DNA of 64,000 nt, from the NCBI GenBank assembly GCA_013215505.1, contig JABSQZ010000003.1, forward strand, positions 124,001-188,000. The letters are read 5' to 3'. Below, piece by piece: positions 1 through 64,000 of the stretch (positions are counted from its first letter, which is position 1; every line of letters starts with the position of its first letter). The notes under the pieces are model-generated. The model had not been told where the DNA came from. It did not search any database and was given only the letters and a program-made list of their open reading frames with translations. The stretch comes from Oceanospirillaceae bacterium (lineage in GTDB: Bacteria; Pseudomonadota; Gammaproteobacteria; Pseudomonadales; Balneatricaceae). Made by a program: the position numbers and the translations under genes.

Positions 1-110
1 TGGGGCTATAGATTTTTACTGGCTATTGTGCGGACACAAAATAAAAAGTATAATACGCGCCCCTATGGATTAGGGCTATTCAAAAAGAGATGGACATCAG
101 TGAGGTCATC

Positions 111-356
111 ATGTCATATGTTTATATTATTGCGGGATTAGTAAGTCTGTTAATCTCTGTTTATTTTCATTTCAAGTTAAAAGACCAAGCATCAATTGTA
201 AAGGCGGAGAAGCGCCTTATCGAAACTGGTGCAATAGTTGGTGGATCCTGCGTGCGACATGGCATGGTAATTACAAGTGAAGGATCTCTTATTCCTGATC
301 AAAAGCCTACCGCAAACTATTACTCTCGCCTCCGTAACGTTAGCGCTAGCACTTAA
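111..356 (+). CDS. Small single-pass membrane protein, unknown
   Basis: An 81-residue protein. I chose the ATG at 111 because GAGG about seven bases upstream makes a plausible ribosome site; an in-frame ATG at 90 lacks one. Residues about 3-22 are a hydrophobic segment, followed by a basic soluble tail. A clear terminator follows at 394. I do not recognise the family. It lies in the accessory element just before another unknown membrane protein, but the terminator makes it a separate transcript. Confidence 0.5.
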   Translation: MSYVYIIAGLVSLLISVYFHFKLKDQASIVKAEKRLIETGAIVGGSCVRHGMVITSEGSLIPDQKPTANYYSRLRNVSAST

Positions 357-393
357 CTATACAATTCTACTCTAAGCGAGTAACCATATAAGA

Positions 394-419
394 CCCGATA
401 ACTTTATCGGGTTTTTTTT
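394..419 (+). terminator. Rho-independent terminator
   Basis: The stem CCCGATA/TATCGGG with a short loop is followed by eight T residues. It ends the transcript of the small membrane protein at 111-356. Confidence 0.85.
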
Positions 420-470
420 GATTAATTGTTCATGTAAAAATTCTGCTTTACAATAAGGAGTTAGCCCGTA

Positions 471-2015
471 GTGGAGCTAAAGGACGCGCTCGTTAATTTA
501 TTTTCCAAAAAATCATCCAATTCAATTGAGCCAAGCCATGTGGCATGGGTACCGTGTGTAAGTGGTCATCTTGATTTTGGTTTAATGAAGGTGGGATTAG
601 ACGGATCACAAGATAGAAAAGGGGAGAGAGATGATCCTCACTATACATTAAACTATGCTTCAGAAGGTTCCAAAGGGGGGCATCAGCGTAACATCCTTTT
701 GGAATCATGGGTTGATTGGAAAGATTCTGATGCCGGTGATGGGGTGTTCCGAGTCATCCTTATAGCAAAAGCAAATAAGTCGAGAAGCTTGGATGGGAGG
801 TCACTAGAAGGTCAGATCTTCTTGTATCCTAAGGCATATGAAAAGGGTGGATTAAAAAATATAACATCGCCTCTTCTTCAGGAAATAAGGCACCTTCATA
901 AGACTCTTCATAGTTCAGAGGAAAACGGAATCTCTTGGAGGGAAAAGCAAGAGTATCTGAATACGAATTTCGATAAAATTCACGACGGAGTTAACGTATC
1001 AGCTCCGTTAGGTTTTCCGGATAACTTAGATAACGATACTCCAGTACAGCATCAATATGTAATAGATTTCCGGGTAGCGCATAATGGAATTACTTTTCTG
1101 GAACTGAAGGATAAGACCCATCCTAAAGCATTTCCTATCACTGAAGAGATTCGCTATACGGTTATTCGGCAAGCTTTTTATTACATCAAATATGGTTTGC
1201 ATACACATAAACACCACGAGTTTGAGCGTGATGCGTTAACAACCGTTATCCCAATATTGCCTGAAATAGCAGGTCCCTCTAAAACCATAGGCTCAATTTG
1301 GCTGCAATTGATTGGGCAGTTGAAGCGCGAGCTTGTGCGTATAAAACGAACTCAAAGTATTGCTGAGAATGACCTCCATGTAAATGATATACATACCGCA
1401 GAAGGTATTATTGCGTACAGTCGAACACTTCTTTCGCAGCTTAAATACCATGAGTTTCTGAAAGAGGGTTGTTATTCCCGCGAATTAGAAAGCCTTAATG
1501 GTGTAAAGGCATCGCTTTCTGCTCATGCAAAAGGAGCTTTTGAAGCAACTAAGGTGAAAGAAAGAAAACAGGACGTTGAACGTCATTGGGGAACTTTTTT
1601 CATTGCATTTTTTGGTGCTCTTGGTGTTGGTGTTGCTAACTTTGCAAACATTTATTGGTCTAAAACTAGTGAGATAAATCAAGTAGTTGTATTTACAATT
1701 TTCTGTTGTGTATTATTCACGGTTGTTATTGGGGTAAGGCTAGCCAAGTCATGGTATAAGCAAGTTACAAGTGAAGCTGGGTACGTAGAGAAATTGATTA
1801 AGGAGAAAGGTTTTTTCAATACCAAGTCTGTAATGAAGAAACTAAAGTGGTTGTTCACTGTGGTTGCGATTACAGCTCTAATTCAAGGGTTTTATGATAT
1901 TGCACTCCTTCATCTTCCCTTAGACTGGAAGACCACCTTGGGGGATATAAAAATATCTGATTTGATACAATCAAAGTTCTTTTTAGGAGCTGATAATAAT
2001 ACCCCTCAAGGGTAG
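471..2015 (+). CDS. Unrecognised 514-residue protein with C-terminal membrane segments
   Basis: The start is a GTG with AAGGAG about ten bases upstream, a strong ribosome site that supports a real gene. Residues 1-360 look soluble and mixed alpha/beta. Near residues 375-395, 405-425 and 460-480 there are three hydrophobic segments, so the protein is probably anchored in the inner membrane by its C-terminal third. I see no Walker, nuclease or protease motif that I trust. Its place among nucleases in an integrated element makes a defence or element-maintenance role conceivable, but nothing in the sequence proves it. A stem-loop at 2025-2067 may end the transcript. Confidence 0.8.
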   Translation: MELKDALVNLFSKKSSNSIEPSHVAWVPCVSGHLDFGLMKVGLDGSQDRKGERDDPHYTLNYASEGSKGGHQRNILLESWVDWKDSDAGDGVFRVILIAKANKSRSLDGRSLEGQIFLYPKAYEKGGLKNITSPLLQEIRHLHKTLHSSEENGISWREKQEYLNTNFDKIHDGVNVSAPLGFPDNLDNDTPVQHQYVIDFRVAHNGITFLELKDKTHPKAFPITEEIRYTVIRQAFYYIKYGLHTHKHHEFERDALTTVIPILPEIAGPSKTIGSIWLQLIGQLKRELVRIKRTQSIAENDLHVNDIHTAEGIIAYSRTLLSQLKYHEFLKEGCYSRELESLNGVKASLSAHAKGAFEATKVKERKQDVERHWGTFFIAFFGALGVGVANFANIYWSKTSEINQVVVFTIFCCVLFTVVIGVRLAKSWYKQVTSEAGYVEKLIKEKGFFNTKSVMKKLKWLFTVVAITALIQGFYDIALLHLPLDWKTTLGDIKISDLIQSKFFLGADNNTPQG

Positions 2016-2024
2016 GCTGTTCTG

Positions 2025-2067
2025 GGAGGGGGCGTTTTTCAGTATTGATCTGAAAGCCCCGTCTTCC
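2025..2067 (+). terminator. Possible terminator stem-loop
   Basis: An interrupted inverted repeat, GGGGGC-TTTTTCAG against CTGAAA-GCCCC, follows the stop of the 514-residue protein. There is no clean T run after it, so termination is only suggested. Confidence 0.4.
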
Positions 2068-2607
2068 TAATACTCTTGTTAAGCAATTATCCTTTTTATG
2101 TGCATATGCCTGCGTCCTAGGAATACTATTACACTCAACGTACGTCTTGAATCAATGTCATAATGGGCCGTTGTTATTACAATTTTGTGAGTGTAGTGGT
2201 CGATTAAAAGCTTTATATAGGAATATGGACTTTTGTTTAGGTAAAAATATGTCAGCCCCTATAACGGTGTTTCCTCGCCTGACGTTCCCCCATAGGGGTG
2301 TCGATGGCCTGTGGTTTTACCGATAGTCCCCCCCTGTAAAAGCCCACAAATCTGTACATATATTAGTCAAAAATGCCTCAAAAACACCTCAAATCTACTC
2401 CAGATAAAATACCTATAAATCAATGGCTTATCTAAAGGTTACATCCTAGGTATACCGGCGTCAAATTTCGGCATGATTTGTAGTGTCAATAGGGTATACC
2501 TCTGTGATAGATATCGGAACAACCTAAACCGACTCTCAATAGGGTTGTATTTGTGGTTATGATATGAAACTATCGCTGAGTCTAAACTCTAATGATAGGT
2601 GTTTGTA
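2068..2607. other. Non-coding stretch upstream of the serine recombinase
   Basis: About 540 bases without a convincing gene. It holds one copy (2431-2450) of the 20-base motif that recurs at 3273 and 3386. The palindrome GGTATACC appears twice, near 2450 and 2492, and TCAATAGGG twice, near 2487 and 2537. This is the expected place for the recombinase promoter and possibly a resolution site. No function is proven. Confidence 0.5.
2431..2450 (+). repeat. Iteron-like motif, copy 1
   Basis: The motif TCTAAAGGTTACATCCTAGG recurs at 3273-3291 and, with two changes, at 3386-3405. The three copies bracket the serine recombinase gene. They could be recombinase binding sites or replication iterons. 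Confidence 0.6.
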
Positions 2608-3165
2608 ATGAAAGTATACGGTTATGCACGGGTTAGTACTGAAGGTCAGGATCTGACTATTCAACGTGATGCTCTATTCAAAGCAGGTTGTGATCATGTC
2701 CGGGAAGAGAAAGTCTCTGGGCAGGCTTCAACAAGTGATCGCAGGGAGTTATCTACTTTACTAGAGTTTCTCCGTGAAGGGGATTGTCTCGTCGTTACCC
2801 GTATAGATCGACTAGCACGTAACGTTAAGAATCTACAGGAGATAGTCCACCTACTCAAAGACAAAGGTGTATCACTCCGGTCTACAGAGCAGCATGTGGA
2901 TACCAGTACAGCAGCCGGTAAAGCGTTTTTTGACATGCTCGGTGTGTTTGCTGAGTTCGAAACTAACATCAGGAAAGAGCGTCAGGCAGAGGGGATCGCC
3001 AAGGCTAAGTCCCAGGGTATCTACAAAGGCCGTAAACCTACAGCCCGTGAAAAGTCCGAACAAGTACTAAAATTAGCAGCTGAGGGATTCAGAAGGCAGC
3101 AGATAGCCGATCAGGCGGGGATTAGCATAGCTAGTGTCTACCGAATTCTGAAGGCTAGTAGCTAG
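2608..3165 (+). CDS. Serine recombinase (resolvase/invertase family)
   Basis: A 185-residue small serine recombinase. The N-terminal catalytic domain shows the family signature: YARVST with the nucleophilic serine, then the RIDRLAR block and the GVFAEFE region. The C-terminal ~45 residues form a helix-turn-helix for DNA binding. The ATG at 2608 gives the classical MKVYGYARVST start; the in-frame GTG nine bases upstream is unlikely. Length is normal for a resolvase. It may resolve element multimers or invert DNA. Repeats at 2431, 3262 and 3375 on both sides are candidate targets. Confidence 0.95.
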   Translation: MKVYGYARVSTEGQDLTIQRDALFKAGCDHVREEKVSGQASTSDRRELSTLLEFLREGDCLVVTRIDRLARNVKNLQEIVHLLKDKGVSLRSTEQHVDTSTAAGKAFFDMLGVFAEFETNIRKERQAEGIAKAKSQGIYKGRKPTAREKSEQVLKLAAEGFRRQQIADQAGISIASVYRILKASS

Positions 3166-3261
3166 GTATGTGCTCTTATAATCCGTGGTCGTTGGCTTTG
3201 CGAGTACAGTTGGGTTTGAGCCACTTGTTGATCGAAAACGGTCAATAAGTTGGTGAGGGCT

Positions 3262-3344
3262 AACATGAAAAGTCTAAAGGTTACATCCTAGAAACACACA
3301 AACATCTCCTGATCGATACCTAATCAACACCGGCGCGATTCAAT
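3262..3344 (+). repeat. Direct repeat A (about 83 bp)
   Basis: This block recurs at 3375-3457 with a period of 113 bases and scattered substitutions. It begins with TGAAAAGTCTAAA, includes the iteron-like motif and continues through GATACCTAATCAACA. It lies between the recombinase and the next gene and is non-coding. Confidence 0.8.
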
Positions 3345-3374
3345 TACAGCTTGTAGTAATTAATAGCGGCTACT

Positions 3375-3457
3375 AACGTGAAAAGTCTAAACGTTGCATC
3401 CTAGGACCACACAAACATTTCCTGACCGATACCTAATCAACATCTGACCTGATTCAC
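3375..3457 (+). repeat. Direct repeat B (about 83 bp)
   Basis: Second copy of the block at 3262-3344. A weaker partial trace, TTGTTACGCCTAGGAAAACA, follows near 3480. Tandem copies next to replication genes resemble iterons of an origin or a recombinase accessory site. The stretch 3166-3641 holds nothing else that I can support. Confidence 0.8.
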
Positions 3458-3641
3458 TGAGAGCAGTTGATATATCGAAATTGTTACGCCTAGGAAAACA
3501 ACCATCAACCGCTCAACTTAAAACTATCAAATCCACTTTCATACCTACAATACTGAACTTGATGCTGCTCTCCTGTATTCCACTTCCTGTCTTTCTTCAT
3601 CCATTTTGGGGGGAAAGAGACTGCTATTTATACACAACCAC

Positions 3642-3965
3642 ATGGTGAACTCACTGACTACCCAAAAACGATATTTGACCCGTAGAGCAATTACACAGCG
3701 CATAGGGCTGACGGAAGGCTCTGTACGAACCATAAGCGATATAACCCATGCACTGAGGAGTGTCGCTGAGATTGACTACAGCAGGCCCATGGTTATCCGT
3801 AGAGCTGTTGAAGTGTACGCCCAGTACTTACTTGAACTACACAACAAAGGTCTCCTGCACACTGAGATTGCAGATGTAGATGCTCTGAAAGGGCAAAGGG
3901 GGCGTGGAGCAACCCAGTCTAGCCACTCGGCTACTGCCTGTAATCAATACGAAGGGGGGATATAG
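3642..3965 (+). CDS. Small basic protein, possible ribbon-helix-helix regulator
   Basis: A 107-residue protein if started at the ATG at 3642; a TTG at 3606 is an alternative. Neither has a clear ribosome site, so the start is uncertain. The N-terminal part is basic and could fold as a helix-turn-helix around RRAITQRIGLTEGSVR. A following stretch, SRPMVIRRAVEVYAQYL, resembles the helix pair of ribbon-helix-helix proteins. It stands ahead of the replication-type genes and could be the element's transcriptional regulator. The family is not recognised. Confidence 0.5.
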   Translation: MVNSLTTQKRYLTRRAITQRIGLTEGSVRTISDITHALRSVAEIDYSRPMVIRRAVEVYAQYLLELHNKGLLHTEIADVDALKGQRGRGATQSSHSATACNQYEGGI

Positions 3966-4103
3966 AGATACGACTTTAAGGCTAAACAATGGTATTCCCT
4001 TGCCCGTGAATCTACCCATATCCCCCTCTAGATAAAGCCTCAATGGCACCAACACTCCCCCTGATTTCCCCACACACACTTAATAACGAGAATAATAATA
4101 CTT

Positions 4104-4406
4104 ATGCATACACCAACCGAATGCCCTCACTGGGACGGATGCTCTGCGCCCGTTTGCCCACTAAACCAAACTGGTAATCATCTTAGAGATGAGCCTATCT
4201 GCTATTACGCAATGGAGCTTGTTAAGCCTAGAGCTGACCAAAGGTTCGCTGACAATGATGAGGCATGGCTACTGAAGGCTATAGCCCCGAACTTAGATTG
4301 GCTACAGAAACAGTCTAGAGATATCAAGAAACGCCTAGCTAAGTCTGCCAGAACTCCTTCCAGAATGACCCCTAAGCAACCTACCAATGAGACCGAATAT
4401 GAATAG
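4104..4406 (+). CDS. Small cysteine-rich element protein, unknown
   Basis: A 100-residue protein. The N-terminus has a CPHWDGCSAPVCPL cluster with three cysteines and a histidine, plus a fourth cysteine near residue 33, which could bind a metal. The C-terminal third is basic. The stop overlaps the ATG of the next gene (ATGAATAG), so the two are probably translationally coupled. Its place directly before the primase-like gene suggests a replication accessory role, which is inference only. Confidence 0.6.
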   Translation: MHTPTECPHWDGCSAPVCPLNQTGNHLRDEPICYYAMELVKPRADQRFADNDEAWLLKAIAPNLDWLQKQSRDIKKRLAKSARTPSRMTPKQPTNETEYE

Positions 4407-5292
4407 CGAAGTATCCCTAATCGACCAATTCATAGCCTTTGCCGAGTCAAAAGGACTGCCTCTAGACCAGGTGGATGTTCTTCCGGATGGGCAATGGCAC
4501 AGCTTTAATGACCCTGAAGGGAGCTGCTCAAACAGTAATGCCCGTTACATTTTGTCAGATGAACCCTGGTCTGGAGCAGTAGGTACTCACAGCGGAGGTT
4601 GGCATTGTGAGTCTTGGAGACCTAGAGGTAATTCCAAGTTAACAAGCAGTCAATGGAATGAAATCAAGCAGAAACAAGAGCAGCGAAAAAGTGAGCAAGA
4701 GGACAAGTACGATCAAGCCGCTAGGCGAGCAACCAAACTGTATTCCGGTGCAGTCAGGGCTTCCCCATCACATCCGTACTTGGTTAGAAAAGGCATAAAG
4801 CCTCACGGATTAAAGCAGCATGGTGATGACCTCTTGATACCTATCTACAACTTAAGCCATCAAATCCAGACTCTCCAATTAATCAAGTCAGACGGTACTA
4901 AGAAGCTATTCCCAGGAGGCAAAAAGCAGGGAGGTTTTCACGTCGTTGGAGACTGGACATCGAACTTTAAGCTTTACGTTGCAGAAGGTTGGGCAACAGC
5001 AGCTACGGTTCACGAAATGACAGGAGAGCCCTGCGTCTGTGCGGTGGATTGCGGAAACCTCGAGCCCGCTATTGCAACGTTGAAGGACTGGCTGACACCT
5101 ATTTGGGAGTTTTGTATTGCGGCAGATAATGATTGGGAGACAGCTGGAAACCCAGGGTTAACCAAAGCCTTACTAGCAGCGGCTAAACACCGGACAGACC
5201 TATGGTATCCACCTTTTACTGATGCTGATAAGGGGCTTTCTGATTGGAATGATTGGCACATGAAATATAACCAAGAGACTAGCAATGACTAA
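4399..5292 (+). CDS. Toprim-domain primase-like protein
   Basis: A 297-residue protein. The C-terminal half carries a Toprim-like core: VAEGWATAATVHE (the conserved glutamate), VDCGNL, and the acidic AADND motif expected to bind Mg2+. The N-terminal part has histidine and cysteine residues around 30-70, as in primase N-terminal regions of phage and plasmid proteins. I chose the ATG overlapping the previous stop; an ATG twelve bases upstream is possible. Together with the VapE-type helicase downstream it resembles the replication module of integrated elements and phage satellites. Confidence 0.85.
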   Translation: MNSEVSLIDQFIAFAESKGLPLDQVDVLPDGQWHSFNDPEGSCSNSNARYILSDEPWSGAVGTHSGGWHCESWRPRGNSKLTSSQWNEIKQKQEQRKSEQEDKYDQAARRATKLYSGAVRASPSHPYLVRKGIKPHGLKQHGDDLLIPIYNLSHQIQTLQLIKSDGTKKLFPGGKKQGGFHVVGDWTSNFKLYVAEGWATAATVHEMTGEPCVCAVDCGNLEPAIATLKDWLTPIWEFCIAADNDWETAGNPGLTKALLAAAKHRTDLWYPPFTDADKGLSDWNDWHMKYNQETSND

Positions 5293-5482
5293 CTCAAACA
5301 TGATCAGGCGAGAGGTCACTTTCCTACCTGAAGCTTTTGACATATTGAAAGAAACCCAACGAAGACTGATGGATATTCACCATCGGTCATTTACGAACTC
5401 CGAGGTTATTGCACGAATACTCAGTGCAAGTACCCCTGAAGAAATAGCAAAAACATCAGAACAACCAACACAGAACGTATAG
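5285..5482 (+). CDS. Small ribbon-helix-helix-like protein
   Basis: A 65-residue protein whose ATG overlaps the primase-like stop (ATGACTAA). A short beta-like stretch, EVTFLP, is followed by two predicted helices, the second starting TNSEVIARIL. This layout matches small RHH DNA-binding proteins. It sits between the primase-like and helicase genes and may regulate copy number or bind the origin. The family assignment is tentative. Confidence 0.6.
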   Translation: MTNSNMIRREVTFLPEAFDILKETQRRLMDIHHRSFTNSEVIARILSASTPEEIAKTSEQPTQNV

Positions 5483-5494
5483 AGAATACTGAAA

Positions 5495-6889
5495 ATGAAA
5501 TCACTAATAGAAAAGACTAAAGAATCAACAGCACTAACAGCATTAACAGCAGTAGTCACTCGAGAGGAACTTGCCGAGTTATTCCAAAGTGGAGCGTTTA
5601 CAGCCAATAATGACGATATCCATACACCAATAGATGAAATTCTTGCAGGTAACTACAAGGCGACATCACCATTATCCCTAAGTCAGAGCATAGTTAAGTT
5701 TCCAGAATTGAAGGCTAATGGGAAACCAAAACCGACTCTAGCGAACTTCATCTACCTGATTGAGCAATACGGGATAAAGGTGAGGTTTAATATGATGTCT
5801 AAGGAAATGGACATATATATCCCAGGTACAAAGTGGTCGATAACTAACGGACTAAATACTGCTAAAACACGTGTAGAAGACCTTATGGCCCGGAACGATC
5901 TGCATGTAAGAAGTACCATGGAATTTCTAGCGGCTCATGCGGATAACAATATGTATCATCCAGTGATTGACTGGATACAGAGCAAAGAGTGGGACGGTGA
6001 AGATCGTCTTACCAAGCTACTAGACCTGATTAAGTTCAAGGCTGATGACCCATTTAACAGAACTCTAGTAACCAAGTGGCTGATACAGTGTGTACAAGCT
6101 CTGAATAGTCCTTATGGATACGCTGCTCAAGGTGTTCTAGTGTTCCAGGGTGCTCAGGGAATTGGTAAAACTACCTGGCTGAAGAACCTTGTACCGTCCG
6201 ACTATTCGAGTGAGTGGGTTAAAGATGGTGTTCTACTGAATGTCAGTAACAATGATAGTGTTATGGGAGCTATCAAGCACTGGATCGTGGAGCTGGGCGA
6301 GATCGATGCGACATTCCGGAAGTCAGACATCAGCCAGACCAAGGCTTTCCTGACCAGAGAGCAAGATCATATACGGCTCCCTTATGCTGCTGCTGAGTCC
6401 AAGTTCCCTAGGCAGACTGTATTCTTTGGTTCTGTTAACCCCGCTGTATTCCTATCAGACCCAACTGGCAACAGACGCTATTGGACGGTTCCCGTAGAGA
6501 AGTTGGATTTCCTACCAGAAGAGGATCGCCAACAGCTCTGGGCACAAATCTGGAATATGTTCAAAGTGGATGGTGCTACTGCTTATCTGACCCCTGAAGA
6601 AAGTAAGGCCCTGAACACTGCCAATGAACGCTTTGCTGAGACCGACCCGATTGTGGATTCTCTACAGGAGCAATATGACTTTGAGTGTCAGGACAAAAGC
6701 CGCTTCAAGTTTGTGTCTTCTAAAAACCTACGTGGTGAACTCCTACTACCGGAGACTCCGAAGGAAGCAAGAAGGCTTTCTACTGTTCTAGGTGGCTTAG
6801 GGATTGAGTCCAAGAAAGGCCGTGAGGGTGGCGGAGGAAAGTCAGTTAATGGATACGTAATGCCTCCCCGAATTAATAATTACTGCTAA
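5495..6889 (+). CDS. VapE-family (virulence-associated E) P-loop helicase-like protein
   Basis: A 464-residue protein. The Walker A motif GAQGIGKTT is at residues 219-227. It is followed by the ELGEID Walker B-like acidic segment and a VNPAVFLSDPTGNRRYW block, all characteristic of the VapE/DUF5906 ATPases of phages and pathogenicity islands. Such proteins act as replicative helicase-initiators of the element. It lies 12 bases after the small RHH-like gene and belongs to the same operon. Perfect inverted repeats begin just after its stop (6894). Confidence 0.9.
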   Translation: MKSLIEKTKESTALTALTAVVTREELAELFQSGAFTANNDDIHTPIDEILAGNYKATSPLSLSQSIVKFPELKANGKPKPTLANFIYLIEQYGIKVRFNMMSKEMDIYIPGTKWSITNGLNTAKTRVEDLMARNDLHVRSTMEFLAAHADNNMYHPVIDWIQSKEWDGEDRLTKLLDLIKFKADDPFNRTLVTKWLIQCVQALNSPYGYAAQGVLVFQGAQGIGKTTWLKNLVPSDYSSEWVKDGVLLNVSNNDSVMGAIKHWIVELGEIDATFRKSDISQTKAFLTREQDHIRLPYAAAESKFPRQTVFFGSVNPAVFLSDPTGNRRYWTVPVEKLDFLPEEDRQQLWAQIWNMFKVDGATAYLTPEESKALNTANERFAETDPIVDSLQEQYDFECQDKSRFKFVSSKNLRGELLLPETPKEARRLSTVLGGLGIESKKGREGGGGKSVNGYVMPPRINNYC

Positions 6890-6893
6890 CGTT

Positions 6894-6907
6894 CCAGAAT
6901 GTTCTGG
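6894..6907. repeat. Perfect inverted repeat CCAGAA-TG-TTCTGG
   Basis: A 14-base palindromic site directly after the helicase stop. Related half-sites GTTCTGG/CCAGAAC lie at 6912-6918 and 6934-6940, and GTTCTGGA/GTTCTAGA near 6989-7005. The cluster looks like repeated operator or origin binding sites. Confidence 0.6.
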
Positions 6908-7092
6908 AGGTGTTCTGGAATATTGAACACTTACCAGAACGTTACTAAGTCAGTATTTATAGGCTCTTCAGAGATGTTTGATAGTAATGTTCTGGATGTT
7001 CTAGAGAAATAGTTAAAGTACTATAGATAGTTATTCCGTAGAAGAGTCTTCTAAAGTACAAGAACAACCGGAACAACCGGAACAATAGAACA

Positions 7093-7176
7093 CAGTTCGT
7101 CACCTTGGTATTATCACTAGTGAGGGGATACAGATTTAATTCAAGTCAAGATTTTAGTATGTATTGTGACGAACTG
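7093..7176. repeat. 11-bp perfect inverted repeat flanking 62 bases
   Basis: CAGTTCGTCAC at 7093-7103 is exactly complementary to GTGACGAACTG at 7166-7176. The palindrome TCACTAGTGA lies between them at 7114-7123. The rest of 6890-7297 is non-coding and includes AACAACCGG in tandem near 7063. It could be an operator or a structured leader for the nuclease gene at 7298. Confidence 0.6.
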
Positions 7177-7297
7177 ATTGTCTATTTAGGTGACGATTGT
7201 TTGCCGAAAGAACTGTTTTAAGCCTAGGTTGTTTACGCGCAGATTAGCTGGTAGATTGGATTACGACTACTTAGAACAGTGTAAAGGACCTACAAGA

Positions 7298-8470
7298 ATG
7301 CCACGAACAAGCGGTGCTGATTGGACTGACGATGAGTTGATACTTGCGCTCAATACCTACCAAGAGAACATTCACCAAGAACTGAATAAAAACCATCCGG
7401 CAATTATGCAGCTGAGCGATATTTTAAGAAAAGCTCCAATTAATATTTCTTGGCTAAGAAATGAATCATATAGACCCCCTGACGGGGTTCGTTCACGCTT
7501 AGGGAATTTCCGTCGTCTAGAAAGTGGGGGTGTCACCAACATTCCTAACTCTACAATTTCCATTTGGGAAAAATATAGAAATAAGCCCGTAGAGTTACAA
7601 ACAAAGAAAGAGAAGATTTTGGCTTCTTGGAATGCTAAGCGGCATATTGTGCCATCAGGTGATATACCGTTTATAACAGGCAAAGAATATAAACGCAGCT
7701 ACTTGCATGACCTTTGGGGAGGCTCAAGGCAAAGCGGAATTTCACCGTCTGCTCAGCAGAATGTGATTTTCATTTTTACCGGGGAAAGTGGTGAACAGCA
7801 TGGTTATTCAGATAGGTGGATAGATGGAATATTCAAATACGTTGGTGAAGGTCAGCGCGGGGATATGGAGTTAAAGTCTGGTAATTCTGCGATTCATACA
7901 CATGTTCAGGATGGTAGAGATCTTTTGTTGTTTAAGCAGGAAAGAAGAGGGCATGTAACGTTTCAAGGTCAGGTTGTATGTGCTGGATATAGTGCTACTC
8001 GAGGAAAAGATACCGAAGGAAATCAACGCAAGATACTGATTTTTGATCTTGTACCATGCACCGAATTTGATACAGAAGAGGCTCAAATAGTTGAGGCTGA
8101 AGTTCGAAGGATAGGTGACTTAGATCAACTACGTGAGCTGGCATTACGTTCCGCTAACATGAAACTGCCCCCAAAAGAGAGAAAAGTCTTTAATTATCGG
8201 CGTAGTGCTGCAGTGAAATTGTACGCTCTGAAAAGGGCCAGTGGAGACTGTGAAGCCTGTGCTGTTAAAGCGCCATTCGAAACAGCCCAGGGAAAACCCT
8301 ATCTGGAAGTGCACCATATTAATAAGCTTTCGGATGGTGGCCCTGATCACCCAGATCATGTCATCGCGTTGTGCCCGAATTGCCATAGAAAGGCGCATTA
8401 TTCAAGAGAAGCTGAAGAGTTCAACAACGAGTTAAAGTCTGTTGTTTCCCATATAGAGAAGCAGTTTTAA
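7298..8470 (+). CDS. SRA-like domain HNH endonuclease (McrA-type, modification-dependent)
   Basis: A 390-residue protein. The start at 7298 has AAAGGA ten bases upstream and gives the family-like N-terminus WTDDELILAL; an upstream in-frame ATG at 7190 would add 36 unlike residues. Residues about 128-254 contain an SRA/YDG-like module with GGSRQSGISPS, FTGESGEQHGY and GEGQRGDM. Residues 318-368 form an HNH nuclease with CEAC, EVHHI and CPNCHRKAH zinc and catalytic motifs. Proteins of this architecture cut DNA containing modified cytosine. The expected role is restriction of foreign modified DNA carried by the element. No methyltransferase is present, which is usual for this type. Confidence 0.88.
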   Translation: MPRTSGADWTDDELILALNTYQENIHQELNKNHPAIMQLSDILRKAPINISWLRNESYRPPDGVRSRLGNFRRLESGGVTNIPNSTISIWEKYRNKPVELQTKKEKILASWNAKRHIVPSGDIPFITGKEYKRSYLHDLWGGSRQSGISPSAQQNVIFIFTGESGEQHGYSDRWIDGIFKYVGEGQRGDMELKSGNSAIHTHVQDGRDLLLFKQERRGHVTFQGQVVCAGYSATRGKDTEGNQRKILIFDLVPCTEFDTEEAQIVEAEVRRIGDLDQLRELALRSANMKLPPKERKVFNYRRSAAVKLYALKRASGDCEACAVKAPFETAQGKPYLEVHHINKLSDGGPDHPDHVIALCPNCHRKAHYSREAEEFNNELKSVVSHIEKQF

Positions 8471-8757
8471 TTTGGAGTCAGGTCTTTATCAAGGGCGCCT
8501 ACAATTGTTTGTGTTTTAACGGTGAGATCAATACAAGATGGCCCCTAGTATCAATGACGGTTAGGTACTGCAATAGCACGCTTAAACTCACTGTAGCAAA
8601 AGTGGGTCAAACTGCGACTTTAATGAACAGTGGGAGTCAAAATCGACCACTGTATTCCTAAGCGAAAAATATTTCACCAGGCACATGAACAACAATTGGC
8701 TGCTGTTTTATCTTTTTTTTATTTTTTTTTCATCTTTTTTTCATCTTTTTTTATCCT
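8471..8757. other. Non-coding stretch with T-rich tract
   Basis: No gene is supported here. From about 8707 to 8757 the plus strand is nearly pure T broken by ATC/CATC, including two copies of CATCTTTTTTT. The tract leads directly into the first structured repeat at 8759. The earlier part shows nothing I can interpret. Confidence 0.5.
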
Positions 8758-8758
8758 T

Positions 8759-8915
8759 CGAAAAATGAAGTCCTAAATTAGGGACTCGACTTCCGTTCTT
8801 AATTATTAAGAGAGTAGTTATCATTGGTTCTCTTCGAAAAGCCTAGAATCAAAATTGAGTTAAGAGGAAGGCCTCTAATTTAAATTTGGAACGTTATCTC
8901 CATTTGAATTGATGA
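8759..8915 (+). repeat. Structured repeat, copy 1 (candidate non-coding RNA)
   Basis: About 157 bases related to 9033-9190 at an offset of 274. The first 50 bases (8759-8808) are identical in both copies. The rest diverges, but stretches such as TTATCATTG, GGAAGGCCTCT and GAACGT stay aligned. Several stem-loops can be drawn: GAAGTC/GACTTC, alternatively AGTCC/GGACT; CTTAAT/ATTAAG; AGAGA/TCTCT; AGAGG/CCTCT. There is no open frame across it. It may be a small RNA, a leader or a protein binding site. Confidence 0.65.
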
Positions 8916-9032
8916 GGTTCAAAATTAAATGTGTGCCACTAGGGGACAAACGCATTACTTGCATCGGAACATCATGATGTTATTGCAAAAAATTCTGGAA
9001 TATTAGCTGCCGCCATACCTTATATTTATCTC

Positions 9033-9190
9033 CGAAAAATGAAGTCCTAAATTAGGGACTCGACTTCCGTTCTTAATTATTAGGAGCGGAATTATCATTG
9101 CTTTCTTTCGAATAAATTAGACTCAAAAGTGAGTTTAAAGGAAGGCCTCTCATTTTAAATTAGAACGTCTTCTTAAAATGAATTCAGAAA
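9033..9190 (+). repeat. Structured repeat, copy 2 (candidate non-coding RNA)
   Basis: Second copy of the element at 8759. It is followed by the palindrome TCCTAATATTAGGA (9197-9210), which echoes the AGTCCTAAATTAGGGACT hairpin of the repeat. Thus three related hairpins precede the zinc-ribbon nuclease gene. In this copy the AGAGA/TCTCT stem of copy 1 is replaced by GGAGC/GCTTT, which still pairs with two G-T wobbles and hints at selection on structure. Confidence 0.65.
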
Positions 9191-9299
9191 TTGATATCCT
9201 AATATTAGGACTAACTTTTTGATCTATAGGGCCTTTTGACATTGGCTTTGTTCTCGGATATACAGTGGGTTGAAATTAACCTGCTTGATAGGAGCGAAA

Positions 9300-11663
9300 A
9301 TGACAGCGTCAGTTACTAGATTAAACTGCTTGGCAGCACTACACCCGAAAACATCTGCAGAGTGGCATTCCACAAAAAATGGGACTCTGACCCCATGGGA
9401 TTTTATGCCCGGATCGAATCGTAAAGTCTGGTGGCAATGCCCGGTTGCAGAAGACCATACATGGCTAGCTAAAATAAGTTTAAGAACGACTAAAGAGAGT
9501 CCCCGCGGCTGCCCTTGTTGCTCAAACCGTAAGATTTCCGAGAGCAATTGCTTGGCAACAACTCATCCAGGGCTGATCACAGAATGGCACCCCACAAAAA
9601 ATGGGGCTTTTACCCCTTGGGATGTTGTAGCCGGTTCGCATCATAAAGCCTGGTGGAAATGTCCAGCTGCAGAAGACCATGAATGGTTAGCTCAAGTAAG
9701 TCTTCGAACAAGAAAAGAGCATCCACGCGGCTGCCCTTGTTGCTCAGGCCGTAATGTTGTGAAAAGTAATTGCTTGGCAACAATTCACCCAGAGCTAATA
9801 ACACAGTGGCACCCAACAAAAAATGGGTACCTTACCCCCTGGGATGTTGTACCAGGATCAAATCGTAAAATCTGGTGGCAATGCCCGGTTGCCAAAGACC
9901 ATGAATGGGAGGCCCAAGTATGCCGCAGAACAGATAAAGAAAATCCGCGCGGTTGCCCTTGTTGCTCAGGCCGCAAGGTTGTCGCAAGTAATTGTTTGGC
10001 AACAAACCATCCAGAGTTAATAGAGCAGTGGCATCCAATAAAAAACGGTACGCTTACCCCGCGAGATGTTGTACCCGGTTCAGATCGTAAAGTCTGGTGG
10101 CAGTGTCCAGTTACAAAAGATCATGTATGGCAAGCTCAAGTTTCACGCAGAACTAACAGAAAGAACCCGAGTGGCTGCCCTTGTTGTTCAGGCCATAAGA
10201 TTGTCGAGAGTAATTGCTTAGCTAGCACTCATCCGGAACTAATATCGGAGTGGGTTACTGATTTAAATAGCCCATTGACGCCTTTTAATGTCGGTAAAGG
10301 CAGTAACAAAATAGTACATTGGCGCTGTAGTAAAAAACCTACCCATGTCTGGTCCACAAAAGTTGCTCTGAGAACCAGTACACTGAAAACGGGATGCCCG
10401 TATTGCGCAGGGCAAAAGGTTGACGAAGCACTAAGTTTGGGTGTGCTTCACCCAGAGTTATCAAAAGAATGGCACACCGAGAAGAATAAATTGTATAGCC
10501 CTTTAACAGTATTACCTGGTAGCAATAGGAAAGTATGGTGGCAATGCAGTGTTAATTCAAAACATGTCTGGTCAGCTATAGTCCATTCTAGAACGGCCGG
10601 TAAAACAGGTTGCCCATTTTGTATAAACAGACTCCCTTGCGGGCGCTTTCTGACTGAAGAATATCGTGACTACGCAATTGCAAATACTCATCCAGAGCTT
10701 ATAACTGAATGGCACACCGCAAAAAATGGCACATTGACCCCGCAAGATATCACTTCGGCATTCTCTGATACAGTCTGGTGGCGATGCAATAAATCAGAGG
10801 ACCATGAATGGCAAGCTACTCCATCTAAGAGAACATATTCAGGTAATGGATGTCCTTTTTGCGCAAACCGGTTAGTAGCAGATAGTAACTGTATAGCGAC
10901 TACTGACCCTGAAATGGCCGCTCAATGGCATCCGACACTAAATGCTGAAAGAACAACCAGTAATACTAGTGTAGGTACCTATGTTAAAATTTGGTGGCTG
11001 TGCAACGAAGATCCTGAGCATGTCTGGCAGAATTCACCAGTAAGCCGTAAGACAAATAAGTCTGGGTGTCCGTATTGCAGCAACCGAATGGTTTCTTCGA
11101 CTAATAACCTAGGTGTTGTTTTCCCTGAGATAGCAAAAGAGTGGCACCCTACTAAAAACTCCCCTTTGACGCCTTTTGATGTTGTTCCCGGTGGTGTATT
11201 TAAACCTTGGTGGGTGTGTGGAAGTGACCCCGATCATGTCTGGGACGCCACATTGGACCAGCGCACTAGGTCAAAAAGTGGATGCCCAATGTGTTTCTCG
11301 CCTGTGTCGGCAGAGTCGCGGTTAGTTTTTGATGAGTTGAAAGCTCACTACTCGGATATAATTACTGAAGATGATGTTAATAGAGCTGACATATTAAAAA
11401 TCTCCGGCTGGAGAGGAAAGTTTGATGCGTATATTCCTTCTTGTAATATGTTCCTAGAATATGACGGATCCTACTATCATGCGGATAAAGAGGATGTTGA
11501 TAAACGTAAAGTTGCTACGGCTATCAAGCAGGGGTTTAGGGTAATCAGGATAAGACAAAGCCCATTGAAGGCTCTTTCAGACTTGGATATAGTCGTCCCT
11601 AATCAATTTGATGCAGAAGTCTATGTAGCAGTTATTCACTCGCATATTCAGCGTTGTAAATAG
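9300..11663 (+). CDS. Nine-zinc-ribbon protein with C-terminal PD-(D/E)XK-type nuclease
   Basis: A 787-residue protein. AGGAG six bases before the ATG at 9300 fixes the start. Residues 1 to about 669 are nine tandem ~73-residue units, each with an EWHPTKNG-like segment, LTPWDV, a WW-x-C motif, a DHEW/HVW histidine and a GCPxC pair. They match the DUF4379-type treble-clef zinc ribbons. Units 1-4 are very alike and 5-9 more diverged. Residues 670-787 form a nuclease-like domain with ESR near the start, KFDAYIP, EYDG and a basic RIRQSP strand, as in Vsr/DUF559-like enzymes. It probably reads DNA with the ribbon array and cuts it. Target and role are unknown; defence or element mobility are both possible. 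Confidence 0.85.
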   Translation: MTASVTRLNCLAALHPKTSAEWHSTKNGTLTPWDFMPGSNRKVWWQCPVAEDHTWLAKISLRTTKESPRGCPCCSNRKISESNCLATTHPGLITEWHPTKNGAFTPWDVVAGSHHKAWWKCPAAEDHEWLAQVSLRTRKEHPRGCPCCSGRNVVKSNCLATIHPELITQWHPTKNGYLTPWDVVPGSNRKIWWQCPVAKDHEWEAQVCRRTDKENPRGCPCCSGRKVVASNCLATNHPELIEQWHPIKNGTLTPRDVVPGSDRKVWWQCPVTKDHVWQAQVSRRTNRKNPSGCPCCSGHKIVESNCLASTHPELISEWVTDLNSPLTPFNVGKGSNKIVHWRCSKKPTHVWSTKVALRTSTLKTGCPYCAGQKVDEALSLGVLHPELSKEWHTEKNKLYSPLTVLPGSNRKVWWQCSVNSKHVWSAIVHSRTAGKTGCPFCINRLPCGRFLTEEYRDYAIANTHPELITEWHTAKNGTLTPQDITSAFSDTVWWRCNKSEDHEWQATPSKRTYSGNGCPFCANRLVADSNCIATTDPEMAAQWHPTLNAERTTSNTSVGTYVKIWWLCNEDPEHVWQNSPVSRKTNKSGCPYCSNRMVSSTNNLGVVFPEIAKEWHPTKNSPLTPFDVVPGGVFKPWWVCGSDPDHVWDATLDQRTRSKSGCPMCFSPVSAESRLVFDELKAHYSDIITEDDVNRADILKISGWRGKFDAYIPSCNMFLEYDGSYYHADKEDVDKRKVATAIKQGFRVIRIRQSPLKALSDLDIVVPNQFDAEVYVAVIHSHIQRCK

Positions 11664-11670
11664 GTACTTA

Positions 11671-11709
11671 TTTTCCCTACCTTCGTCTTGAGGGGGTAGG
11701 GAAAATTTT
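11671..11709. terminator. Bidirectional terminator between nuclease and integrase
   Basis: TTTTCCCTACC pairs with GGTAGGGAAAA, with A- and T-rich flanks on both sides. It serves the convergent nuclease (plus) and integrase (minus) genes. Confidence 0.75.
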
Positions 11710-11717
11710 CATTGGGG

Positions 11718-13301
11718 TCAATAGTAGCTCATCCGATTGATTGCTTTTGCCAACAGGGAAACATTCTTGTTCGAACCATATCTGTCGTGAGTTTCACTCT
11801 GAGTAGCGTGTCCCAGAATCCGCTTGATTACGTAATCCTGAGCCCCCTGATCCCTAAGCTTGTCTGCCATGGTATGGCGGTAGGAGTGAAAGGTTTTGCC
11901 TTTCTCCAGGCCCATGTGCTTAGCCGCTCTGCTGAACCACTTAGAGACATTGTGGCTGTACTTGCCATGGGTCTTAGACAGCTCCGGAAAAACTAAGCCA
12001 TCGGCGGAGTGTTTATCTAACCCTGCTATGTACTCAACAAAGCCAGCGTCGATCAGGCTGTTATGTAATGGGATGATACGGGGGCTTTGTAAGTTCTTCA
12101 GCTGTTGATCCGGTCGGGATTCATTAATATCCAGGTAATGGATACCATCGAGCTGCTTGATATCACCTGTGTGTAACTGACAAAGCTCTTCTAGCCTAGC
12201 CCCTGTGTACATACCGAGACGCGGCAACCAATACTGATGCGCTTTATTGGTATTGAACTTAGTGACTTGCTGGTGGCTGAGTACAGCCAGTACATCGGCA
12301 TCGTCGAACTGTTTACGCTCGTCACGGGCGCTACGTTTGCGCTTAGGGATCATTCCTGTTACTGGGTTCTCCTGCATATAGCCATTCAACTGACACCAAC
12401 CGAGGAAACCTGACATCAGGCGTAAGTGGTGATTGGCTCTGGTAGAACTAATCAGATTGTCAGTGATAGCCAGGTCTATGATCTCTGTGATACTCATGCC
12501 GATGAAGCGCTTGTCTTTGCTGGTGTTTTTTGGCAGACGCGCCAGTGAATCTTTAACCCTGCGTATGTCAGCCTTACTGATCTCGGCTACCGCTTTGTCA
12601 TCCAGCAGCGCCCCTAGCAATTGGATAGAGTATTGCTGTTCCTTTTGGGTTTTATCATTCCAGTCGGCATTGCGCAGTTTCTCGACGCAGTAGGGCGCAA
12701 AGGCAGCTGAGATAGTCGTATCGCTACTGATAGGGTTATCAGCTGGCTGCTGGTGGCTTTCTCTGGGCGCTACTGGCTTACCTTTCAGTAGACAGATCTG
12801 CTGCTCTAATACCTGGATACGCGCTGTGGCAAGCTCATAGCTGAGGTGCTGGACGTCTTCGCGGCTGTGTGAGTTGCCAACCAATAGCTCTGTGGCGGTA
12901 TCAGTAAGGTCGGCATAGTTATTCAGCGCGAACTGTTCACGCATATCACTGAGCACAAGCCCGTTTGATTCCAGTTGTTGTTCATGGGCTTCGATACTGA
13001 TTAACTGGGCGTTGGCTTTATCCAGTTCTATGGATTGCAGGTGGCTGTTCTTCCAGTCCAGTGCGATACGTTTCAGGTCGATAAGGGTAAGTAGGGTGGC
13101 CATAGGTGTCCCGAGACTCCGTTTGAGTGCTAGCGCCATCCCTGTGCAGATAAATTGTGCAGTATGTATGTCACTGATATATAGGGGCAGCTGCAGCTCA
13201 TTACAACCCACTGTGGATCGGAAACGTGCGGGTATCTGGTAGCGGAAGTACAGGCCGGAAGGTCGTTTAAGCAGGAAAGTCGGGGTGTTTTGGGTTCGCA
13301 T
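11718..13301 (-). CDS. int: Tyrosine site-specific recombinase (integrase)
   Basis: A 527-residue protein when started at the ATG at 13301; a start at 13334 is possible but adds 11 unlikely residues. The C-terminal catalytic domain shows the arginine in TGARLEEL, the HSYRHT box and LGHATQ followed by the tyrosine in HDRYGS. The middle part is a SAM-like core-binding domain. The N-terminus, with TFLLKRPSGLYFRYQIP, is the extra domain seen in many long integrases of genomic islands. It lies next to the 3' end of ssrA, its likely attachment site. Confidence 0.95.
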   Translation of the reverse strand: MRTQNTPTFLLKRPSGLYFRYQIPARFRSTVGCNELQLPLYISDIHTAQFICTGMALALKRSLGTPMATLLTLIDLKRIALDWKNSHLQSIELDKANAQLISIEAHEQQLESNGLVLSDMREQFALNNYADLTDTATELLVGNSHSREDVQHLSYELATARIQVLEQQICLLKGKPVAPRESHQQPADNPISSDTTISAAFAPYCVEKLRNADWNDKTQKEQQYSIQLLGALLDDKAVAEISKADIRRVKDSLARLPKNTSKDKRFIGMSITEIIDLAITDNLISSTRANHHLRLMSGFLGWCQLNGYMQENPVTGMIPKRKRSARDERKQFDDADVLAVLSHQQVTKFNTNKAHQYWLPRLGMYTGARLEELCQLHTGDIKQLDGIHYLDINESRPDQQLKNLQSPRIIPLHNSLIDAGFVEYIAGLDKHSADGLVFPELSKTHGKYSHNVSKWFSRAAKHMGLEKGKTFHSYRHTMADKLRDQGAQDYVIKRILGHATQSETHDRYGSNKNVSLLAKAINRMSYY

Positions 13302-13362
13302 GTCTCTGATTCTTAGTAGCAAGTTTAGTAGCAAATTGCTTCAGAGATAGGTGTGTAGAATT

Positions 13363-13397
13363 AAAAAAGCCCCCTGGGTGACTACTCAGGGGGCTTC
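13363..13397 (-). terminator. Terminator of ssrA
   Basis: Read on the minus strand, AGCCCCCTG pairs with CAGGGGGCT and is followed by six T residues. It lies ten bases past the tmRNA 3' end and would end tmRNA transcription before the integrase. Confidence 0.85.
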
Positions 13398-13406
13398 TCT
13401 GGCATG

Positions 13407-13763
13407 TGGTGGAGGTGGCGGGTTTCGAACCCGCGTCCGCCAATCCTCTGCCTCAGGATCTACATGTTTAGACACTTCTACTAAGTTAACCCAGCACGGC
13501 CCGAAGGTCAGGGCGTTTAGGGCGAGCCTCTTTAGTTTTAACCGTTCCGCTTGAGACAAAGCTTCCGGGCGATCCCATCTCATATGACACAACAAATCCT
13601 CTAGTTATAGGCACCTGAAGGTGTTGCGTAGCAGACTTAAGCTGCTAGTGCGTAGTTATCGTCGTTTGCAACTATAACTTTGTAGTAAGGGATTAACGTG
13701 ATTCACTACACTCACGACATGCACCTAAGGGTTCGTAATCGGCGTCGAATCCAAGTCACCCCC
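13407..13763 (-). ncRNA. ssrA: tmRNA (transfer-messenger RNA)
   Basis: This 357-base gene is intact. The 5' end GGGGGTG pairs with CACCTCC before the encoded ACCA, forming the acceptor stem. GATTCGAC near the 5' end and the TpsiC arm GGGTTCGAA near the 3' end are in place. The tag frame at 13637-13669 encodes ANDDNYALAA followed by TAA. It works with SmpB (gene at 15697) to rescue stalled ribosomes and tag unfinished proteins for proteolysis. Integration of the element left the gene functional in appearance. Confidence 0.97.
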
Positions 13764-13775
13764 TAAGTACCGGCT

Positions 13776-13781
13776 ATTATA
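13776..13781 (-). promoter_or_regulatory. -10 box of the ssrA promoter
   Basis: On the minus strand a perfect TATAAT lies 12 bases before the mature tmRNA 5' end. The -35 region is weak. A short 5' leader removed by RNase P would fit the spacing. Confidence 0.55.
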
Positions 13782-13893
13782 GAGCCTCGCTTTAAGATAG
13801 GAAGCACTAATTTACGGTTCGTATATTTTTTGACCGGTTTTAGGTAAAAAAGTTGTAAGTAGGATAAAGATAGTCGTAAGTAGTGAATAGAGA

Positions 13894-14077
13894 CAGTCGG
13901 AAGTCGGAAGTCGGAAGTCGTAAGTCGTAAGTCGTAAGTCGTAAGTCGTAAGTCGTAAGTTAAAGACTAAAGACTAAAGACTAAAGACTAAAGACTAGAG
14001 ACTAGAGACTAAAGGCTAAAGGCTAAAGGCTAAAGGCTAAAGGCTAAAGGCTAAAGGCTAAAGGCTAAGGGCTAAAA
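13894..14077. repeat. Heptanucleotide tandem repeat array 1
   Basis: Successive 7-base units run without a break: AGTCGGA (about 3), AGTCGTA (about 6), ACTAAAG (about 5-6, with two ACTAGAG) and GCTAAAG (about 8). Each block differs from the next by one to three bases. The array fills the space between the ssrA promoter and the terminator of the degQ-like gene. Related arrays lie at 15580 and 41972. Confidence 0.95.
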
Positions 14078-14109
14078 AATTAGAATGGGCTCTGTGGGGA
14101 GCCCATTCT
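14074..14109 (-). terminator. Terminator of the degQ-like gene
   Basis: AGAATGGGCTC pairs with GAGCCCATTCT and on the minus strand is followed by AATTTTTT. Confidence 0.85.
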
Positions 14110-14120
14110 GGGGAGTGGGG

Positions 14121-15491
14121 TTATCTGATAACCATTAGTAGCATTTGTTTGCCGCGTTTGATTTCTAGTAATAGGGCTTTTTCGCTGCGTTTTAGGGCGC
14201 GTTTGAAGTCGTTGAGGTTGTTGACTTTGATTTTGTTGGCGCGGGTGATCAGGTCTCCGAGCTCCAGGCCGTTAAACGCCGCTACTGAATTGTTGCTGAC
14301 GTTAGTGACTTCAACACCCCGGGCACTGCGGCTGTTTTTGAAACCGGCGCCAGCTAGCAAGCTGTGTAATTGCTGGGTGCTGTTGCTGTTGCTTTTACTG
14401 CTAAATTGTTGCGGGTTGCCGACTTCCATGTTGAAAGTTTTATTGCGTCCCTCACGCAATACCAACAGTTTTACTTTATCGCCGATGTTTTTAATGCCGA
14501 TCTGGCTGCGCAGACGATTGACTGAGTTAGTCTTGGCACCGTCTACTGAAGTGATAATGTCTCCGGATCTTAATCCGGCACGCTTCGCCGGGGTGTTGTC
14601 GCCGACGCCGGTGATTAATACTCCCTGCTGACCATTCTTCAGATTAAAGGCCTGGCGCAAGTCGTCGGTGATGTCCTGAATGCTCACGCCTATCTGTCCG
14701 CGTCGGACTTCGCCGTGCTCGAGTATTTGCTGCAGGCTGGCCTTGGCCATATTGATCGGGATGGCAAAGCCGATCCCCACGTTGCCACCGGCCGGGGCGA
14801 TGATCGCTGAGTTAATGCCGATTAATCTGCCTGCCAGATCGACCAGTGCACCGCCTGAGTTACCCGGGTTGATCGAGGCGTCGGTCTGAATGTAATTCTC
14901 GTAGCCTTTAAGCCCGAGTCCGGAGCGCCCCAGAGCGCTGACGATACCGGTAGTGACTGTTTGGCCTAAGCCGAAGGGGTTACCGATGGCCACCGCAAAA
15001 TCACCTACTCGCACTCTGGAGGAATCCGCCAGTTTAATGTCGGTAAGTCCTTTGCCGGAAATTTTTAACACGGCGATATCTAAATCAGGATCTGAGCCCA
15101 TTAGCTTGGCGCTAAAGTTGCGGCCGTCTATCAGTGATACACGAATTTCATCGGCGTTCTCTATGACGTGGTAGTTAGTGATTACTATGCCTCTGGCGGC
15201 ATTTACGATGACACCAGAACCGGCGCTGCTGCTGCGTTGCTGTGGTCGCTGGCGGCTGTTTGGTTGCTCGAAAAAGCGCTTGAAAAACGGATCGTTCATC
15301 AGTGGATTCTGCGCCACCTGAGCATTGGAAAAGGTGGCAATGTTAACGACCGCAGAATTTATTTTTTGCAACATAGGCGCCAACGAGGGTAGTACTTTGC
15401 CCTGGGCGTCAGTGGCTGGTAATGCTGCGCTGCTGTGTATGCTGGTGAAACTGAACAGTATTAATACTAGACAATATAATTTTGCTCTCAT
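14121..15491 (-). CDS. degQ: Periplasmic HtrA/DegQ-type serine protease
   Basis: A 456-residue protein with an N-terminal signal peptide (residues 1 to about 23). The trypsin-like domain has the triad His108 (NYHVI), Asp138 (DLDIAVL) and Ser212 (GNSGGAL). Two PDZ domains follow, at roughly 258-345 and 365-455. It degrades and refolds misfolded envelope proteins in the periplasm. Length and two PDZ domains fit DegQ/DegP rather than single-PDZ DegS. It stands between ssrA and smpB, so protein quality-control genes are grouped here. Confidence 0.93.
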   Translation of the reverse strand: MRAKLYCLVLILFSFTSIHSSAALPATDAQGKVLPSLAPMLQKINSAVVNIATFSNAQVAQNPLMNDPFFKRFFEQPNSRQRPQQRSSSAGSGVIVNAARGIVITNYHVIENADEIRVSLIDGRNFSAKLMGSDPDLDIAVLKISGKGLTDIKLADSSRVRVGDFAVAIGNPFGLGQTVTTGIVSALGRSGLGLKGYENYIQTDASINPGNSGGALVDLAGRLIGINSAIIAPAGGNVGIGFAIPINMAKASLQQILEHGEVRRGQIGVSIQDITDDLRQAFNLKNGQQGVLITGVGDNTPAKRAGLRSGDIITSVDGAKTNSVNRLRSQIGIKNIGDKVKLLVLREGRNKTFNMEVGNPQQFSSKSNSNSTQQLHSLLAGAGFKNSRSARGVEVTNVSNNSVAAFNGLELGDLITRANKIKVNNLNDFKRALKRSEKALLLEIKRGKQMLLMVIR

Positions 15492-15579
15492 GGTCGCCTC
15501 TGGTGTATGGGTCTGTAGCTTGGATGGTAAAGTGGCGGAAAGGTTCGATGACTAGGGAGAAATATAAGAAAGTAGCGTG

Positions 15580-15643
15580 TAGCGAGTCGGAAGTAGCGAG
15601 TTGGAAGTTGGAAGTTGGAAGTTGGAAGTAGCGAGTTGGAAGG
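15580..15643. repeat. Heptanucleotide tandem repeat array 2
   Basis: AGTCGGA and then four to five AGTTGGA units, interrupted by AGTAGCG, lie between the smpB stem-loop and the start of the degQ-like gene. The unit is one base away from those in array 1. Confidence 0.9.
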
Positions 15644-15657
15644 GTAGTAGTAAGTGA

Positions 15658-15680
15658 TGCCTCATAGGGTGTATGAGGCA
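15658..15680 (-). terminator. Stem-loop after smpB
   Basis: TGCCTCAT pairs perfectly with ATGAGGCA across a seven-base loop. The T run is missing, so this may terminate weakly or protect the mRNA end. Confidence 0.5.
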
Positions 15681-15696
15681 TTCGGTATTTGTTTGG

Positions 15697-16173
15697 CTAG
15701 CGGGCGCTGAGTATCCGCTGCTTTTGGCGGCTCCAGTCTTTTTCTTTTTCGGTGGCGCGTTTGTCGTGTTGCTGTTTACCGCGCACCAGGGCTATTTCGC
15801 ATTTGACCCGTTCGTCTTTCCAGTACAAGGCTAATGGGACACAAGAGAAGCCTTTAGCTTCTACCGCAAAGGCCAGGTTGGAGATCTGCCGGCTGTGCAT
15901 TAGCAGTTTTCTCGGACGTTTAGGTTCCGTTACGTAGTGGGTGCTAGCTTGCCTTAGGGGGGTCATGTTGGCGTTTGACAGCCAGGCTTCGCCATCTTTA
16001 AAGGTGACATAGCCCTCTGTTAGTTGCGCGCGGCCATCCCGCAGGCTCTTAACTTCCCAGCCCACTAGCACTACTCCAGCTTCTAATGTTTCGACGATAT
16101 GATACTCGTGCCTGGCGCGTTTGTTCAGACAGATGGTATTACCGGTATTTTTCGCTTTTTTCTTTTTTGCCAT
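15697..16173 (-). CDS. smpB: SsrA-binding protein SmpB
   Basis: A 158-residue protein. I start it at the ATG giving MAKKKKAKN, the usual SmpB start; an ATG 18 bases upstream is less likely. The OB-fold core shows [16 protein letters not shown] and the C-terminus ends in the basic [14 protein letters not shown] tail, which inserts into the empty mRNA channel of the stalled ribosome. It delivers tmRNA (ssrA at 13407) to the A site. Length is normal. Confidence 0.97.
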
Positions 16174-16486
16174 GCGGGCAAGTATAACCATGCGCGGCGG
16201 CTTGTGATAGTTGCCAGCTTAGAAAATATCGCTAAATCTTGAAAATATCCCGGCAGCAATAGATTTATCCCTCAGTAAGCTGGATTTATTTGCAGAAAAC
16301 CACTATGGCTGGTTGATTTTTATACAGTTTGCTGGCAGGTTACATTGTCTGAGAATCTGTCTGCAGTTTGCAATTGGTTTTGCTGCTGTGGTGAAGACCG
16401 TATTATTGTGTAAAAAAATGTTGTCAATTTTATAATAAAGATAAACAATTGGCGCAAATTTATAACGTTTTCAAAGTGGGTGATCC
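16174..16486. other. Intergenic region between smpB and the transporter
   Basis: This divergent spacer must hold promoters for both neighbours. A TATAAT-like sequence in TTTTATAATAAAG near 16432 could serve the transporter. No gene or further repeat is seen. Confidence 0.4.
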
Positions 16487-17845
16487 ATGAGCAGTACCAC
16501 AATTGTCCAGCCAGTATGGTCCAGCCGCTGGGTGTTCTTTATAGCCGCTACAGCAGGAACTGTAGGGCTTGGCAATATATGGAAATTCCCCTTCGTAATG
16601 GCCGAAAATGGCGGCAGTGCCTTTGTGCTGTTGTACTTTGCATGTGTCGCGCTGATGGGGGTGCCGATGATGCTCTGCGAAGTAGTGATAGGGCATATAG
16701 GTAAAGGCAACCCGGTCTTATCAATACAGCGCACTGCAGTTCGTTCAGCTGCTGGCAGTCGCTGGTCTTTTATCGGCTATCTGGGGCTGGTTTCAGGTCT
16801 GTCGATTTTTGTGATGCTTTCAGTGGTGGCGGGTTGGGCGGTCAGTTACCTGCTAGAGATGTATCAGGGCAGTTTTGTCGACATTGGTCGCACGGCGGCG
16901 CAAGCCACTTTTGCACAGATTAAAACCGATCAGCAATCCCTGTTTATGTACCAATCTGGCTTTATTGCTGCGGCAGTCGCTATTTTAGTATTTGGCATCA
17001 ATAAAGGTCTGGCCCGAGGGTTGATCTATCTGGTGCCTATGTCGGTGATCATCTTATTGGTGCTGTTGTACTTTTCAGTTAACAGTGGCTATTTTATGCA
17101 GGCGGTTCAATACCTGTTTACTTATGATCCGCAAAAAATCACTGTCAGTTCCTTCCTGCTGGCGTTCGAACACGCCTTTTATACCTTATCGATTGGTGTT
17201 GGCTCGCTGATTGTATTTGGTGCCTATATGCCCAATAGAGGCGCTGTAGGGCTGATTGTCTTCAGTGTCGCACTGTTCGATATATTAGTATCAGGTGTGC
17301 TTGGCTTAGTGACTATTCCGACCTTGTTTTTCAGCCAGATGTTGCCGGTGTCCGGTTATGATTTGTTGTTTGTAGCACTGCCCACTGCCTATGGAGATAT
17401 GCAAAATGGCCAATACCTGGGGGTACTGTTTTTTACTTTCGTGATGTTTACCGCACTCTCATCTGCACTGGTATTATTAGAGCCGTCTATCGCCTGGTGT
17501 AAAGAGCGTTTCGCCATGGCGCGTTGGAACGCCACAGTGCTAGTCGGCTTTGTTGCCTGGCTGCTGAGTCTGGCCTGTATTTATAGCTGGAGCTCTATCA
17601 GTGCCAGCAGCGGGGTAGATTTAAGCTTGTTTGATATTCTCAATTTAATGACCGCTAAGCTATTGCTGCCGGCGGCGGGTTTGCTGTTGGCAATCTATGT
17701 GGGCTGGGTGCTTAAACCGGCGCTGGTGAAAACTGAAATCGTTAATAGCGGCATCGGCTGGCTGTATTTATGGTATTTTTTAATCCGTTTTATTGTCCCC
17801 AGTTTGTTTATATTGGTATTAGTCCTTAACCAGTTAGAAATCTAA
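16487..17845 (+). CDS. Sodium-dependent transporter, NSS/SNF family
   Basis: A 452-residue membrane protein with about 11-12 hydrophobic segments. The first helix carries the family signature GTVGLGNIWKFPF, which forms part of the Na+ and substrate sites in LeuT-type symporters, followed by ENGGSAFVLLY. It probably takes up an amino acid or similar small solute at the inner membrane using the Na+ gradient. The substrate cannot be told from sequence. It stands alone between smpB and ratA. Confidence 0.92.
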   Translation: MSSTTIVQPVWSSRWVFFIAATAGTVGLGNIWKFPFVMAENGGSAFVLLYFACVALMGVPMMLCEVVIGHIGKGNPVLSIQRTAVRSAAGSRWSFIGYLGLVSGLSIFVMLSVVAGWAVSYLLEMYQGSFVDIGRTAAQATFAQIKTDQQSLFMYQSGFIAAAVAILVFGINKGLARGLIYLVPMSVIILLVLLYFSVNSGYFMQAVQYLFTYDPQKITVSSFLLAFEHAFYTLSIGVGSLIVFGAYMPNRGAVGLIVFSVALFDILVSGVLGLVTIPTLFFSQMLPVSGYDLLFVALPTAYGDMQNGQYLGVLFFTFVMFTALSSALVLLEPSIAWCKERFAMARWNATVLVGFVAWLLSLACIYSWSSISASSGVDLSLFDILNLMTAKLLLPAAGLLLAIYVGWVLKPALVKTEIVNSGIGWLYLWYFLIRFIVPSLFILVLVLNQLEI

Positions 17846-17990
17846 AACCTTTGCTTAAATATTTAGTACAATGTCTGCAGTTAGGGAGCATGCGAATAGG
17901 TCTTGTGTGTTCGATGTCAATGTACAGAGCGCAGCTTAGGCGTTCGGGTTTTCCCTGGATTTCATCTTATTTATCGGTAGTTAGCTACAA

Positions 17991-18422
17991 ATGACCCAAA
18001 TAGAGAGAAGTGCATTAGTTTTTCATAGTACCCAGCAGATGTATGACGTTGTCAATAATGTACAATTTTATCCGGATTTTTTACCTTGGTGCGCCTCTTC
18101 TGAAGTTGTTTCCAATACGGCCAGTGAGATGGTTGCAAGTCTGCAGTTGGCTAAAGCTGGACTAAAATATGCCTTTACTACTCGCAATACATTAACTACC
18201 CCAACCAGGATTGAATTTGAACTGGTAGAGGGTCCCTTCAGACAATTGTTTGGCCACTGGAGCTTTAGCGAACTGAATGCTGAAGCCTGCAAGGTGAATC
18301 TGAGTTTAAGTTTTGATTTTTCTGGGAAAATCGCCTCTATCGCCATGGCCAAAGTGTTTGCTCAAGTGGCTAATTCTATGGTCGAAGCCTTTGTACAGCG
18401 CGCGGATGATATTTATAAGTAG
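17991..18422 (+). CDS. ratA: RatA/COQ10-family START-domain protein
   Basis: A 143-residue SRPBCC/START-type protein with the family features: a starting helix and strand ERSALVFHSTQQMYDVV, FYPDFLPWC and EGPFRQLFGHW. Related proteins bind a hydrophobic ligand such as ubiquinone (COQ10), and E. coli RatA has been described as a ribosome-association toxin. The pair with rnfH (ratB) downstream, near smpB, is a conserved order. Which role applies here cannot be decided. Confidence 0.9.
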   Translation: MTQIERSALVFHSTQQMYDVVNNVQFYPDFLPWCASSEVVSNTASEMVASLQLAKAGLKYAFTTRNTLTTPTRIEFELVEGPFRQLFGHWSFSELNAEACKVNLSLSFDFSGKIASIAMAKVFAQVANSMVEAFVQRADDIYK

Positions 18423-18479
18423 GCAGGGCGCAGCCGGCTGTTTAAGTTGTCACACTGAGTATATGTAAGGTTTTATAAG

Positions 18480-18791
18480 ATGATGATTAATATAGAAGTT
18501 GCTTTCGCTGGCCCCAAAGTACAAAAAATTCTGGCACTGCGAATAGAGCAGGGCACGACTGCTTATGATGCAGTGCTCGCCTCTAACATTGTGGCGGTGT
18601 TCCCGGAGATTGAGGTTGAAACGATTCCTATGGGAATCTTTGGCAAAGCGATTCGCAAGCCCAGAGAAGAAGTACTGCGCGAGGGCGACCGGGTTGAATT
18701 GTATCGCCCGTTAGTGGCTGACCCTAAAGTGATCAGAGCGCGTCGCGCCGCAAAAATGCAACAGGCAGAAGCTGAGGCTGAGAAGTCTTAA
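18480..18791 (+). CDS. rnfH: RnfH/RatB ubiquitin-like protein
   Basis: A 103-residue protein with a beta-grasp fold pattern and the block FGKAIRKPREEVLREGDRVELYRPL, typical of the RnfH (UPF0125) family. Its biochemical role is not settled. It follows ratA by 57 bases in the same direction and is probably co-transcribed. The C-terminal tail is basic, then acidic. Confidence 0.93.
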   Translation: MMINIEVAFAGPKVQKILALRIEQGTTAYDAVLASNIVAVFPEIEVETIPMGIFGKAIRKPREEVLREGDRVELYRPLVADPKVIRARRAAKMQQAEAEAEKS

Positions 18792-18886
18792 AAATACGCT
18801 ACTGCAGCGCACTGGGCTGAAGCAGAAAATGTATTAGTCAGTTTCTACGTTCAACTCAGTTATACTGGAGTGCCTATAGGTGGATT

Positions 18887-19234
18887 CTACTCGGGGCGGT
18901 AGTCACCTTTAACATTACTGAGTAGTCCATTGGTAAATAGAATAGTGACCCTTGATAGTGTAGGTGTTTGGCCAGCTTTATTCATGGTATAAATATAATC
19001 CCAACGATTGGCATTAAATGTATCTTCTATAATCGGGGTGCCCATGATGAATTGAACTTGTCTTGGGGTCATACCAGGTTTTAGCTGGTTGACTGCCTCT
19101 TGGCTAAGTATGTTTCCCTGGGGGATGTCTAATTTGTAAACTCCTGGGAATTGCGTACAACCGGCCATAAAAATTACTGTGGTCATTAATAATAAGAATC
19201 TTCGCATGGGTAAATTATTTCCACTATTATCCAA
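18887..19234 (-). CDS. bamE: Outer membrane assembly lipoprotein BamE
   Basis: A 115-residue lipoprotein. The signal peptide ends in the lipobox MAGC, with the modified cysteine near residue 26. The mature part has LKPGMTPRQVQFIMGTP and the downstream WDYIYTM strand of the SmpA/OmlA fold. It is the small subunit of the BAM complex that inserts beta-barrel proteins in the outer membrane. It is divergent from fur, as in many gammaproteobacteria. Confidence 0.95.
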   Translation of the reverse strand: MDNSGNNLPMRRFLLLMTTVIFMAGCTQFPGVYKLDIPQGNILSQEAVNQLKPGMTPRQVQFIMGTPIIEDTFNANRWDYIYTMNKAGQTPTLSRVTILFTNGLLSNVKGDYRPE

Positions 19235-19291
19235 TATTTAAGTTAATATAGTTTAGCATCCAGTCGCTAGAATCAATAGAGAAAGATAATC

Positions 19292-19717
19292 ATGGCTCTT
19301 GAAAATCAAGAATTACGTAAAGTAGGCTTAAAAGTTACCTTGCCTAGGGTAAAAATTTATCAAATTTTGGAAAAGGCAGGTGAGGGAGATCACTTCAGCG
19401 CTGAAGATATTTACAAGTTATTGATGGAGCTAGGTGAAGATGTTGGTTTGGCTACTGTCTATCGGGTACTGACTCAGTTTGAATCTGCCGGGTTAGTTTC
19501 CAGGCACCATTTTGAAGGCGGTCACTCGGTTTTTGAGCTGTCCAGAGACGAAGAACACGATCATATCGTCTGCGTAAAATGTGGCAAAGTAAAAGAGTTT
19601 ATCGATAGCGATTTAGTAAAGCGTCAACATGCTATCGCATCAGACTTGGGTTATAACTTAACAGACCGCACTTTGTATCTATATGGTACTTGTGTTGAAG
19701 GCTGTGAAAAAACCTAA
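19292..19717 (+). CDS. fur: Ferric uptake regulator Fur
   Basis: A 141-residue protein. The N-terminal winged helix (residues 1 to about 80) leads into the metal-binding HHFEGGHSVFEL region, the EEHDHIVC core and the CxxC zinc pair CVKCGKV. It represses iron-uptake genes when bound to Fe2+. Usual length. A 57-base spacer shared with bamE must contain the promoters. Confidence 0.97.
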   Translation: MALENQELRKVGLKVTLPRVKIYQILEKAGEGDHFSAEDIYKLLMELGEDVGLATVYRVLTQFESAGLVSRHHFEGGHSVFELSRDEEHDHIVCVKCGKVKEFIDSDLVKRQHAIASDLGYNLTDRTLYLYGTCVEGCEKT

Positions 19718-19728
19718 ACTCTATCTAT

Positions 19729-19757
19729 AAAAAAACCAGCTGTTGCTGGTTTTTTTT
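19729..19757. terminator. Bidirectional terminator between fur and recN
   Basis: AAAAAAACCAGC pairs with GCTGGTTTTTTTT across a short loop. It serves the convergent fur and recN genes. Confidence 0.9.
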
Positions 19758-19770
19758 GGTCTGCATTAAT

Positions 19771-21432
19771 CTAACCTAACATCTCCCTGGCGTGGTCTAA
19801 GGTTCGTTGGGTTATGTCGACACCGCCCAACATACGGGCAATTTCGTTGATTCTGGTTTCGCTATCAATAATTTGTACTTGAGTGTGGGTATTGTTGCGC
19901 TCAGTGCGCTTGCTCACATACAGATGTTGATGCCCCTGCGAGGCAACTTGAGGTTGATGGGTGATGCACAGAACCTGGCTGTTCTGTCCCAGTTGTCGCA
20001 GTAATTTGCCTACCACTTCGGCGATGGCACCGCCAATGCCGACATCCACTTCATCAAACATTAGCGTCGGGGTGGTATTGCTCTGCGCGGTGACGACTTG
20101 AATCGCCAAACTGATCCGCGACAGCTCGCCACCGGAGGCGATCTTGGCCAGAGGCTTGGGCGCCTGTCCCTTATTAGTGCTAATGATAAATTCAATTTCT
20201 TCAAGGCCATAGCTGTTGAGCTGCTCAGGGCCATAGGGAGTTAAGCTGACGGCGAATTCAGCGGCCGGCATGCCCAGTAGCGCCAACTGGATATTTATCT
20301 GCTTGTTGAGTTTCCTGGCGGCAGTATGACGCTGTTTGCTGAGCCTGCCCGCCAAGTTCAAGAAGCTGTCTCTGGCTTGATCGACACTGCTTTGCAGAGT
20401 CGCTATGGTTTCGTCTGAACCACTGATGACATTTAGTTCATCACTGAGTTGGCAGTGCAGTGCTACCAGTTGATTGGGTTCTACTTTATGTTTGCGGGCC
20501 AAATTAAAGATCAGAGATAGTCGCTCTTCCACATCCAGTAAGCGCTGTGGGTTGATCTCCACTTTGTTAAGATATTGACGAATGCCACTGGCGGCTTCTT
20601 CAACTTGAATCAGTGCCGAATTAATCAGTTCAGCGGCCTGCGCAATTTCTGTGTTCTGTTGTGGTAGCTGTGCTTGAACTTGCATGCTCTGGTTTAGTAG
20701 TTGTGCGGCGTGTTGCTGTTCGCCCTCGTCTAACATGTCTAGTAGTTGTTGGCCGCTGTGTAAAATCTCGCTGGCCTGGCTCAAGTTTTTTTGCTCCAGC
20801 TCCAAACTTTCCACTTCCTCATCTGCTAGCGATAATTGCTCCAGCTCTTCTACCTGATAGCTGAGCAGTTGCACTTTGGCCTGCTGCTCTTCACTTTGGC
20901 TGCTGAGTTTGACTAAGGCTCTGTGTAGCTGCTGATATTGGTTGAAACTAATGGTGGTTTTATCTTGCAGGCTAGTGTGCGCTGCAAAGTTATCCAGCAG
21001 CAGTCGGTGGTGCTCTTTTTGTAGTAAACTTTGATGTTCATGTTGACCGTGAATGGCCACTAAAAACTGTCCCAGGTCTCGCAGGGAACTCAAGGGGCAG
21101 TTACGTCCATTAATGAAGCTACGCGACCGGCCTTCCAGGGTGATAATGCGCCTTAAGATACATTCGCCATCTAAGCTTAGCTCCTGAGCGTCGAGCCAGG
21201 CCTGCGCCTGGGGAAGCTGACTAATATCGAAATTTGCTATGATTTCAGTTTTTTTGGCACCGCTGCGCACCGCGCCGCTGTCGGCCCGGCCACCGAGCGC
21301 TAGCTGCAGCGCATCTATCATGATAGATTTTCCGGCACCGGTTTCGCCGCTGACCACGGTCATGCCACGGCTGAGTTCTAAATCCAGTTTTTCGACGATA
21401 GCAAAGTTGTGAATACTTAGATGAGTGAGCAT
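19771..21432 (-). CDS. recN: DNA repair ATPase RecN
   Basis: A 553-residue SMC-like protein when started at the ATG at 21432, giving MLTHLSIHNFAIV, the usual start; the longer frame from 21498 would run through the LexA box. Walker A GETGAGKS lies near residue 35, the middle is coiled coil, and the C-terminal ABC signature SGGELSR and Walker B MFDEVDVGIGG are present. It helps organise broken ends in recombinational double-strand break repair. A LexA-box match lies upstream. Confidence 0.96.
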   Translation of the reverse strand: MLTHLSIHNFAIVEKLDLELSRGMTVVSGETGAGKSIMIDALQLALGGRADSGAVRSGAKKTEIIANFDISQLPQAQAWLDAQELSLDGECILRRIITLEGRSRSFINGRNCPLSSLRDLGQFLVAIHGQHEHQSLLQKEHHRLLLDNFAAHTSLQDKTTISFNQYQQLHRALVKLSSQSEEQQAKVQLLSYQVEELEQLSLADEEVESLELEQKNLSQASEILHSGQQLLDMLDEGEQQHAAQLLNQSMQVQAQLPQQNTEIAQAAELINSALIQVEEAASGIRQYLNKVEINPQRLLDVEERLSLIFNLARKHKVEPNQLVALHCQLSDELNVISGSDETIATLQSSVDQARDSFLNLAGRLSKQRHTAARKLNKQINIQLALLGMPAAEFAVSLTPYGPEQLNSYGLEEIEFIISTNKGQAPKPLAKIASGGELSRISLAIQVVTAQSNTTPTLMFDEVDVGIGGAIAEVVGKLLRQLGQNSQVLCITHQPQVASQGHQHLYVSKRTERNNTHTQVQIIDSETRINEIARMLGGVDITQRTLDHAREMLG

Positions 21433-21446
21433 AGCAAATCCAAAGT

Positions 21447-21462
21447 CTGATAATTTATACAG
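21447..21462. promoter_or_regulatory. LexA box upstream of recN
   Basis: CTG-ATAATTTATA-CAG matches the gammaproteobacterial SOS operator consensus (CTG, ten mostly A/T bases, CAG). It lies 15 bases before the recN start, a position where LexA would block transcription or elongation. recN is a classical SOS gene. Confidence 0.75.
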
Positions 21463-21531
21463 TACTTTATAGATTATTTTTTGCTCTATGACAATCATTA
21501 AATGTTTGTGGCAGCTTTTTTCGATGAAACA

Positions 21532-21559
21532 CTTGAAGAGCTATTCGCCAACCCCATAT
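21532..21559 (+). promoter_or_regulatory. Sigma-32-type heat-shock promoter of grpE
   Basis: CTTGAAG, 13 bases, then CCCCATAT. This is almost the full RpoH consensus (CTTGAAA, 13-17 bases, CCCCATNT). It lies about 170 bases upstream of grpE, leaving a long leader. Confidence 0.8.
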
Positions 21560-21727
21560 ACAAAGCAAATATTAAAATAGGCCTCTACTCTATATATCCT
21601 GCAATGACTACAGGCTTGTCCTAAGGATTGTTTCTCAACTCTTAGAACAAGCTTTTATATTGATGCGTGCATATGAAAAACATATTTATGTTTAGGGGCT
21701 GAGCTAGTAGAAAACTCGGAGAAATAA

Positions 21728-22375
21728 ATGAGTGACGAGCAGAACAAGCAAGACAATCCTGTGAAAGGTGAGGCAGACACAGCAGCTGCAGAGCCAGTTA
21801 CAGCGACAGAGCAGTCTGAAGTGACAGACCAGTCAGAAGTTGTAGAGCAAGCAGATACTGTCGATCAGACTGAAACGTCTGATGTTGCGACAGATGAGCA
21901 AGATCCACTGGCAGCTCTGGACATGATCAAACAGCTGGCGGCGGCTCAGGAAGAAATTAGCAGCCTAAAAGATCAGATGTTGCGCACGGTTGCCGATGCT
22001 CAGAACACCAAGCGTCGCGCCGAGCAAGATGTGACTAAAGCTCGTAAGTTTGGCACAGAGAAGTTTGCCGGTGAAATGCTGCCGATAATCGACTCTCTGA
22101 CGATGGCGTTGCAAAACCCAGCCAATGATGAGGCGACTAAGGCTCTGCACGACGGTCTGGAAATGACCTTGAAAATGTTTATCACGGCACTGGAAAAATT
22201 TAATGTGCTAGAAGTTGATCCACAAGGTGAGGCTTTTGATCCGGCGCTACACCAGGCTATGTCAATGGTTGATGGCGGTGAAGCAGCCGGTAATAGTGTG
22301 GTCGCAGTGATGCAGAAAGGCTTTACTATCAACGGTCGGCTGTTGCGCCCGGCGATGGTTGTGGTCGCTAAGTAA
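21728..22375 (+). CDS. grpE: Nucleotide exchange factor GrpE
   Basis: A 215-residue protein. The first ~60 residues are acidic and repetitive in Q, E, S and V, longer than in many homologues and probably disordered. A long helical dimerisation part follows, and the C-terminal beta domain has the NVLEVDPQGEAFDPALHQAM signature. It releases ADP from DnaK. GGAG before the ATG at 21728 supports the start. It is first in the heat-shock block with dnaK and dnaJ. Confidence 0.96.
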   Translation: MSDEQNKQDNPVKGEADTAAAEPVTATEQSEVTDQSEVVEQADTVDQTETSDVATDEQDPLAALDMIKQLAAAQEEISSLKDQMLRTVADAQNTKRRAEQDVTKARKFGTEKFAGEMLPIIDSLTMALQNPANDEATKALHDGLEMTLKMFITALEKFNVLEVDPQGEAFDPALHQAMSMVDGGEAAGNSVVAVMQKGFTINGRLLRPAMVVVAK

Positions 22376-22452
22376 CCATTGTAGTGACAGCCAATCAGCG
22401 CCTGGAACAGCGGTAAATTTTTTTATTAAATTATATCTAGGCGCACAAAGTA

Positions 22453-22480
22453 CTTGAAATAGCTTAATTCGTATCCATAT
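22453..22480 (+). promoter_or_regulatory. Second sigma-32-type promoter, before dnaK
   Basis: CTTGAAA, 13 bases, then ATCCATAT. The -35 is perfect, the -10 has two mismatches, and the spacing is identical to the grpE promoter. dnaK-dnaJ can thus be induced separately from grpE. Confidence 0.7.
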
Positions 22481-22542
22481 ACCAGTTAAGCGGTCAGAAC
22501 AGAATTTAGCACAGCCAGAAGGCGTGCAATTGGAGAGAAAAA

Positions 22543-24489
22543 ATGGGCAGAATAATTGGTATCGATTTAGGAACAACTAACTCCTGTGTCGCAGTTTTAG
22601 ATGGCGGTACTGCCAAAGTTATCGAGAATGCTGAAGGGGATCGCACAACTCCTTCAATCGTTGCATACACGGATGACAACGAAATTCTAGTAGGCCAGCC
22701 TGCCAAGCGTCAGTCGGTAACTAACCCCGTTAATACTTTGTTTGCAATTAAGCGTCTGATCGGACGTCAATTCAAAGATAAAGTAGTACAAAAAGACATT
22801 AAAATGGTTCCTTACAAAATCGTAGCAGCTGATAACGGCGATGCTTGGGTTCAGGTAAGAGAAAACAAATTAGCGGCACCGCAAATCTCTGCTGAAATCT
22901 TGAAGAAGATGAAGAAAACTGCAGAAGATTACCTCGGCGAAACAGTATCAGAAGCAGTTATCACAGTACCTGCATACTTCAACGATGCACAGCGTCAGGC
23001 AACTAAAGATGCCGGTCGTATAGCCGGGCTAGAAGTTAAACGTATTATCAACGAGCCGACAGCAGCAGCCCTTGCCTATGGTATGGACAAGTCTAAAGGC
23101 GATAAGACTATCGCTGTATACGATCTAGGTGGTGGTACATTTGATATCTCTATCATCGAAATCGCCGAAGTTGACGGCGAGCACCAGTTTGAAGTACTGG
23201 CGACCAACGGTGATACTTTCCTAGGTGGTGAAGATTTCGACTTACGTCTGATCGAATTCTTAACTGCAGAGTTCAAGAAAGATACCGGTATCGATCTGCA
23301 CAACGATCCGATGGCGTTACAGCGTCTTAAAGAAGCAGCTGAGAAAGCCAAAGTTGAGTTGTCATCTGCACAGCAGACTGACGTGAATTTGCCTTACATC
23401 ACTGCTGATGCTTCAGGTCCTAAGCACTTAAACGTTAAATTGACTCGTGCTAAGTTAGAAGCGCTGGTTGAAGATTTAGTTAAAGCTACTATCGCCCCAT
23501 GTCGTCAGGCGCTAGTAGATGCTGATCTTAGCGCTTCTGAAATTGATGAAGTTATCTTGGTCGGAGGTCAGACGCGTATGCCTATGGTGCAGGCGCAAGT
23601 AGCTGAATTCTTCGGTAAAGATCCTCGTAAAGACGTTAACCCTGATGAAGCGGTTGCCGTGGGCGCCTCTATTCAAGGTGCGGTTCTTTCCGGTGATGTT
23701 AAAGACGTATTGTTACTAGACGTTACCCCACTTACATTAGGTATCGAAACAGCGGGTGGTGTTTCCACTGCGCTAATCGAAAAGAACACCACTATCCCGA
23801 CTAAGAAATCGCAAGTTTTCTCAACTTACGAAGACAACCAGTCAGCGGTGACCATCCACGTTATTCAAGGCGAGCGCAAGCAAGCTGCGATGAACAAGTC
23901 ACTGGGCCGTTTTGACCTGCAGGAAATTCCAGCAGCTGCCCGCGGTATTCCGCAAATTGAAGTTGCTTTCGATTTGGATGCCAACGGTATTCTAAACGTC
24001 TCTGCTAAAGATAAAGCCACTGGCAAAGAGCAGTCGATCATTATTAAAGCTTCTTCAGGTCTTTCTGATGAAGAGATTGATGCAATGGTAGCTGACGCTG
24101 AAGCCAACGCTGAAGAAGATAAGAAGTTCGAAGAGTTGACAGCGGCGCGCAACCAGGGCGATGCCATGGTTCACTCTGCCAAGAAAGCACTTGAAGAAGC
24201 TGGCGATGCGGCGGCAGTCGACGAAAAATCTGCGATTGAAGGCGCGATTGAAGCTTTAGAAACTGCCTTAAAGGCGGGTGATAAGGAAGAGATTGAAGCC
24301 AAAACCACTGCCTTGACTGAAGTGATGGCTCCTCTGGCTGAAAAGATGCAAGCACAAGCTGCACAAGCTGCACAAGCTGGTGCCGGTGCTGAAGCCGCTG
24401 AAGCTTCGCCTGCTGATGATGCCGTAGATGCTGAATTCGAAGAAGTAAAAGAAGCAGAAGTTGTAGAAGAGACAGACCAGAAAAAATAA
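22543..24489 (+). CDS. dnaK: Hsp70 chaperone DnaK
   Basis: A 648-residue protein with all Hsp70 signatures: [14 protein letters not shown] at the N-terminus, [11 protein letters not shown], and [11 protein letters not shown] in the nucleotide-binding domain. Then come the linker VLLLDVTPL, the substrate-binding domain and a helical lid. The tail is rich in Ala/Gln and then acidic and ends EETDQKK, like the EEVD-like bacterial ends. It binds unfolded proteins in an ATP cycle with DnaJ and GrpE. Full length. Confidence 0.98.
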
Positions 24490-24647
24490 TAGCTCACGCT
24501 GTTTGGCGAGGTAACACTCGCCACATTCCACAAGCCTCTGCTCAATCTCTATTGTCAGGGGCTTATCGCGTTAATAAATAGCAAAGATTTTGTAGCGCAG
24601 AAACATCTGCCCAATACAAAATTCTTAACTGCCAATCAGAGTTAGAT

Positions 24648-25760
24648 ATGTCGAAGCAAGATTACTACGAAATTCTTGGTGTAGATAAAAACGCCAGCGA
24701 CCGTGATATTAAAAAGGCTTTTCGCCGCCAGGCGATGAAGCTCCATCCGGATCGCAACCCTGATGATCCAAAATCTGAAGCTAAGTTTAAAGAACTTAAC
24801 GAAGCCAATGAAATACTCTCTGATTCGCAAAAACGTGCCGCTTACGATCAGTACGGTCATGCCGGTGTAGATCAAAGCATGGGCGGTGGTCGTGGCGGTC
24901 AGGGCTTTGGCGACGTTTTTGGTGATGTTTTTGGCGATATATTCGGCGGTGGCGGTGGGCGTCAAAGCTCAGTGCAGCGCGGTGCCGATCTTAGATATAC
25001 TATGTCTCTGTCACTTGAAGAGGCGATTCGCGGTGTAGAGAAAACTATCCGGGTCAATACTCTGGCAAGTTGTGAGCCCTGTGATGGCTCTGGAGCTAAG
25101 CCAGGTACCAGCAGCAGCGCCTGCCAAACTTGTGGTGGTGTCGGCCAAGTGCGGATGCAGCAGGGTTTTTTCTCGGTTCAGCAAACCTGTCCTAGCTGTC
25201 GCGGTGAAGGGCGCATTATCTCTGATCCTTGTACTAGCTGTGGCGGTCAGGGTCGGGTTAATAAAGACAAAAAGTTATCAGTTAAAATCCCTGCCGGGGT
25301 GGATACTGGTGATAGAGTAAGGCTTACTGGTGAAGGCGAAGCGGGCGCTAATGGCGGCCCCTCTGGTGATTTGTATGTACAAGTCGATGTACAAGCGCAC
25401 GATATTTTTGAGCGCGATGGCCGTCACTTATACTGTGAAGTACCTATTTCCTTCCTGGATGCAGCCCTGGGCGGTCAGTTGGAAGTTCCAACCCTGGACA
25501 GCCGGGTTAAGTTAAAAATTCCAGCGGAAACACAAACCGGAAAAATGTTTAGGTTGCGCGGTAAAGGTGTGAGCCCTGTTCGCGGCGGCGCTACCGGTGA
25601 TCTGATGGTAAAAGTATTAGTTGAGACACCGATTAACTTAAACAGCAAACAGAAAGAATTGCTGCGTGAATTCCAGGAGACGACCGATGAGGGGCAGCAG
25701 AAACACAGCCCTAAAAAGCAGTCGTTTTTTGACTCAGTGAAAAAGCTTTTCGAAGATTAA
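24648..25760 (+). CDS. dnaJ: Chaperone DnaJ (Hsp40)
   Basis: A 370-residue class A J-protein. The J domain (1-70) has the HPD motif in KLHPDRNP, then a Gly/Phe-rich linker. The zinc domain has four CxxCxGxG-type repeats ([32 protein letters not shown]), followed by the C-terminal substrate domains. It delivers substrates to DnaK and stimulates its ATPase. It follows dnaK by 158 bases, with a stem-loop in between. Confidence 0.98.
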
Positions 25761-25773
25761 TCATCGAATCACC

Positions 25774-25797
25774 AAGAGCCGCTCAGCGGCTCTTTTT
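25774..25797 (+). terminator. Terminator of the dnaK-dnaJ transcript
   Basis: AAGAGCCGCT pairs with AGCGGCTCTT and is followed by a T run. Confidence 0.9.
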
Positions 25798-25817
25798 GTA
25801 TCAGTCAGGTAATATAT

Positions 25818-26606
25818 ATGGGTAATTTTGAAGCGACTCAAGAACAATTATGGCTTGCCATTCAAGAGGAAGCTCGCGCAGAAATGAGCGCCGAGCCGCT
25901 GTTGGCCAGTTTTTATCACTCGAGTATCATTAATCACTCAAGCATTAAATCCGCACTGTCTTTTTTACTGGCTATGAAGTTATCTGATGATGTGATGTCG
26001 CCGGTGTTGTTACGGGAAATCTTAGAGCAGGCGATGCGTGCTGACCCCAGTATGCTAGAGTCTGCTTGTAAAGATGTGTTGGCGGTGCGCAATCGTGATC
26101 CCGCTGCGGATCGCAGTCTCAATGTGCTGTTGTATTTGAAAGGTTTTCAAGCTCTGCAGGCACACCGTGTGGCCCATTGGATGTGGCAAAATAACCGCCG
26201 TTCTATGGCGCTGTATATCCAGCACAGGGTCAGTTCGGTATTTCAGGTGGATATTCATCCGGCGGCGAAGATAGGTTGTGGAGTGATGTTCGATCACGCG
26301 ACCGGCATCGTCATAGGTGAAACTTGTGTGATAGAAAACGATGTCTCAATTTTGCAGGGAGTCACTCTGGGGGGCACCGGAAATGAGAGCGGAGATCGGC
26401 ACCCTAAGGTTCGAGAGGGGGTGATGATCGGCGCCGGGGCTAAGATATTTGGCAATTTAGAGATAGGTAGATGCTCCAAAGTGGGTGGCGGCAGCGTAGT
26501 GGTCAACGACGTTCCACCTTGTACAACGGTTGTCGGGGTACCGGCTAAGGTCGTCGGCGATTCGGGCTGTGCAAAGCCTGCATTAAATATGGATCAGCAG
26601 CTATAA
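25818..26606 (+). CDS. cysE: Serine O-acetyltransferase CysE
   Basis: A 262-residue protein. The N-terminal helical domain is followed by a left-handed beta-helix of hexapeptide repeats, with the diagnostic DHATGIVIGET and QGVTLGGTG segments holding the catalytic His and Asp. It makes O-acetylserine from serine and acetyl-CoA, the first step of cysteine synthesis. The length matches the long gammaproteobacterial CysE. It lies between dnaJ and dapB. Confidence 0.95.
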   Translation: MGNFEATQEQLWLAIQEEARAEMSAEPLLASFYHSSIINHSSIKSALSFLLAMKLSDDVMSPVLLREILEQAMRADPSMLESACKDVLAVRNRDPAADRSLNVLLYLKGFQALQAHRVAHWMWQNNRRSMALYIQHRVSSVFQVDIHPAAKIGCGVMFDHATGIVIGETCVIENDVSILQGVTLGGTGNESGDRHPKVREGVMIGAGAKIFGNLEIGRCSKVGGGSVVVNDVPPCTTVVGVPAKVVGDSGCAKPALNMDQQL

Positions 26607-26637
26607 ATAATATTCCTTTGAAAGTGAAGGCGAGTAG

Positions 26638-27441
<804 letters not shown>

Positions 27442-27613
27442 GTGTCTGACTTGCATCTATGCTTTAGAGGTAATTTTAACATCCATAGGTATTTAATTTA
27501 AAATATCGAGCTATTTGTATAATCTAGGTTTATCATCATCATATTCGTGCCTGAGCTGTTTTTGCTAGTAGCTTCGGCAAATATTTTTAGTGACTAATAA
27601 CAGGGAGTCAAAA

Positions 27614-28003
27614 ATGGCAGTGGAAAAATTTCCCGCGCTAGTAGAGATGGGTTTTGAAGATCCAGGTGAAATCGAACGCTATACAACCCGCATCGAAGGC
27701 GACGTTGATATTCTGAAAATTTACCATCGCCGCCAGCAGGGCGAGTGGATGACCAAAAGTAAGAAATACAAGTTCAAGCGCTTACACAAAAAGCTTAGAG
27801 TAAACGAGGGCCTTACGGCGTATCGTGATACGACTGAGTCATCCCCTTTCTTCTTGAAAGCTATCTCCGAGCTCGACAAGTTAGTTGCCGGTGAGAGAAC
27901 TGCCAAAGCTAAGAAAGAAGATATCTTAGAGGAAATGGAGCACTTAAATAAAGTTGTCTCCCGCAAGATAGAAGATTTGCGCCGTCAGATCGAAGAGCTT
28001 TAA
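27614..28003 (+). CDS. DUF3461/UPF0325 (YaeH-like) protein
   Basis: A 129-residue protein from the ATG at 27614, which has AGGGAG just upstream; an ATG at 27590 has none. It resembles E. coli YaeH in length and in the pattern DPGEIERY, DILKIYH and a charged helical C-terminus. The function of the family is unknown. It is a single gene with its own terminator. Confidence 0.8.
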   Translation: MAVEKFPALVEMGFEDPGEIERYTTRIEGDVDILKIYHRRQQGEWMTKSKKYKFKRLHKKLRVNEGLTAYRDTTESSPFFLKAISELDKLVAGERTAKAKKEDILEEMEHLNKVVSRKIEDLRRQIEEL

Positions 28004-28028
28004 CAGTCCGCGTATCTGCAAATGATAT

Positions 28029-28063
28029 CATCGGTAGCGATAACGGCTGCCGATGGTTTTTTT
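28029..28063 (+). terminator. Terminator after the YaeH-like gene
   Basis: ATCGGTAGC pairs with GCTGCCGAT and is followed by a T run. The remainder of 28004-28312 shows nothing I can interpret. Confidence 0.8.
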
Positions 28064-28312
28064 AATGTTTAATCTATCGCCCCAGATGATCTTATAAATT
28101 TTCTTGATGAGACACTGCCTCAGTCGATATTCCCTTAGCTAAAGCTACCAAGAGTCAAAACAGCAACTATTATTAATGACAGTATGCCAATCTTGCTGCT
28201 CTTTCTGGCAAAAGTACAGCGGACCAGTTTGCATGTTTGCAGCTATCTATAAGCATTGTGCTGCTGGGTTCTTAGCGCCATTATGTTCTCATCCGTCAGG
28301 TGTTGTACATCC

Positions 28313-28906
28313 ATGTTAGATTCAATTAAAAGCCGTTTAAAGCTATATCAGCCTAGACAAATTAATAAAAAGTTACCAGAGGCTGGAGTGTTAATCGCTA
28401 TTACCGAGGAGCCGGAGCCCTGCGTAATATTAACTAAACGTGCCAGTAGATTGTCCAGCCACAGTGGTGAAATAGCTTTTCCCGGTGGCAAGCGTGACCC
28501 AACTGATCGAGATATTATTTTTACGGCATTGCGTGAAGCGCATGAAGAGGTAAATCTACACCCAGAGCAAGTCAATATAATCGGTCAGATGGATGACGCT
28601 GTTTCACTGCATAAATTAAAAGTCACGCCCTGCGTTGGCTTGATACCTGCGGCGGTCAAATTGACGGCTAACCTGGGGGAGCTAGACTGTGTTTTTAAAG
28701 TGCCATTGGCTTTTTTTATGGATGCAAAGAACCGCTGTGATCACCTGGCTCAATACCAGGAAAAAGCCAGATATGCCCCTTGTTACTTATATGATGGGCA
28801 CCTGATATGGGGGCTCACCTCCTATATGTTAATGGAATTCCTGAATGTGGCACTGGAGGCAGATATCGCCTTACATGCCCGCCCCGAACACGACGCATTT
28901 ATTTGA
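28313..28906 (+). CDS. Nudix hydrolase, CoA pyrophosphatase-like
   Basis: A 197-residue protein from the ATG at 28313; the frame opens earlier at 28256 without similarity to the family. The Nudix box runs from GGKRDPTDRD to REAHEEV, and the FPGGKRD start and SSHSGEIAFPGG lead-in are typical of the NudL/YeaB type that cleaves coenzyme A. Substrate is inferred from this resemblance. It stands before an EamA transporter. Confidence 0.85.
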   Translation: MLDSIKSRLKLYQPRQINKKLPEAGVLIAITEEPEPCVILTKRASRLSSHSGEIAFPGGKRDPTDRDIIFTALREAHEEVNLHPEQVNIIGQMDDAVSLHKLKVTPCVGLIPAAVKLTANLGELDCVFKVPLAFFMDAKNRCDHLAQYQEKARYAPCYLYDGHLIWGLTSYMLMEFLNVALEADIALHARPEHDAFI

Positions 28907-28951
28907 TAGATAGCCTTATCCAGCGTACCAATGAAAAATTAGAGAGTAATA

Positions 28952-29830
28952 ATGAGTAATAAATTCAGCTATCTGCTGCTAATTCTAGTCGCCGCTATCT
29001 GGGGTTTTTCCTTTGTGGCGCAAAGTGCAGGCATGGAATTTATGGGGCCGCACAGTTTTAATGCCGCGCGTTTTATACTGGCCACTGTTTCATTGTTACC
29101 TTTGTGGTTTGCGATGTCGCGGCACAAGCCACTGAATGATCCTCGGCTTTGGTTGGGAGGCCTGTTGGCAGGTACTGTAATGTTTGCCGGGTTTAGCTTT
29201 CAGCAAATTGGCCTGCTGCATACCAGCGCCGGCAATGCGGGCTTTATTACCGGTATGTATATTGTATTGGTGCCGATAGTGGGGGTTTTTCTAAAGCAGC
29301 ATACGAGTACTAAAACCTGGTTTGGGGTGGTTCTGGCTGTAGTGGGACTATTCGTACTCTGCGTCGATGACAATTTCAGTATCGGCTACGGCGATTCGCT
29401 GCAGTTGATCGGGGTGATTTTTTGGACGATGCACGTATTGGCCATTGCCTGGCTGGCCTCAAAAGTTGACGCAATCAGCTTATCGATAATCCAGTTTACG
29501 GTAGCGGCAGTGTTTGCCAGTATTTTTGCGCTACTGTACGAGCAGCCGAGTTGGGAGGCTGTGGTAGCTACCAGTATTCCGCTACTGTACGCGGGTATAG
29601 CATCAAGTGGCATTGCCTGCACTTTACAAATTATTGGCCAACGCAATATAGAACCCAGCATCGCAGCGCTAATTTTAGCTTCTGAGGCGATGTTTGCGGT
29701 TCTTGGCGGTTGGATACTGCTGGATGAAAGTATGTCCAGCAAAGAGCTCAGTGGTTGCCTGCTAATGCTCTTGGGTATGATTGTTAGCCAGTGGCCAAAG
29801 CGGCACAAAGTACGGTTGGTAACCAGCTAA
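28952..29830 (+). CDS. EamA/DMT-superfamily transporter
   Basis: A 292-residue inner-membrane protein with ten hydrophobic segments arranged as two EamA repeats; AAIWGFSFVAQ in the first helix is typical. Likely an exporter of amino acids or metabolites, with the substrate not evident. It has no clear partner among its neighbours. Confidence 0.9.
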   Translation: MSNKFSYLLLILVAAIWGFSFVAQSAGMEFMGPHSFNAARFILATVSLLPLWFAMSRHKPLNDPRLWLGGLLAGTVMFAGFSFQQIGLLHTSAGNAGFITGMYIVLVPIVGVFLKQHTSTKTWFGVVLAVVGLFVLCVDDNFSIGYGDSLQLIGVIFWTMHVLAIAWLASKVDAISLSIIQFTVAAVFASIFALLYEQPSWEAVVATSIPLLYAGIASSGIACTLQIIGQRNIEPSIAALILASEAMFAVLGGWILLDESMSSKELSGCLLMLLGMIVSQWPKRHKVRLVTS

Positions 29831-30018
29831 ACTAAAGACTTGTTAATATTCGGTTTATCTATTGCTGCCGTTGTAGGTAGTAATTACAATACTTTATTTA
29901 AAATAGCGATTTAAGTGACCAGTCGAGCAGTTGCTGGCCTAAATATAAAGTCGCTGAAAATGGACTTAGCTGTATACTATAACAACAGATAACTTGTTTA
30001 CTATTGGATGATCGATCA

Positions 30019-31197
30019 ATGGATTTTACAAAGTACTTAACAGAATTGGCCAACAGAGACGGCTCCGATTTATATCTATCTACCGGTGCCTCACCCTGTG
30101 CAAAGTTCCAAGGCGAGCTGGTCAAACTCAGTGAAGAAACTGTCAAAGTCGGAGAGGTAGAAGCTGTCGCACGGGAGATCATGGACGAGCAACAGTGGGA
30201 GATGTTTCAGCAAGAGCTGGAAATGAATTTAGCCATCTCTATTGCTCAGGTGGGCCGTTTTCGAGTTAATATTTTTAAGCAGCGCAATCAGTTTGCCCTG
30301 GTGGCACGTAATATCAAAAGTGATATTCCCAACTTGACGGATTTGGGGTTGCCTGAGCATCTCAAAGATATAGTGATGAATAAGCGTGGCCTTATTCTGT
30401 TTGTAGGCGCCACGGGCTCAGGTAAATCTACTTCTCTGGCGGCTCTTATCGATCACCGTAATAGCAACGCTGGCGGACATATCATCACTATCGAAGACCC
30501 GATTGAATTTGTCCACAAACACAAGAAGTCGATTGTTAACCAACGTGAAGTCGGGGTTGATACACGAAGCTTCCACAGTGCTTTAATTAATACCTTGCGT
30601 CAGGCTCCCGATGTAATACTGATTGGTGAAGTACGTGACAGAGAGACTATGGAGCACTGTCTGGCTTTCTCAGAAACAGGGCACTTAGCCATATCGACAC
30701 TGCACGCCAATAATGCCAACCAGGCATTAGATAGAATTATTAACTTTTTTCCCGAGGAGAGACACGCACAAGTGCTCTCTGATCTGGCACTCAACATTAA
30801 AGCGATAGTTTCGCAGCGCTTAGTTAAAACAGTCGATGGCAAGAGAACCGCCGCTATTGAAATACTGCTAAATACTTCTACTATCCGCGAATTGATTCAC
30901 AAAGGGGATATTGAGGGCATCAAAGAAATCATGACTAAATCGGAAAATTTGGGCATGCAAACCTTCGATTCATCTCTTTATGCTCTGGTAAAAGCCGGCA
31001 AAATCAGCGAGGAAGAGGCGCTGCGCAATGCCGATTCGACCAACAACTTACGTTTGCGTCTGAAGCTGGATGATAAAGATTCACAGGGGCCCGGTCCCAG
31101 TGCAGCAAAATTCAGCATGGACGATACTGCGGATCAAAAATCCAATTCGGTTGAAGATAAAAAGGGCGGACACAGCAGTCCTTTTGAGTTGCTTTAA
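30019..31197 (+). CDS. pilU: Type IV pilus retraction ATPase PilU
   Basis: A 392-residue PilT/PilU-type ATPase from the ATG at 30019 (MDFTKYL); five more residues are possible. Walker A is GATGSGKST, then the Asp box ITIEDPIEF, Walker B DVILIGEVRD and the His box HLAISTLHANN. The C-terminal extension rich in S, D and K fits PilU rather than PilT. It powers retraction of type IVa pili with PilT, which is not adjacent here. It implies a separate T4a pilus system and hence a PilD peptidase elsewhere. Confidence 0.9.
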   Translation: MDFTKYLTELANRDGSDLYLSTGASPCAKFQGELVKLSEETVKVGEVEAVAREIMDEQQWEMFQQELEMNLAISIAQVGRFRVNIFKQRNQFALVARNIKSDIPNLTDLGLPEHLKDIVMNKRGLILFVGATGSGKSTSLAALIDHRNSNAGGHIITIEDPIEFVHKHKKSIVNQREVGVDTRSFHSALINTLRQAPDVILIGEVRDRETMEHCLAFSETGHLAISTLHANNANQALDRIINFFPEERHAQVLSDLALNIKAIVSQRLVKTVDGKRTAAIEILLNTSTIRELIHKGDIEGIKEIMTKSENLGMQTFDSSLYALVKAGKISEEEALRNADSTNNLRLRLKLDDKDSQGPGPSAAKFSMDDTADQKSNSVEDKKGGHSSPFELL

Positions 31198-31257
31198 GCA
31201 TCTTTGTAACAACTAGCCGTGTTATTTCGTTGTAAATTTATTATTTGAAGATCTTAT

Positions 31258-31674
31258 ATGAATGAAATCGTAGAACAGTTAAGAGAGTTAAACCAAGATA
31301 GATTCGGCTCGATTGAACTCCCCGATGAAGATCAGTTAGTTATAATACAAGAGCAACTGTTGCTGCACTTGCCGGCAGATTTAAAAGATTTTCTGCTCAA
31401 TGTTAGCGATGTTGTGTACGGTAGCATTACACCCGTGACGGTCACTGATGAATACGCATCCAGTCACTTACCTGAAGTGACATTTCTTGCCTGGGACCGG
31501 GGCATGCCCAGAGAATATATACCTATTTGTCAATATCTGGACGGCTATTACTTTATCGCCCAGGAGGGGTATATCAGTGTCTGGCGGCCGAGAACCGGGA
31601 TCGATGAAGATGCTAATTGGGATAACATCTGGGTTTGGTGCGAACAAGTATGGCTTGCCGGTGCTCCAAGATAA
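31258..31674 (+). CDS. SMI1/KNR4-family protein
   Basis: A 138-residue soluble protein. The pattern LPADLKDFLLNVSDV followed by a hydrophobic and aromatic core fits the SMI1/KNR4 (SUKH) superfamily. Some members are immunity proteins to polymorphic toxins, but no toxin gene is adjacent. It follows pilU by 60 bases. Confidence 0.75.
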   Translation: MNEIVEQLRELNQDRFGSIELPDEDQLVIIQEQLLLHLPADLKDFLLNVSDVVYGSITPVTVTDEYASSHLPEVTFLAWDRGMPREYIPICQYLDGYYFIAQEGYISVWRPRTGIDEDANWDNIWVWCEQVWLAGAPR

Positions 31675-31802
31675 GGGCATTGCGTCTGTGCTGTGCGCGT
31701 TAACAATGCCCTTTGGAATGTTCCCTGTACTGGAAATGCTGCGAGGATGGATTGCAGCCGGCGCCCCTGAATAAGAGCTTTGTGTCTGGTCTCTGGTCCG
31801 AG

Positions 31803-33326
31803 TTAATACTGCTCTTTGGGGGATTCCCGGCGCTGCTTTCCAAGCGCTATTCTTACCCGGCGCATAGATAATACAATCCCCAGAGTGGCAAAATACAAGA
31901 TCAATAGCGGCCACTGGCCGAACCGTTGGTAGGGCGTTAGCCCTTGCAGCGGTTGTACTTTTCCCTCTAAAACAGCCTGGGTGTACCTGGGCGCAACCAC
32001 TACTACTTTTCCCTGGTCGTTGACGATAGCAGTAATCCCATTATTGGCGCTGCGAATCAGCCAGCGGCCGTTTTCAATGGCGCGCATCCTGGCCATCTGA
32101 AAGTGCTGATCCGGTCCTATGGAATGGCTGAACCAAGTGTCATTGGACAAAGTTAAGATGACGTCAGCATTTTTACTGTATTCCCGGACCAGTTCAGGGT
32201 AGGCAATTTCATAGCAAATTGCTGTACTGTAGTGGTAATTTCCCACTTTCAGTAGCGGCTGCTGAGCATTTTTAGGCAAGCTAAAGGTCATGTCGGGAAT
32301 GTTTAAAAAGTTAAACAAGTCCCTAAACTGATCTTGGAGCGGTACATATTCACCAAAGGGTACTAAGCGCTGTTTATGGTAGCTGGTGTTTTCGGTTAAA
32401 TTAAAAATTGAGTTGTGTATGCGCCTGCCTAAAGGGTGCTCAGGATCGCTAACTTTCATCGGTATGCCGCTAATAAGCGAGCCACCGAGGCGTCTTTGCT
32501 CAGCGACTAAAGGGGCGAAATAGGGCTCAACTTTTGGGTATAAGCTGGGGATGGCCGTCTCCGGCCATATAATCACTTTATTGCCCAGTAGTTTTTCAGT
32601 GCTGCTGTAGTAGCGATCTAATATACTTTCCAGGTACAGCGGGTTCCACTTGGTTAGCTGGGCGATATCTGGCTGTACGATTGCGACGTCTATCAACTCA
32701 CCAGACTTTTTGGTCCAGTGTTGAGGTAGCGCTAAACTAACTGATAGAGGTAAGCACAGCGCACAAAGTGCCATAAGCCACTGTTGTTTATCTCTGTGCT
32801 CTATTAAATTGGCCAGTGCCAGGCTGACAGCGATGACTACTGCAGATAACAACCAGACGCCGCCAATCGCCGCCAGAGGGGAAAGCGGAGTATCTAAAGT
32901 GCTGTAACCTAGATATAACCAGGGGAAACCGGTGAATAACCAGCTGCGCAACCATTCAAATAACAGCCAGATAATTGCGAAATTCAAGGCGGCATAATGT
33001 TTGGCAAAATACTTTTGATAGAGCCAAATCTGCAATGCGAATAACAGTGCCAGAGCGGCGCAAAAAATCAGGGTTAACGCAGCGGCGGGAATGGCATGAG
33101 TGTCGCCATAAGTGTTGATGCTGACATATATCCAGGAGACGCCAGTGCCAAAAAAACCCAGGCCATATAACCAACCCAGCTGGCAAGCGCGTTTCAGCGA
33201 TTGCCGTTTTAGTAATAAAAACAGGGCTCCCGGGGTGATAAATGCCTGCGGGTAAAAATCAAAAGGGGCAAAGGCCAAGGTGGTACTCGCCCCAGCTAAC
33301 AGGGCTAGAAGTGCCGCGATCTGCAT
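31803..33326 (-). CDS. lnt: Apolipoprotein N-acyltransferase
   Basis: A 507-residue inner-membrane protein. The N-terminal half has about six transmembrane segments. The nitrilase-like domain carries Glu in WPETAIPS, the lysine region and Cys in TAICYEIAYPE. One more membrane segment lies near the C-terminus. It adds the third acyl chain to lipoproteins. It is last in the miaB-phoH-ybeY-corC-lnt series; CorC ends three bases upstream. Confidence 0.96.
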   Translation of the reverse strand: MQIAALLALLAGASTTLAFAPFDFYPQAFITPGALFLLLKRQSLKRACQLGWLYGLGFFGTGVSWIYVSINTYGDTHAIPAAALTLIFCAALALLFALQIWLYQKYFAKHYAALNFAIIWLLFEWLRSWLFTGFPWLYLGYSTLDTPLSPLAAIGGVWLLSAVVIAVSLALANLIEHRDKQQWLMALCALCLPLSVSLALPQHWTKKSGELIDVAIVQPDIAQLTKWNPLYLESILDRYYSSTEKLLGNKVIIWPETAIPSLYPKVEPYFAPLVAEQRRLGGSLISGIPMKVSDPEHPLGRRIHNSIFNLTENTSYHKQRLVPFGEYVPLQDQFRDLFNFLNIPDMTFSLPKNAQQPLLKVGNYHYSTAICYEIAYPELVREYSKNADVILTLSNDTWFSHSIGPDQHFQMARMRAIENGRWLIRSANNGITAIVNDQGKVVVVAPRYTQAVLEGKVQPLQGLTPYQRFGQWPLLILYFATLGIVLSMRRVRIALGKQRRESPKEQY

Positions 33327-33329
33327 TGT

Positions 33330-34187
33330 TTAAATAATCGCCCGGTGTACTTGTAATAACCTGATACGACGGTGTTCAGAGGACAGTACTTTGAAATTGA
33401 AACCGTCAATTAAAATTTCTTCATCTTTGTGCGGAAGGTGCCCAAAGCGCTGGGTGACCAGGCCGCCAATAGTGTCGAAGTCGGATTCATCGAAGTTAGT
33501 GCCGAAGTACTCATCGAAATCTTCAAGTTCGGTTAAGGCCTTTACCAGAAAAGCGTTATCTTCGAAGGGACGAATATTACCATCGTCTTCAACCAGGTCG
33601 TGCTCGTCTTCAATCTCACCCACTATTTGCTCTAACACGTCTTCGATAGTGATCAAACCGGCAATTCCGCCATATTCATCCACGACGATAGCCAAGTGAC
33701 TGCGTGTTTCACGGAACTCTCTGAGTAGTTTGTTGAGGCGTTTACTCTCGGGGATAAAAGTTACCCGGCGCAATTTATCTTGTACTGTGAAATCATCGTT
33801 GTTATCGGACAGTAGAAAGGGCAGTAGATCTTTGGCCAGTAATACGCCAATGATTTCGTCAGGGTTTTTGCCGACCACTGGAAAGCGTGAGTGCGCGCTG
33901 GAGATAATGGTCGGTAAAAATTCTTTTAAGGTCTGGTCTGCTTCAACAATAATCATCTTGGAGCGAGGTACCATAATGTCGCGAACTTTTAGGTCGGAGA
34001 CCAGCATGGCTCCTTCAATAATGTTCAGTGCTTCTTGGTCAAGCAAGTTATCGTCCGCGGCTTCTTTGATAACTTCCAGAACATCTTGTTTAGTTTTTGG
34101 TTCAAACGATAATAACTGGGCGAAGCGCCCGAAGATACTTCGTGGTTGTTCAGATCGATCTGCGCTCATTTTTTCCTTTAGCTCCAA
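33330..34187 (-). CDS. corC: CorC/YbeX CBS-domain transporter-associated protein
   Basis: A 285-residue soluble protein with two CBS domains (roughly 65-190, with VRDIMVPRSKM and VVDEYGGIAGLITIEDVLE) and a C-terminal CorC/HlyC domain. It has been linked to Mg2+/Co2+ efflux and ribosome homeostasis. It belongs to the same operon as ybeY and lnt. Confidence 0.95.
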   Translation of the reverse strand: MELKEKMSADRSEQPRSIFGRFAQLLSFEPKTKQDVLEVIKEAADDNLLDQEALNIIEGAMLVSDLKVRDIMVPRSKMIIVEADQTLKEFLPTIISSAHSRFPVVGKNPDEIIGVLLAKDLLPFLLSDNNDDFTVQDKLRRVTFIPESKRLNKLLREFRETRSHLAIVVDEYGGIAGLITIEDVLEQIVGEIEDEHDLVEDDGNIRPFEDNAFLVKALTELEDFDEYFGTNFDESDFDTIGGLVTQRFGHLPHKDEEILIDGFNFKVLSSEHRRIRLLQVHRAII

Positions 34188-34210
34188 AATTGGAAAGTAG
34201 TAGTTAGTAT

Positions 34211-34672
34211 TTAATGACTAATATAAGGGTCGGCGATTGAAAGTAGCGCGAGAATTTCTCGCTCTAACTGTTCCATTTCTTGCGCTTCACTATCCTTTAT
34301 ATGGTCAAAGCCTAAGAGATGCAAGACCCCGTGCACAATCATATGTGCCCAGTGATCAAATAGTGCCTTTTTTTGCTCTTTAGCCTCTGCTGCCACAACA
34401 GGTGCGCATACCACTAAGTCGCCTAATATTTCGCTTTCAACGTCGACACAGTCCGGCATTTCAAAACTGAACGAAAGCACATTAGTCGGTTTATCTTTGC
34501 CGCGGTATTGACTGTTTAGACTTTGACTTTCGTCGCTGTCAACGATGCGGATACAGAGCGAAAACTGCTGCGAGTATTGCTGCAACGCCGTCTCAACCCA
34601 TTTTTTTATCTGGGTTTCGCCAGGTAGTTGCTCAGCGCTGGATGCATACTGTACTTCAATATCTGTGCTCAT
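34211..34672 (-). CDS. ybeY: Endoribonuclease YbeY
   Basis: A 153-residue protein with the zinc motif HGVLHLLGFDH and the YRGKDKPTNVLSF region. It takes part in 16S rRNA maturation and ribosome quality control. Its ATG overlaps the end of phoH by four bases, so translation is coupled. Confidence 0.97.
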   Translation of the reverse strand: MSTDIEVQYASSAEQLPGETQIKKWVETALQQYSQQFSLCIRIVDSDESQSLNSQYRGKDKPTNVLSFSFEMPDCVDVESEILGDLVVCAPVVAAEAKEQKKALFDHWAHMIVHGVLHLLGFDHIKDSEAQEMEQLEREILALLSIADPYISH

Positions 34673-35676
34673 CGGTTGATGGCCAATTGATGTTTTACAT
34701 TGTTCTGCAATATGTCGTGGCGGTCATAAGCTTCAACTATATGCTGTACTAAGTGGTGGCGGACCACATCCTTAGGTGAAAAATAGCTAAAACCTATACC
34801 TTCAACACCGTCTAATACCTGGGCTGCGTGGCGCAATCCAGAGGGAGTGCCTTTAGGCAGATCTACCTGGGTAATATCGCCGGTTATAACGGCAGTTGAG
34901 CCAAAACCAATGCGGGTTAAGAACATTTTCATTTGCTCCCGGGTGGTGTTTTGACTCTCATCGAGGATTACAAAAGATCCGTTTAAGGTGCGACCGCGCA
35001 TGTAAGCCAGTGGCGCTATCTCAATGACATGCCGTTCTATGAGCTTTGCAACTCGTTCAAAACCCAGCATTTCAAACAGAGCGTCGTAGAGCGGGCGCAG
35101 ATAAGGGTCAACTTTTTGTGCTAAATCACCCGGTAAAAAGCCAAGTTTTTCTCCCGCTTCTACCGCCGGTCTCACCAATAAGATACGTTCCACTTCCTCA
35201 CGCTCAAGAGCTTCTACCGCGCAGGCAACCGCCAGATAAGTTTTGCCAGTACCGGCGGGGCCGATGCCGAAATTAATGTCGTGAGTAAAAATAGAGCGGA
35301 CATAATTTTGCTGGTTGGGGCCACGGGGTTTTACCATGACTTTACGGGTTTTGATGATCAGGTTGTTATCGGCAGAGTCTTGATCAAAATTGCGATCTTG
35401 CTCGATACCTGATTGTTGCAAACAGAGGTGGATTTGCTCGAGGTCTAATTCTTTGCCGTCACAGACTTCGCGGTATAACTGTTTGAGTAGGGATACAACT
35501 TTTTGTACTAAACTGGGATCTCCGGTCACTTGGAAGTCCGTCGCGCGATTACTGATGATCACGTTGAGGCGTTTTTCGATAAGCTTTAAATGTTCATTGT
35601 ACTGTCCACAGAGATTGGCCAGTGCCGCCGTATCGCTGTGTGACAAAGTGAAGTGTAACGATTCACTATTGTTCAA
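34669..35676 (-). CDS. ybeZ: PhoH-like ATPase (YbeZ)
   Basis: A 335-residue protein from a TTG at 35676 preceded by AAAGGAG at eight bases; the longer frame from 35733 has no such site. Walker A is GPAGTGKTYLA and Walker B ILDESQNTT. It is the PhoH partner of YbeY and is thought to act on RNA. It lies downstream of miaB. Confidence 0.93.
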   Translation of the reverse strand: MNNSESLHFTLSHSDTAALANLCGQYNEHLKLIEKRLNVIISNRATDFQVTGDPSLVQKVVSLLKQLYREVCDGKELDLEQIHLCLQQSGIEQDRNFDQDSADNNLIIKTRKVMVKPRGPNQQNYVRSIFTHDINFGIGPAGTGKTYLAVACAVEALEREEVERILLVRPAVEAGEKLGFLPGDLAQKVDPYLRPLYDALFEMLGFERVAKLIERHVIEIAPLAYMRGRTLNGSFVILDESQNTTREQMKMFLTRIGFGSTAVITGDITQVDLPKGTPSGLRHAAQVLDGVEGIGFSYFSPKDVVRHHLVQHIVEAYDRHDILQNNVKHQLAINR

Positions 35677-35857
35677 TAGGTTATCTCCTTTATTAACCAC
35701 TGTATTTTTTAGTATAACATAACTGGGGAGCATGCAAACCAGTCTGCAATGGCTCTGGCTAATACGGCTGCCAGGCTATATCTGAGGGGGGAGTGGTTAC
35801 TAAAGCGCAGCTGCTAGCGTATCACTGTAGCAACTGCTTTAGCATATCTGCCAATAT

Positions 35858-37207
35858 TTAGTGAGCGTCGTCCAACTCTGAATTTATCAGCTTGCCTATC
35901 AGTGAGTTAGTGTATGCTTGCAGTATTTCCACATTGGCAAACTTGCCGATTAAATCCGCCTGGTCGCAGCGAAAATTAACCACACGGTTATTTTCAGTGC
36001 GCCCGGATAACATGCCCGGATCTTTCTTCGAGTACCTGTTGACCAGAATGCGCTGTACCGTACCGACCATTTGTCTGCTGATTTGCTGAGCGTTTTGAGT
36101 GATGCGGCTTTGCAGTATATTCAGACGTTTCTTTTTAGTTTCGTCAGTGACCGTGTCCGGAATGTCGGAAGCGGGCGTGCCAGGTCTGCGGCTGTAGATA
36201 AAGCTGTAGGATATGTCAAAACCAATCTGCTCAATCAGTTTCATGGTCTGCTCAAAGTCAAACTCGCTCTCACCGGGGAAGCCGATAATGAAATCCGAGG
36301 AGAAACAAATATCTGGGCGTACCTTTTTGATTTTTCGCATTTTAGATTTATATTCTAGTACCGTATGGCCGCGTTTCATTGCCATTAAAATACTGTCGGA
36401 CCCGGATTGCACCGGTAGGTGTAAGTGACTGACCAGTTCCGGGACTTCAGCGTAAACATCGATTAGAGATTGAGTGAACTCGACCGGATGTGAAGTGGTA
36501 AAGCGTATCCTGTCGATGCCTTCAATGGTGGCGACTAAGCGAATCAATTCGGCCAAATCTGCCGCTTCGCCATCGTCTGTGTCTCCCTGATATGCATTGA
36601 CATTTTGGCCCAGTAAATTAACTTCTCTGACTCCCTGTTCAGCCAACTCAACACATTCGGCCAGCACATCATTCAGCGGTCGGCTTACTTCCTCTCCCCG
36701 GGTGTAGGGGACAACGCAGAAAGTACAATATTTACTGCAGCCTTCCATAACCGATACAAAAGCTTCAGCGCCAGTCGCTTTAGGTGCCGGTAATACGTCA
36801 AACTTCTCAATTTCCGGGAAGCTGACATCGACCACGCCGATTTTTCCCTGGTCGGTTAAATCAATCATTTCCGGTAGGCGGTGTAAGGTTTGAGGACCAA
36901 AGACCATGTCGACAAAAGGGGCGCGCTTGAGAATCTTGTCACCTTCCTGACTGGCGACACAGCCACCGACACCAATTTTTAAATTGGGGTTTTTTTCTTT
37001 CAATTTCCGCCAGCGACCGAGTTGATGGAAAACTTTTTCCTGAGCTCTCTCCCTGATAGAACAAGTATTGAGTAGCAGGACATCTGCCTCCTCCTGGTTG
37101 TCTGTCAATTCCAGCTCGTGGCTCTCGCCCAATAAATCAGCCATACGCGACGAGTCATACTCGTTCATTTGACAACCGTGAGTTTTAATAAATAGCTTCT
37201 TCGCCAT
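35858..37207 (-). CDS. miaB: tRNA methylthiotransferase MiaB
   Basis: A 449-residue radical SAM enzyme. The N-terminal domain has the three cluster cysteines (HGCQMN, NTCSIR, GGCVAS). The radical SAM domain has CSKYCTFC, and a TRAM domain closes the protein. It adds the methylthio group to i6A37 in tRNAs. It is the first gene of the phoH-ybeY-corC-lnt series. Confidence 0.97.
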
Positions 37208-37823
37208 CGTGCACCTTGTTCTATAGTTTTGTCATTGGTATTTAAAGTATTAGCAAATACTTTCCCTCATAGCACAGTGGCAAGCGCTAGCAGTGTATCG
37301 CAGCTGTTGTGGTATGTGGGTTACGTCATTATGAGTCCCGGCACTGAAAAAAATATAACAATTTAGTGTTTCAGCAGGATGGCTGGAAACAGCTAAGGTT
37401 GAAAATATGGAAGTTTTGAGCTCGCCTGGGAGGTTTTGCGCGCTATTATACTGCGGCTATTCACTTATAGCTATTTTGCTGAACAAATAGCCAAAAATAT
37501 CTTATATGTTAGTAGCAAATTCACCGGTGTATGCAGCTGTGGGCGTCTGTGTTTATCATCTGCAGTGCATGCACTGGGAGTGCTAGCGGTAAGCGTTAAC
37601 TTGGTCGGATGCGCGGGTCAGCCGAAGTCATTGAGCGGCTCTAGCCTGTGGTCACCCATCTCGCTGGCAGAGCCTGCAGAAAAACTGTCAATTTATTCGC
37701 ACCTTCCCTGGCCGTTACTCTTGTAAATAACAGCTTCAGCCCCAAGTTAAGAGGCTCTGTAATAGGCAGAGACTATTGTTGAAATTTGATGATAAGAATA
37801 AGTGAATAAGTTGAGAGTAAATC
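37208..37823. other. Intergenic region, possibly one tiny lipoprotein gene
   Basis: The region holds no convincing gene. One frame from a GTG at 37565 encodes about 53 residues with a hydrophobic start and a lipobox-like LVGC followed by AGQPKS, ending at 37726. It has no clear ribosome site. The promoters of miaB (minus) and the DUF1820 gene (plus) must also lie here. Confidence 0.3.
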
Positions 37824-38147
37824 ATGGCAGCAGATGATGCGGTATATCGTGTCTCCTTTATCAATCAAGATAAAGTAGTCGAAGTATTTGTAAAGCACGT
37901 TTATCAGAGTGATATCTGGGGCTTTATCCAGTTGGAGGGCTTTATTTTCGGACAGCGATCTGAGTTGCTGGTAGACCCGGGTGAGGAGAAGGTAAAGCAG
38001 CTGTTTAATGAAGTAAAAAGCTCTTTTATTCCCACTCAAGCGATATTGCGTATCGATGAAGTGGAGCGCTCTGGGGTGGCAAAACTAACGGAAGTGAAAG
38101 GCAGTGTCTCTCAGTTCCCGTTCAGTCCACCACCTAGAAAGCTTTAA
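37824..38147 (+). CDS. DUF1820 family protein
   Basis: A 107-residue protein with the family pattern: VYRVSFINQDKVVEVFVK, IWGFIQLEGFIFG, VDPGEEKVK and AILRIDEVERSGVAKL. The function is unknown. It is common in marine gammaproteobacteria and usually single. A strong stem-loop follows. Confidence 0.88.
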   Translation: MAADDAVYRVSFINQDKVVEVFVKHVYQSDIWGFIQLEGFIFGQRSELLVDPGEEKVKQLFNEVKSSFIPTQAILRIDEVERSGVAKLTEVKGSVSQFPFSPPPRKL

Positions 38148-38187
38148 CAATAAAGGGTTTAGAATATGTCTAAACCCTTGTTATTCT
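38147..38187. terminator. Stem-loop between DUF1820 gene and lipoprotein gene
   Basis: AAAGGGTTTAGA pairs with TCTAAACCCTT, with A/T-rich flanks. It lies between convergent genes and probably terminates both. Confidence 0.75.
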
Positions 38188-38649
38188 CTAAATGCAGATG
38201 CTGCCAGACTTCTCACTGAGCAACCTGCCGTCTTTAGCGACTTCAACGCTGCCATCCATAAAGATAATTTCCACTTCGTCCAAGCTTACACATTGCACGT
38301 CTTTGTTAGCCCAGGTATTGGTCCAGGTGGTGATTTTTGTCTGCCCTGGCGTGATGGGGCCCGAAAGGCGAACATAGGCGCTTTCTCTCACACCTTTTTT
38401 AGGCTTTACACTTTCTCCGACACTGTTATAGGCAGTCAGCTTAAAGCGGGCGTAGCTGTAGTCGTTACTGGTGATGTTCTTAAAATTCACTTGTACCCCG
38501 ATGGAGCGTTTTGTCGATGAGACAATCGGGGTGGCATCGGCAATAATTAGCGGTGGGTACACGACAACTACCGGCTCAACTTGCTTTTTGACACAGCCTG
38601 CTAAAAGAGGAGCCAGTGCAGCGAGAACTAAGTATTTCCACATATTCAT
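38188..38649 (-). CDS. Uncharacterised lipoprotein
   Basis: A 153-residue protein with a signal peptide ending in LLAGC, so a lipoprotein with the cysteine at about 19. The mature part is beta-rich and looks like an immunoglobulin-like domain (IGVQVNFKNITSND, then RLSGPITPGQTK). It resembles small periplasmic lipoproteins of the YcfL type, but I am not sure. It stands alone between DUF1820 and epmB. Confidence 0.75.
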   Translation of the reverse strand: MNMWKYLVLAALAPLLAGCVKKQVEPVVVVYPPLIIADATPIVSSTKRSIGVQVNFKNITSNDYSYARFKLTAYNSVGESVKPKKGVRESAYVRLSGPITPGQTKITTWTNTWANKDVQCVSLDEVEIIFMDGSVEVAKDGRLLSEKSGSICI

Positions 38650-38892
38650 TTTCTTATCCTTGGTTTTTATTATTCAATTCAAAAGACTGAAGTTATTCGT
38701 TTGCAGTTTGCTTTTTATGATTTTCACTACCCAAGCTCGATTCACGGCAATGCTGAGATTAAAAAATGAACTGATTCTAACTTATTGAGAGACTTTTTTC
38801 CGGGCTTTTCTGTTAATTAGTAGCAACTATTAATCAACGGCAGGCAATTAGCTGATTTTTAAAAGCGTTTGTTTATCACTGCTGAGAAATAT

Positions 38893-39918
38893 TCAAATAG
38901 CCAATAAGGTTTTGTGCGGCATGCCGGGGATTTCTCTGGCTAACCTGGGGAGTAAATAGCCCGGAAGCTGTCGTTGTAGCTCCCTGATTAGCTGTTGCGC
39001 CTGGGAGTCGCTGATATCAAAATGAGCCGCCCCCTGTACTGGGTCTAATACAAATAAATAGTAAGGTAGGGCACCTGCGGCAAAAGAGGCGGTGTGCAAT
39101 CGTTTCTGGCTCTCTACGCTATCATTAATGCCTTTGAGTAGGACCGCTTGATTAAGTACAGTGACTTTGGCCGCCTGTAGTTTAGCCAGTGCAGCGCTGA
39201 CCTGATGATCAAATTCATTGGCGTGATTGGCGTGGATAACCAGCACTGTTTGCAGGCGAGTTGTCTGCAATATCTGACAGAGATGGTCGGTGATGCGCTG
39301 CGGGATTACTACCGGTAATCTGCTGTGAATGCGCAGTCGTTGCAAGTGCTTGATCTTTCCCAGTTGGGTGATGAACTTGTCCAGTCGCTGATCGGAGGTC
39401 GCCAGTGGATCACCACCGGAGAAAATCACTTCTTCAATACTGTTATCGTTTTCAATGTACTGCAGAATATTCTGCCACTGCTGCGAACCGATTTTATTGT
39501 CGTCATAGGGGAAGTGCCGACGAAAACAGTAGCGACAGTTGATAGCACAGGCACCGCTGAGCATTAGCAGAACCCGATTTTGATATTTGTGAATCAGGCC
39601 GGTTAAGTGATTGGCGTCCGCTTCCTGCAATGGGTCTGTGACAAATCCCGGGAAATATTCAAGCTCTCTCGGGTCGGGCAATACCTGCAGCAATAGCGGA
39701 TCGCGACTGTCGCCTTTTTGCATGCGCATAGCATAAGGTAGAGGGACTTTTAAAGAAAATTGACTGCTGGCAGCAGCTGAAAAATTCAGTTGATCAGCCT
39801 CTAATTGCAAAAATTTAGCCAAGCTTACTGGATCGCTAAAACAGTGGCTTAGCAGATGTTGCCAGCTGGATTCTGGTTGCTGATCATGGGTGATGTTAGC
39901 AGTGTTTATAGCCTTCAC
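38893..39918 (-). CDS. epmB: EF-P beta-lysylation protein EpmB
   Basis: A 341-residue radical SAM enzyme of the KamA family with the CAINCRYC cluster motif and FSGGDPL. It converts (S)-alpha-lysine to (R)-beta-lysine for attachment to EF-P. Its length is that of EpmB, shorter than catabolic lysine 2,3-aminomutase. It diverges from efp and epmA, completing the set. Confidence 0.93.
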   Translation of the reverse strand: MKAINTANITHDQQPESSWQHLLSHCFSDPVSLAKFLQLEADQLNFSAAASSQFSLKVPLPYAMRMQKGDSRDPLLLQVLPDPRELEYFPGFVTDPLQEADANHLTGLIHKYQNRVLLMLSGACAINCRYCFRRHFPYDDNKIGSQQWQNILQYIENDNSIEEVIFSGGDPLATSDQRLDKFITQLGKIKHLQRLRIHSRLPVVIPQRITDHLCQILQTTRLQTVLVIHANHANEFDHQVSAALAKLQAAKVTVLNQAVLLKGINDSVESQKRLHTASFAAGALPYYLFVLDPVQGAAHFDISDSQAQQLIRELQRQLPGYLLPRLAREIPGMPHKTLLAI

Positions 39919-40000
39919 AGAAAGAACCTAAATAGAATTGTAAGTAGCGACAGAGCATGATCAGGATTAATTTGCACTCATCAATCATTTCCCTTGCGGT

Positions 40001-40285
40001 AAATTGCCCGCATTGTGCGTCCAACCAGAACCACTGTCAAATTTACTCGCGACTACTAATACTAAATATGCGCACTACATTTGCGCTGTAGCTGGTATAG
40101 CCCCTGCTTTAGTTTGGAAGCTGAGATTTTTGACAAAAATCTGCATAAAATTGCCACTATATTTGCTACGCCAACCAGATCCGCTGTCAAAGCTACTCGC
40201 TACTCAATATACCCAGTGAATCTGCCCTGTCGATGGCTTATAGGCCCTGTAAGCTGAATTGTTGGCAAAAACTCTGTAGATAGCC
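40001..40285. repeat. Degenerate tandem duplication of about 146 bp
   Basis: AAATTGCCCGCAT, CCAACCAGAACCACTGTCAAA and TTTACTCGC near 40001-40050 recur near 40148-40200 as AAATTGCCACTAT, CCAACCAGATCCGCTGTCAAA and GCTACTCGC. The following GTATAGCCCCTG, GCTGA and TGACAAAAATCTG also reappear in altered form near 40236-40276. The space between epmB and efp (39919-40356) is otherwise empty. The 71-residue open frame over it looks like chance. Confidence 0.6.
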
Positions 40286-40356
40286 GCTATTTTCTGTTCT
40301 TTGTAGTAGAATGCTGGGCAAAGTTATTCCACACCTTATTGAAGTAGAGAAATGTA

Positions 40357-40926
40357 ATGTCTTATTCGGCGAATCAGCTTAAAAACGGTTTAAAAGTAAT
40401 GATCGATGGCGATCCTTGTTCTATGCAGCAAGTTGAATTTGTCAAACCCGGCAAAGGCCAGGCTTTTACCCGAGTTAAAATGCGCAACTTATTAACCGGG
40501 CGTGTTTGGGAACGTACTTTCAAATCCAATGAATCTCTTGAAGCTGCTGATGTAATGGAAAGAGACATGGAATATCTGTACTCAGACGGTGATATGTTTC
40601 ACTTTATGGTCCCGGTTACTTTTGAGCAGTATGCGGTTGAAGAAAAAGCGGTTGGTGATGCGGTAAAATGGCTGAAAGACAATACGGTCTGCATTATTAC
40701 GTTATGGAATGACCGAGCGATTGTGGTAACTCCGCCAAATTTTGTTGAGCTGGAAGTCACTGAGACTGATCCGGGTCTAAAAGGCGATACTGCACAGGGC
40801 GGCTCTAAGCCGGCCACTATGAGTACCGGTGCGGTAGTGCGAGTTCCTCTATTTATCGAGCAGGGCGAGATGTTGAAAATCGATACCCGCACCGGTGATT
40901 ATGTCAGCCGTGCTGCTAAAGGGTAA
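40357..40926 (+). CDS. efp: Elongation factor P
   Basis: A 189-residue three-domain protein. The loop with VKPGKGQAF carries the lysine that EpmA/EpmB modify with beta-lysine. It relieves ribosome stalling at proline runs. Its own terminator lies directly downstream. Confidence 0.97.
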
Positions 40927-40944
40927 AACCTAAGTTTGTGGTCG

Positions 40945-40972
40945 AGACCTTTGGCTCCCAGAGGTCTTTTAT
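40945..40972 (+). terminator. Terminator of efp
   Basis: AGACCT pairs with AGGTCT and is followed by TTTATTT. It sits before epmA and argues against an epmA start at 40938. Confidence 0.7.
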
Positions 40973-41003
40973 TTCTCCCCCTCCTTATTTATCAGGTCTT
41001 GCC

Positions 41004-41969
41004 TTGAATACAGATCATTGGCAGCCCAGTGCCACCCTAGAAACCCTTAAAAAACGTGCTGCCATGCTGGCACAAATTCGCGATTTTTTCTCTGCACGTG
41101 ATGTCTTAGAGGTTGATGTGCCAGTGCTGTCACAGGCGGCAGTTTGTGATCCTTATATTGACAGTTTAACCGTAGAGTATCGGAATTTTCCAGAAGATAC
41201 TGTGCAGCACTACTATTTACAGAGCTCACCCGAATATGCAATGAAGCGGCTGCTAGCCGCTGGCAGTGGCTGTATCTATCAAATGTCCAAGGTGTTTCGC
41301 AACGGTGAAGTAGGTAGCAGGCACAACCCTGAATTTACTATGCTGGAATGGTATCGATTAGGTTTAGATGATCAGACACTAATGGATGAGGTTGCCGCGC
41401 TGGTGACTAAGGTCACCGGGATCGAACACTTTCAGCGCTATTCTTATCGGCAGCTTTTCCTGCAGTACTTAAACCTGGATATAAACACTGCCAGTGATGC
41501 TAAGCTGGCGGTGAAGATGCGTGAACAAATTGAGGTCAGTGGTGAGTACGATAGGGATGGCTGGCTAAACTTGCTAATGTCTCATTGCATAGAGCCGCAG
41601 TTGCAAGGGGCAGTGTTCGTCTATCACTATCCCGCCAGTCAATCGGCACTGGCCAGACTGACAACCGATGCAGATGGTTTTAGTGTGGCGGCCCGATTTG
41701 AACTCTTCATTGAAGGTGTAGAACTGGCCAATGGTTATCACGAGTTGACTGATGCCGCTGAGCAGGCTAAACGTTTTGCCGCTGATCAACAGCTCAGATC
41801 TGAGTTGGGGTTGCAGCAGCGGCCACTAGAGCTAAGGCTGGTCGAAGCTCTGAAACAGGGTTTGCCAGATTGTGCCGGAGTGGCACTGGGGGTTGACCGG
41901 TTGTTGATGCTGGCGTTAGCTAAAGAGCAAATCGCTGAAGTACTTCCTTTTGATTTCAGTAGGGCTTAA
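41004..41969 (+). CDS. epmA: EF-P--lysine ligase EpmA
   Basis: A 321-residue class II lysyl-tRNA-synthetase-like protein lacking the anticodon domain. Motif 2 is in FRNGEVGSRHNPEFTMLEWY, and motif 3 is GVALGVDRLLML. It attaches beta-lysine to EF-P. I start it at the TTG at 41004, which aligns with the family start before HWQPSATLE; a GTG at 40938 lies before the efp terminator and would add 22 unlike residues. Confidence 0.93.
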   Translation: MNTDHWQPSATLETLKKRAAMLAQIRDFFSARDVLEVDVPVLSQAAVCDPYIDSLTVEYRNFPEDTVQHYYLQSSPEYAMKRLLAAGSGCIYQMSKVFRNGEVGSRHNPEFTMLEWYRLGLDDQTLMDEVAALVTKVTGIEHFQRYSYRQLFLQYLNLDINTASDAKLAVKMREQIEVSGEYDRDGWLNLLMSHCIEPQLQGAVFVYHYPASQSALARLTTDADGFSVAARFELFIEGVELANGYHELTDAAEQAKRFAADQQLRSELGLQQRPLELRLVEALKQGLPDCAGVALGVDRLLMLALAKEQIAEVLPFDFSRA

Positions 41970-41971
41970 CA

Positions 41972-42056
41972 CAGTTGGAAGTTGGAAGTTGGAAGTTGGA
42001 AGTTGGAAGTTGGAAAATGATAGAACTCATCACTTCCGACTCACGACTTCCAACTA
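41972..42056. repeat. Heptanucleotide tandem repeat array 3
   Basis: About six AGTTGGA units are followed, on the other side of a short spacer, by inverted forms ACTTCCGACT and ACGACTTCCAACT. The array fills the space between the convergent epmA and patB genes and could form a hairpin. Confidence 0.9.
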
Positions 42057-42061
42057 GTCAA

Positions 42062-43216
42062 TTATGCAGGTAAGTGGTTGAGCATGGCGCTTTTCATGCG
42101 TTTTACCGCCTCTTCCAGTAATCCTCTGGTGCAGCCGAAATTCATTCTCACATAGTTGTTGTCGCCAAAATCTCTGCCCGGAGATAGGCCGACGCCGGCC
42201 TGTTCAAAAAACAGTGCTGGGTTTTCTAGTTTAGCGGCAGATACGTCTATCCAGGCGAGGTAAGTTGCCTGATTCGGCAGCATTTTTAAACCGGGGATAG
42301 CGTTAATTTCTCTGATTAAATACTCGTGGTTATCGCGGAAGTAATCCAGTTGTTGCTCCAACCACTGCTCGCCATGAGTGTAAGCTGCAAGGGTGGCGGT
42401 ATAGCCTAATAAATTGGCATCCGGCACTATGCCTTTTCTCGCTCTGTTGAATTTACTGCGCAGTTCCGGGTTGGCGATAATGGCAAAAGCACAGCCTAAT
42501 CCCGCGATGTTGAATGTTTTACTGGGGGCCATCAAGGTAATGCACTGTTGAGCAATCTCTGGGTTGATTGAGGCGACAGGGATATGACTTACTTGTTTGT
42601 CCAGCAGCAAGTCGCAGTGAATTTCATCGGAGCAGAGCACCAGCTGATGTTTAGTGACTATGCGAGCTAACTCGGCTAATTCCTCTGCTGAGTAAACAGT
42701 ACCGCCGGGGTTGTGCGGGTTACAGAACAGTAAAATTTTAGACTCGCTAGTGATCGACTGCTCCAGTGCAGTAAAATCCATTACCCAGCGTAATCCCTGT
42801 AGCTTGTGCGGGATTTGGCACACTTGCATTCCACTCAAGTGCGGGGCGCTGATAAAAGGGGGATAGATAGGTTTAGGGGCCAGTGCCACTCCACCGTTAG
42901 GGGCGGCGGCACGACAGGCAATGTTCAAGGCGCAAACTAAGCCGGGAAGCCAGACGATCCACTCGGCCTCTATCTGCCAGTCATACAAGCGCTGCATACG
43001 CTCGATAATTGTTTGGTTTAACTGTGGAGGAACCATAGTGTAGCCAAAAACCCCGTGATCTATGCGCTCTTTCAGGGCCTGAGTTATCGCCTTCGGGGCT
43101 TTGAAATCTGTATCTGCGACCCACATAGGCAGTGTTTCGGTGTCTGCGTAGCGCTCCCATTTAGTACTGAAAGTATTACTTCTGTCTACTTGTTGATCAA
43201 AATCAATCGCTGCCAT
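42062..43216 (-). CDS. patB: PatB/MalY-type C-S lyase (PLP-dependent)
   Basis: A 384-residue class I aminotransferase-fold protein. SKTFNIAGLG holds the PLP lysine, and MWVADTDFKAP at the N-terminus and the CNPHNPGG loop are typical for MalY/PatB cystathionine beta-lyases. It likely splits cystathionine or other C-S substrates to pyruvate, ammonia and a thiol. Substrate range cannot be read from sequence. Confidence 0.9.
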   Translation of the reverse strand: MAAIDFDQQVDRSNTFSTKWERYADTETLPMWVADTDFKAPKAITQALKERIDHGVFGYTMVPPQLNQTIIERMQRLYDWQIEAEWIVWLPGLVCALNIACRAAAPNGGVALAPKPIYPPFISAPHLSGMQVCQIPHKLQGLRWVMDFTALEQSITSESKILLFCNPHNPGGTVYSAEELAELARIVTKHQLVLCSDEIHCDLLLDKQVSHIPVASINPEIAQQCITLMAPSKTFNIAGLGCAFAIIANPELRSKFNRARKGIVPDANLLGYTATLAAYTHGEQWLEQQLDYFRDNHEYLIREINAIPGLKMLPNQATYLAWIDVSAAKLENPALFFEQAGVGLSPGRDFGDNNYVRMNFGCTRGLLEEAVKRMKSAMLNHLPA

Positions 43217-43422
43217 TACCCTAGCGTCCTTTTACACGAATTAGAAAAATTTCAGATGTCTGATTCTACTCCGATCAGCGCTGTGAATACTATCGACAAT
43301 AATGCTTAAACTCTCTATCTAGGATATAATTTGCAGATCTAGCGCCCTGGCATTTCGGCAGTGTACATACAGGTTTCTGCCGCACAGAGCTATCCTTTGG
43401 AAACGGATCAGAGGTGCAGCAA

Positions 43423-44961
43423 ATGAGTAATTCAAGAATCATAATTTTCGATACCACACTGCGCGACGGTGAGCAGAGCCCGGGCGCTTCGATGAGCAAA
43501 CATGAAAAGTTGCGTATCGCCAAAGTGTTAGAGAAAATGCAAGTAGATATAATTGAAGCCGGCTTTGCCGTCGCCAGCCCCGGTGATTATGAAGCGGTAA
43601 AGTTGGTTGCCGACAATATCAAAGACTGTACCGTCTGCTCGCTGGCCAGGGCGCTGGAATTAGATTTGGACCGAGCGGGGGCGGCCCTGAAAAATGCAGC
43701 TGCTGGGCGGATCCATACTTTTATCGCCACTTCGCCAATCCACATGAAGTTTAAATTGCAAATGCGACCTGAACAAGTGGTCGAACGGGCTGTCAGTTCG
43801 GTGAAATACGCGCGTAATTTAATTGATGATGTGGAATTCTCCCTGGAAGACGCCAGCCGCTCCGAGCTGGATTTTATGTGTTTGATTATAGAGAAAGTGA
43901 TCGCCGCCGGCGCTCGCACTATCAATATTCCCGACACGGTCGGCTATGCTTTACCTGAAGAGTTTGCCCTGTCTATCGCCAATATTCGACAGCGGGTGCC
44001 CAATGCTGATAAAGCGGTATTTTCGGTGCACTGTCACAACGATTTGGGTTTGGCGGTGGCCAACTCACTGGCGGCGATTAATGCCGGGGCGCGTCAGGTT
44101 GAGTGCACTATTAATGGTTTAGGAGAGCGGGCCGGCAATGCTTCTCTAGAAGAAATTGTGATGGCACTGCATACCCGCCGGGAGTACTTGCAGTTAGATA
44201 CCAGGGTGGACCGCAGCCAGATAGTTCCCGCCTCAAAACTTGTATCCAGTATCACAGGTTTTGCAGTACAACCCAATAAAGCGATAGTAGGGGCCAATGC
44301 CTTTGCTCACGAATCCGGTATTCATCAGGACGGTATTTTAAAACACCGTGAGACTTATGAAATAATGCGCGCTGAAGATGTGGGCTGGAGTACCAATAGG
44401 TTAGTAATGGGCAAGCATTCAGGTCGCGCCGCATTCAAAGCCAGATTGGAGGAGTTGGGCAGTAGCTTTAATTCAGACGCGCAACTGAATGCGGCCTTCG
44501 CCAGGTTTAAAGAATTAGCGGACAAGAAACACGAAATAGTGGATGCCGACCTGATTTCATTAGTGTCGGTGACTCAGAGCAGTGAAAGTTATGAAAAATA
44601 CCGTCTCTCTTCACTGGCAGTGAATTCGCAGACCGGAGAAATACCCTTGGCTAAAGTCTCGCTGGTCTGTGATGGTTTAGAACAGCGTTCCGAGGCTACC
44701 GGTGGAGGACCTGTAGATGCGGCACTGTGTGCGATTGAAAATATTGTCAAATCTGGAGCGGTACAACAGCTCTACTCAGTTAACGCTATTACCAGCGGTA
44801 CAGATTCCCAGGGAGAAGTGACAGTGCGGTTGGAAAAAAATGGCAGAATTGTTAATGGTGTTGGGGCAGATACTGATATTATAATAGCGTCGGCGAAAGC
44901 CTATATTCACGCATTAAACTTATTGGACGCCAATATCGAAAAAGCTCACCCACAAGTTTAA
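43423..44961 (+). CDS. leuA: 2-isopropylmalate synthase
   Basis: A 512-residue protein from the ATG at 43423 ([10 protein letters not shown]); three more residues are possible upstream. The catalytic barrel shows [12 protein letters not shown] and the metal ligands in VHCHNDLG, and a C-terminal regulatory domain follows. It condenses acetyl-CoA with 2-oxoisovalerate, the first step of leucine synthesis. It is the short LeuA type with feedback domain. Its stop overlaps the open frame of the next gene. Confidence 0.96.
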
Positions 44962-45011
44962 TGCCGATTAAAAATCACAGTAAATTAGAACCTTGCAGGG
45001 AAATTTCATCA

Positions 45012-45959
45012 ATGCATCAGCAGCTCAGGCATCAATATTTAGAAACGTTAGGCATCAGCAGTTGGCTCCCAAGAGCGACTTTGCCAGGGGCTAATAGCTC
45101 TGCACAATGGGTTTCTGAATTTGTATATGACCCTGATTTTGTCGTCAATGACCTTGTCAATACAGTGGCTGAGGCCATCGAGCCAGTCGCTTCGTCAGCT
45201 GTGAATGGGCAGAAAAGCCGTGCTCAACAGGCTGTGTCACTGGCTGCATCCCTGGTTGAAACGGAATCAGCAGCTCAACCTGAGGTAACCCTAAATAGTC
45301 AGCCTCAAGCCACTGCTGAAACTGTAGTAGCAGGTACAGCTGGGCCGCAGAAATTTGCGTCACTGACAAAAGAGGCTGTTGCAGAGGCAGATTCGTCAGC
45401 GTCAACAGTCACTAACCAGCGTCCCCCGGCAATGCCCCGACATGCTACGATCTCCACGAGCAGTAATAAACCGCCGCCAACTATGCGTTTGATGTTTTTA
45501 CAGTATTCAGATGTATTAGTGGTCGATAGCCTGCCGTCACAAAGTCGTGGCAATATAGCTTCTGATCAATACCAACAGCTAGTGGCTAATATCCTCAAGG
45601 CCATGGGTTTAGACAGCAAGCGCTTAGATGCAGGGGCAGCTCCCTATATTTTAAACTGGCCAACCTTGGCGGGTGATAATATTGATCAGGGCTGGGATCA
45701 AGCGGTGTCAGCCGTGCAGCACAAGTTGGCTAAAATATTTCAACAGCATACTCCCTCGCTGGTGCTGATGTTAGGTGAAGTGGCGGCGCAAATGCTAATG
45801 AGCCGTGAAGATGACTTTGACGCCATGCGCGGTATTGTCTTTTCACTGCGCACTGAAACTAAAGCTATTACCAGCTACAGTTTAACCCAGATGTTGAATG
45901 TTCCAGGTTGTAAACGCGAAGTGTGGCAGGACTTGCAAAAAGTTTTGCCGGTTAAATAG
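45012..45959 (+). CDS. holD: Probable DNA polymerase III psi subunit (HolD-like)
   Basis: A 315-residue protein from the ATG at 45012, which has AGGGAAA upstream; an ATG at 44961 is possible. The N-terminus (YLETLGISSWLPR) resembles the start of HolD, and the C-terminal ~120 residues look like the psi fold. The middle (about 50-150) is a low-complexity Ala/Ser/Thr/Glu-rich linker, making the protein far longer than E. coli HolD. Position directly before rimI, as in E. coli, supports the call. Confidence 0.6.
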   Translation: MHQQLRHQYLETLGISSWLPRATLPGANSSAQWVSEFVYDPDFVVNDLVNTVAEAIEPVASSAVNGQKSRAQQAVSLAASLVETESAAQPEVTLNSQPQATAETVVAGTAGPQKFASLTKEAVAEADSSASTVTNQRPPAMPRHATISTSSNKPPPTMRLMFLQYSDVLVVDSLPSQSRGNIASDQYQQLVANILKAMGLDSKRLDAGAAPYILNWPTLAGDNIDQGWDQAVSAVQHKLAKIFQQHTPSLVLMLGEVAAQMLMSREDDFDAMRGIVFSLRTETKAITSYSLTQMLNVPGCKREVWQDLQKVLPVK

Positions 45960-45970
45960 TCGTCGCTTAG

Positions 45971-46489
45971 ATGCCAGAGTTAATCAGTTTAGATAACAAT
46001 ATTGAGCCTGCGCTGCACCGGCAACTCATCCAGTTGCAGCAGCAGTGTTTTATTCCCCCCTGGTCGGCAGAACAAATCCAACAGCAGTTAAATAACTCTA
46101 AAGCGTTGAACTTCGCACTGCTTGCAGATGGACAGTTACTGGGGTTTATATTCTACCAGTTGCTGTTTGAACAGGCCGAGATTTTGCAAATAGCCATTGC
46201 CCCTGCACAGAGGCGCTGCGGCTACGCAATCAAGCTTATTTCACAGTCCATTGCCGGTCTGTTAGAGCGTGACATAGAGCAGCTGTTGCTGGAGGTCAGA
46301 GCTTCTAATATACAGGCGATTCAATTGTATCAGCAGTTAGGTTTTAGCCTGGATGGTCGACGTAAAAATTATTATCCCAATCTGCACAGTACCAAGAAAG
46401 CAGCAGTTAACTCTGTGGCCGCTGGTAACAGAGAAGATGCGCTACTTTATACTCTCAACTTGGATGCTGGCAGGGGTGTTCAGCAATGA
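45971..46489 (+). CDS. rimI: Ribosomal protein S18-alanine N-acetyltransferase
   Basis: A 172-residue GNAT enzyme. The acetyl-CoA loop is the Q/RxxGxA-like segment AQRRCGYAIKL, followed by LLEVRASNIQAIQLYQQLGF, typical of RimI. It acetylates the N-terminus of S18. It lies 11 bases after the holD-like gene and overlaps the next gene. Confidence 0.93.
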   Translation: MPELISLDNNIEPALHRQLIQLQQQCFIPPWSAEQIQQQLNNSKALNFALLADGQLLGFIFYQLLFEQAEILQIAIAPAQRRCGYAIKLISQSIAGLLERDIEQLLLEVRASNIQAIQLYQQLGFSLDGRRKNYYPNLHSTKKAAVNSVAAGNREDALLYTLNLDAGRGVQQ

Positions 46490-47157
46490 TCAGCCTGAAC
46501 ACTGAGGGTCTCTCTGAATTAAGCTATTATTTTTTTAATGCGCTGTTTTTGTTGGTGTTTATCTATGCATGCTACAGATCGCCGTGGCATTTAATAAAAA
46601 CTAATAGTACTTTACAGCACTTGTGCTTTGGCGCGACAGTTACCTTGATGTTGCTCTGGAGTATTAAGGCGGATATCTCTACGGGTATTAGCATTCATTT
46701 AATTGGCATGACCGTCTTGAGCTTAGTGCTGGGCTGGGACCTGGCGATTGTCTGTGCCAGCATCGCTCTGACCTTAGTGACTATCGCCAGCGCTAGCGGA
46801 TGGGCAAATTTTGCCGCCAACGGCGTTATTACCCTATTACTGCCGGTGGCCGTCACTTATATTATTGCCGGTATTGTCGATAGAAAATTGCCGAAAAACT
46901 TTTTTATCTACCTGTTTGTTTGCGGTTTCTTTTGCGCGGGCCTCAGTGCCGTTTTGGTAGGCTTGTCGGTGTCGGCGACACTCTGGGTCAACGATATTTA
47001 TCCCTGGGTAAAAATTCAGCGGGAAATAGTGACCATCATTCTGCTGACGGTATTTCCAGAGGGGTTGTTAAACGGAATGTTATTAACCGCTATCATGGTT
47101 TTTTATCCGGATTGGATCCGCAGTTTTGATGCCAAGGCTTATATTGATGATCAGTAA
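46486..47157 (+). CDS. CbiM-like energy-coupling factor permease family membrane protein
   Basis: A 223-residue protein with about six hydrophobic segments. The later part, with FPEGLLNGMLLT and a final YPDWIRSFDAKAY, matches CbiM/ECF-permease-like proteins of this length. No cobalt or nickel transport partners are adjacent, so the substrate is unknown. The ATG overlaps the rimI stop (ATGA). Confidence 0.78.
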   Translation: MISLNTEGLSELSYYFFNALFLLVFIYACYRSPWHLIKTNSTLQHLCFGATVTLMLLWSIKADISTGISIHLIGMTVLSLVLGWDLAIVCASIALTLVTIASASGWANFAANGVITLLLPVAVTYIIAGIVDRKLPKNFFIYLFVCGFFCAGLSAVLVGLSVSATLWVNDIYPWVKIQREIVTIILLTVFPEGLLNGMLLTAIMVFYPDWIRSFDAKAYIDDQ

Positions 47158-47272
47158 TTTCCAGTGATAGGTAAAAAAATCTTTCATAAAAAGGGTCTTG
47201 ATTGTATTAATCCTGTATTTGCTACAGATGCATGCAAAGTAAAAGTCGATGCTCTTTAGAGTGAATAGAAAA

Positions 47273-48607
47273 TTATTTAGTTAATAAGGTTTTTCTAAGG
47301 AAATCCTTTCGCTCTTGCTCATCGGTAATTAAATTAGCAAGTTGTTCGCATAATAGCGGGTAATTATCAAAGCGTTTCAGATAACGCTTTACCTGATGCC
47401 TCGCCACTGGGCCCAGAGAATAAGCAAGTGCTAAACTGATTGTTTCAAGTTGTTCGGAGCTAATAGACTGTTTGGGCAGTGGCTGGTTGTCGCTACTAGA
47501 AACTACTTTGACTGCGCTCGTCGCAGAACTTATTGCCAGGGTTTTGCTCGCCTGGCGGATAAACTCCTGACGCTCTTGTGCATTACTGATGTGTTCAGAG
47601 AGCTCCAACATAAAGGCTTCTGCAGAATCGGTATGCGTGGATGTTTTTTTGATTAATAAATTGGCCATAGGTCCTAAGTAGCCCGCTAAATTATTTTCTA
47701 TATTTGCCAAGGTTGCAGCGGGAAGCTTAAGTAATTGCTGGGATTTGCTCTGAATCGAGGTTTTGGCAATGACTGTAGCAACAGCATTTTGTTGCAGCGT
47801 TGCCAGGCTTTCAATTGCCCGCTTGAAATCTACAGCACTGTAATATCTATGCTCCTTAAGCGGCTCAAGGGCCTTGCGAACAATTGCTTGCAAATCCCCA
47901 GGGAGGTGCTGATGCTGCTCAAATACGCTATCTAGAAATTCGGCAATCGGTAGTGTGTATAGTTGTTGAGGGCTCAGTCTTGCCCCGGTTAGCATCTCCA
48001 GAAGCACCATCCCGGTGCTGTAAATATCAGCCTGGCAAGTGACGACTTCTCCGCGCAACCCCTCCGGAGACATATAGTTAGGGGTGCCGACCATGTTACC
48101 GACTAGAGTCAGGTCAGATTGGTCGAGCAGGGCGACACCGAAGTCGGCGACTTTTACCTCTCCGCTATTGAGTAAGATAATATTGGCAGGTTTTATGTCC
48201 CGGTGGACAATATTCTTTTCATGAGCCGCGGTTAGGGCCTGCAGCACTGAGGTAGTGATGAACAGAGCTTCATCAACGCTCAGTTTATCTTCAGAGCGAA
48301 GAAAATGGCTTAGTTCCTCGCCTTCAATATACTCCATAACGATAAAGTCTTGCTGCTGCTGGCTGCCGTAGTCAAATACAGTGACGATGTTGCTGTGCAG
48401 GCATCGCGCGGCGGCCTGAGCTTCACGCTGAAACCTTTTGCTCAGTTCCTCTCCGCGTGGGCCTTGGCAGTGGTGGGGGTGTAGTACTTTGATAGCAACA
48501 GTACGCTCTATCACAGGGTCAAAGGCCTGATAGACGATTCCCATCGCCCCCTGGCCCAGGACTTTCTGTACTTGATACTTGCCCAGTGTAGAAGGTAGAT
48601 TACTCAT
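47273..48607 (-). CDS. Hanks-type serine/threonine protein kinase
   Basis: A 444-residue protein. The kinase domain (8 to about 270) is complete: glycine loop GQGAMG, Lys40 in VAIK, HRDIKPAN with Asp137, DFG at 155-157, and MSPEG in place of APE. There is no transmembrane segment. The C-terminal part contains a duplicated ~55-residue unit, at about 299-353 and 385-440, with LxxYLGPMA, ERxxF and hydrophobic repeats, of the kind found attached to bacterial kinases. It ends 13 bases after the heme sensor gene and diverges from the Tad operon, so the FHA-CpaF protein is a plausible target. Confidence 0.93.
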   Translation of the reverse strand: MSNLPSTLGKYQVQKVLGQGAMGIVYQAFDPVIERTVAIKVLHPHHCQGPRGEELSKRFQREAQAAARCLHSNIVTVFDYGSQQQQDFIVMEYIEGEELSHFLRSEDKLSVDEALFITTSVLQALTAAHEKNIVHRDIKPANIILLNSGEVKVADFGVALLDQSDLTLVGNMVGTPNYMSPEGLRGEVVTCQADIYSTGMVLLEMLTGARLSPQQLYTLPIAEFLDSVFEQHQHLPGDLQAIVRKALEPLKEHRYYSAVDFKRAIESLATLQQNAVATVIAKTSIQSKSQQLLKLPAATLANIENNLAGYLGPMANLLIKKTSTHTDSAEAFMLELSEHISNAQERQEFIRQASKTLAISSATSAVKVVSSSDNQPLPKQSISSEQLETISLALAYSLGPVARHQVKRYLKRFDNYPLLCEQLANLITDEQERKDFLRKTLLTK

Positions 48608-48620
48608 CTGTTTAATACCT

Positions 48621-49502
48621 TCAATTGTCTAACGTGTCGTCGAGCATTTTGACGGCGCTATCCAGACTGTTTTGCATGCGATTAAAAGAGCGGCCTAAGG
48701 AGGCTATCTCATCGTTGCCCCGCAGCTGCAGCGGCGGCAGATCTAAAGTCCCCAAACTGACTTTGTCGACGTGAGCGGCCATCATTTCAACGGGTTTAAT
48801 GACAAAGTTGTTCAGCAACAAGTTAAGCATCATGCCGATGGAAAAAAATACCGCGATGATAGTTCCCATAAATAATAAAAACTCTTTATTGGCCCGATCG
48901 TGTGCCAGTGACAGAGGAACTGAAACCACTTGAGTGCCTATCACTTCATTGAGCTGCCAGCCAAAGCCATTGGTGCGACCATATCGCTTAGTCAGGGCTG
49001 CAGGAGCCGCATCGGGATTGGAGTGGCAAATTAGGCATTTACCGTTGGTTATACGTATCGGCTTGCTCAGATAGAGTGAGCGGCCAGTGGGGGTGTCGCG
49101 CTCGCCTATTAAAACCTTCGCACCGCTGGTTCTAAAATAGCGGATGATGTCCGCCTCCCAATCGGTCGCTCTATTCGCCGGATTAGTTGGATTAAGTGCC
49201 GCTTCTTTGTAGTTGTAATCAGGGTGTTGTTTTTGCAAATAACTAATGTACTGAGCGGCGGCATAGGCGGGTACTGTCTGTGGTAAAAATTCTTTGCTGG
49301 AATTAGCGGCTATCAAAGGTCTTACTTCTTCGACGGTATAGGTGCGTACTGCAATGGAGCTTTCCAATAAAATAGCGGCGGTTTCCAGGGCTTCCTGGCG
49401 TGCATTATCTCGCTGTAAATTAAAGGAAATAACCCCGGATATAAGAATGCCAATTAATCCTGTTGCCAGTAGAATTATATTAAATTTCCATTTTAAAGAC
49501 AT
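48621..49502 (-). CDS. Membrane sensor with c-type heme motif and HAMP domain
   Basis: A 293-residue protein. Two membrane segments (about 8-28 and 208-230) enclose a periplasmic DUF3365/Tll0287-like domain with CLICH at 156-160, a c-type heme attachment motif. A HAMP domain (about 231-283) follows, and then the protein ends. There is no kinase, cyclase or methyl-accepting output. It precedes the Ser/Thr kinase by 13 bases in the same operon, so it probably passes a redox or gas signal to that kinase. The coupling is inference. Confidence 0.85.
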   Translation of the reverse strand: MSLKWKFNIILLATGLIGILISGVISFNLQRDNARQEALETAAILLESSIAVRTYTVEEVRPLIAANSSKEFLPQTVPAYAAAQYISYLQKQHPDYNYKEAALNPTNPANRATDWEADIIRYFRTSGAKVLIGERDTPTGRSLYLSKPIRITNGKCLICHSNPDAAPAALTKRYGRTNGFGWQLNEVIGTQVVSVPLSLAHDRANKEFLLFMGTIIAVFFSIGMMLNLLLNNFVIKPVEMMAAHVDKVSLGTLDLPPLQLRGNDEIASLGRSFNRMQNSLDSAVKMLDDTLDN

Positions 49503-49777
49503 ATGTAATCAGCCCTTTTAGATAAAAATAACTAATAGTGGTCTAAAATTAAATTGTTGAAGTTAATAACATTCAGTAGTATTTTATATTAACGACTTGA
49601 ATAATAAATACTGTAACTATATAGCAACACTAATTCAAATAGAGCAATATAGTTAATAATAGTGTCGTTCGTCTATAAATAGTAAAATATCATATTAATA
49701 CTAGCTAGAGTTAATAAATTTTAAGCTATGTTTTATTTACTCCGCTAGCACTTTAATTTTTCGAGTGGCTGTTTTCT
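49503..49777. promoter_or_regulatory. AT-rich divergent control region of the Tad and kinase operons
   Basis: The 275 bases between the sensor gene and the Tad operon are unusually A/T-rich, with several TATAAT-like and TTAATA runs. It should contain both divergent promoters. No clear operator is visible. Confidence 0.5.
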
Positions 49778-50236
49778 ATGCGAGTAAGCAGAGAAAAAAT
49801 ATTACCTAAAGTTCCGTGGCTTAGAGTTATTCTCAGTGCTCTAATGCAGGTGTTTATTATACTGACGGCTATGTCTTCGATGTTATTTTATCGACTCCTG
49901 CACTTACCTTTGGCACTTAACCAATTCTGCCCAACCAGTGGCACCGATATATATTGTATTGCAAGTGTCACTGAGCAGTTAATCTATGCAAATCAGTGGC
50001 TGGCAATACAATTTATCGTTTATTTTCTACTTAGCATAGTGTTATGGCCTATATTTAGTAAAGCAGTGGGATTGCCTATGATCAACCTTTTATTGGTAGG
50101 GTTTATTTCCACAGTTTGTTTGATGCTGTTGCTAAACAGCGCCGGTATTGAATTTTTTGCCAGCGCACTGTGCCCACTTTTTATCGGCTTATTAATTAGT
50201 GCTAAACGCAAACGACAGATAGTGGTAAACAATTAG
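49778..50236 (+). CDS. Four-helix membrane protein at the head of the Tad operon, unknown
   Basis: A 152-residue protein with four hydrophobic segments and a periplasmic loop holding two cysteines (FCPTSGTDIYC). It ends 31 bases before the pilin gene. It is not a prepilin peptidase, as the GxGD motif is missing. The layout recalls disulphide-handling membrane proteins, but I do not recognise it. Confidence 0.7.
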   Translation: MRVSREKILPKVPWLRVILSALMQVFIILTAMSSMLFYRLLHLPLALNQFCPTSGTDIYCIASVTEQLIYANQWLAIQFIVYFLLSIVLWPIFSKAVGLPMINLLLVGFISTVCLMLLLNSAGIEFFASALCPLFIGLLISAKRKRQIVVNN

Positions 50237-50267
50237 ACAATAAAAAATCAATTAAAAGGTAATAGAG

Positions 50268-50531
50268 ATGAACAGTAAAATCAGGCAGTTAGGACAGGGT
50301 ATGACCGAATATATCATTATCGTGGCACTGATTGCGATCGCGGCTATTGCCGTATATGGCTTTTTTGGTGATGCCATTCGCAGCCAGGTAGGTTCTATGA
50401 CTCAGGAACTGGCGGGTCAAGACGGTACCACTGCGAGAACTAACGCAGGAACAGCTGGTACTGACGCCGGCACGGCAAGTGGTAAAAAGGGTACTTTAAG
50501 TAATTATGGAGCGGAAGATACTGGAAACTGA
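50268..50531 (+). CDS. flp: Flp-type pilin
   Basis: An 87-residue protein. RQLG|QGMTEYIIIVALIA fits the Flp prepilin rule: Gly at -1, Glu at +5 and Tyr at +6 of a hydrophobic helix. The mature pilin has about 78 residues with a tail rich in Gly, Ala and Thr (about 55-75), longer than most Flp pilins. It is the probable main subunit of the Tad pilus. Confidence 0.85.
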   Translation: MNSKIRQLGQGMTEYIIIVALIAIAAIAVYGFFGDAIRSQVGSMTQELAGQDGTTARTNAGTAGTDAGTASGKKGTLSNYGAEDTGN

Positions 50532-50584
50532 GACATTCTGAGTTTAATTGAATGATTTCTAATTACATTCGCTGCAGGCGGATA

Positions 50585-52405
50585 ATGCAGTCTCGCTACC
50601 AGTCAGGTCAGGCTATAGTACTTATATTATTGCTGAGTATTATTGGAGTGCTAGGCGCGGTGATGCTGGTGAGTACCGGGGTTCTGACCAGTGAGAAAAT
50701 GCAATTGCAGAATGCCGCCGATGCTACAGCCTATAGCGTCTCTGTTTTAGAGGCCCGTGATCTTAATTACGGTGCTTATATGAACCGGGCTATGGTGGGC
50801 AATGAAGTGGCGATAGGGCAGATGGTCAGCATGTATTCCTGGGTGAAAATGCTTGAGTCTGAACCCGCTTACTTAAATGCCATCGCCAGCGGCCTGAATG
50901 CCATCCCGCCCCCTGTAGGTACGGCTTTGTCGGCAATAGTGAAAGGTTTTGCCTCTTACATTCGGACCACTTCTAGAGCGGCTGGAAGGGTGGTTTATCC
51001 GCTGAGCGAGAAAGTAGTGATAGGCTTAAAGGGGCTTAATCAGGCGTATAGTTTTTCACAGCAGGCCATGCATTTAGCCACATTAGTGTTTAGCGCATCT
51101 GCAGTTTCACAAGTACCAAAATACAATGTGGCAGAGAATCAGAGTGATGTTTCACTTTCTGCATATGGTTGGTTTGCGCTGGCCATGCACTACGGTAGTT
51201 ACTATGGCGATTTGCTATCGCTACCTGTCTATCAATTTGTTAAACACCCCAGTGGCAGTGACCCTGAGATGTCCCGGTTTGCGCAAGTGGTGAATGATTC
51301 CCGGGACGGTTTTACCCGGCATCGATCCTGCAGTAATAAGCCAGGTGAAAATCTGATCAAAGATGGACTAGATACCATCAATGACGCTATTCAAAGTGTT
51401 ACTCCACCGACCAGTATTGATTTAGGTCCCGTTACAATCGGCATTCCATCCCCGGTAATAACCGGACCTTCCCTAGAGTGTAACGTAGATCCGCAGGGTG
51501 ATACCAATGGCGATCCGACAGGGGGCTGGGCACTGTCACTGATGAACGTGAAAATGGATATGGACTACATTTTGGACTTGGGTCCACTCGGTGAATACGG
51601 TTATGCCTTCGGTGTGGAGTTGGATATCTCAGCGAATCGATTCGGCGGTACCCAGTTGCTCTATGCCGATGCCAAGGAAGAATATATTTGGAGTGCTGCT
51701 GACGGTGCAGGTTTAGGGGTCACCCCCAGTGGCTATTTCGAAATTTGCATTATAGATTGTCTCGATGAAACTATTACTATCTCACTCCCGGAGGTGCCCT
51801 ACGGCGCTGCGTCTGCATTTGCTGGGATACAAAAGCCCAATATGGCGAATATTTCTGCAAATTTGTCCCCGCATCGAGATGTGTTGTACGGTGGTCTCTC
51901 CGGAATGTTAGCGCCTTGGGCCATTATACAAACCGGCCTCAATGCCAAAAACTTGTCTCAACCTTACCGTCTGGCCCAAGGTGGCTATCAGATGATCAGT
52001 GAGCTACCGCAGATAGCGTCTTTTGAGAACAGCCTCCCTTTCATAGGGATGGAGGCGCCCTATATTCTGATCGGCTTAACCCGTGACAAAAATGAAATAT
52101 TTAATGCCGGAAACCTCAGTGGCAATTTAAAACTAGAGGAAGCCGATACTAAACTTGCAGCAGTGGCTAAGGCACAAGTGTACTACAGCTCCCCTGATGA
52201 CCTGAGTGTTTTTTCCACTCAGCGGGCAGCGGCAGCCAATGGCTTTAATCCCTATTGGGATGCGCGGCTGGTGGATACTAGCTATCTGGACAGAGTCTCT
52301 GCGCTGGTGTTCCAGTCGGGACAAATTCCTTTGCCGGGGGAAATCAATGGCACTATAAATTCCTTTAATAAGCTCTTGGCCACTTTTGGCAGTCTGTTTA
52401 AATGA
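50585..52405 (+). CDS. TadG-like pilus assembly protein
   Basis: A 606-residue protein from the ATG at 50585; an ATG 33 bases upstream lacks a ribosome site. The N-terminus QSG|QAIVLILLLS is pilin-like but without Glu at +5. It is followed by LQNAADATAYSVSVLEARDLNY, typical of TadG-like proteins. The large remainder is probably periplasmic, with several cysteines. It is the largest of the pilin-like proteins here and is translationally coupled to the next gene (ATGA). Confidence 0.8.
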   Translation: MQSRYQSGQAIVLILLLSIIGVLGAVMLVSTGVLTSEKMQLQNAADATAYSVSVLEARDLNYGAYMNRAMVGNEVAIGQMVSMYSWVKMLESEPAYLNAIASGLNAIPPPVGTALSAIVKGFASYIRTTSRAAGRVVYPLSEKVVIGLKGLNQAYSFSQQAMHLATLVFSASAVSQVPKYNVAENQSDVSLSAYGWFALAMHYGSYYGDLLSLPVYQFVKHPSGSDPEMSRFAQVVNDSRDGFTRHRSCSNKPGENLIKDGLDTINDAIQSVTPPTSIDLGPVTIGIPSPVITGPSLECNVDPQGDTNGDPTGGWALSLMNVKMDMDYILDLGPLGEYGYAFGVELDISANRFGGTQLLYADAKEEYIWSAADGAGLGVTPSGYFEICIIDCLDETITISLPEVPYGAASAFAGIQKPNMANISANLSPHRDVLYGGLSGMLAPWAIIQTGLNAKNLSQPYRLAQGGYQMISELPQIASFENSLPFIGMEAPYILIGLTRDKNEIFNAGNLSGNLKLEEADTKLAAVAKAQVYYSSPDDLSVFSTQRAAAANGFNPYWDARLVDTSYLDRVSALVFQSGQIPLPGEINGTINSFNKLLATFGSLFK

Positions 52406-53346
52406 GGCTGTTATCAAGAGAGAGTGGCCAGGCGATGACCGAGATGTTAGTTGCCTCGGCCTTTGTATTGGTGCCGTTGTTTTTGATTGTGCCAATTGTC
52501 GGAAAATACATCGACATGCAGCAGGCTGCCGTGACCGCTGCGCGTTACAGCGCCTGGGAAATCACCGTTCATGGGGCGATTGATATGAGCGCTGCCAGCT
52601 CCAGGGTATACGGCGAAGCAGATGATCAGATTACGACAGCGGCTACTGCAGCGGGTACTGGCCGAAAACTGTGGCGCTATCACAATGGCCAAAACATATT
52701 TACTTCTGAAAATTTGGCCAGTTATCGCTCTGATTTTGAAGAGCAAAACAAAGCTCAGCAACAGCTTGGCGCCAGTGGCGGTGAGATTCAGGATTTGACG
52801 CCATTTAACGCCACCCGGGAAATAGTGTCTGCGGTGGGCACTGTGCTTGAAACTGTGACCGATTTTATCAATACGTTTGTCGGCACAGGGGTCTTTGATA
52901 TGATAGACACAGGTGGCACAGCGACAGTAGTGGCGAGTATTTCCACCACCGCTACACCCAATTACCAAAGTCTCAATGCCGACTCCAGTGCAGCATTACT
53001 GGGCAGTGTAGCGCCGGTGTTTTCTGCCAGGGCGCAAGTTTATTCTAAAAATTGGGGAGTGCCCGGTAAAGTGGCGCTGCACGATAAAGTCGAACCTCTA
53101 GTACCCACGGCCATTATTGATAAAGGACTAAACAGTTTTAGTCTCGCTGGTATTACCCCGCAGCAGGCGCTGTCGGTGATCATGTTGTCCCCGGAGATTG
53201 ACCCCTCGCAGTTGAAGTTCGGTCATACGGATTTAGATGTTCATCCGAGGGAGAGGTACCTTGATGCAAATGATCCTGCTGTTCGTCAGTACCCGACAGA
53301 TACACCGCAATTATGCAGTAGTGAGCAGAGTTACTGTCGTGAATAA
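52402..53346 (+). CDS. TadE/TadF-like pseudopilin
   Basis: A 314-residue protein. RESG|QAMTEMLVASAFVLVPL fits the pseudopilin rule (Gly -1, Glu +5, Met +6). A large soluble domain follows. TadE/F proteins are minor pilins processed by the Tad peptidase. Its start overlaps the previous stop and its stop overlaps the next GTG start. Confidence 0.82.
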   Translation: MRLLSRESGQAMTEMLVASAFVLVPLFLIVPIVGKYIDMQQAAVTAARYSAWEITVHGAIDMSAASSRVYGEADDQITTAATAAGTGRKLWRYHNGQNIFTSENLASYRSDFEEQNKAQQQLGASGGEIQDLTPFNATREIVSAVGTVLETVTDFINTFVGTGVFDMIDTGGTATVVASISTTATPNYQSLNADSSAALLGSVAPVFSARAQVYSKNWGVPGKVALHDKVEPLVPTAIIDKGLNSFSLAGITPQQALSVIMLSPEIDPSQLKFGHTDLDVHPRERYLDANDPAVRQYPTDTPQLCSSEQSYCRE

Positions 53347-54019
53347 GTGTTTACTATTATTGCTGCTCTTTGCCCAGAGCTTGCAGTTGGCTGCAGTGCA
53401 GTTGCCATTACCGCCCAAGACACAATTGACCCAAGTGACTGAGCGAGCGCTGGTAAAAGGCATGAATCTACAAATCAGTCAGTTCGAATCGACTTTAAGT
53501 GTGGCAGAGGTTGTTTCGTTTTATCAAAATCTATGGCCTGAAAAATCGATTGTCACTGAATTTAGTCCCTGGACCATGGTCGGCAGTCGCAGTGCTCAGC
53601 AGTTTTATAACGTCCAAGTACAGCCCCAGAGGAGGGGCTCCTGGGGCTATCTGAGTGTTAGCGACCTGCCAAAACAACTGCAGCAGGGAGTGTTTGGAAA
53701 AAGTACTAAACAGCTGCAGCTACCCGCCATGAGCGGTAGTCAATTAATTGATCAGCAAAGGCATCAGGATTTATTAAATACCAGCAAGACTTGGGTGTTA
53801 CGCAACAGCTACTCGGTGGATGCCAACAGCCAGTACTATTTAAATTATTATCTGCAGCGTGGCTGGAAGCTACTGCAAGACACCCGCGGCAGCGGTTTGA
53901 AAGTGCGAGTATTGTTGCTGGGTAAAGCCGGGCAGAGTGTCAGTTTTAGCGTCAGGGCAGATAATGGCCAGAGCGAGATTGTGGCGAATTTGATTAAAGG
54001 AAAAATTGTCGGTGAATAA
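53339..54019 (+). CDS. Secreted protein of the Tad operon, unknown
   Basis: A 226-residue protein from a GTG overlapping the previous stop (GTGAATAA). It has a signal peptide ending near residue 20. The mature part seems to hold two similar halves: LSVAEVVSFYQNLWPEK and later SVDANSQYYLNYYLQRGW, each followed by beta strands. No known family is recognised. By position it may be a periplasmic accessory of pilus assembly. Confidence 0.75.
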   Translation: MNKCLLLLLLFAQSLQLAAVQLPLPPKTQLTQVTERALVKGMNLQISQFESTLSVAEVVSFYQNLWPEKSIVTEFSPWTMVGSRSAQQFYNVQVQPQRRGSWGYLSVSDLPKQLQQGVFGKSTKQLQLPAMSGSQLIDQQRHQDLLNTSKTWVLRNSYSVDANSQYYLNYYLQRGWKLLQDTRGSGLKVRVLLLGKAGQSVSFSVRADNGQSEIVANLIKGKIVGE

Positions 54020-54470
54020 TAGCTCGCAGAGGCATCGTCAGGCAGGACAGTCGATGATCGAGTACACAGTTATTCTGGTGGCCCTGACGACGACTTTGTA
54101 CTCGGTCACTCAGGGACCTTCGACAACCACAGTAATAGGCACCGATAAAGACCAAGACAACTCGTTGATGCAGGGGATACACCGGCGCTATAGCGAACAG
54201 AGCTTTGGTTTGCGTATTACCGATCTGCCTGAGTACAGTAACATCGATGATATTAAGGGCTATTACGAGAATCTTGGAAAGTACCCTGAATTGAGTAAAA
54301 AATTAGGTTCAGCGGCCGCTTCGATCAATCAAGTGACCGCAGGGCTGGATACTTTAAATAACCATATCGAGCAATTAGCAAGTTATAAAGAACGCTTAAA
54401 AAATATTGATCAAGAATTAGAAGGTTATATTAAAGAGGCAGTTGACGATATGACCGACATTGGATTTTAA
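54012..54470 (+). CDS. Pseudopilin-like protein
   Basis: A 152-residue protein from a GTG overlapping the previous stop. RQAG|QSMIEYTVILVALTTT obeys the Flp/TadE rule (Gly -1, Glu +5, Tyr +6). The soluble part is helical with a likely coiled coil in the last 70 residues. It is probably a minor pilin. Confidence 0.78.
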   Translation: MNNSSQRHRQAGQSMIEYTVILVALTTTLYSVTQGPSTTTVIGTDKDQDNSLMQGIHRRYSEQSFGLRITDLPEYSNIDDIKGYYENLGKYPELSKKLGSAAASINQVTAGLDTLNNHIEQLASYKERLKNIDQELEGYIKEAVDDMTDIGF

Positions 54471-54539
54471 AATAAATTATTTCATTAGTGGTAATTTTTC
54501 AGAGCGCCACTGCAGAAATATTTGTAGGGAGATTTGACC

Positions 54540-55946
54540 TTGGCTACCAGCAAAAAATCTTTTATGTTACTGATTATCGCTCTGGGCTTGGGGGTGGTCG
54601 GGGCCTTGTTAGCGATGCTGTATCTGGATGCACGTGAGTCGTCACTCAGAGATTTGCTGCGACCAGATTCGCAGCCAATTTCTGTAGTAGTCGCGGCGAA
54701 AGACTTGCTAAAAGGTGATGTATTGGACGCCGCCTCACTTTCTGTGCGCGAAATACCCGGTGAATTTGTTGACACTAATGCGGTATTGCCCCAGCAATTT
54801 GATAGCATCAAAGGATTGGTGCTGCAACAGAACTTAGCCGCCGGAAAGGTCTTGCTACAAAGCTTTATCGGTAGAGAATTTCCTCTGGATTTCTCTGACA
54901 CTATCGTCATAAAACGTCGTGCCATGACCATACAAGTTGACGAAATGAGTACTTTTACCGGCTTGTTGCGACCCGGTAACAGGATTGATTTGTTTGTCAA
55001 TATCAGTTTATCTGCCAGTGGCGACAAGAGCATAGTGCCAGTGTTGGAAAATGTCGAAGTGCTGACTACTGGCCGCGATAGTGCCTATGACTACAGCGAA
55101 AAAGTGCGTTTTATACGCGGTGGTATCGATGCCGGTATCAAGCAAAATTTCACCACAATTACTCTCAATGTGACACCCAAAGAAGCCTCAATATTAGCGA
55201 TTGCCAAGGACCAAGGCGATCTGTTGGCGCTGCTGCGCAACCGTAAAGATACTTCAGGTTCAGGTTTTAGCGCCATCTCTAATCAGGATATCAGTAGAAA
55301 CGCCCAGCAACTGGCAACTAGAGAGCAGTTGCGACGCAGCTCTGAGCAGTTGGCTGCAGGGATTGTAGTGGGTGAAGATGGGGTACTGCGGACCAGGGAC
55401 GGGGTTGTGCTGGCCAATCAGAATTTAATTATCGGTGCCGATGGCAGTATTCGCACTAAGTCGGGGATCGATCTCTCCGGTCGGGGTTTGAGTCTAAACG
55501 CCAAAGGGGAACTCGTCGACAGGGATGGTAATGTGATAGACCCTGATTCACTGCTCATCGCAGCCGATGGCACAGTGATGACCAGCGACGGCAAGCTATT
55601 GGGTGGAGAAAAAATCAGAAGCTTAGCGGGGGTGAGGCAGCTGGCTAATGGCAAGCTGCAACTTGCAGACGGCACTATCATTGAGGGGGCTACTTTAAAC
55701 AGTGCAGGGCAGCTAGTGCTGGCTGACGGAACAGTAGTAGATCCTGAGAATGTGCGTATCAGAGCAGATGGGAGCATCGTCAGTCTTTCAGGAGAAGTGC
55801 TTGGCAAGGTCTCAAAGATTCTGCCGGGAAGCATAAACAGAGTGTTGAGGGTCACTTCGACAATAGACTATATCGCCGGTGGTATCAGTAAAGACGGGGT
55901 CGCGACCGTACAAAAATTACCTGTAGCCCAAGGGCAAGGACAGTGA
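54540..55946 (+). CDS. cpaB: Flp pilus assembly protein CpaB/RcpC with repeat insertion
   Basis: A 468-residue protein from a TTG at 54540, which has AGGGAG at eight bases; a TTG at 54534 is too close to it. One N-terminal membrane helix is followed by the SAF domain (about 45-115) and the RcpC domain (about 120-240). Residues about 275-423 are seven units of ~21 residues built around ADGxI-x-T-x-xG, as in GADGSIRTKSG and AADGTVMTSDG. They precede the usual C-terminal strand. Typical CpaB has about 250-320 residues, so the insertion is exceptional. CpaB is thought to sit in the periplasm with the secretin. Confidence 0.9.
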   Translation: MATSKKSFMLLIIALGLGVVGALLAMLYLDARESSLRDLLRPDSQPISVVVAAKDLLKGDVLDAASLSVREIPGEFVDTNAVLPQQFDSIKGLVLQQNLAAGKVLLQSFIGREFPLDFSDTIVIKRRAMTIQVDEMSTFTGLLRPGNRIDLFVNISLSASGDKSIVPVLENVEVLTTGRDSAYDYSEKVRFIRGGIDAGIKQNFTTITLNVTPKEASILAIAKDQGDLLALLRNRKDTSGSGFSAISNQDISRNAQQLATREQLRRSSEQLAAGIVVGEDGVLRTRDGVVLANQNLIIGADGSIRTKSGIDLSGRGLSLNAKGELVDRDGNVIDPDSLLIAADGTVMTSDGKLLGGEKIRSLAGVRQLANGKLQLADGTIIEGATLNSAGQLVLADGTVVDPENVRIRADGSIVSLSGEVLGKVSKILPGSINRVLRVTSTIDYIAGGISKDGVATVQKLPVAQGQGQ

Positions 55947-55948
55947 GA

Positions 55949-57352
55949 ATGAATAATATTAAAATCAGCTGCTGTTTTCTTGGACGATGTCGCTGGCTTG
56001 CAGCAGTCGTTCTTCTCTTAACTGTCCCTATAGCCAATGCTGACAATTTTCGGTTGTTTGTCGGCCAGATGAAAACCTTGCCACTGGTTAATATCGATAG
56101 GGTAGCGGTCGGCAACGCCGGACTGGTCAGTACTTCCATTATGAACAATGGCGAATTGCTGATACTGGCTGAGAAAGCCGGTGATACCGAAATTCAAATC
56201 TGGCTAAAGGATGGCGAAACGGTCACTCATAAGTTTTATATTATTCCCGCCAATACCGCCCGAAACGTTGCTGAAGTACGCTCTATTGTTGGCAAGGTAG
56301 CGGGACTTAGCATTCGTCAGGTAGGCAGTAATATCATTCTTAAGGGGGCCATTAGCCACAAGGCTTCGGCCATGCTGAAAAAAGTGACCACTGTTTATAC
56401 TAACGTGTTGGATTTAACTTCAGCCACTGCCAGCAACGATTTAGCTAAAGTGTTTGAAGGTATGAAGCAGCTACAAGTGCGCAGCGCCGGTGATAAATTG
56501 GTGGTCTCGGGTGAAGTCAGTGCCAGAGACAAAGCCTATATAGAAGCGGTGAAAGACTCTTATCCGGAATTAGTGGATCTCACTGTCTCTTCGGAAATTG
56601 TGCCTATGGTGTACATGAAAGTACAAATAACTGAGTTGGGAAATAAGGCCTCTGAGAACTTAGGTATTAAGTGGGATATTAGTACCGAAAGTACTAATCC
56701 AGTGGGCAGTTTTACCACCTTAGGTAATTTCAAAAATAGTATTACCGGCGGTATTAGCGGGGATATCAATGTCACTATCAGTGCGGCAATCAGTGATGGA
56801 AGTGCGCTGTTACTCGCTTCACCGACTTTAAGCGCTCTGAGTGGCAGCGAGGCTGATTTTTTCGCCGGCGGCTCTTTTCCGATTAAAGTGATCAACGATG
56901 GTAAAACCAGTATTGAATTTAAAGACTACGGTCTGAGTCTTAAAATTAAGCCAGTAGTCGGTGCCAATAACAGAATAACAACTTCTATCGCCACTGAGCT
57001 GAGTGATATTGACAGGTCGGTAGCAGTAGATGGAATACCCGGCGTCACTAGTCGTAAAACGGCTACTCAGGTCTCTCTGGAACCCGGGCAGACATTTGCC
57101 ATCAGTGGTTTAATCAACAGAAGCATGAGTCGCGACGTCACCCGTTTTCCCTACCTCAGCAAAGTGCCAATATTTGGGGCACTGTTTAAATCGAAAAATT
57201 TCATCAATAATAAATCTAACTTAGTCATTTTCATCACCCCTTACATTGTTTCCCAAAGTAGCGACATCAACCAGCAACAATTAAAGCTGGCAGAAAACTT
57301 GAAAGCCGACTACTTGGATGAAACTGAGTTCAATTTGGAGATCATAGAATAA
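55949..57352 (+). CDS. cpaC: Tad secretin CpaC/RcpA
   Basis: A 467-residue protein from the ATG at 55949 (a GTG six bases upstream is possible). A signal peptide leads into the N-terminal pilus-assembly domain (FVGQMKTLPL), a BON-like part and the secretin core with EPGQTFAISGL and VPIFGALF. It forms the outer-membrane pore. The stop overlaps the ATG of the ATPase. Confidence 0.93.
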   Translation: MNNIKISCCFLGRCRWLAAVVLLLTVPIANADNFRLFVGQMKTLPLVNIDRVAVGNAGLVSTSIMNNGELLILAEKAGDTEIQIWLKDGETVTHKFYIIPANTARNVAEVRSIVGKVAGLSIRQVGSNIILKGAISHKASAMLKKVTTVYTNVLDLTSATASNDLAKVFEGMKQLQVRSAGDKLVVSGEVSARDKAYIEAVKDSYPELVDLTVSSEIVPMVYMKVQITELGNKASENLGIKWDISTESTNPVGSFTTLGNFKNSITGGISGDINVTISAAISDGSALLLASPTLSALSGSEADFFAGGSFPIKVINDGKTSIEFKDYGLSLKIKPVVGANNRITTSIATELSDIDRSVAVDGIPGVTSRKTATQVSLEPGQTFAISGLINRSMSRDVTRFPYLSKVPIFGALFKSKNFINNKSNLVIFITPYIVSQSSDINQQQLKLAENLKADYLDETEFNLEIIE

Positions 57353-59067
57353 TGTTTGAAGTTGTTGTGATCACAGACAAGGGAGCGAATATTGAGCGGG
57401 TGCGCTGTACGCTTCGCCATTGCACTATTGGCAAGTCGCGAGACAATTTAGTACAAATTCGTGGCTGGCGGGTTGCACAAGTGCACTGCAAGGTGGAACT
57501 GACCGACAAGGGATTGTATGTAGAAGATGTTAGCGAGGGCTCAGGCATCTCCGTCAATGGCAATAAAGTACCCTTCTACGGGCCGATAAGAAGTTCAGAT
57601 GTGATTAGTATCGGTAGCTATGATTTTCGTTTGGGAGCGGTAGAAGATAAGCAGGCAGACTCGGTAAATATATCGCCAAGTGATAATAAGGCGCAGCCGC
57701 AGGTGACCAAAGTGGCCGCGGATGAAGATTGGAGCATGCAGACCTTTATCGGTGGGGCCCTAAACGAAAAAGCCCCCGAGGACAGGGCGGGAGAGATCGA
57801 GCGGCAGCGGATGTTTATGTGGCGCAACCGTATTCACCAGGAAGTGCTGCGGATGATGGATCTTAAGCGCACGGATGTAGGTGCTATGGACGCAGACGAG
57901 TTGCGTCAGAAAGTGGAAGCGCTAATAGACGACGCCCTTGAGAGTATGGGTGGGGAAATCCCGGATAACATCGATGTTACCGAGCTTAAAACCTCAGTGC
58001 TGAACGAGGCTGTGGGACTTGGACCGCTGGAAGAATTATTAGCTGATGATGAAATCAGCGAAATAATGGTCAATGCCTTCGATGATATATACATCGAGAA
58101 AAACGGCAAGTTGATGCGCAGCGATATCGCCTTTAGCTCCGATGCAGCAGTGATGTCGGCCATTGAACGTATCGTATCGCCGCTGGGGCGGCGCATTGAT
58201 GAGAGCTCGCCGATGGTCGATGCCCGACTTCCGGATGGTTCCAGAGTGAATGCGATCATCCCTCCATTGGCATTGCGTGGACCGACACTGACCATCCGAA
58301 AATTTTCCAAGAAAAAGTTAAACGCCGAAGATTTGATGAACTTTGGCACTATTAACCAGCCTATGGCTACTTTTTTACAGATGGCGGTGGAGCAGCACTG
58401 TAATATTATTATCTCGGGGGGCACAGGCTCAGGTAAAACCACGCTGTTGAATATTATGTCTAATTTTATTCCGCAAACTGAGCGGATTATTACCGTGGAA
58501 GATGCGGCCGAACTGAAACTGGTACAACCGCATGTGGTCTCGCTGGAGTCGCGCCCGGCAAACCTGGAGGGTAAGGGGGCGATTCCGATTCGCGATTTAG
58601 TCAGAAACTGTCTGCGCATGCGTCCGGATCGTATTGTCGTCGGAGAGTGTCGCGGCGGAGAGGCACTGGATATGTTAACCGCGATGAATACCGGACACGA
58701 CGGATCGTTAACCACAGTGCATGCCAATACCCCCAGAGACGTTATTTCCCGGCTCGAAGTGATGGTAATGATGGCGGGTATGGATTTACCCGCCAGGGCT
58801 ATTCGCGAGCAAATCGCCTCGGCGGTACATGTGATCGTACAGCAGAGCCGTCTGGCTGATGGCAGTCGTAAAATAACCCACATCTCGGAAATTACCGGGA
58901 TGGAAGGCAATACAGTGCAGCTCAATGATATTTTTGTCTACCAGCAGGAGGGGTTTGACGAGTCTGGCAAAGTGGTGGGCCAGTTCCAGCCAACAGGCCA
59001 GGTACCGCAGTTTTACGAATCGCTGCGATCCAGAGGGATTAAAGTCGATATGAGTATTTTTGGGTGA
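57352..59067 (+). CDS. tadA: FHA-domain CpaF/TadA assembly ATPase
   Basis: A 571-residue fusion. Residues about 22-95 form an FHA fold with IGKSRDN, VHCKVE and GISVNGNKV. A charged linker (about 96-150) leads to CpaF, with Walker A GGTGSGKT at 356-363, VEDAAEL, Walker B RIVVGECRG and a TTVHANTP His box. It powers pilus assembly. FHA domains normally bind phosphothreonine, but here the canonical GR is GK and the SxxH serine is Ala (VAQVH), so binding may be altered. The encoding of a kinase and a phosphatase at both ends of the locus fits control by phosphorylation. Confidence 0.92.
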   Translation: MFEVVVITDKGANIERVRCTLRHCTIGKSRDNLVQIRGWRVAQVHCKVELTDKGLYVEDVSEGSGISVNGNKVPFYGPIRSSDVISIGSYDFRLGAVEDKQADSVNISPSDNKAQPQVTKVAADEDWSMQTFIGGALNEKAPEDRAGEIERQRMFMWRNRIHQEVLRMMDLKRTDVGAMDADELRQKVEALIDDALESMGGEIPDNIDVTELKTSVLNEAVGLGPLEELLADDEISEIMVNAFDDIYIEKNGKLMRSDIAFSSDAAVMSAIERIVSPLGRRIDESSPMVDARLPDGSRVNAIIPPLALRGPTLTIRKFSKKKLNAEDLMNFGTINQPMATFLQMAVEQHCNIIISGGTGSGKTTLLNIMSNFIPQTERIITVEDAAELKLVQPHVVSLESRPANLEGKGAIPIRDLVRNCLRMRPDRIVVGECRGGEALDMLTAMNTGHDGSLTTVHANTPRDVISRLEVMVMMAGMDLPARAIREQIASAVHVIVQQSRLADGSRKITHISEITGMEGNTVQLNDIFVYQQEGFDESGKVVGQFQPTGQVPQFYESLRSRGIKVDMSIFG

Positions 59068-59945
59068 TGAAGACTCTGGCCGATCTGGCGACGGATACAC
59101 TATTCTGGTTGTCGCTGGCGGCAGTGTTTTCTTGCGTCGCTATTATCGGCTGGTTGCTGGTGCGCAGAGCCAATGTCTTTATGAAGGACTATCAATCGGT
59201 GTTTAAAGAGACAGCCACCGGTAACCTGGAAGATATGTACTTGTTTATCGATCCGCAGCAGTTGTTTATCGCCAATATAGTAGCGCTGCTGTTGGTGCCG
59301 ATATTGGCCTACCTTTTCACTGGCAATTTTAGCATTGCGCTGTTGGTGATTGCGGTGCTGATCGTGATCCCCTTTATGGCCTACAAAAGCATGCGTAAGA
59401 AGCGCTTGAAAAAGTTTGAACAGCAATTGCCGGATGTTCTGGTGATGATCAGCGGAGCGCTGGCCTCTGGTTCAAGTTTAAACATGGCGTTACAGAGTGT
59501 CATGTTAGAGCAGCAAGCGCCTATCTCTCAAGAATTCATGTTGTTTGTCCGCGAACAGCGCATCGGGGTCGACTTTGATACTTCGCTGCGCAATATGGAG
59601 CGGCGAATTCCGTTGTTGGACTTTTCGATGTTCTCTGCTGCGATGCGCATCTCCCGGGAAGTAGGCGGGGATTTGGGGGAAGTATTATCGACCCTCGCCG
59701 ATACGCTGCGGCGCAAGTCCTCCATGGAGGGCAAAATAGATGCCCTCACCGCTCAGGGGCGGATGCAGGGAATAGTGATGACCGGACTGCCTATTTTACT
59801 GGGTGGTCTGTTGTTCACTTTAGAACCTGAGGCGATGAGTAAGCTCTTTACCACGCCGATGGGCTGGGGACTACTGTCGGTGATAGTAGTAATGGAAGTG
59901 TTAGGTTATATCTTTATTTCAAAGATCACTAGCATCGATGTATAA
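59067..59945 (+). CDS. tadB: Tad inner-membrane platform protein TadB
   Basis: A 292-residue T2SS-F-type protein with two N-terminal and two C-terminal membrane segments. The conserved cytoplasmic block includes LPDVLVMISGALASGSSL, the R-I-P-L-DFSMF-AAMRISREVGGDL region and RRKSSMEGKI. It starts at the ATG overlapping the ATPase stop; a GTG three bases upstream is also possible. Confidence 0.93.
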   Translation: MKTLADLATDTLFWLSLAAVFSCVAIIGWLLVRRANVFMKDYQSVFKETATGNLEDMYLFIDPQQLFIANIVALLLVPILAYLFTGNFSIALLVIAVLIVIPFMAYKSMRKKRLKKFEQQLPDVLVMISGALASGSSLNMALQSVMLEQQAPISQEFMLFVREQRIGVDFDTSLRNMERRIPLLDFSMFSAAMRISREVGGDLGEVLSTLADTLRRKSSMEGKIDALTAQGRMQGIVMTGLPILLGGLLFTLEPEAMSKLFTTPMGWGLLSVIVVMEVLGYIFISKITSIDV

Positions 59946-59987
59946 GTTAACGGCACATATTGACAGACCAAGGGAGTGCCCAATAGC

Positions 59988-60878
59988 ATGTTTGAAATGA
60001 CCCTGGAGTTAGTCTATCTCGGCGCAATTATTGCCATTGGGGTAAGTATTATGTTGCTGTTTTACCTGGCTCAGAAGGCTATGCCCGAACAACCGGAAGA
60101 TGTGCGTACCTATATGGATCCGCTTCCCGGTGGCCTAAAGCTTATCTGGCCATTTGTGATGATGGTGAGTGTGCTGGTGGAGATGCTTTACAGCAACAGT
60201 TATTTAGATTCCGTGGAAAAGAAATTACAGCATACCGGAGTGAGCTACATACTGACCGCAGAGCAATTTATTGCACTGCGCTACGTCTCTGCAGCTATCT
60301 GCACACTGTTGACATTACTGGTGTTGCTGTCGTTAAAAAATGTTCAGGAGATATGGCTGTTTCTTAGTCTGGCTCTGCTGGGTGGGTTCATGTTCCCCTC
60401 TGTGTGGTTGTCCGATACCCGAAAACGCCGGGAGCTACAGGTGATCAGGGCGCTGCCTATCTATCTGGATTTTACCACTATGGCGGTAGAGGCCGGGCTA
60501 AACTTATCCGGGGCTATGCAGCAGGCATTAAACAAGGGCCCCAAGGGAGCGCTGCGCAATGAGTTTAGCATTGTCATGCGGGATATGCGCTCGGGTGTGA
60601 CCAGGGCCGAAGCGCTAAAGCGGATGGATGCGAGGTTGCAGGTGGACGATATAACCCGCTTTGTGAATGCGATGATCCAGGCGGAAAAAATGGGCTCGAG
60701 CATGGCGAAAACCTTGCGGATCCAATCTGAACAGCGCCGTACCGAGCGCTTTCAGCGGGCCGAAAAAAAAGCCATGGAGGCACCGGTGAAATTAGTCTTT
60801 CCACTGATAGTATTTATCTTTCCTGTGACTTTTATGGTGTTGGGTTTTCCGATTGCCATGAAATTTATGTCCATGTAG
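59988..60878 (+). CDS. tadC: Tad inner-membrane platform protein TadC
   Basis: A 296-residue T2SS-F-type protein from the ATG at 59988, with AGGGAG eleven bases upstream. The pattern LPIYLDFTTMAVEAGLNLSGA, then QAEKMGSSMAKTL and RAEKKAMEAPVKLVFPL, is typical for TadC. It acts with TadB as the platform that works with the ATPase. Confidence 0.93.
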   Translation: MFEMTLELVYLGAIIAIGVSIMLLFYLAQKAMPEQPEDVRTYMDPLPGGLKLIWPFVMMVSVLVEMLYSNSYLDSVEKKLQHTGVSYILTAEQFIALRYVSAAICTLLTLLVLLSLKNVQEIWLFLSLALLGGFMFPSVWLSDTRKRRELQVIRALPIYLDFTTMAVEAGLNLSGAMQQALNKGPKGALRNEFSIVMRDMRSGVTRAEALKRMDARLQVDDITRFVNAMIQAEKMGSSMAKTLRIQSEQRRTERFQRAEKKAMEAPVKLVFPLIVFIFPVTFMVLGFPIAMKFMSM

Positions 60879-60891
60879 TTAAAGGAAGAGT

Positions 60892-61248
60892 ATGCAGCAG
60901 CGGGAGATGCACTTTAATGGCAGCATTGTATTACAGATTTGGATTACCCAAAGCTTTAGGGAGCGTAATCGCGGTCTGTTGGCGCTGCCGGGCCTGGAGC
61001 CTGGGCAGGGGTTGTTAATCACTCCCTGTCGCTCAATTCATACTTTTGCCATGGGCTATAGCCTAGATGTACTGTATTTGGATAGAGGTTTAAAGATAGT
61101 TAAAATTGTTGAACATATGCAGCGAAACCGCATGTCCATGGCCCTGTTAGCGCACAGTACTTTAGAAATCAACGCCGGAGAAGTGCAGCGCCTGGGGTTA
61201 AAGGTGGCAATGCAAGGTGAGTTAAGCATATTTTGCCAGAGTGCTTAG
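60892..61248 (+). CDS. DUF192 family protein
   Basis: A 118-residue protein with the DUF192 pattern: RNRGLLALPGLEPGQGLLI, PCRSIHTFAMGYSLDVLYLD and LEINAGEVQRLGL. The fold is a small beta barrel of unknown function. It is often found in Tad loci. It overlaps the frame before tadD. Confidence 0.85.
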   Translation: MQQREMHFNGSIVLQIWITQSFRERNRGLLALPGLEPGQGLLITPCRSIHTFAMGYSLDVLYLDRGLKIVKIVEHMQRNRMSMALLAHSTLEINAGEVQRLGLKVAMQGELSIFCQSA

Positions 61249-61318
61249 CCGCAGTAATACAGAGATTATATTGGACTTGTTTGGGTGTTACCCAATGAAT
61301 ATATCAGTGGAGTTAATA

Positions 61319-61792
61319 ATGAAAAGCAGTCAGTGGGTAGTATTGGGGTTATGTGTGTTGTTAAGCGCTTGTAATTCTTTACAGCAAAAGCCTCAGGCCG
61401 AAGGAGAGCTTAGCAAAGGGGCGAGTGAATATCAGCACAACTTAGACAGGGCAGATGCAAGCTATCTGGGTAGGGAATATAGCCAGGCCTTGAGCCAGTA
61501 TCAAAGTATTCATGACGATTACCCTCAAGACCTGCATGTGTTATTTCGTATTGGCAATATTTATAGCCATTTAGATAAGCCTAAAGAGGCGATAATAGCG
61601 TATGAGAAGGTACTGGCGGTGGATACAAAAAAGAGCAAAGCCTGGTATAACTTAGGGGTAAGTTACATGCAACAAAGTGCTAAAATCTGGCGGCATATGA
61701 GTGAGCAGATAGACCCCAAAGATCCACTTTATAAGTCGTCAAAACATTACAGTCGTGGCATGTCAGAACTTATTAATCCTGATAAATCTTAA
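61319..61792 (+). CDS. tadD: TadD-like TPR lipoprotein
   Basis: A 157-residue protein from the ATG at 61319, with GGAG upstream. The lipobox is LLSAC with Cys near 18. At least two TPR units follow, around YSQALSQYQSIHDDYP and PKEAIIAYEKVLAVD. TadD is thought to be a pilotin or assembly factor for the secretin. Only two to three repeats are seen, fewer than in some TadD proteins. Confidence 0.85.
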   Translation: MKSSQWVVLGLCVLLSACNSLQQKPQAEGELSKGASEYQHNLDRADASYLGREYSQALSQYQSIHDDYPQDLHVLFRIGNIYSHLDKPKEAIIAYEKVLAVDTKKSKAWYNLGVSYMQQSAKIWRHMSEQIDPKDPLYKSSKHYSRGMSELINPDKS

Positions 61793-61810
61793 CTAAAGAG
61801 TAACTAGCCA

Positions 61811-62554
61811 ATGTTTTATCAGCGCGGCCAGGCGATGGTTGAGATGGTGGTGATCTCCTTTGTTACCTTGCTGTTGCTGTTTAGTATTATCCAGTTTGCG
61901 CTGCTCTATAACGCCAAAACAGTACTCAACTATGCGGCCTTCGAAGCGGCCCGGATCGGTGCGCTAAATTACTCGCATCCACAGTCGATGCGCATGGCAC
62001 TGGCACAGAAACTGGCCATCTTAGAGCCTGTCGACAGTGACCCAAATGATACAAGCTATCAAAAACTGGTTGATCAGCAAACTGCTTTTATGAGCAATTT
62101 TGATAGTATCGCCTGTATTCGAAGAGTTAACCCACCAAGCTCTTCCTCTCACTGGGTTGGAAACCAGCTAGCTGCTCAAACCAGCAGCAGTATCGTCAAT
62201 GATCATTTAGTGCATCGTGATGCAACGCCTCTAGGGGACCCACTGCAATCAATCCAAGACGCCAACCTATTGAAAATATCGGTGACTTACTGCCCTAAAA
62301 TGATAGTGCCTATTGTCTCGACGGCGATCAAAAGGTTGATGCTGGTGGCGTATCATGACAGTGATCCCGACCCTATCGATGGCTGGGAGGTAACGGCCGA
62401 CCCGATCAGTTTTCATAAACAGTGCTATGAGAATGACCGCTTTCCGATGGTGGCGCAGGCGCTCGTCAGGATGCACACTCCGGCGGGTAAATACGGTTAT
62501 AGCGATACAGATTGTGAAGAACTGACTCGTCTCTCGCAACAGTTGGGGCCCTAA
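61811..62554 (+). CDS. tadE: TadE-like pseudopilin
   Basis: A 247-residue protein. YQRG|QAMVEMVVISFVTLLLL fits the pseudopilin rule (Gly -1, Glu +5, Met +6). LNYAAFEAARIGAL is typical of TadE. It is the fourth pseudopilin-type gene of the operon, placed after TadD. Confidence 0.85.
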   Translation: MFYQRGQAMVEMVVISFVTLLLLFSIIQFALLYNAKTVLNYAAFEAARIGALNYSHPQSMRMALAQKLAILEPVDSDPNDTSYQKLVDQQTAFMSNFDSIACIRRVNPPSSSSHWVGNQLAAQTSSSIVNDHLVHRDATPLGDPLQSIQDANLLKISVTYCPKMIVPIVSTAIKRLMLVAYHDSDPDPIDGWEVTADPISFHKQCYENDRFPMVAQALVRMHTPAGKYGYSDTDCEELTRLSQQLGP

Positions 62555-62561
62555 GCTAAGA

Positions 62562-63347
62562 ATGGCTAACTCCAGGAGCTCAATGTATCAATATTCCGCC
62601 AGTACGGATAAAGGCACGGTCTATCAGACTAACCAGGACGCACTGGACTTTGATCGCAAACATTGCTGTTTCGTGGTCGCGGACGGTGTCGGAGGGTATC
62701 AGTCGGGAGAGGTTGCAAGTGCGTTCGCGGTGCAACAATTGATGCAACAGCAAGCTGGACTCGCCGAAGCGGGATTGACTGGAAAGCAGGCTGAGTCTGC
62801 TCTCAGTGCAATACTGCAGGCGACTAACCGCCGTTTAATTAACATAGCGGCTGGTCAGCAACTGTCTATGGGAACCACTGTTGTGACTGGCATAATACGT
62901 CAGCGAACATTGCACTACACCCATGTGGGGGATTCGCGGTTGTACTTACTGCGCAAGGGGTTGCTGGCTCAGTTAACAAGGGACGACAGCCTAAAGGAGC
63001 AAATGCTGGATCTGGTCGCTGGCGACCTTGCAGCCGTTGAACAGCATGTGCCCAGTAATATAGTGACGCAGGCGATGGGGTTGACTGACCCCCTGGTGGT
63101 CAATTACGGGAGGTGTGAGCTGCGCTGCGGAGACCTGCTGTTGTGCTCCACCGATGGATTACACGATGTGTTAGAGCACAGTCAATTAGAGCAGGCGCTA
63201 AAATCTATTAATCACTTACCCAGTGGTGCCAGACATTTGGTCGATTTGGCATTGAATAATGGCAGCAGAGATAACATCAGTGCATTGCTGATCAGGGTGT
63301 CAATGCACTGGTATGAAAGGCTAATAGAAAAACTGCGCAGATACTGA
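62562..63347 (+). CDS. PP2C-type serine/threonine phosphatase
   Basis: A 261-residue protein with PP2C signatures: TNQDALDF, VVADGVGGYQSGE with metal-binding aspartates, GTTVVTG, THVGDSRLYLLR, STDGLHDVL and GSRDNISALLIRV. There is no membrane segment or signal peptide. It follows the TadE-like gene by seven bases, so it is part of the Tad operon. The obvious partner is the Ser/Thr kinase at the other end of the locus, and the likely substrate is the FHA-linked machinery. Confidence 0.93.
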   Translation: MANSRSSMYQYSASTDKGTVYQTNQDALDFDRKHCCFVVADGVGGYQSGEVASAFAVQQLMQQQAGLAEAGLTGKQAESALSAILQATNRRLINIAAGQQLSMGTTVVTGIIRQRTLHYTHVGDSRLYLLRKGLLAQLTRDDSLKEQMLDLVAGDLAAVEQHVPSNIVTQAMGLTDPLVVNYGRCELRCGDLLLCSTDGLHDVLEHSQLEQALKSINHLPSGARHLVDLALNNGSRDNISALLIRVSMHWYERLIEKLRRY

Positions 63348-63498
63348 TTTAACCCCAGTCAAAAAGTATCTAATTAGCACTGTTGTTTATTCAGTCGATA
63401 TCAGCGAAAATAGCCGCATTCAAAATATGCCTCACTTCAAGCTCTGCGACATTCCAGCTCTATGACGGCATCAGACCTCAATTTAGAAGATACTTATC

Positions 63499-64000
63499 AT
63501 GTCAATTACTACCACAGCGCTTGAAGTTTCCAAGCGTAGAACCTTTGCTATTATCTCGCACCCCGACGCAGGTAAAACTACTATTACTGAAAAGCTGTTG
63601 CTGCTGGGTAATTTGATCCAAAAAGCCGGAACAGTCAAAGGCAAAAAGAGTGATCGTCACGCGACTTCCGACTGGATGACCATGGAGAAAGACCGCGGTA
63701 TCTCTATTACTTCATCGGTGATGCAGTTCCACTGGAATGATAAGGTTGTCAACCTGTTGGATACTCCGGGTCACGAAGATTTCTCAGAGGATACTTACCG
63801 TACCTTGACTGCGGTAGACAGTGCCCTGATGGTGGTAGATGGTGCCAAAGGGGTGGAAGCTCGGACGATTAAGTTAATGGATGTCTGCCGTTTGCGCGAT
63901 ACGCCGATCTTTTCCTTTGTCAACAAGATGGACCGCGATATTCGCGACCCTATCGAGTTACTGGATGAGATAGAAAGTGTCCTGAAAATCGCGGCAGCAC
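63499..64000 (+). CDS. prfC: Peptide chain release factor 3 (5' part, cut by window end)
   Basis: The first 167 residues are present. The GTPase motifs are clear: [10 protein letters not shown] (G1), DTPGHEDF (G3) and NKMD (G4). This match to RF3 excludes EF-G by its [13 protein letters not shown] segment. RF3 releases RF1/RF2 from the ribosome. The gene continues beyond 64000. It is not connected with the Tad operon. Confidence 0.96.

Follow-up and report, generated by a model that had tools for sequence, protein, structure and literature searches.

Can a Tad pilus be placed under the control of reversible protein phosphorylation? The question is raised by positions 47,273 to 63,347 of the window, a stretch of 64,000 nucleotides from an Oceanospirillaceae bacterium, where a Ser/Thr kinase, a c-heme sensor, an ATPase with a fused FHA domain and a PP2C phosphatase are encoded with the pilus genes. 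In type VI secretion systems (T6SS), a kinase, a PP2C phosphatase and an FHA protein encoded near the secretion machine constitute the PpkA-PppA-Fha pathway of threonine phosphorylation.

Gene content and order

The kinase and sensor genes are divergently oriented to the Tad genes, and the PP2C gene directly follows tadE (Table 1). Every open reading frame named in the first-pass annotation was found in its place and in agreement with the Pfam matches; additional to its list are a Flp-type pilin, a DUF192 gene and a 152-aa membrane protein. With CpaF ATPase, TadB, TadC, secretin, CpaB, TadE/G proteins and Flp pilin, the gene set is that of a Tad/Flp pilus. The sole prepilin peptidase match of the genome (PF01478) is located on another contig. 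As most of the 80 related loci keep the Tad core genes in this order, and as sensor and kinase recur beside Tad genes in two of these (L013, L028) and in two genomes of the class, the arrangement does not reflect chance. The DUF192 profile finds a match near CpaF in 92 of 100 FHA rows of the comparison, but in only 2 of 78 FHA-less rows.

Table 1. Features of the Tad locus (positions in the window)
Feature	Position	Strand	Evidence
Ser/Thr kinase, 444 aa, C-terminal tandem GP-A repeat	47273..48607	-	Pkinase 9.6e-50; HRDIKPAN and DFG present
GP-A repeat unit 1 of kinase, about residues 300-352	47552..47710	-	no significant Pfam match
GP-A repeat unit 2 of kinase, about residues 387-440	47288..47449	-	
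c-heme sensor: TM, Tll0287/sCache_heme, TM, HAMP, without output domain	48621..49502	-	Tll0287-like 3.9e-40; HAMP 8.1e-10
152-aa membrane protein between sensor and pilin	49778..50236	+	no Pfam match; profile match in 5/80 related loci
Flp-type pilin, 87 aa	50268..50531	+	prepilin-like start GQGMTEYIIIVALIAIAAIAV, by eye; no NCBIfam match
TadG-like protein 1	50552..52405	+	Pfam Tad 2.7e-4, slightly below cut-off
TadG/TadE-like protein 2	52402..53346	+	no Pfam match; profile match in 70/80 loci, position kept
orf260, conserved	53237..54019	+	no Pfam match above cut-off; profile match in 67/80 related loci, 0/78 FHA-less loci
Minor pilin-like protein	54006..54470	+	prepilin-like start GQSMIEYTVILVALTTTLY, by eye
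CpaB/RcpC	54534..55946	+	RcpC 2.9e-18
CpaC/RcpA secretin	55943..57352	+	Secretin 5e-39
FHA-CpaF assembly ATPase	57352..59067	+	FHA 2.7e-9; T2SSE 6.9e-69
FHA domain, degenerate phosphothreonine pocket	57421..57615	+	pocket K-A-H-G-S-G; model pLDDT 90
TadB platform protein	59064..59945	+	T2SSF 1.2e-15
TadC platform protein	59976..60878	+	T2SSF 6.9e-19
DUF192 protein among Tad genes	60892..61248	+	DUF192 3.7e-14
TPR protein, TadD-like	61241..61792	+	TPR_1 1e-10
TadE	61811..62554	+	TadE 2.8e-10
PP2C phosphatase	62562..63347	+	PP2C_2 2.1e-12

The heme sensor and its kinase

Sensor and kinase belong together beyond this locus. A survey of 369 genomes of the class located 32 sensor places besides the window, 23 of them with a kinase within 1.5 kb, which in 22 cases is encoded on the same strand (14 sensor-first, 8 kinase-first). 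A profile of the GP-A repeat, built from 26 kinase tails, was searched against 17,279 open reading frames of 219 loci and gave 34 matches (33 genes, one locus being present twice), every one in a sensor-bearing locus. The carriers are mostly kinases; of seven non-kinases, none of which had been used in the profile, five match the class III cyclase family, four of them above its cut-off. On plasmids, the GP-A tail occurs in 4 of 72,556 records, all within the 9 that bear the sensor. As judged from these sequences, the sensor and a GP-A-tailed effector form a conserved two-gene pair. A significant Pfam match of the repeat was not found, the best hit in a PDB search with the profile had an E value of only 0.085, and AlphaFold2 with single-sequence input modelled the kinase tail poorly (pLDDT 48.8). 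GP-A may connect soluble kinases and cyclases to receptors. Literature searches, mostly outside subscription journals, found no paper that connects DUF3365/Tll0287 to Ser/Thr kinases in the text covered.

The pair adjoins Tad genes in the window, L013, L028 and the class genomes G379 and G476. FHA-type CpaF, judged here by match and frame length, is encoded in 8 of 28 genomes with the sensor versus 23 of 340 without (p 0.001, in counts that ignore kinship). Only 2 of the 32 sensor places of this survey adjoin Tad genes, most pairs being located elsewhere, and sensor and FHA-type CpaF stand side by side in only 2 of the 8 genomes with both, several of the others being fragmented assemblies. Among plasmids, the pair is found among T6SS genes in five of six proteobacterial records, two of them with PP2C. 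Single-query searches (E 1e-8) of the remaining loci for TssM, TagF, TssH/ClpV, TssB, TssC and TssK retrieved only a ClpV-like match in L235. The genome of the window has a T6SS locus of its own. The recurrence of the pair beside pilus and T6SS genes suggests one gas- or redox-controlled switch for different cell-surface machines.

The phosphatase gene is found immediately after tadE also in L009 and L028. In L010 and L012, two sister loci, tadE is followed on its own strand by genes for a kinase and a PP2C, the L010 kinase being a CHASE2 receptor kinase; at the loci of G379, G476 and L013, no PP2C was found. Relatives of solved structure include PppA (6jkv), Stp1 (2pk0) and PstP (2cm1). Although the CpaF proteins of L009 and L028 are 88-91% identical to that of the window, the identity of their PP2C to the window protein is only 46-47%. 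With the L010 PP2C it is 35%, and the PP2C identities do not establish orthology between the window and L010.

Sensor and kinase could alternatively be an independent stress regulator that came by chance to lie beside the pilus genes, with a PP2C serving the whole cell. This explanation retains a substantial, if minor, share of the probability, since the nearest full-length kinase homologues found in the order are encoded beside the sensor and away from Tad genes, and since PF13672 has only two matches in the genome, this PP2C and a kinase fusion. Against it stand the recurrence of the pair beside FHA-type Tad loci in three parts of the CpaF tree, which might reflect fewer gains combined with losses, and the position of PP2C immediately behind tadE in the window, L009 and L028. 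Further, kinases are encoded near 23 of 99 distinct FHA-type Tad loci (duplicates merged) but near none of 78 FHA-less loci, in counts that disregard kinship; these kinases fall into several groups of the kinase tree.

As to the signal, the sensor carries the heme-binding motif CxxCH (CLICH, 49023-49037, residues 156-160) in its Tll0287 domain, has transmembrane helices and ends just after HAMP. Its only two cysteines are both within CxxCH and a distal Cys ligand is thus absent. Such a HAMP-only protein of TM-sCache_heme-TM-HAMP architecture without axial Cys binds NO tightly (koff 6.25e-4 per s) and does not form a stable O2 complex (PMC12889525). Those data concern one distant relative of the window sensor. 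By analogy, the signal is probably NO, and the earlier suggestion that a gas or redox signal enters through the c-heme sensor gains in strength. The heme domain might instead be a redox or electron-transfer unit, with the kinase reporting the respiratory state, as stand-alone sCache_heme members have been assigned redox roles and one behaves like a redox protein (PMC12889525); HAMP and the missing distal Cys fit the NO-binding class, and this alternative appears the less likely one.

The FHA domain of CpaF and TadZ

The FHA domain precedes the ATPase at its N terminus, which assigns the protein to CpaF class III, a class placed mostly in betaproteobacteria (PMC12019362). This part is predicted to fold as an FHA domain (AlphaFold2), with the Ki67 and GarA FHA domains as top Foldseek matches. 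The phosphothreonine-contact residues are retained mainly in one relative lineage whose locus also holds a kinase, PP2C and a second FHA protein. Compared with its pocket, K-S-H-T-N-G, that of the window has changed S to A, T to G and N to S, and the Arg position is Lys in both. The binding residues of the T6SS-type pathway are thus absent from the window FHA, a loss common to kinase-free relatives with full flanks (at least 8 kb of sequence on either side). The presence of an FHA domain alone does not imply phosphothreonine reading.

The survey of CpaF homologues proposed in the first-pass annotation found FHA-CpaF to be commonly kinase-free, namely in 76 of the 99 distinct loci and in 49 of the 68 with full flanks, which is the first of the two outcomes named there as speaking against the proposal. 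In order and phylum samples, a kinase is near 6 of 24 FHA loci, all six with the canonical pocket and from one lineage; kinase and PP2C as general companions of FHA-CpaF were therefore rejected. That the kinase phosphorylates a Tad threonine which the CpaF FHA binds until PP2C resets it, as in PpkA-PppA-Fha1, is improbable. In its favour, the genes recall those of the T6SS pathway, and in the relative lineage one locus combines kinase and PP2C with two canonical FHA domains, one on CpaF and one on a second protein. Against it, the Ser and Thr-Asn contacts are missing from the window FHA and from kinase-free relatives, and a kinase is encoded near only 8 of the 79 distinct loci whose FHA is non-canonical.

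FHA-type loci share another property. TadZ/CpaE is encoded within 5 kb of CpaF in none of 96 distinct FHA loci versus 71 of 78 FHA-less loci, and was not found in the window locus. In the loci examined, FHA-CpaF and TadZ are mutually exclusive; FHA-CpaF marks a TadZ-less subtype, and Tad pili can be divided into a TadZ type and an FHA type. The literature search, again mostly outside subscription journals, found no description linking TadZ with FHA-CpaF. The window FHA is best read as a phosphate-independent docking part of a TadZ-less machine, and may have taken over the role of TadZ.

A putative split receptor kinase and related systems

The locus is best described as a TadZ-less, FHA-type Tad operon with an adjoining split receptor kinase. 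The sensor would hold its covalent c-heme in the periplasm, and HAMP would convey the sensor's state to the kinase in the cytosol, docked on the sensor via the C-terminal GP-A repeats. Together with the PP2C encoded last in the pilus operon, the kinase would determine how far one or more Tad proteins are phosphorylated and thereby tune pilus assembly. That the pair, opposed by PP2C, tunes the pilus in this way without phosphothreonine reading by the FHA domain has, in our judgement, an even chance of being correct. Of the original proposal of control by kinase, PP2C and FHA, the phosphorylation part is favoured by the restriction of kinases, in this sample, to FHA-type Tad loci and by the T6SS-associated pairs, while the degenerate pocket removes the FHA from it. 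More tentatively, GP-A may be an undescribed coupling module by which HAMP-ended heme receptors recruit separate Ser/Thr kinases or nucleotide cyclases with one or two GP-A units, the proteobacterial version being an NO-responsive two-gene receptor kinase that acts as plug-in controller of FHA-containing T6SS and TadZ-less Tad pili. This would give the HAMP-only heme-Cache NO sensors, themselves newly described, a possible output and tie the regulation of T6SS and pili to what may be an NO signal.

With the T6SS PpkA-PppA-Fha pathway, the locus shares a kinase with intact catalytic motifs, a PP2C and an FHA protein encoded with the machine, and five plasmids carry the same pair of sensor and kinase amid their T6SS genes; in the window, however, the FHA is fused to the pilus ATPase and is without a phosphothreonine pocket, and the sensor is a separate protein. 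The Pseudomonas azotoformans HAMP-only sCache_heme (DUF3365/Tll0287) protein has the same two transmembrane helices, c-heme Cache, HAMP and missing axial Cys; its output partner is not named in the parts of PMC12889525 consulted, whereas that of the window sensor is a GP-A-tailed kinase and elsewhere a cyclase-like protein. Class III CpaF proteins (PMC12019362) have the same N-terminal FHA before the ATPase, but the present set includes many gammaproteobacteria, lacks TadZ, has a mostly degenerate pocket and a kinase at some loci. The Kil system of Myxococcus xanthus, a Tad-like machine with the FHA-fused ATPase KilF, differs by its two gene clusters without TadG or TadD, and the main text of PMC8460266 contains neither 'kinase' nor 'phosphatase'. 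Finally, EssC of T7SSb (PMC11217815) belongs to another machine and ATPase family and has a pseudokinase as partner, but is likewise an assembly ATPase whose FHA has lost the phosphothreonine site and docks its partner phosphate-free.

FHA-type Tad loci as a subtype

The genes named in the first-pass annotation were all found where it had placed them. Tad genes of the window run from the Flp-like pilin to TadE and are followed by the PP2C phosphatase, and the c-heme sensor and Ser/Thr kinase form a separate unit in the opposite direction; this genome's sole hit to the prepilin peptidase family is on another contig. The closest named relatives have CpaF proteins with 91 and 86% identity (Oceanospirillaceae bacterium genomes) and 88% identity (Osedax symbiont Rs1).

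Features of the window and of compared loci (L numbers); GP-A, C-terminal tandem repeat of the kinase
Feature	Locus	Position	Remark
Resolvase, Toprim, VapE-like, HNH, DUF4379 repeats, phage-type integrase	window	2599-13334	resembles a tmRNA-integrated element
tmRNA gene	window	13407-13763	adjoins the preceding
Ser/Thr kinase	window	47273-48607 (-)	
c-heme sensor	window	48621-49502 (-)	
Flp-like pilin	window	50268-50531	
orf260	window	53237-54019	conserved protein
FHA-CpaF	window	57352-59067	assembly ATPase
DUF192 gene	window	60892-61248	among Tad genes, conserved in FHA-type loci
PP2C	window	62562-63347	
PP2C and Ser/Thr kinase fused in one reading frame	L141, window genome (C34)	7689-9440	
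CHASE2 receptor Ser/Thr kinase, then PP2C	L010	15100-17688	same gene layout in L012
Reading frame of ~1,400 aa after TadE	L035 and similar	15115-19392	Shewanella and Pseudoalteromonas FHA-type Tad loci
Second FHA protein, ~540 aa, between DUF192 and TPR	L105 and similar kinase/PP2C-linked Tad loci	5446-7062	pocket nearly classical
GP-A kinase and GP-A class III cyclase-like protein either side of one sensor gene	L154	6079-10091	
As L154	L155	6920-10930	
FHA-GGDEF protein	L238, genome G158	2104-3087	immediately adjoins sensor-kinase pair

With a TadZ/CpaE profile, CpaE was found within 5 kb of CpaF in none of 100 FHA entries (96 distinct loci) and in 71 of 78 FHA-less loci. DUF192 is present in 92/100 FHA entries vs 2/78 FHA-less loci and orf260 in 90/100 vs 0/78, and a quick CpaF tree of 108 entries places 91 FHA forms apart from 17 FHA-less ones by one change of weak support (SH-aLRT 80). 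FHA-CpaF without TadZ marks a Tad subtype which also carries DUF192 and orf260, and we infer that FHA stands in for the role of TadZ.

A first set of CpaF relatives (80 of 94 loci, flanks of at most 10 kb, some contigs short) gave, by profile search, FHA in 76, PP2C in 16, kinase in 15 and sensor in 2 loci. Added were 38 loci out of 145 genomes of the order and 60 among the matches listed for 398 genomes sampled from the phylum; the 60 comprise 36 with a long reading frame having room for FHA and 24 others. Adding the window and two loci reached via the sensor brings the FHA-CpaF entries to 103; four loci are entered twice, leaving 99 distinct loci, 21 with PP2C near CpaF. Among the outcomes that would refute its reading of post-translationally switched assembly, the first-pass annotation named first FHA-CpaF commonly without kinase or phosphatase neighbours, and this is the case: most FHA-type Tad loci lack a kinase, which is near CpaF in only 23 of the 99 (19/68 where at least 8 kb is available on either side). 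Neither kinase nor PP2C occurs within 12 kb in any of 78 FHA-less CpaF loci (kinase vs FHA type, Fisher p 5e-7, uncorrected for kinship). In this sample, kinases accompany FHA-type Tad only, yet the majority of FHA-type loci are kinase-less.

The FHA pocket

Pocket residues were assigned in the 103 entries by alignment to the classical FHA pocket, the significance of the aligned positions being that known from FHA structures. Ser and Asn are both retained in 20/99 distinct loci, 15 with kinase and 14 with PP2C, some of those lacking them being short contigs. The remaining 79, including the window (K-A-H-G-S-G), comprise 8 with kinase and 7 with PP2C. Most of the canonical-pocket set is one lineage (Ketobacter and others), the loci of which, when long enough, contain a second canonical FHA protein; outside it are L059 and L067, both without kinase, and L079, with kinase. 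Without the canonical-pocket loci (kinase in 8/81 entries) the Fisher test gives p 0.007, likewise uncorrected for kinship.

The FHA fold is still predicted for the window protein. Besides CpaF, the only other FHA match in the window genome is a T6SS TagH-like protein; a T6SS cluster of this genome (L140, C18) encodes an IcmF/TssM protein, a kinase-like protein and an FHA protein keeping the GR, SRVH and STNG motifs. EssC of T7SSb is a precedent for FHA docking without phosphate (PMC11217815).

Sensor-kinase pairs and the GP-A repeat

At E 1e-20, the sensor occurs in 29/369 class genomes including the window's, and all 32 places besides the window's were retrieved for neighbourhood analysis. 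Of these, 23 have a kinase no more than 1.5 kb away (22 on the same strand), and there is none at L152, L153, L161, L229, L233, L234, L236, L237 and a second L151 fragment. Each of the order relatives L136-L139 has the pair, not near Tad. Among 30 paired kinases compared (window, L013, L028, order relatives, class sample; one sequence truncated), the ATP-site Lys is present in 30, HRD Asp in 28 and DFG Asp in 26, and the kinase-domain tree separates at least three groups.

Common to 21 of the 23 class-sample kinases is a C-terminal repeat of ~45 residues with invariant GP, mostly in two units; the L230 sequence stops short of it, and it is missing from the L235 kinase, the one encoded on the opposite strand. 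Pfam and PDB searches gave no significant match. A profile from 26 tails matched 34 ORFs (33 genes) of 17,279 in 219 loci, the kinases largely by construction, and every matched locus has a sensor. Seven matches are non-kinases absent from the profile: five match the class III cyclase family, L153 slightly below the cut-off and the other four above it, and the last two show weak similarity to ACT and to DUF4388, respectively. Non-kinases counted, a GP-A protein lies within 600 bp of the sensor in 26/32 places. The FHA-GGDEF protein of L238 is a candidate reader of phosphorylation by its adjoining pair.

Links to Tad and T6SS

The pair adjoins FHA-type Tad in the window, L013, L028 and genomes G379, with the window's divergent layout, and G476, with a kinase from a different tree group; L009 ends before the position where it would be seen. 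FHA-type CpaF, judged by match E and frame length, occurs in 8/28 sensor genomes vs 23/340 others (p 0.001), side by side with the pair in 2 of the 8. Instead of the pair, sister loci L010 and L012 have a kinase and PP2C after TadE. That externally gated kinases of different kinds occur with one Tad type argues for a functional link. Against it count the PP2C, not found in the G379, G476 or L013 loci, and the mere 46-47% identity of the window PP2C to those of L009 and L028. The observation of the first-pass annotation is confirmed and its mechanism, assembly switched post-translationally, is partly right; Tad proteins are putative kinase substrates.

A TM-sCache_heme-TM-HAMP protein without axial Cys has NO-sensor properties, according to PMC12889525, the main text of which contains no word beginning with 'serine' or 'threonine'. 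The window sensor is built in the same way, its only cysteines being those of CxxCH, and by analogy NO is its putative signal.

Among 72,556 plasmid records, the sensor matches nine, and a single GP-A tail (from L138) four, all within those nine. Three are cyanobacterial, and the two inspected have no kinase. All six proteobacterial records carry the pair with the repeat in each kinase by profile, which recovered it on two kinases overlooked by the single tail. No T6SS genes were found within 3 kb of the Rhodovulum pair; they adjoin the other five (three Caballeronia, Skermanella, Paraburkholderia), PP2C immediately following the kinase in two, and three viewed more widely have full T6SS clusters including the FHA protein TagH. 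The strongest new point is a split receptor with GP-A-tailed effectors, common to T6SS and FHA-type Tad loci.
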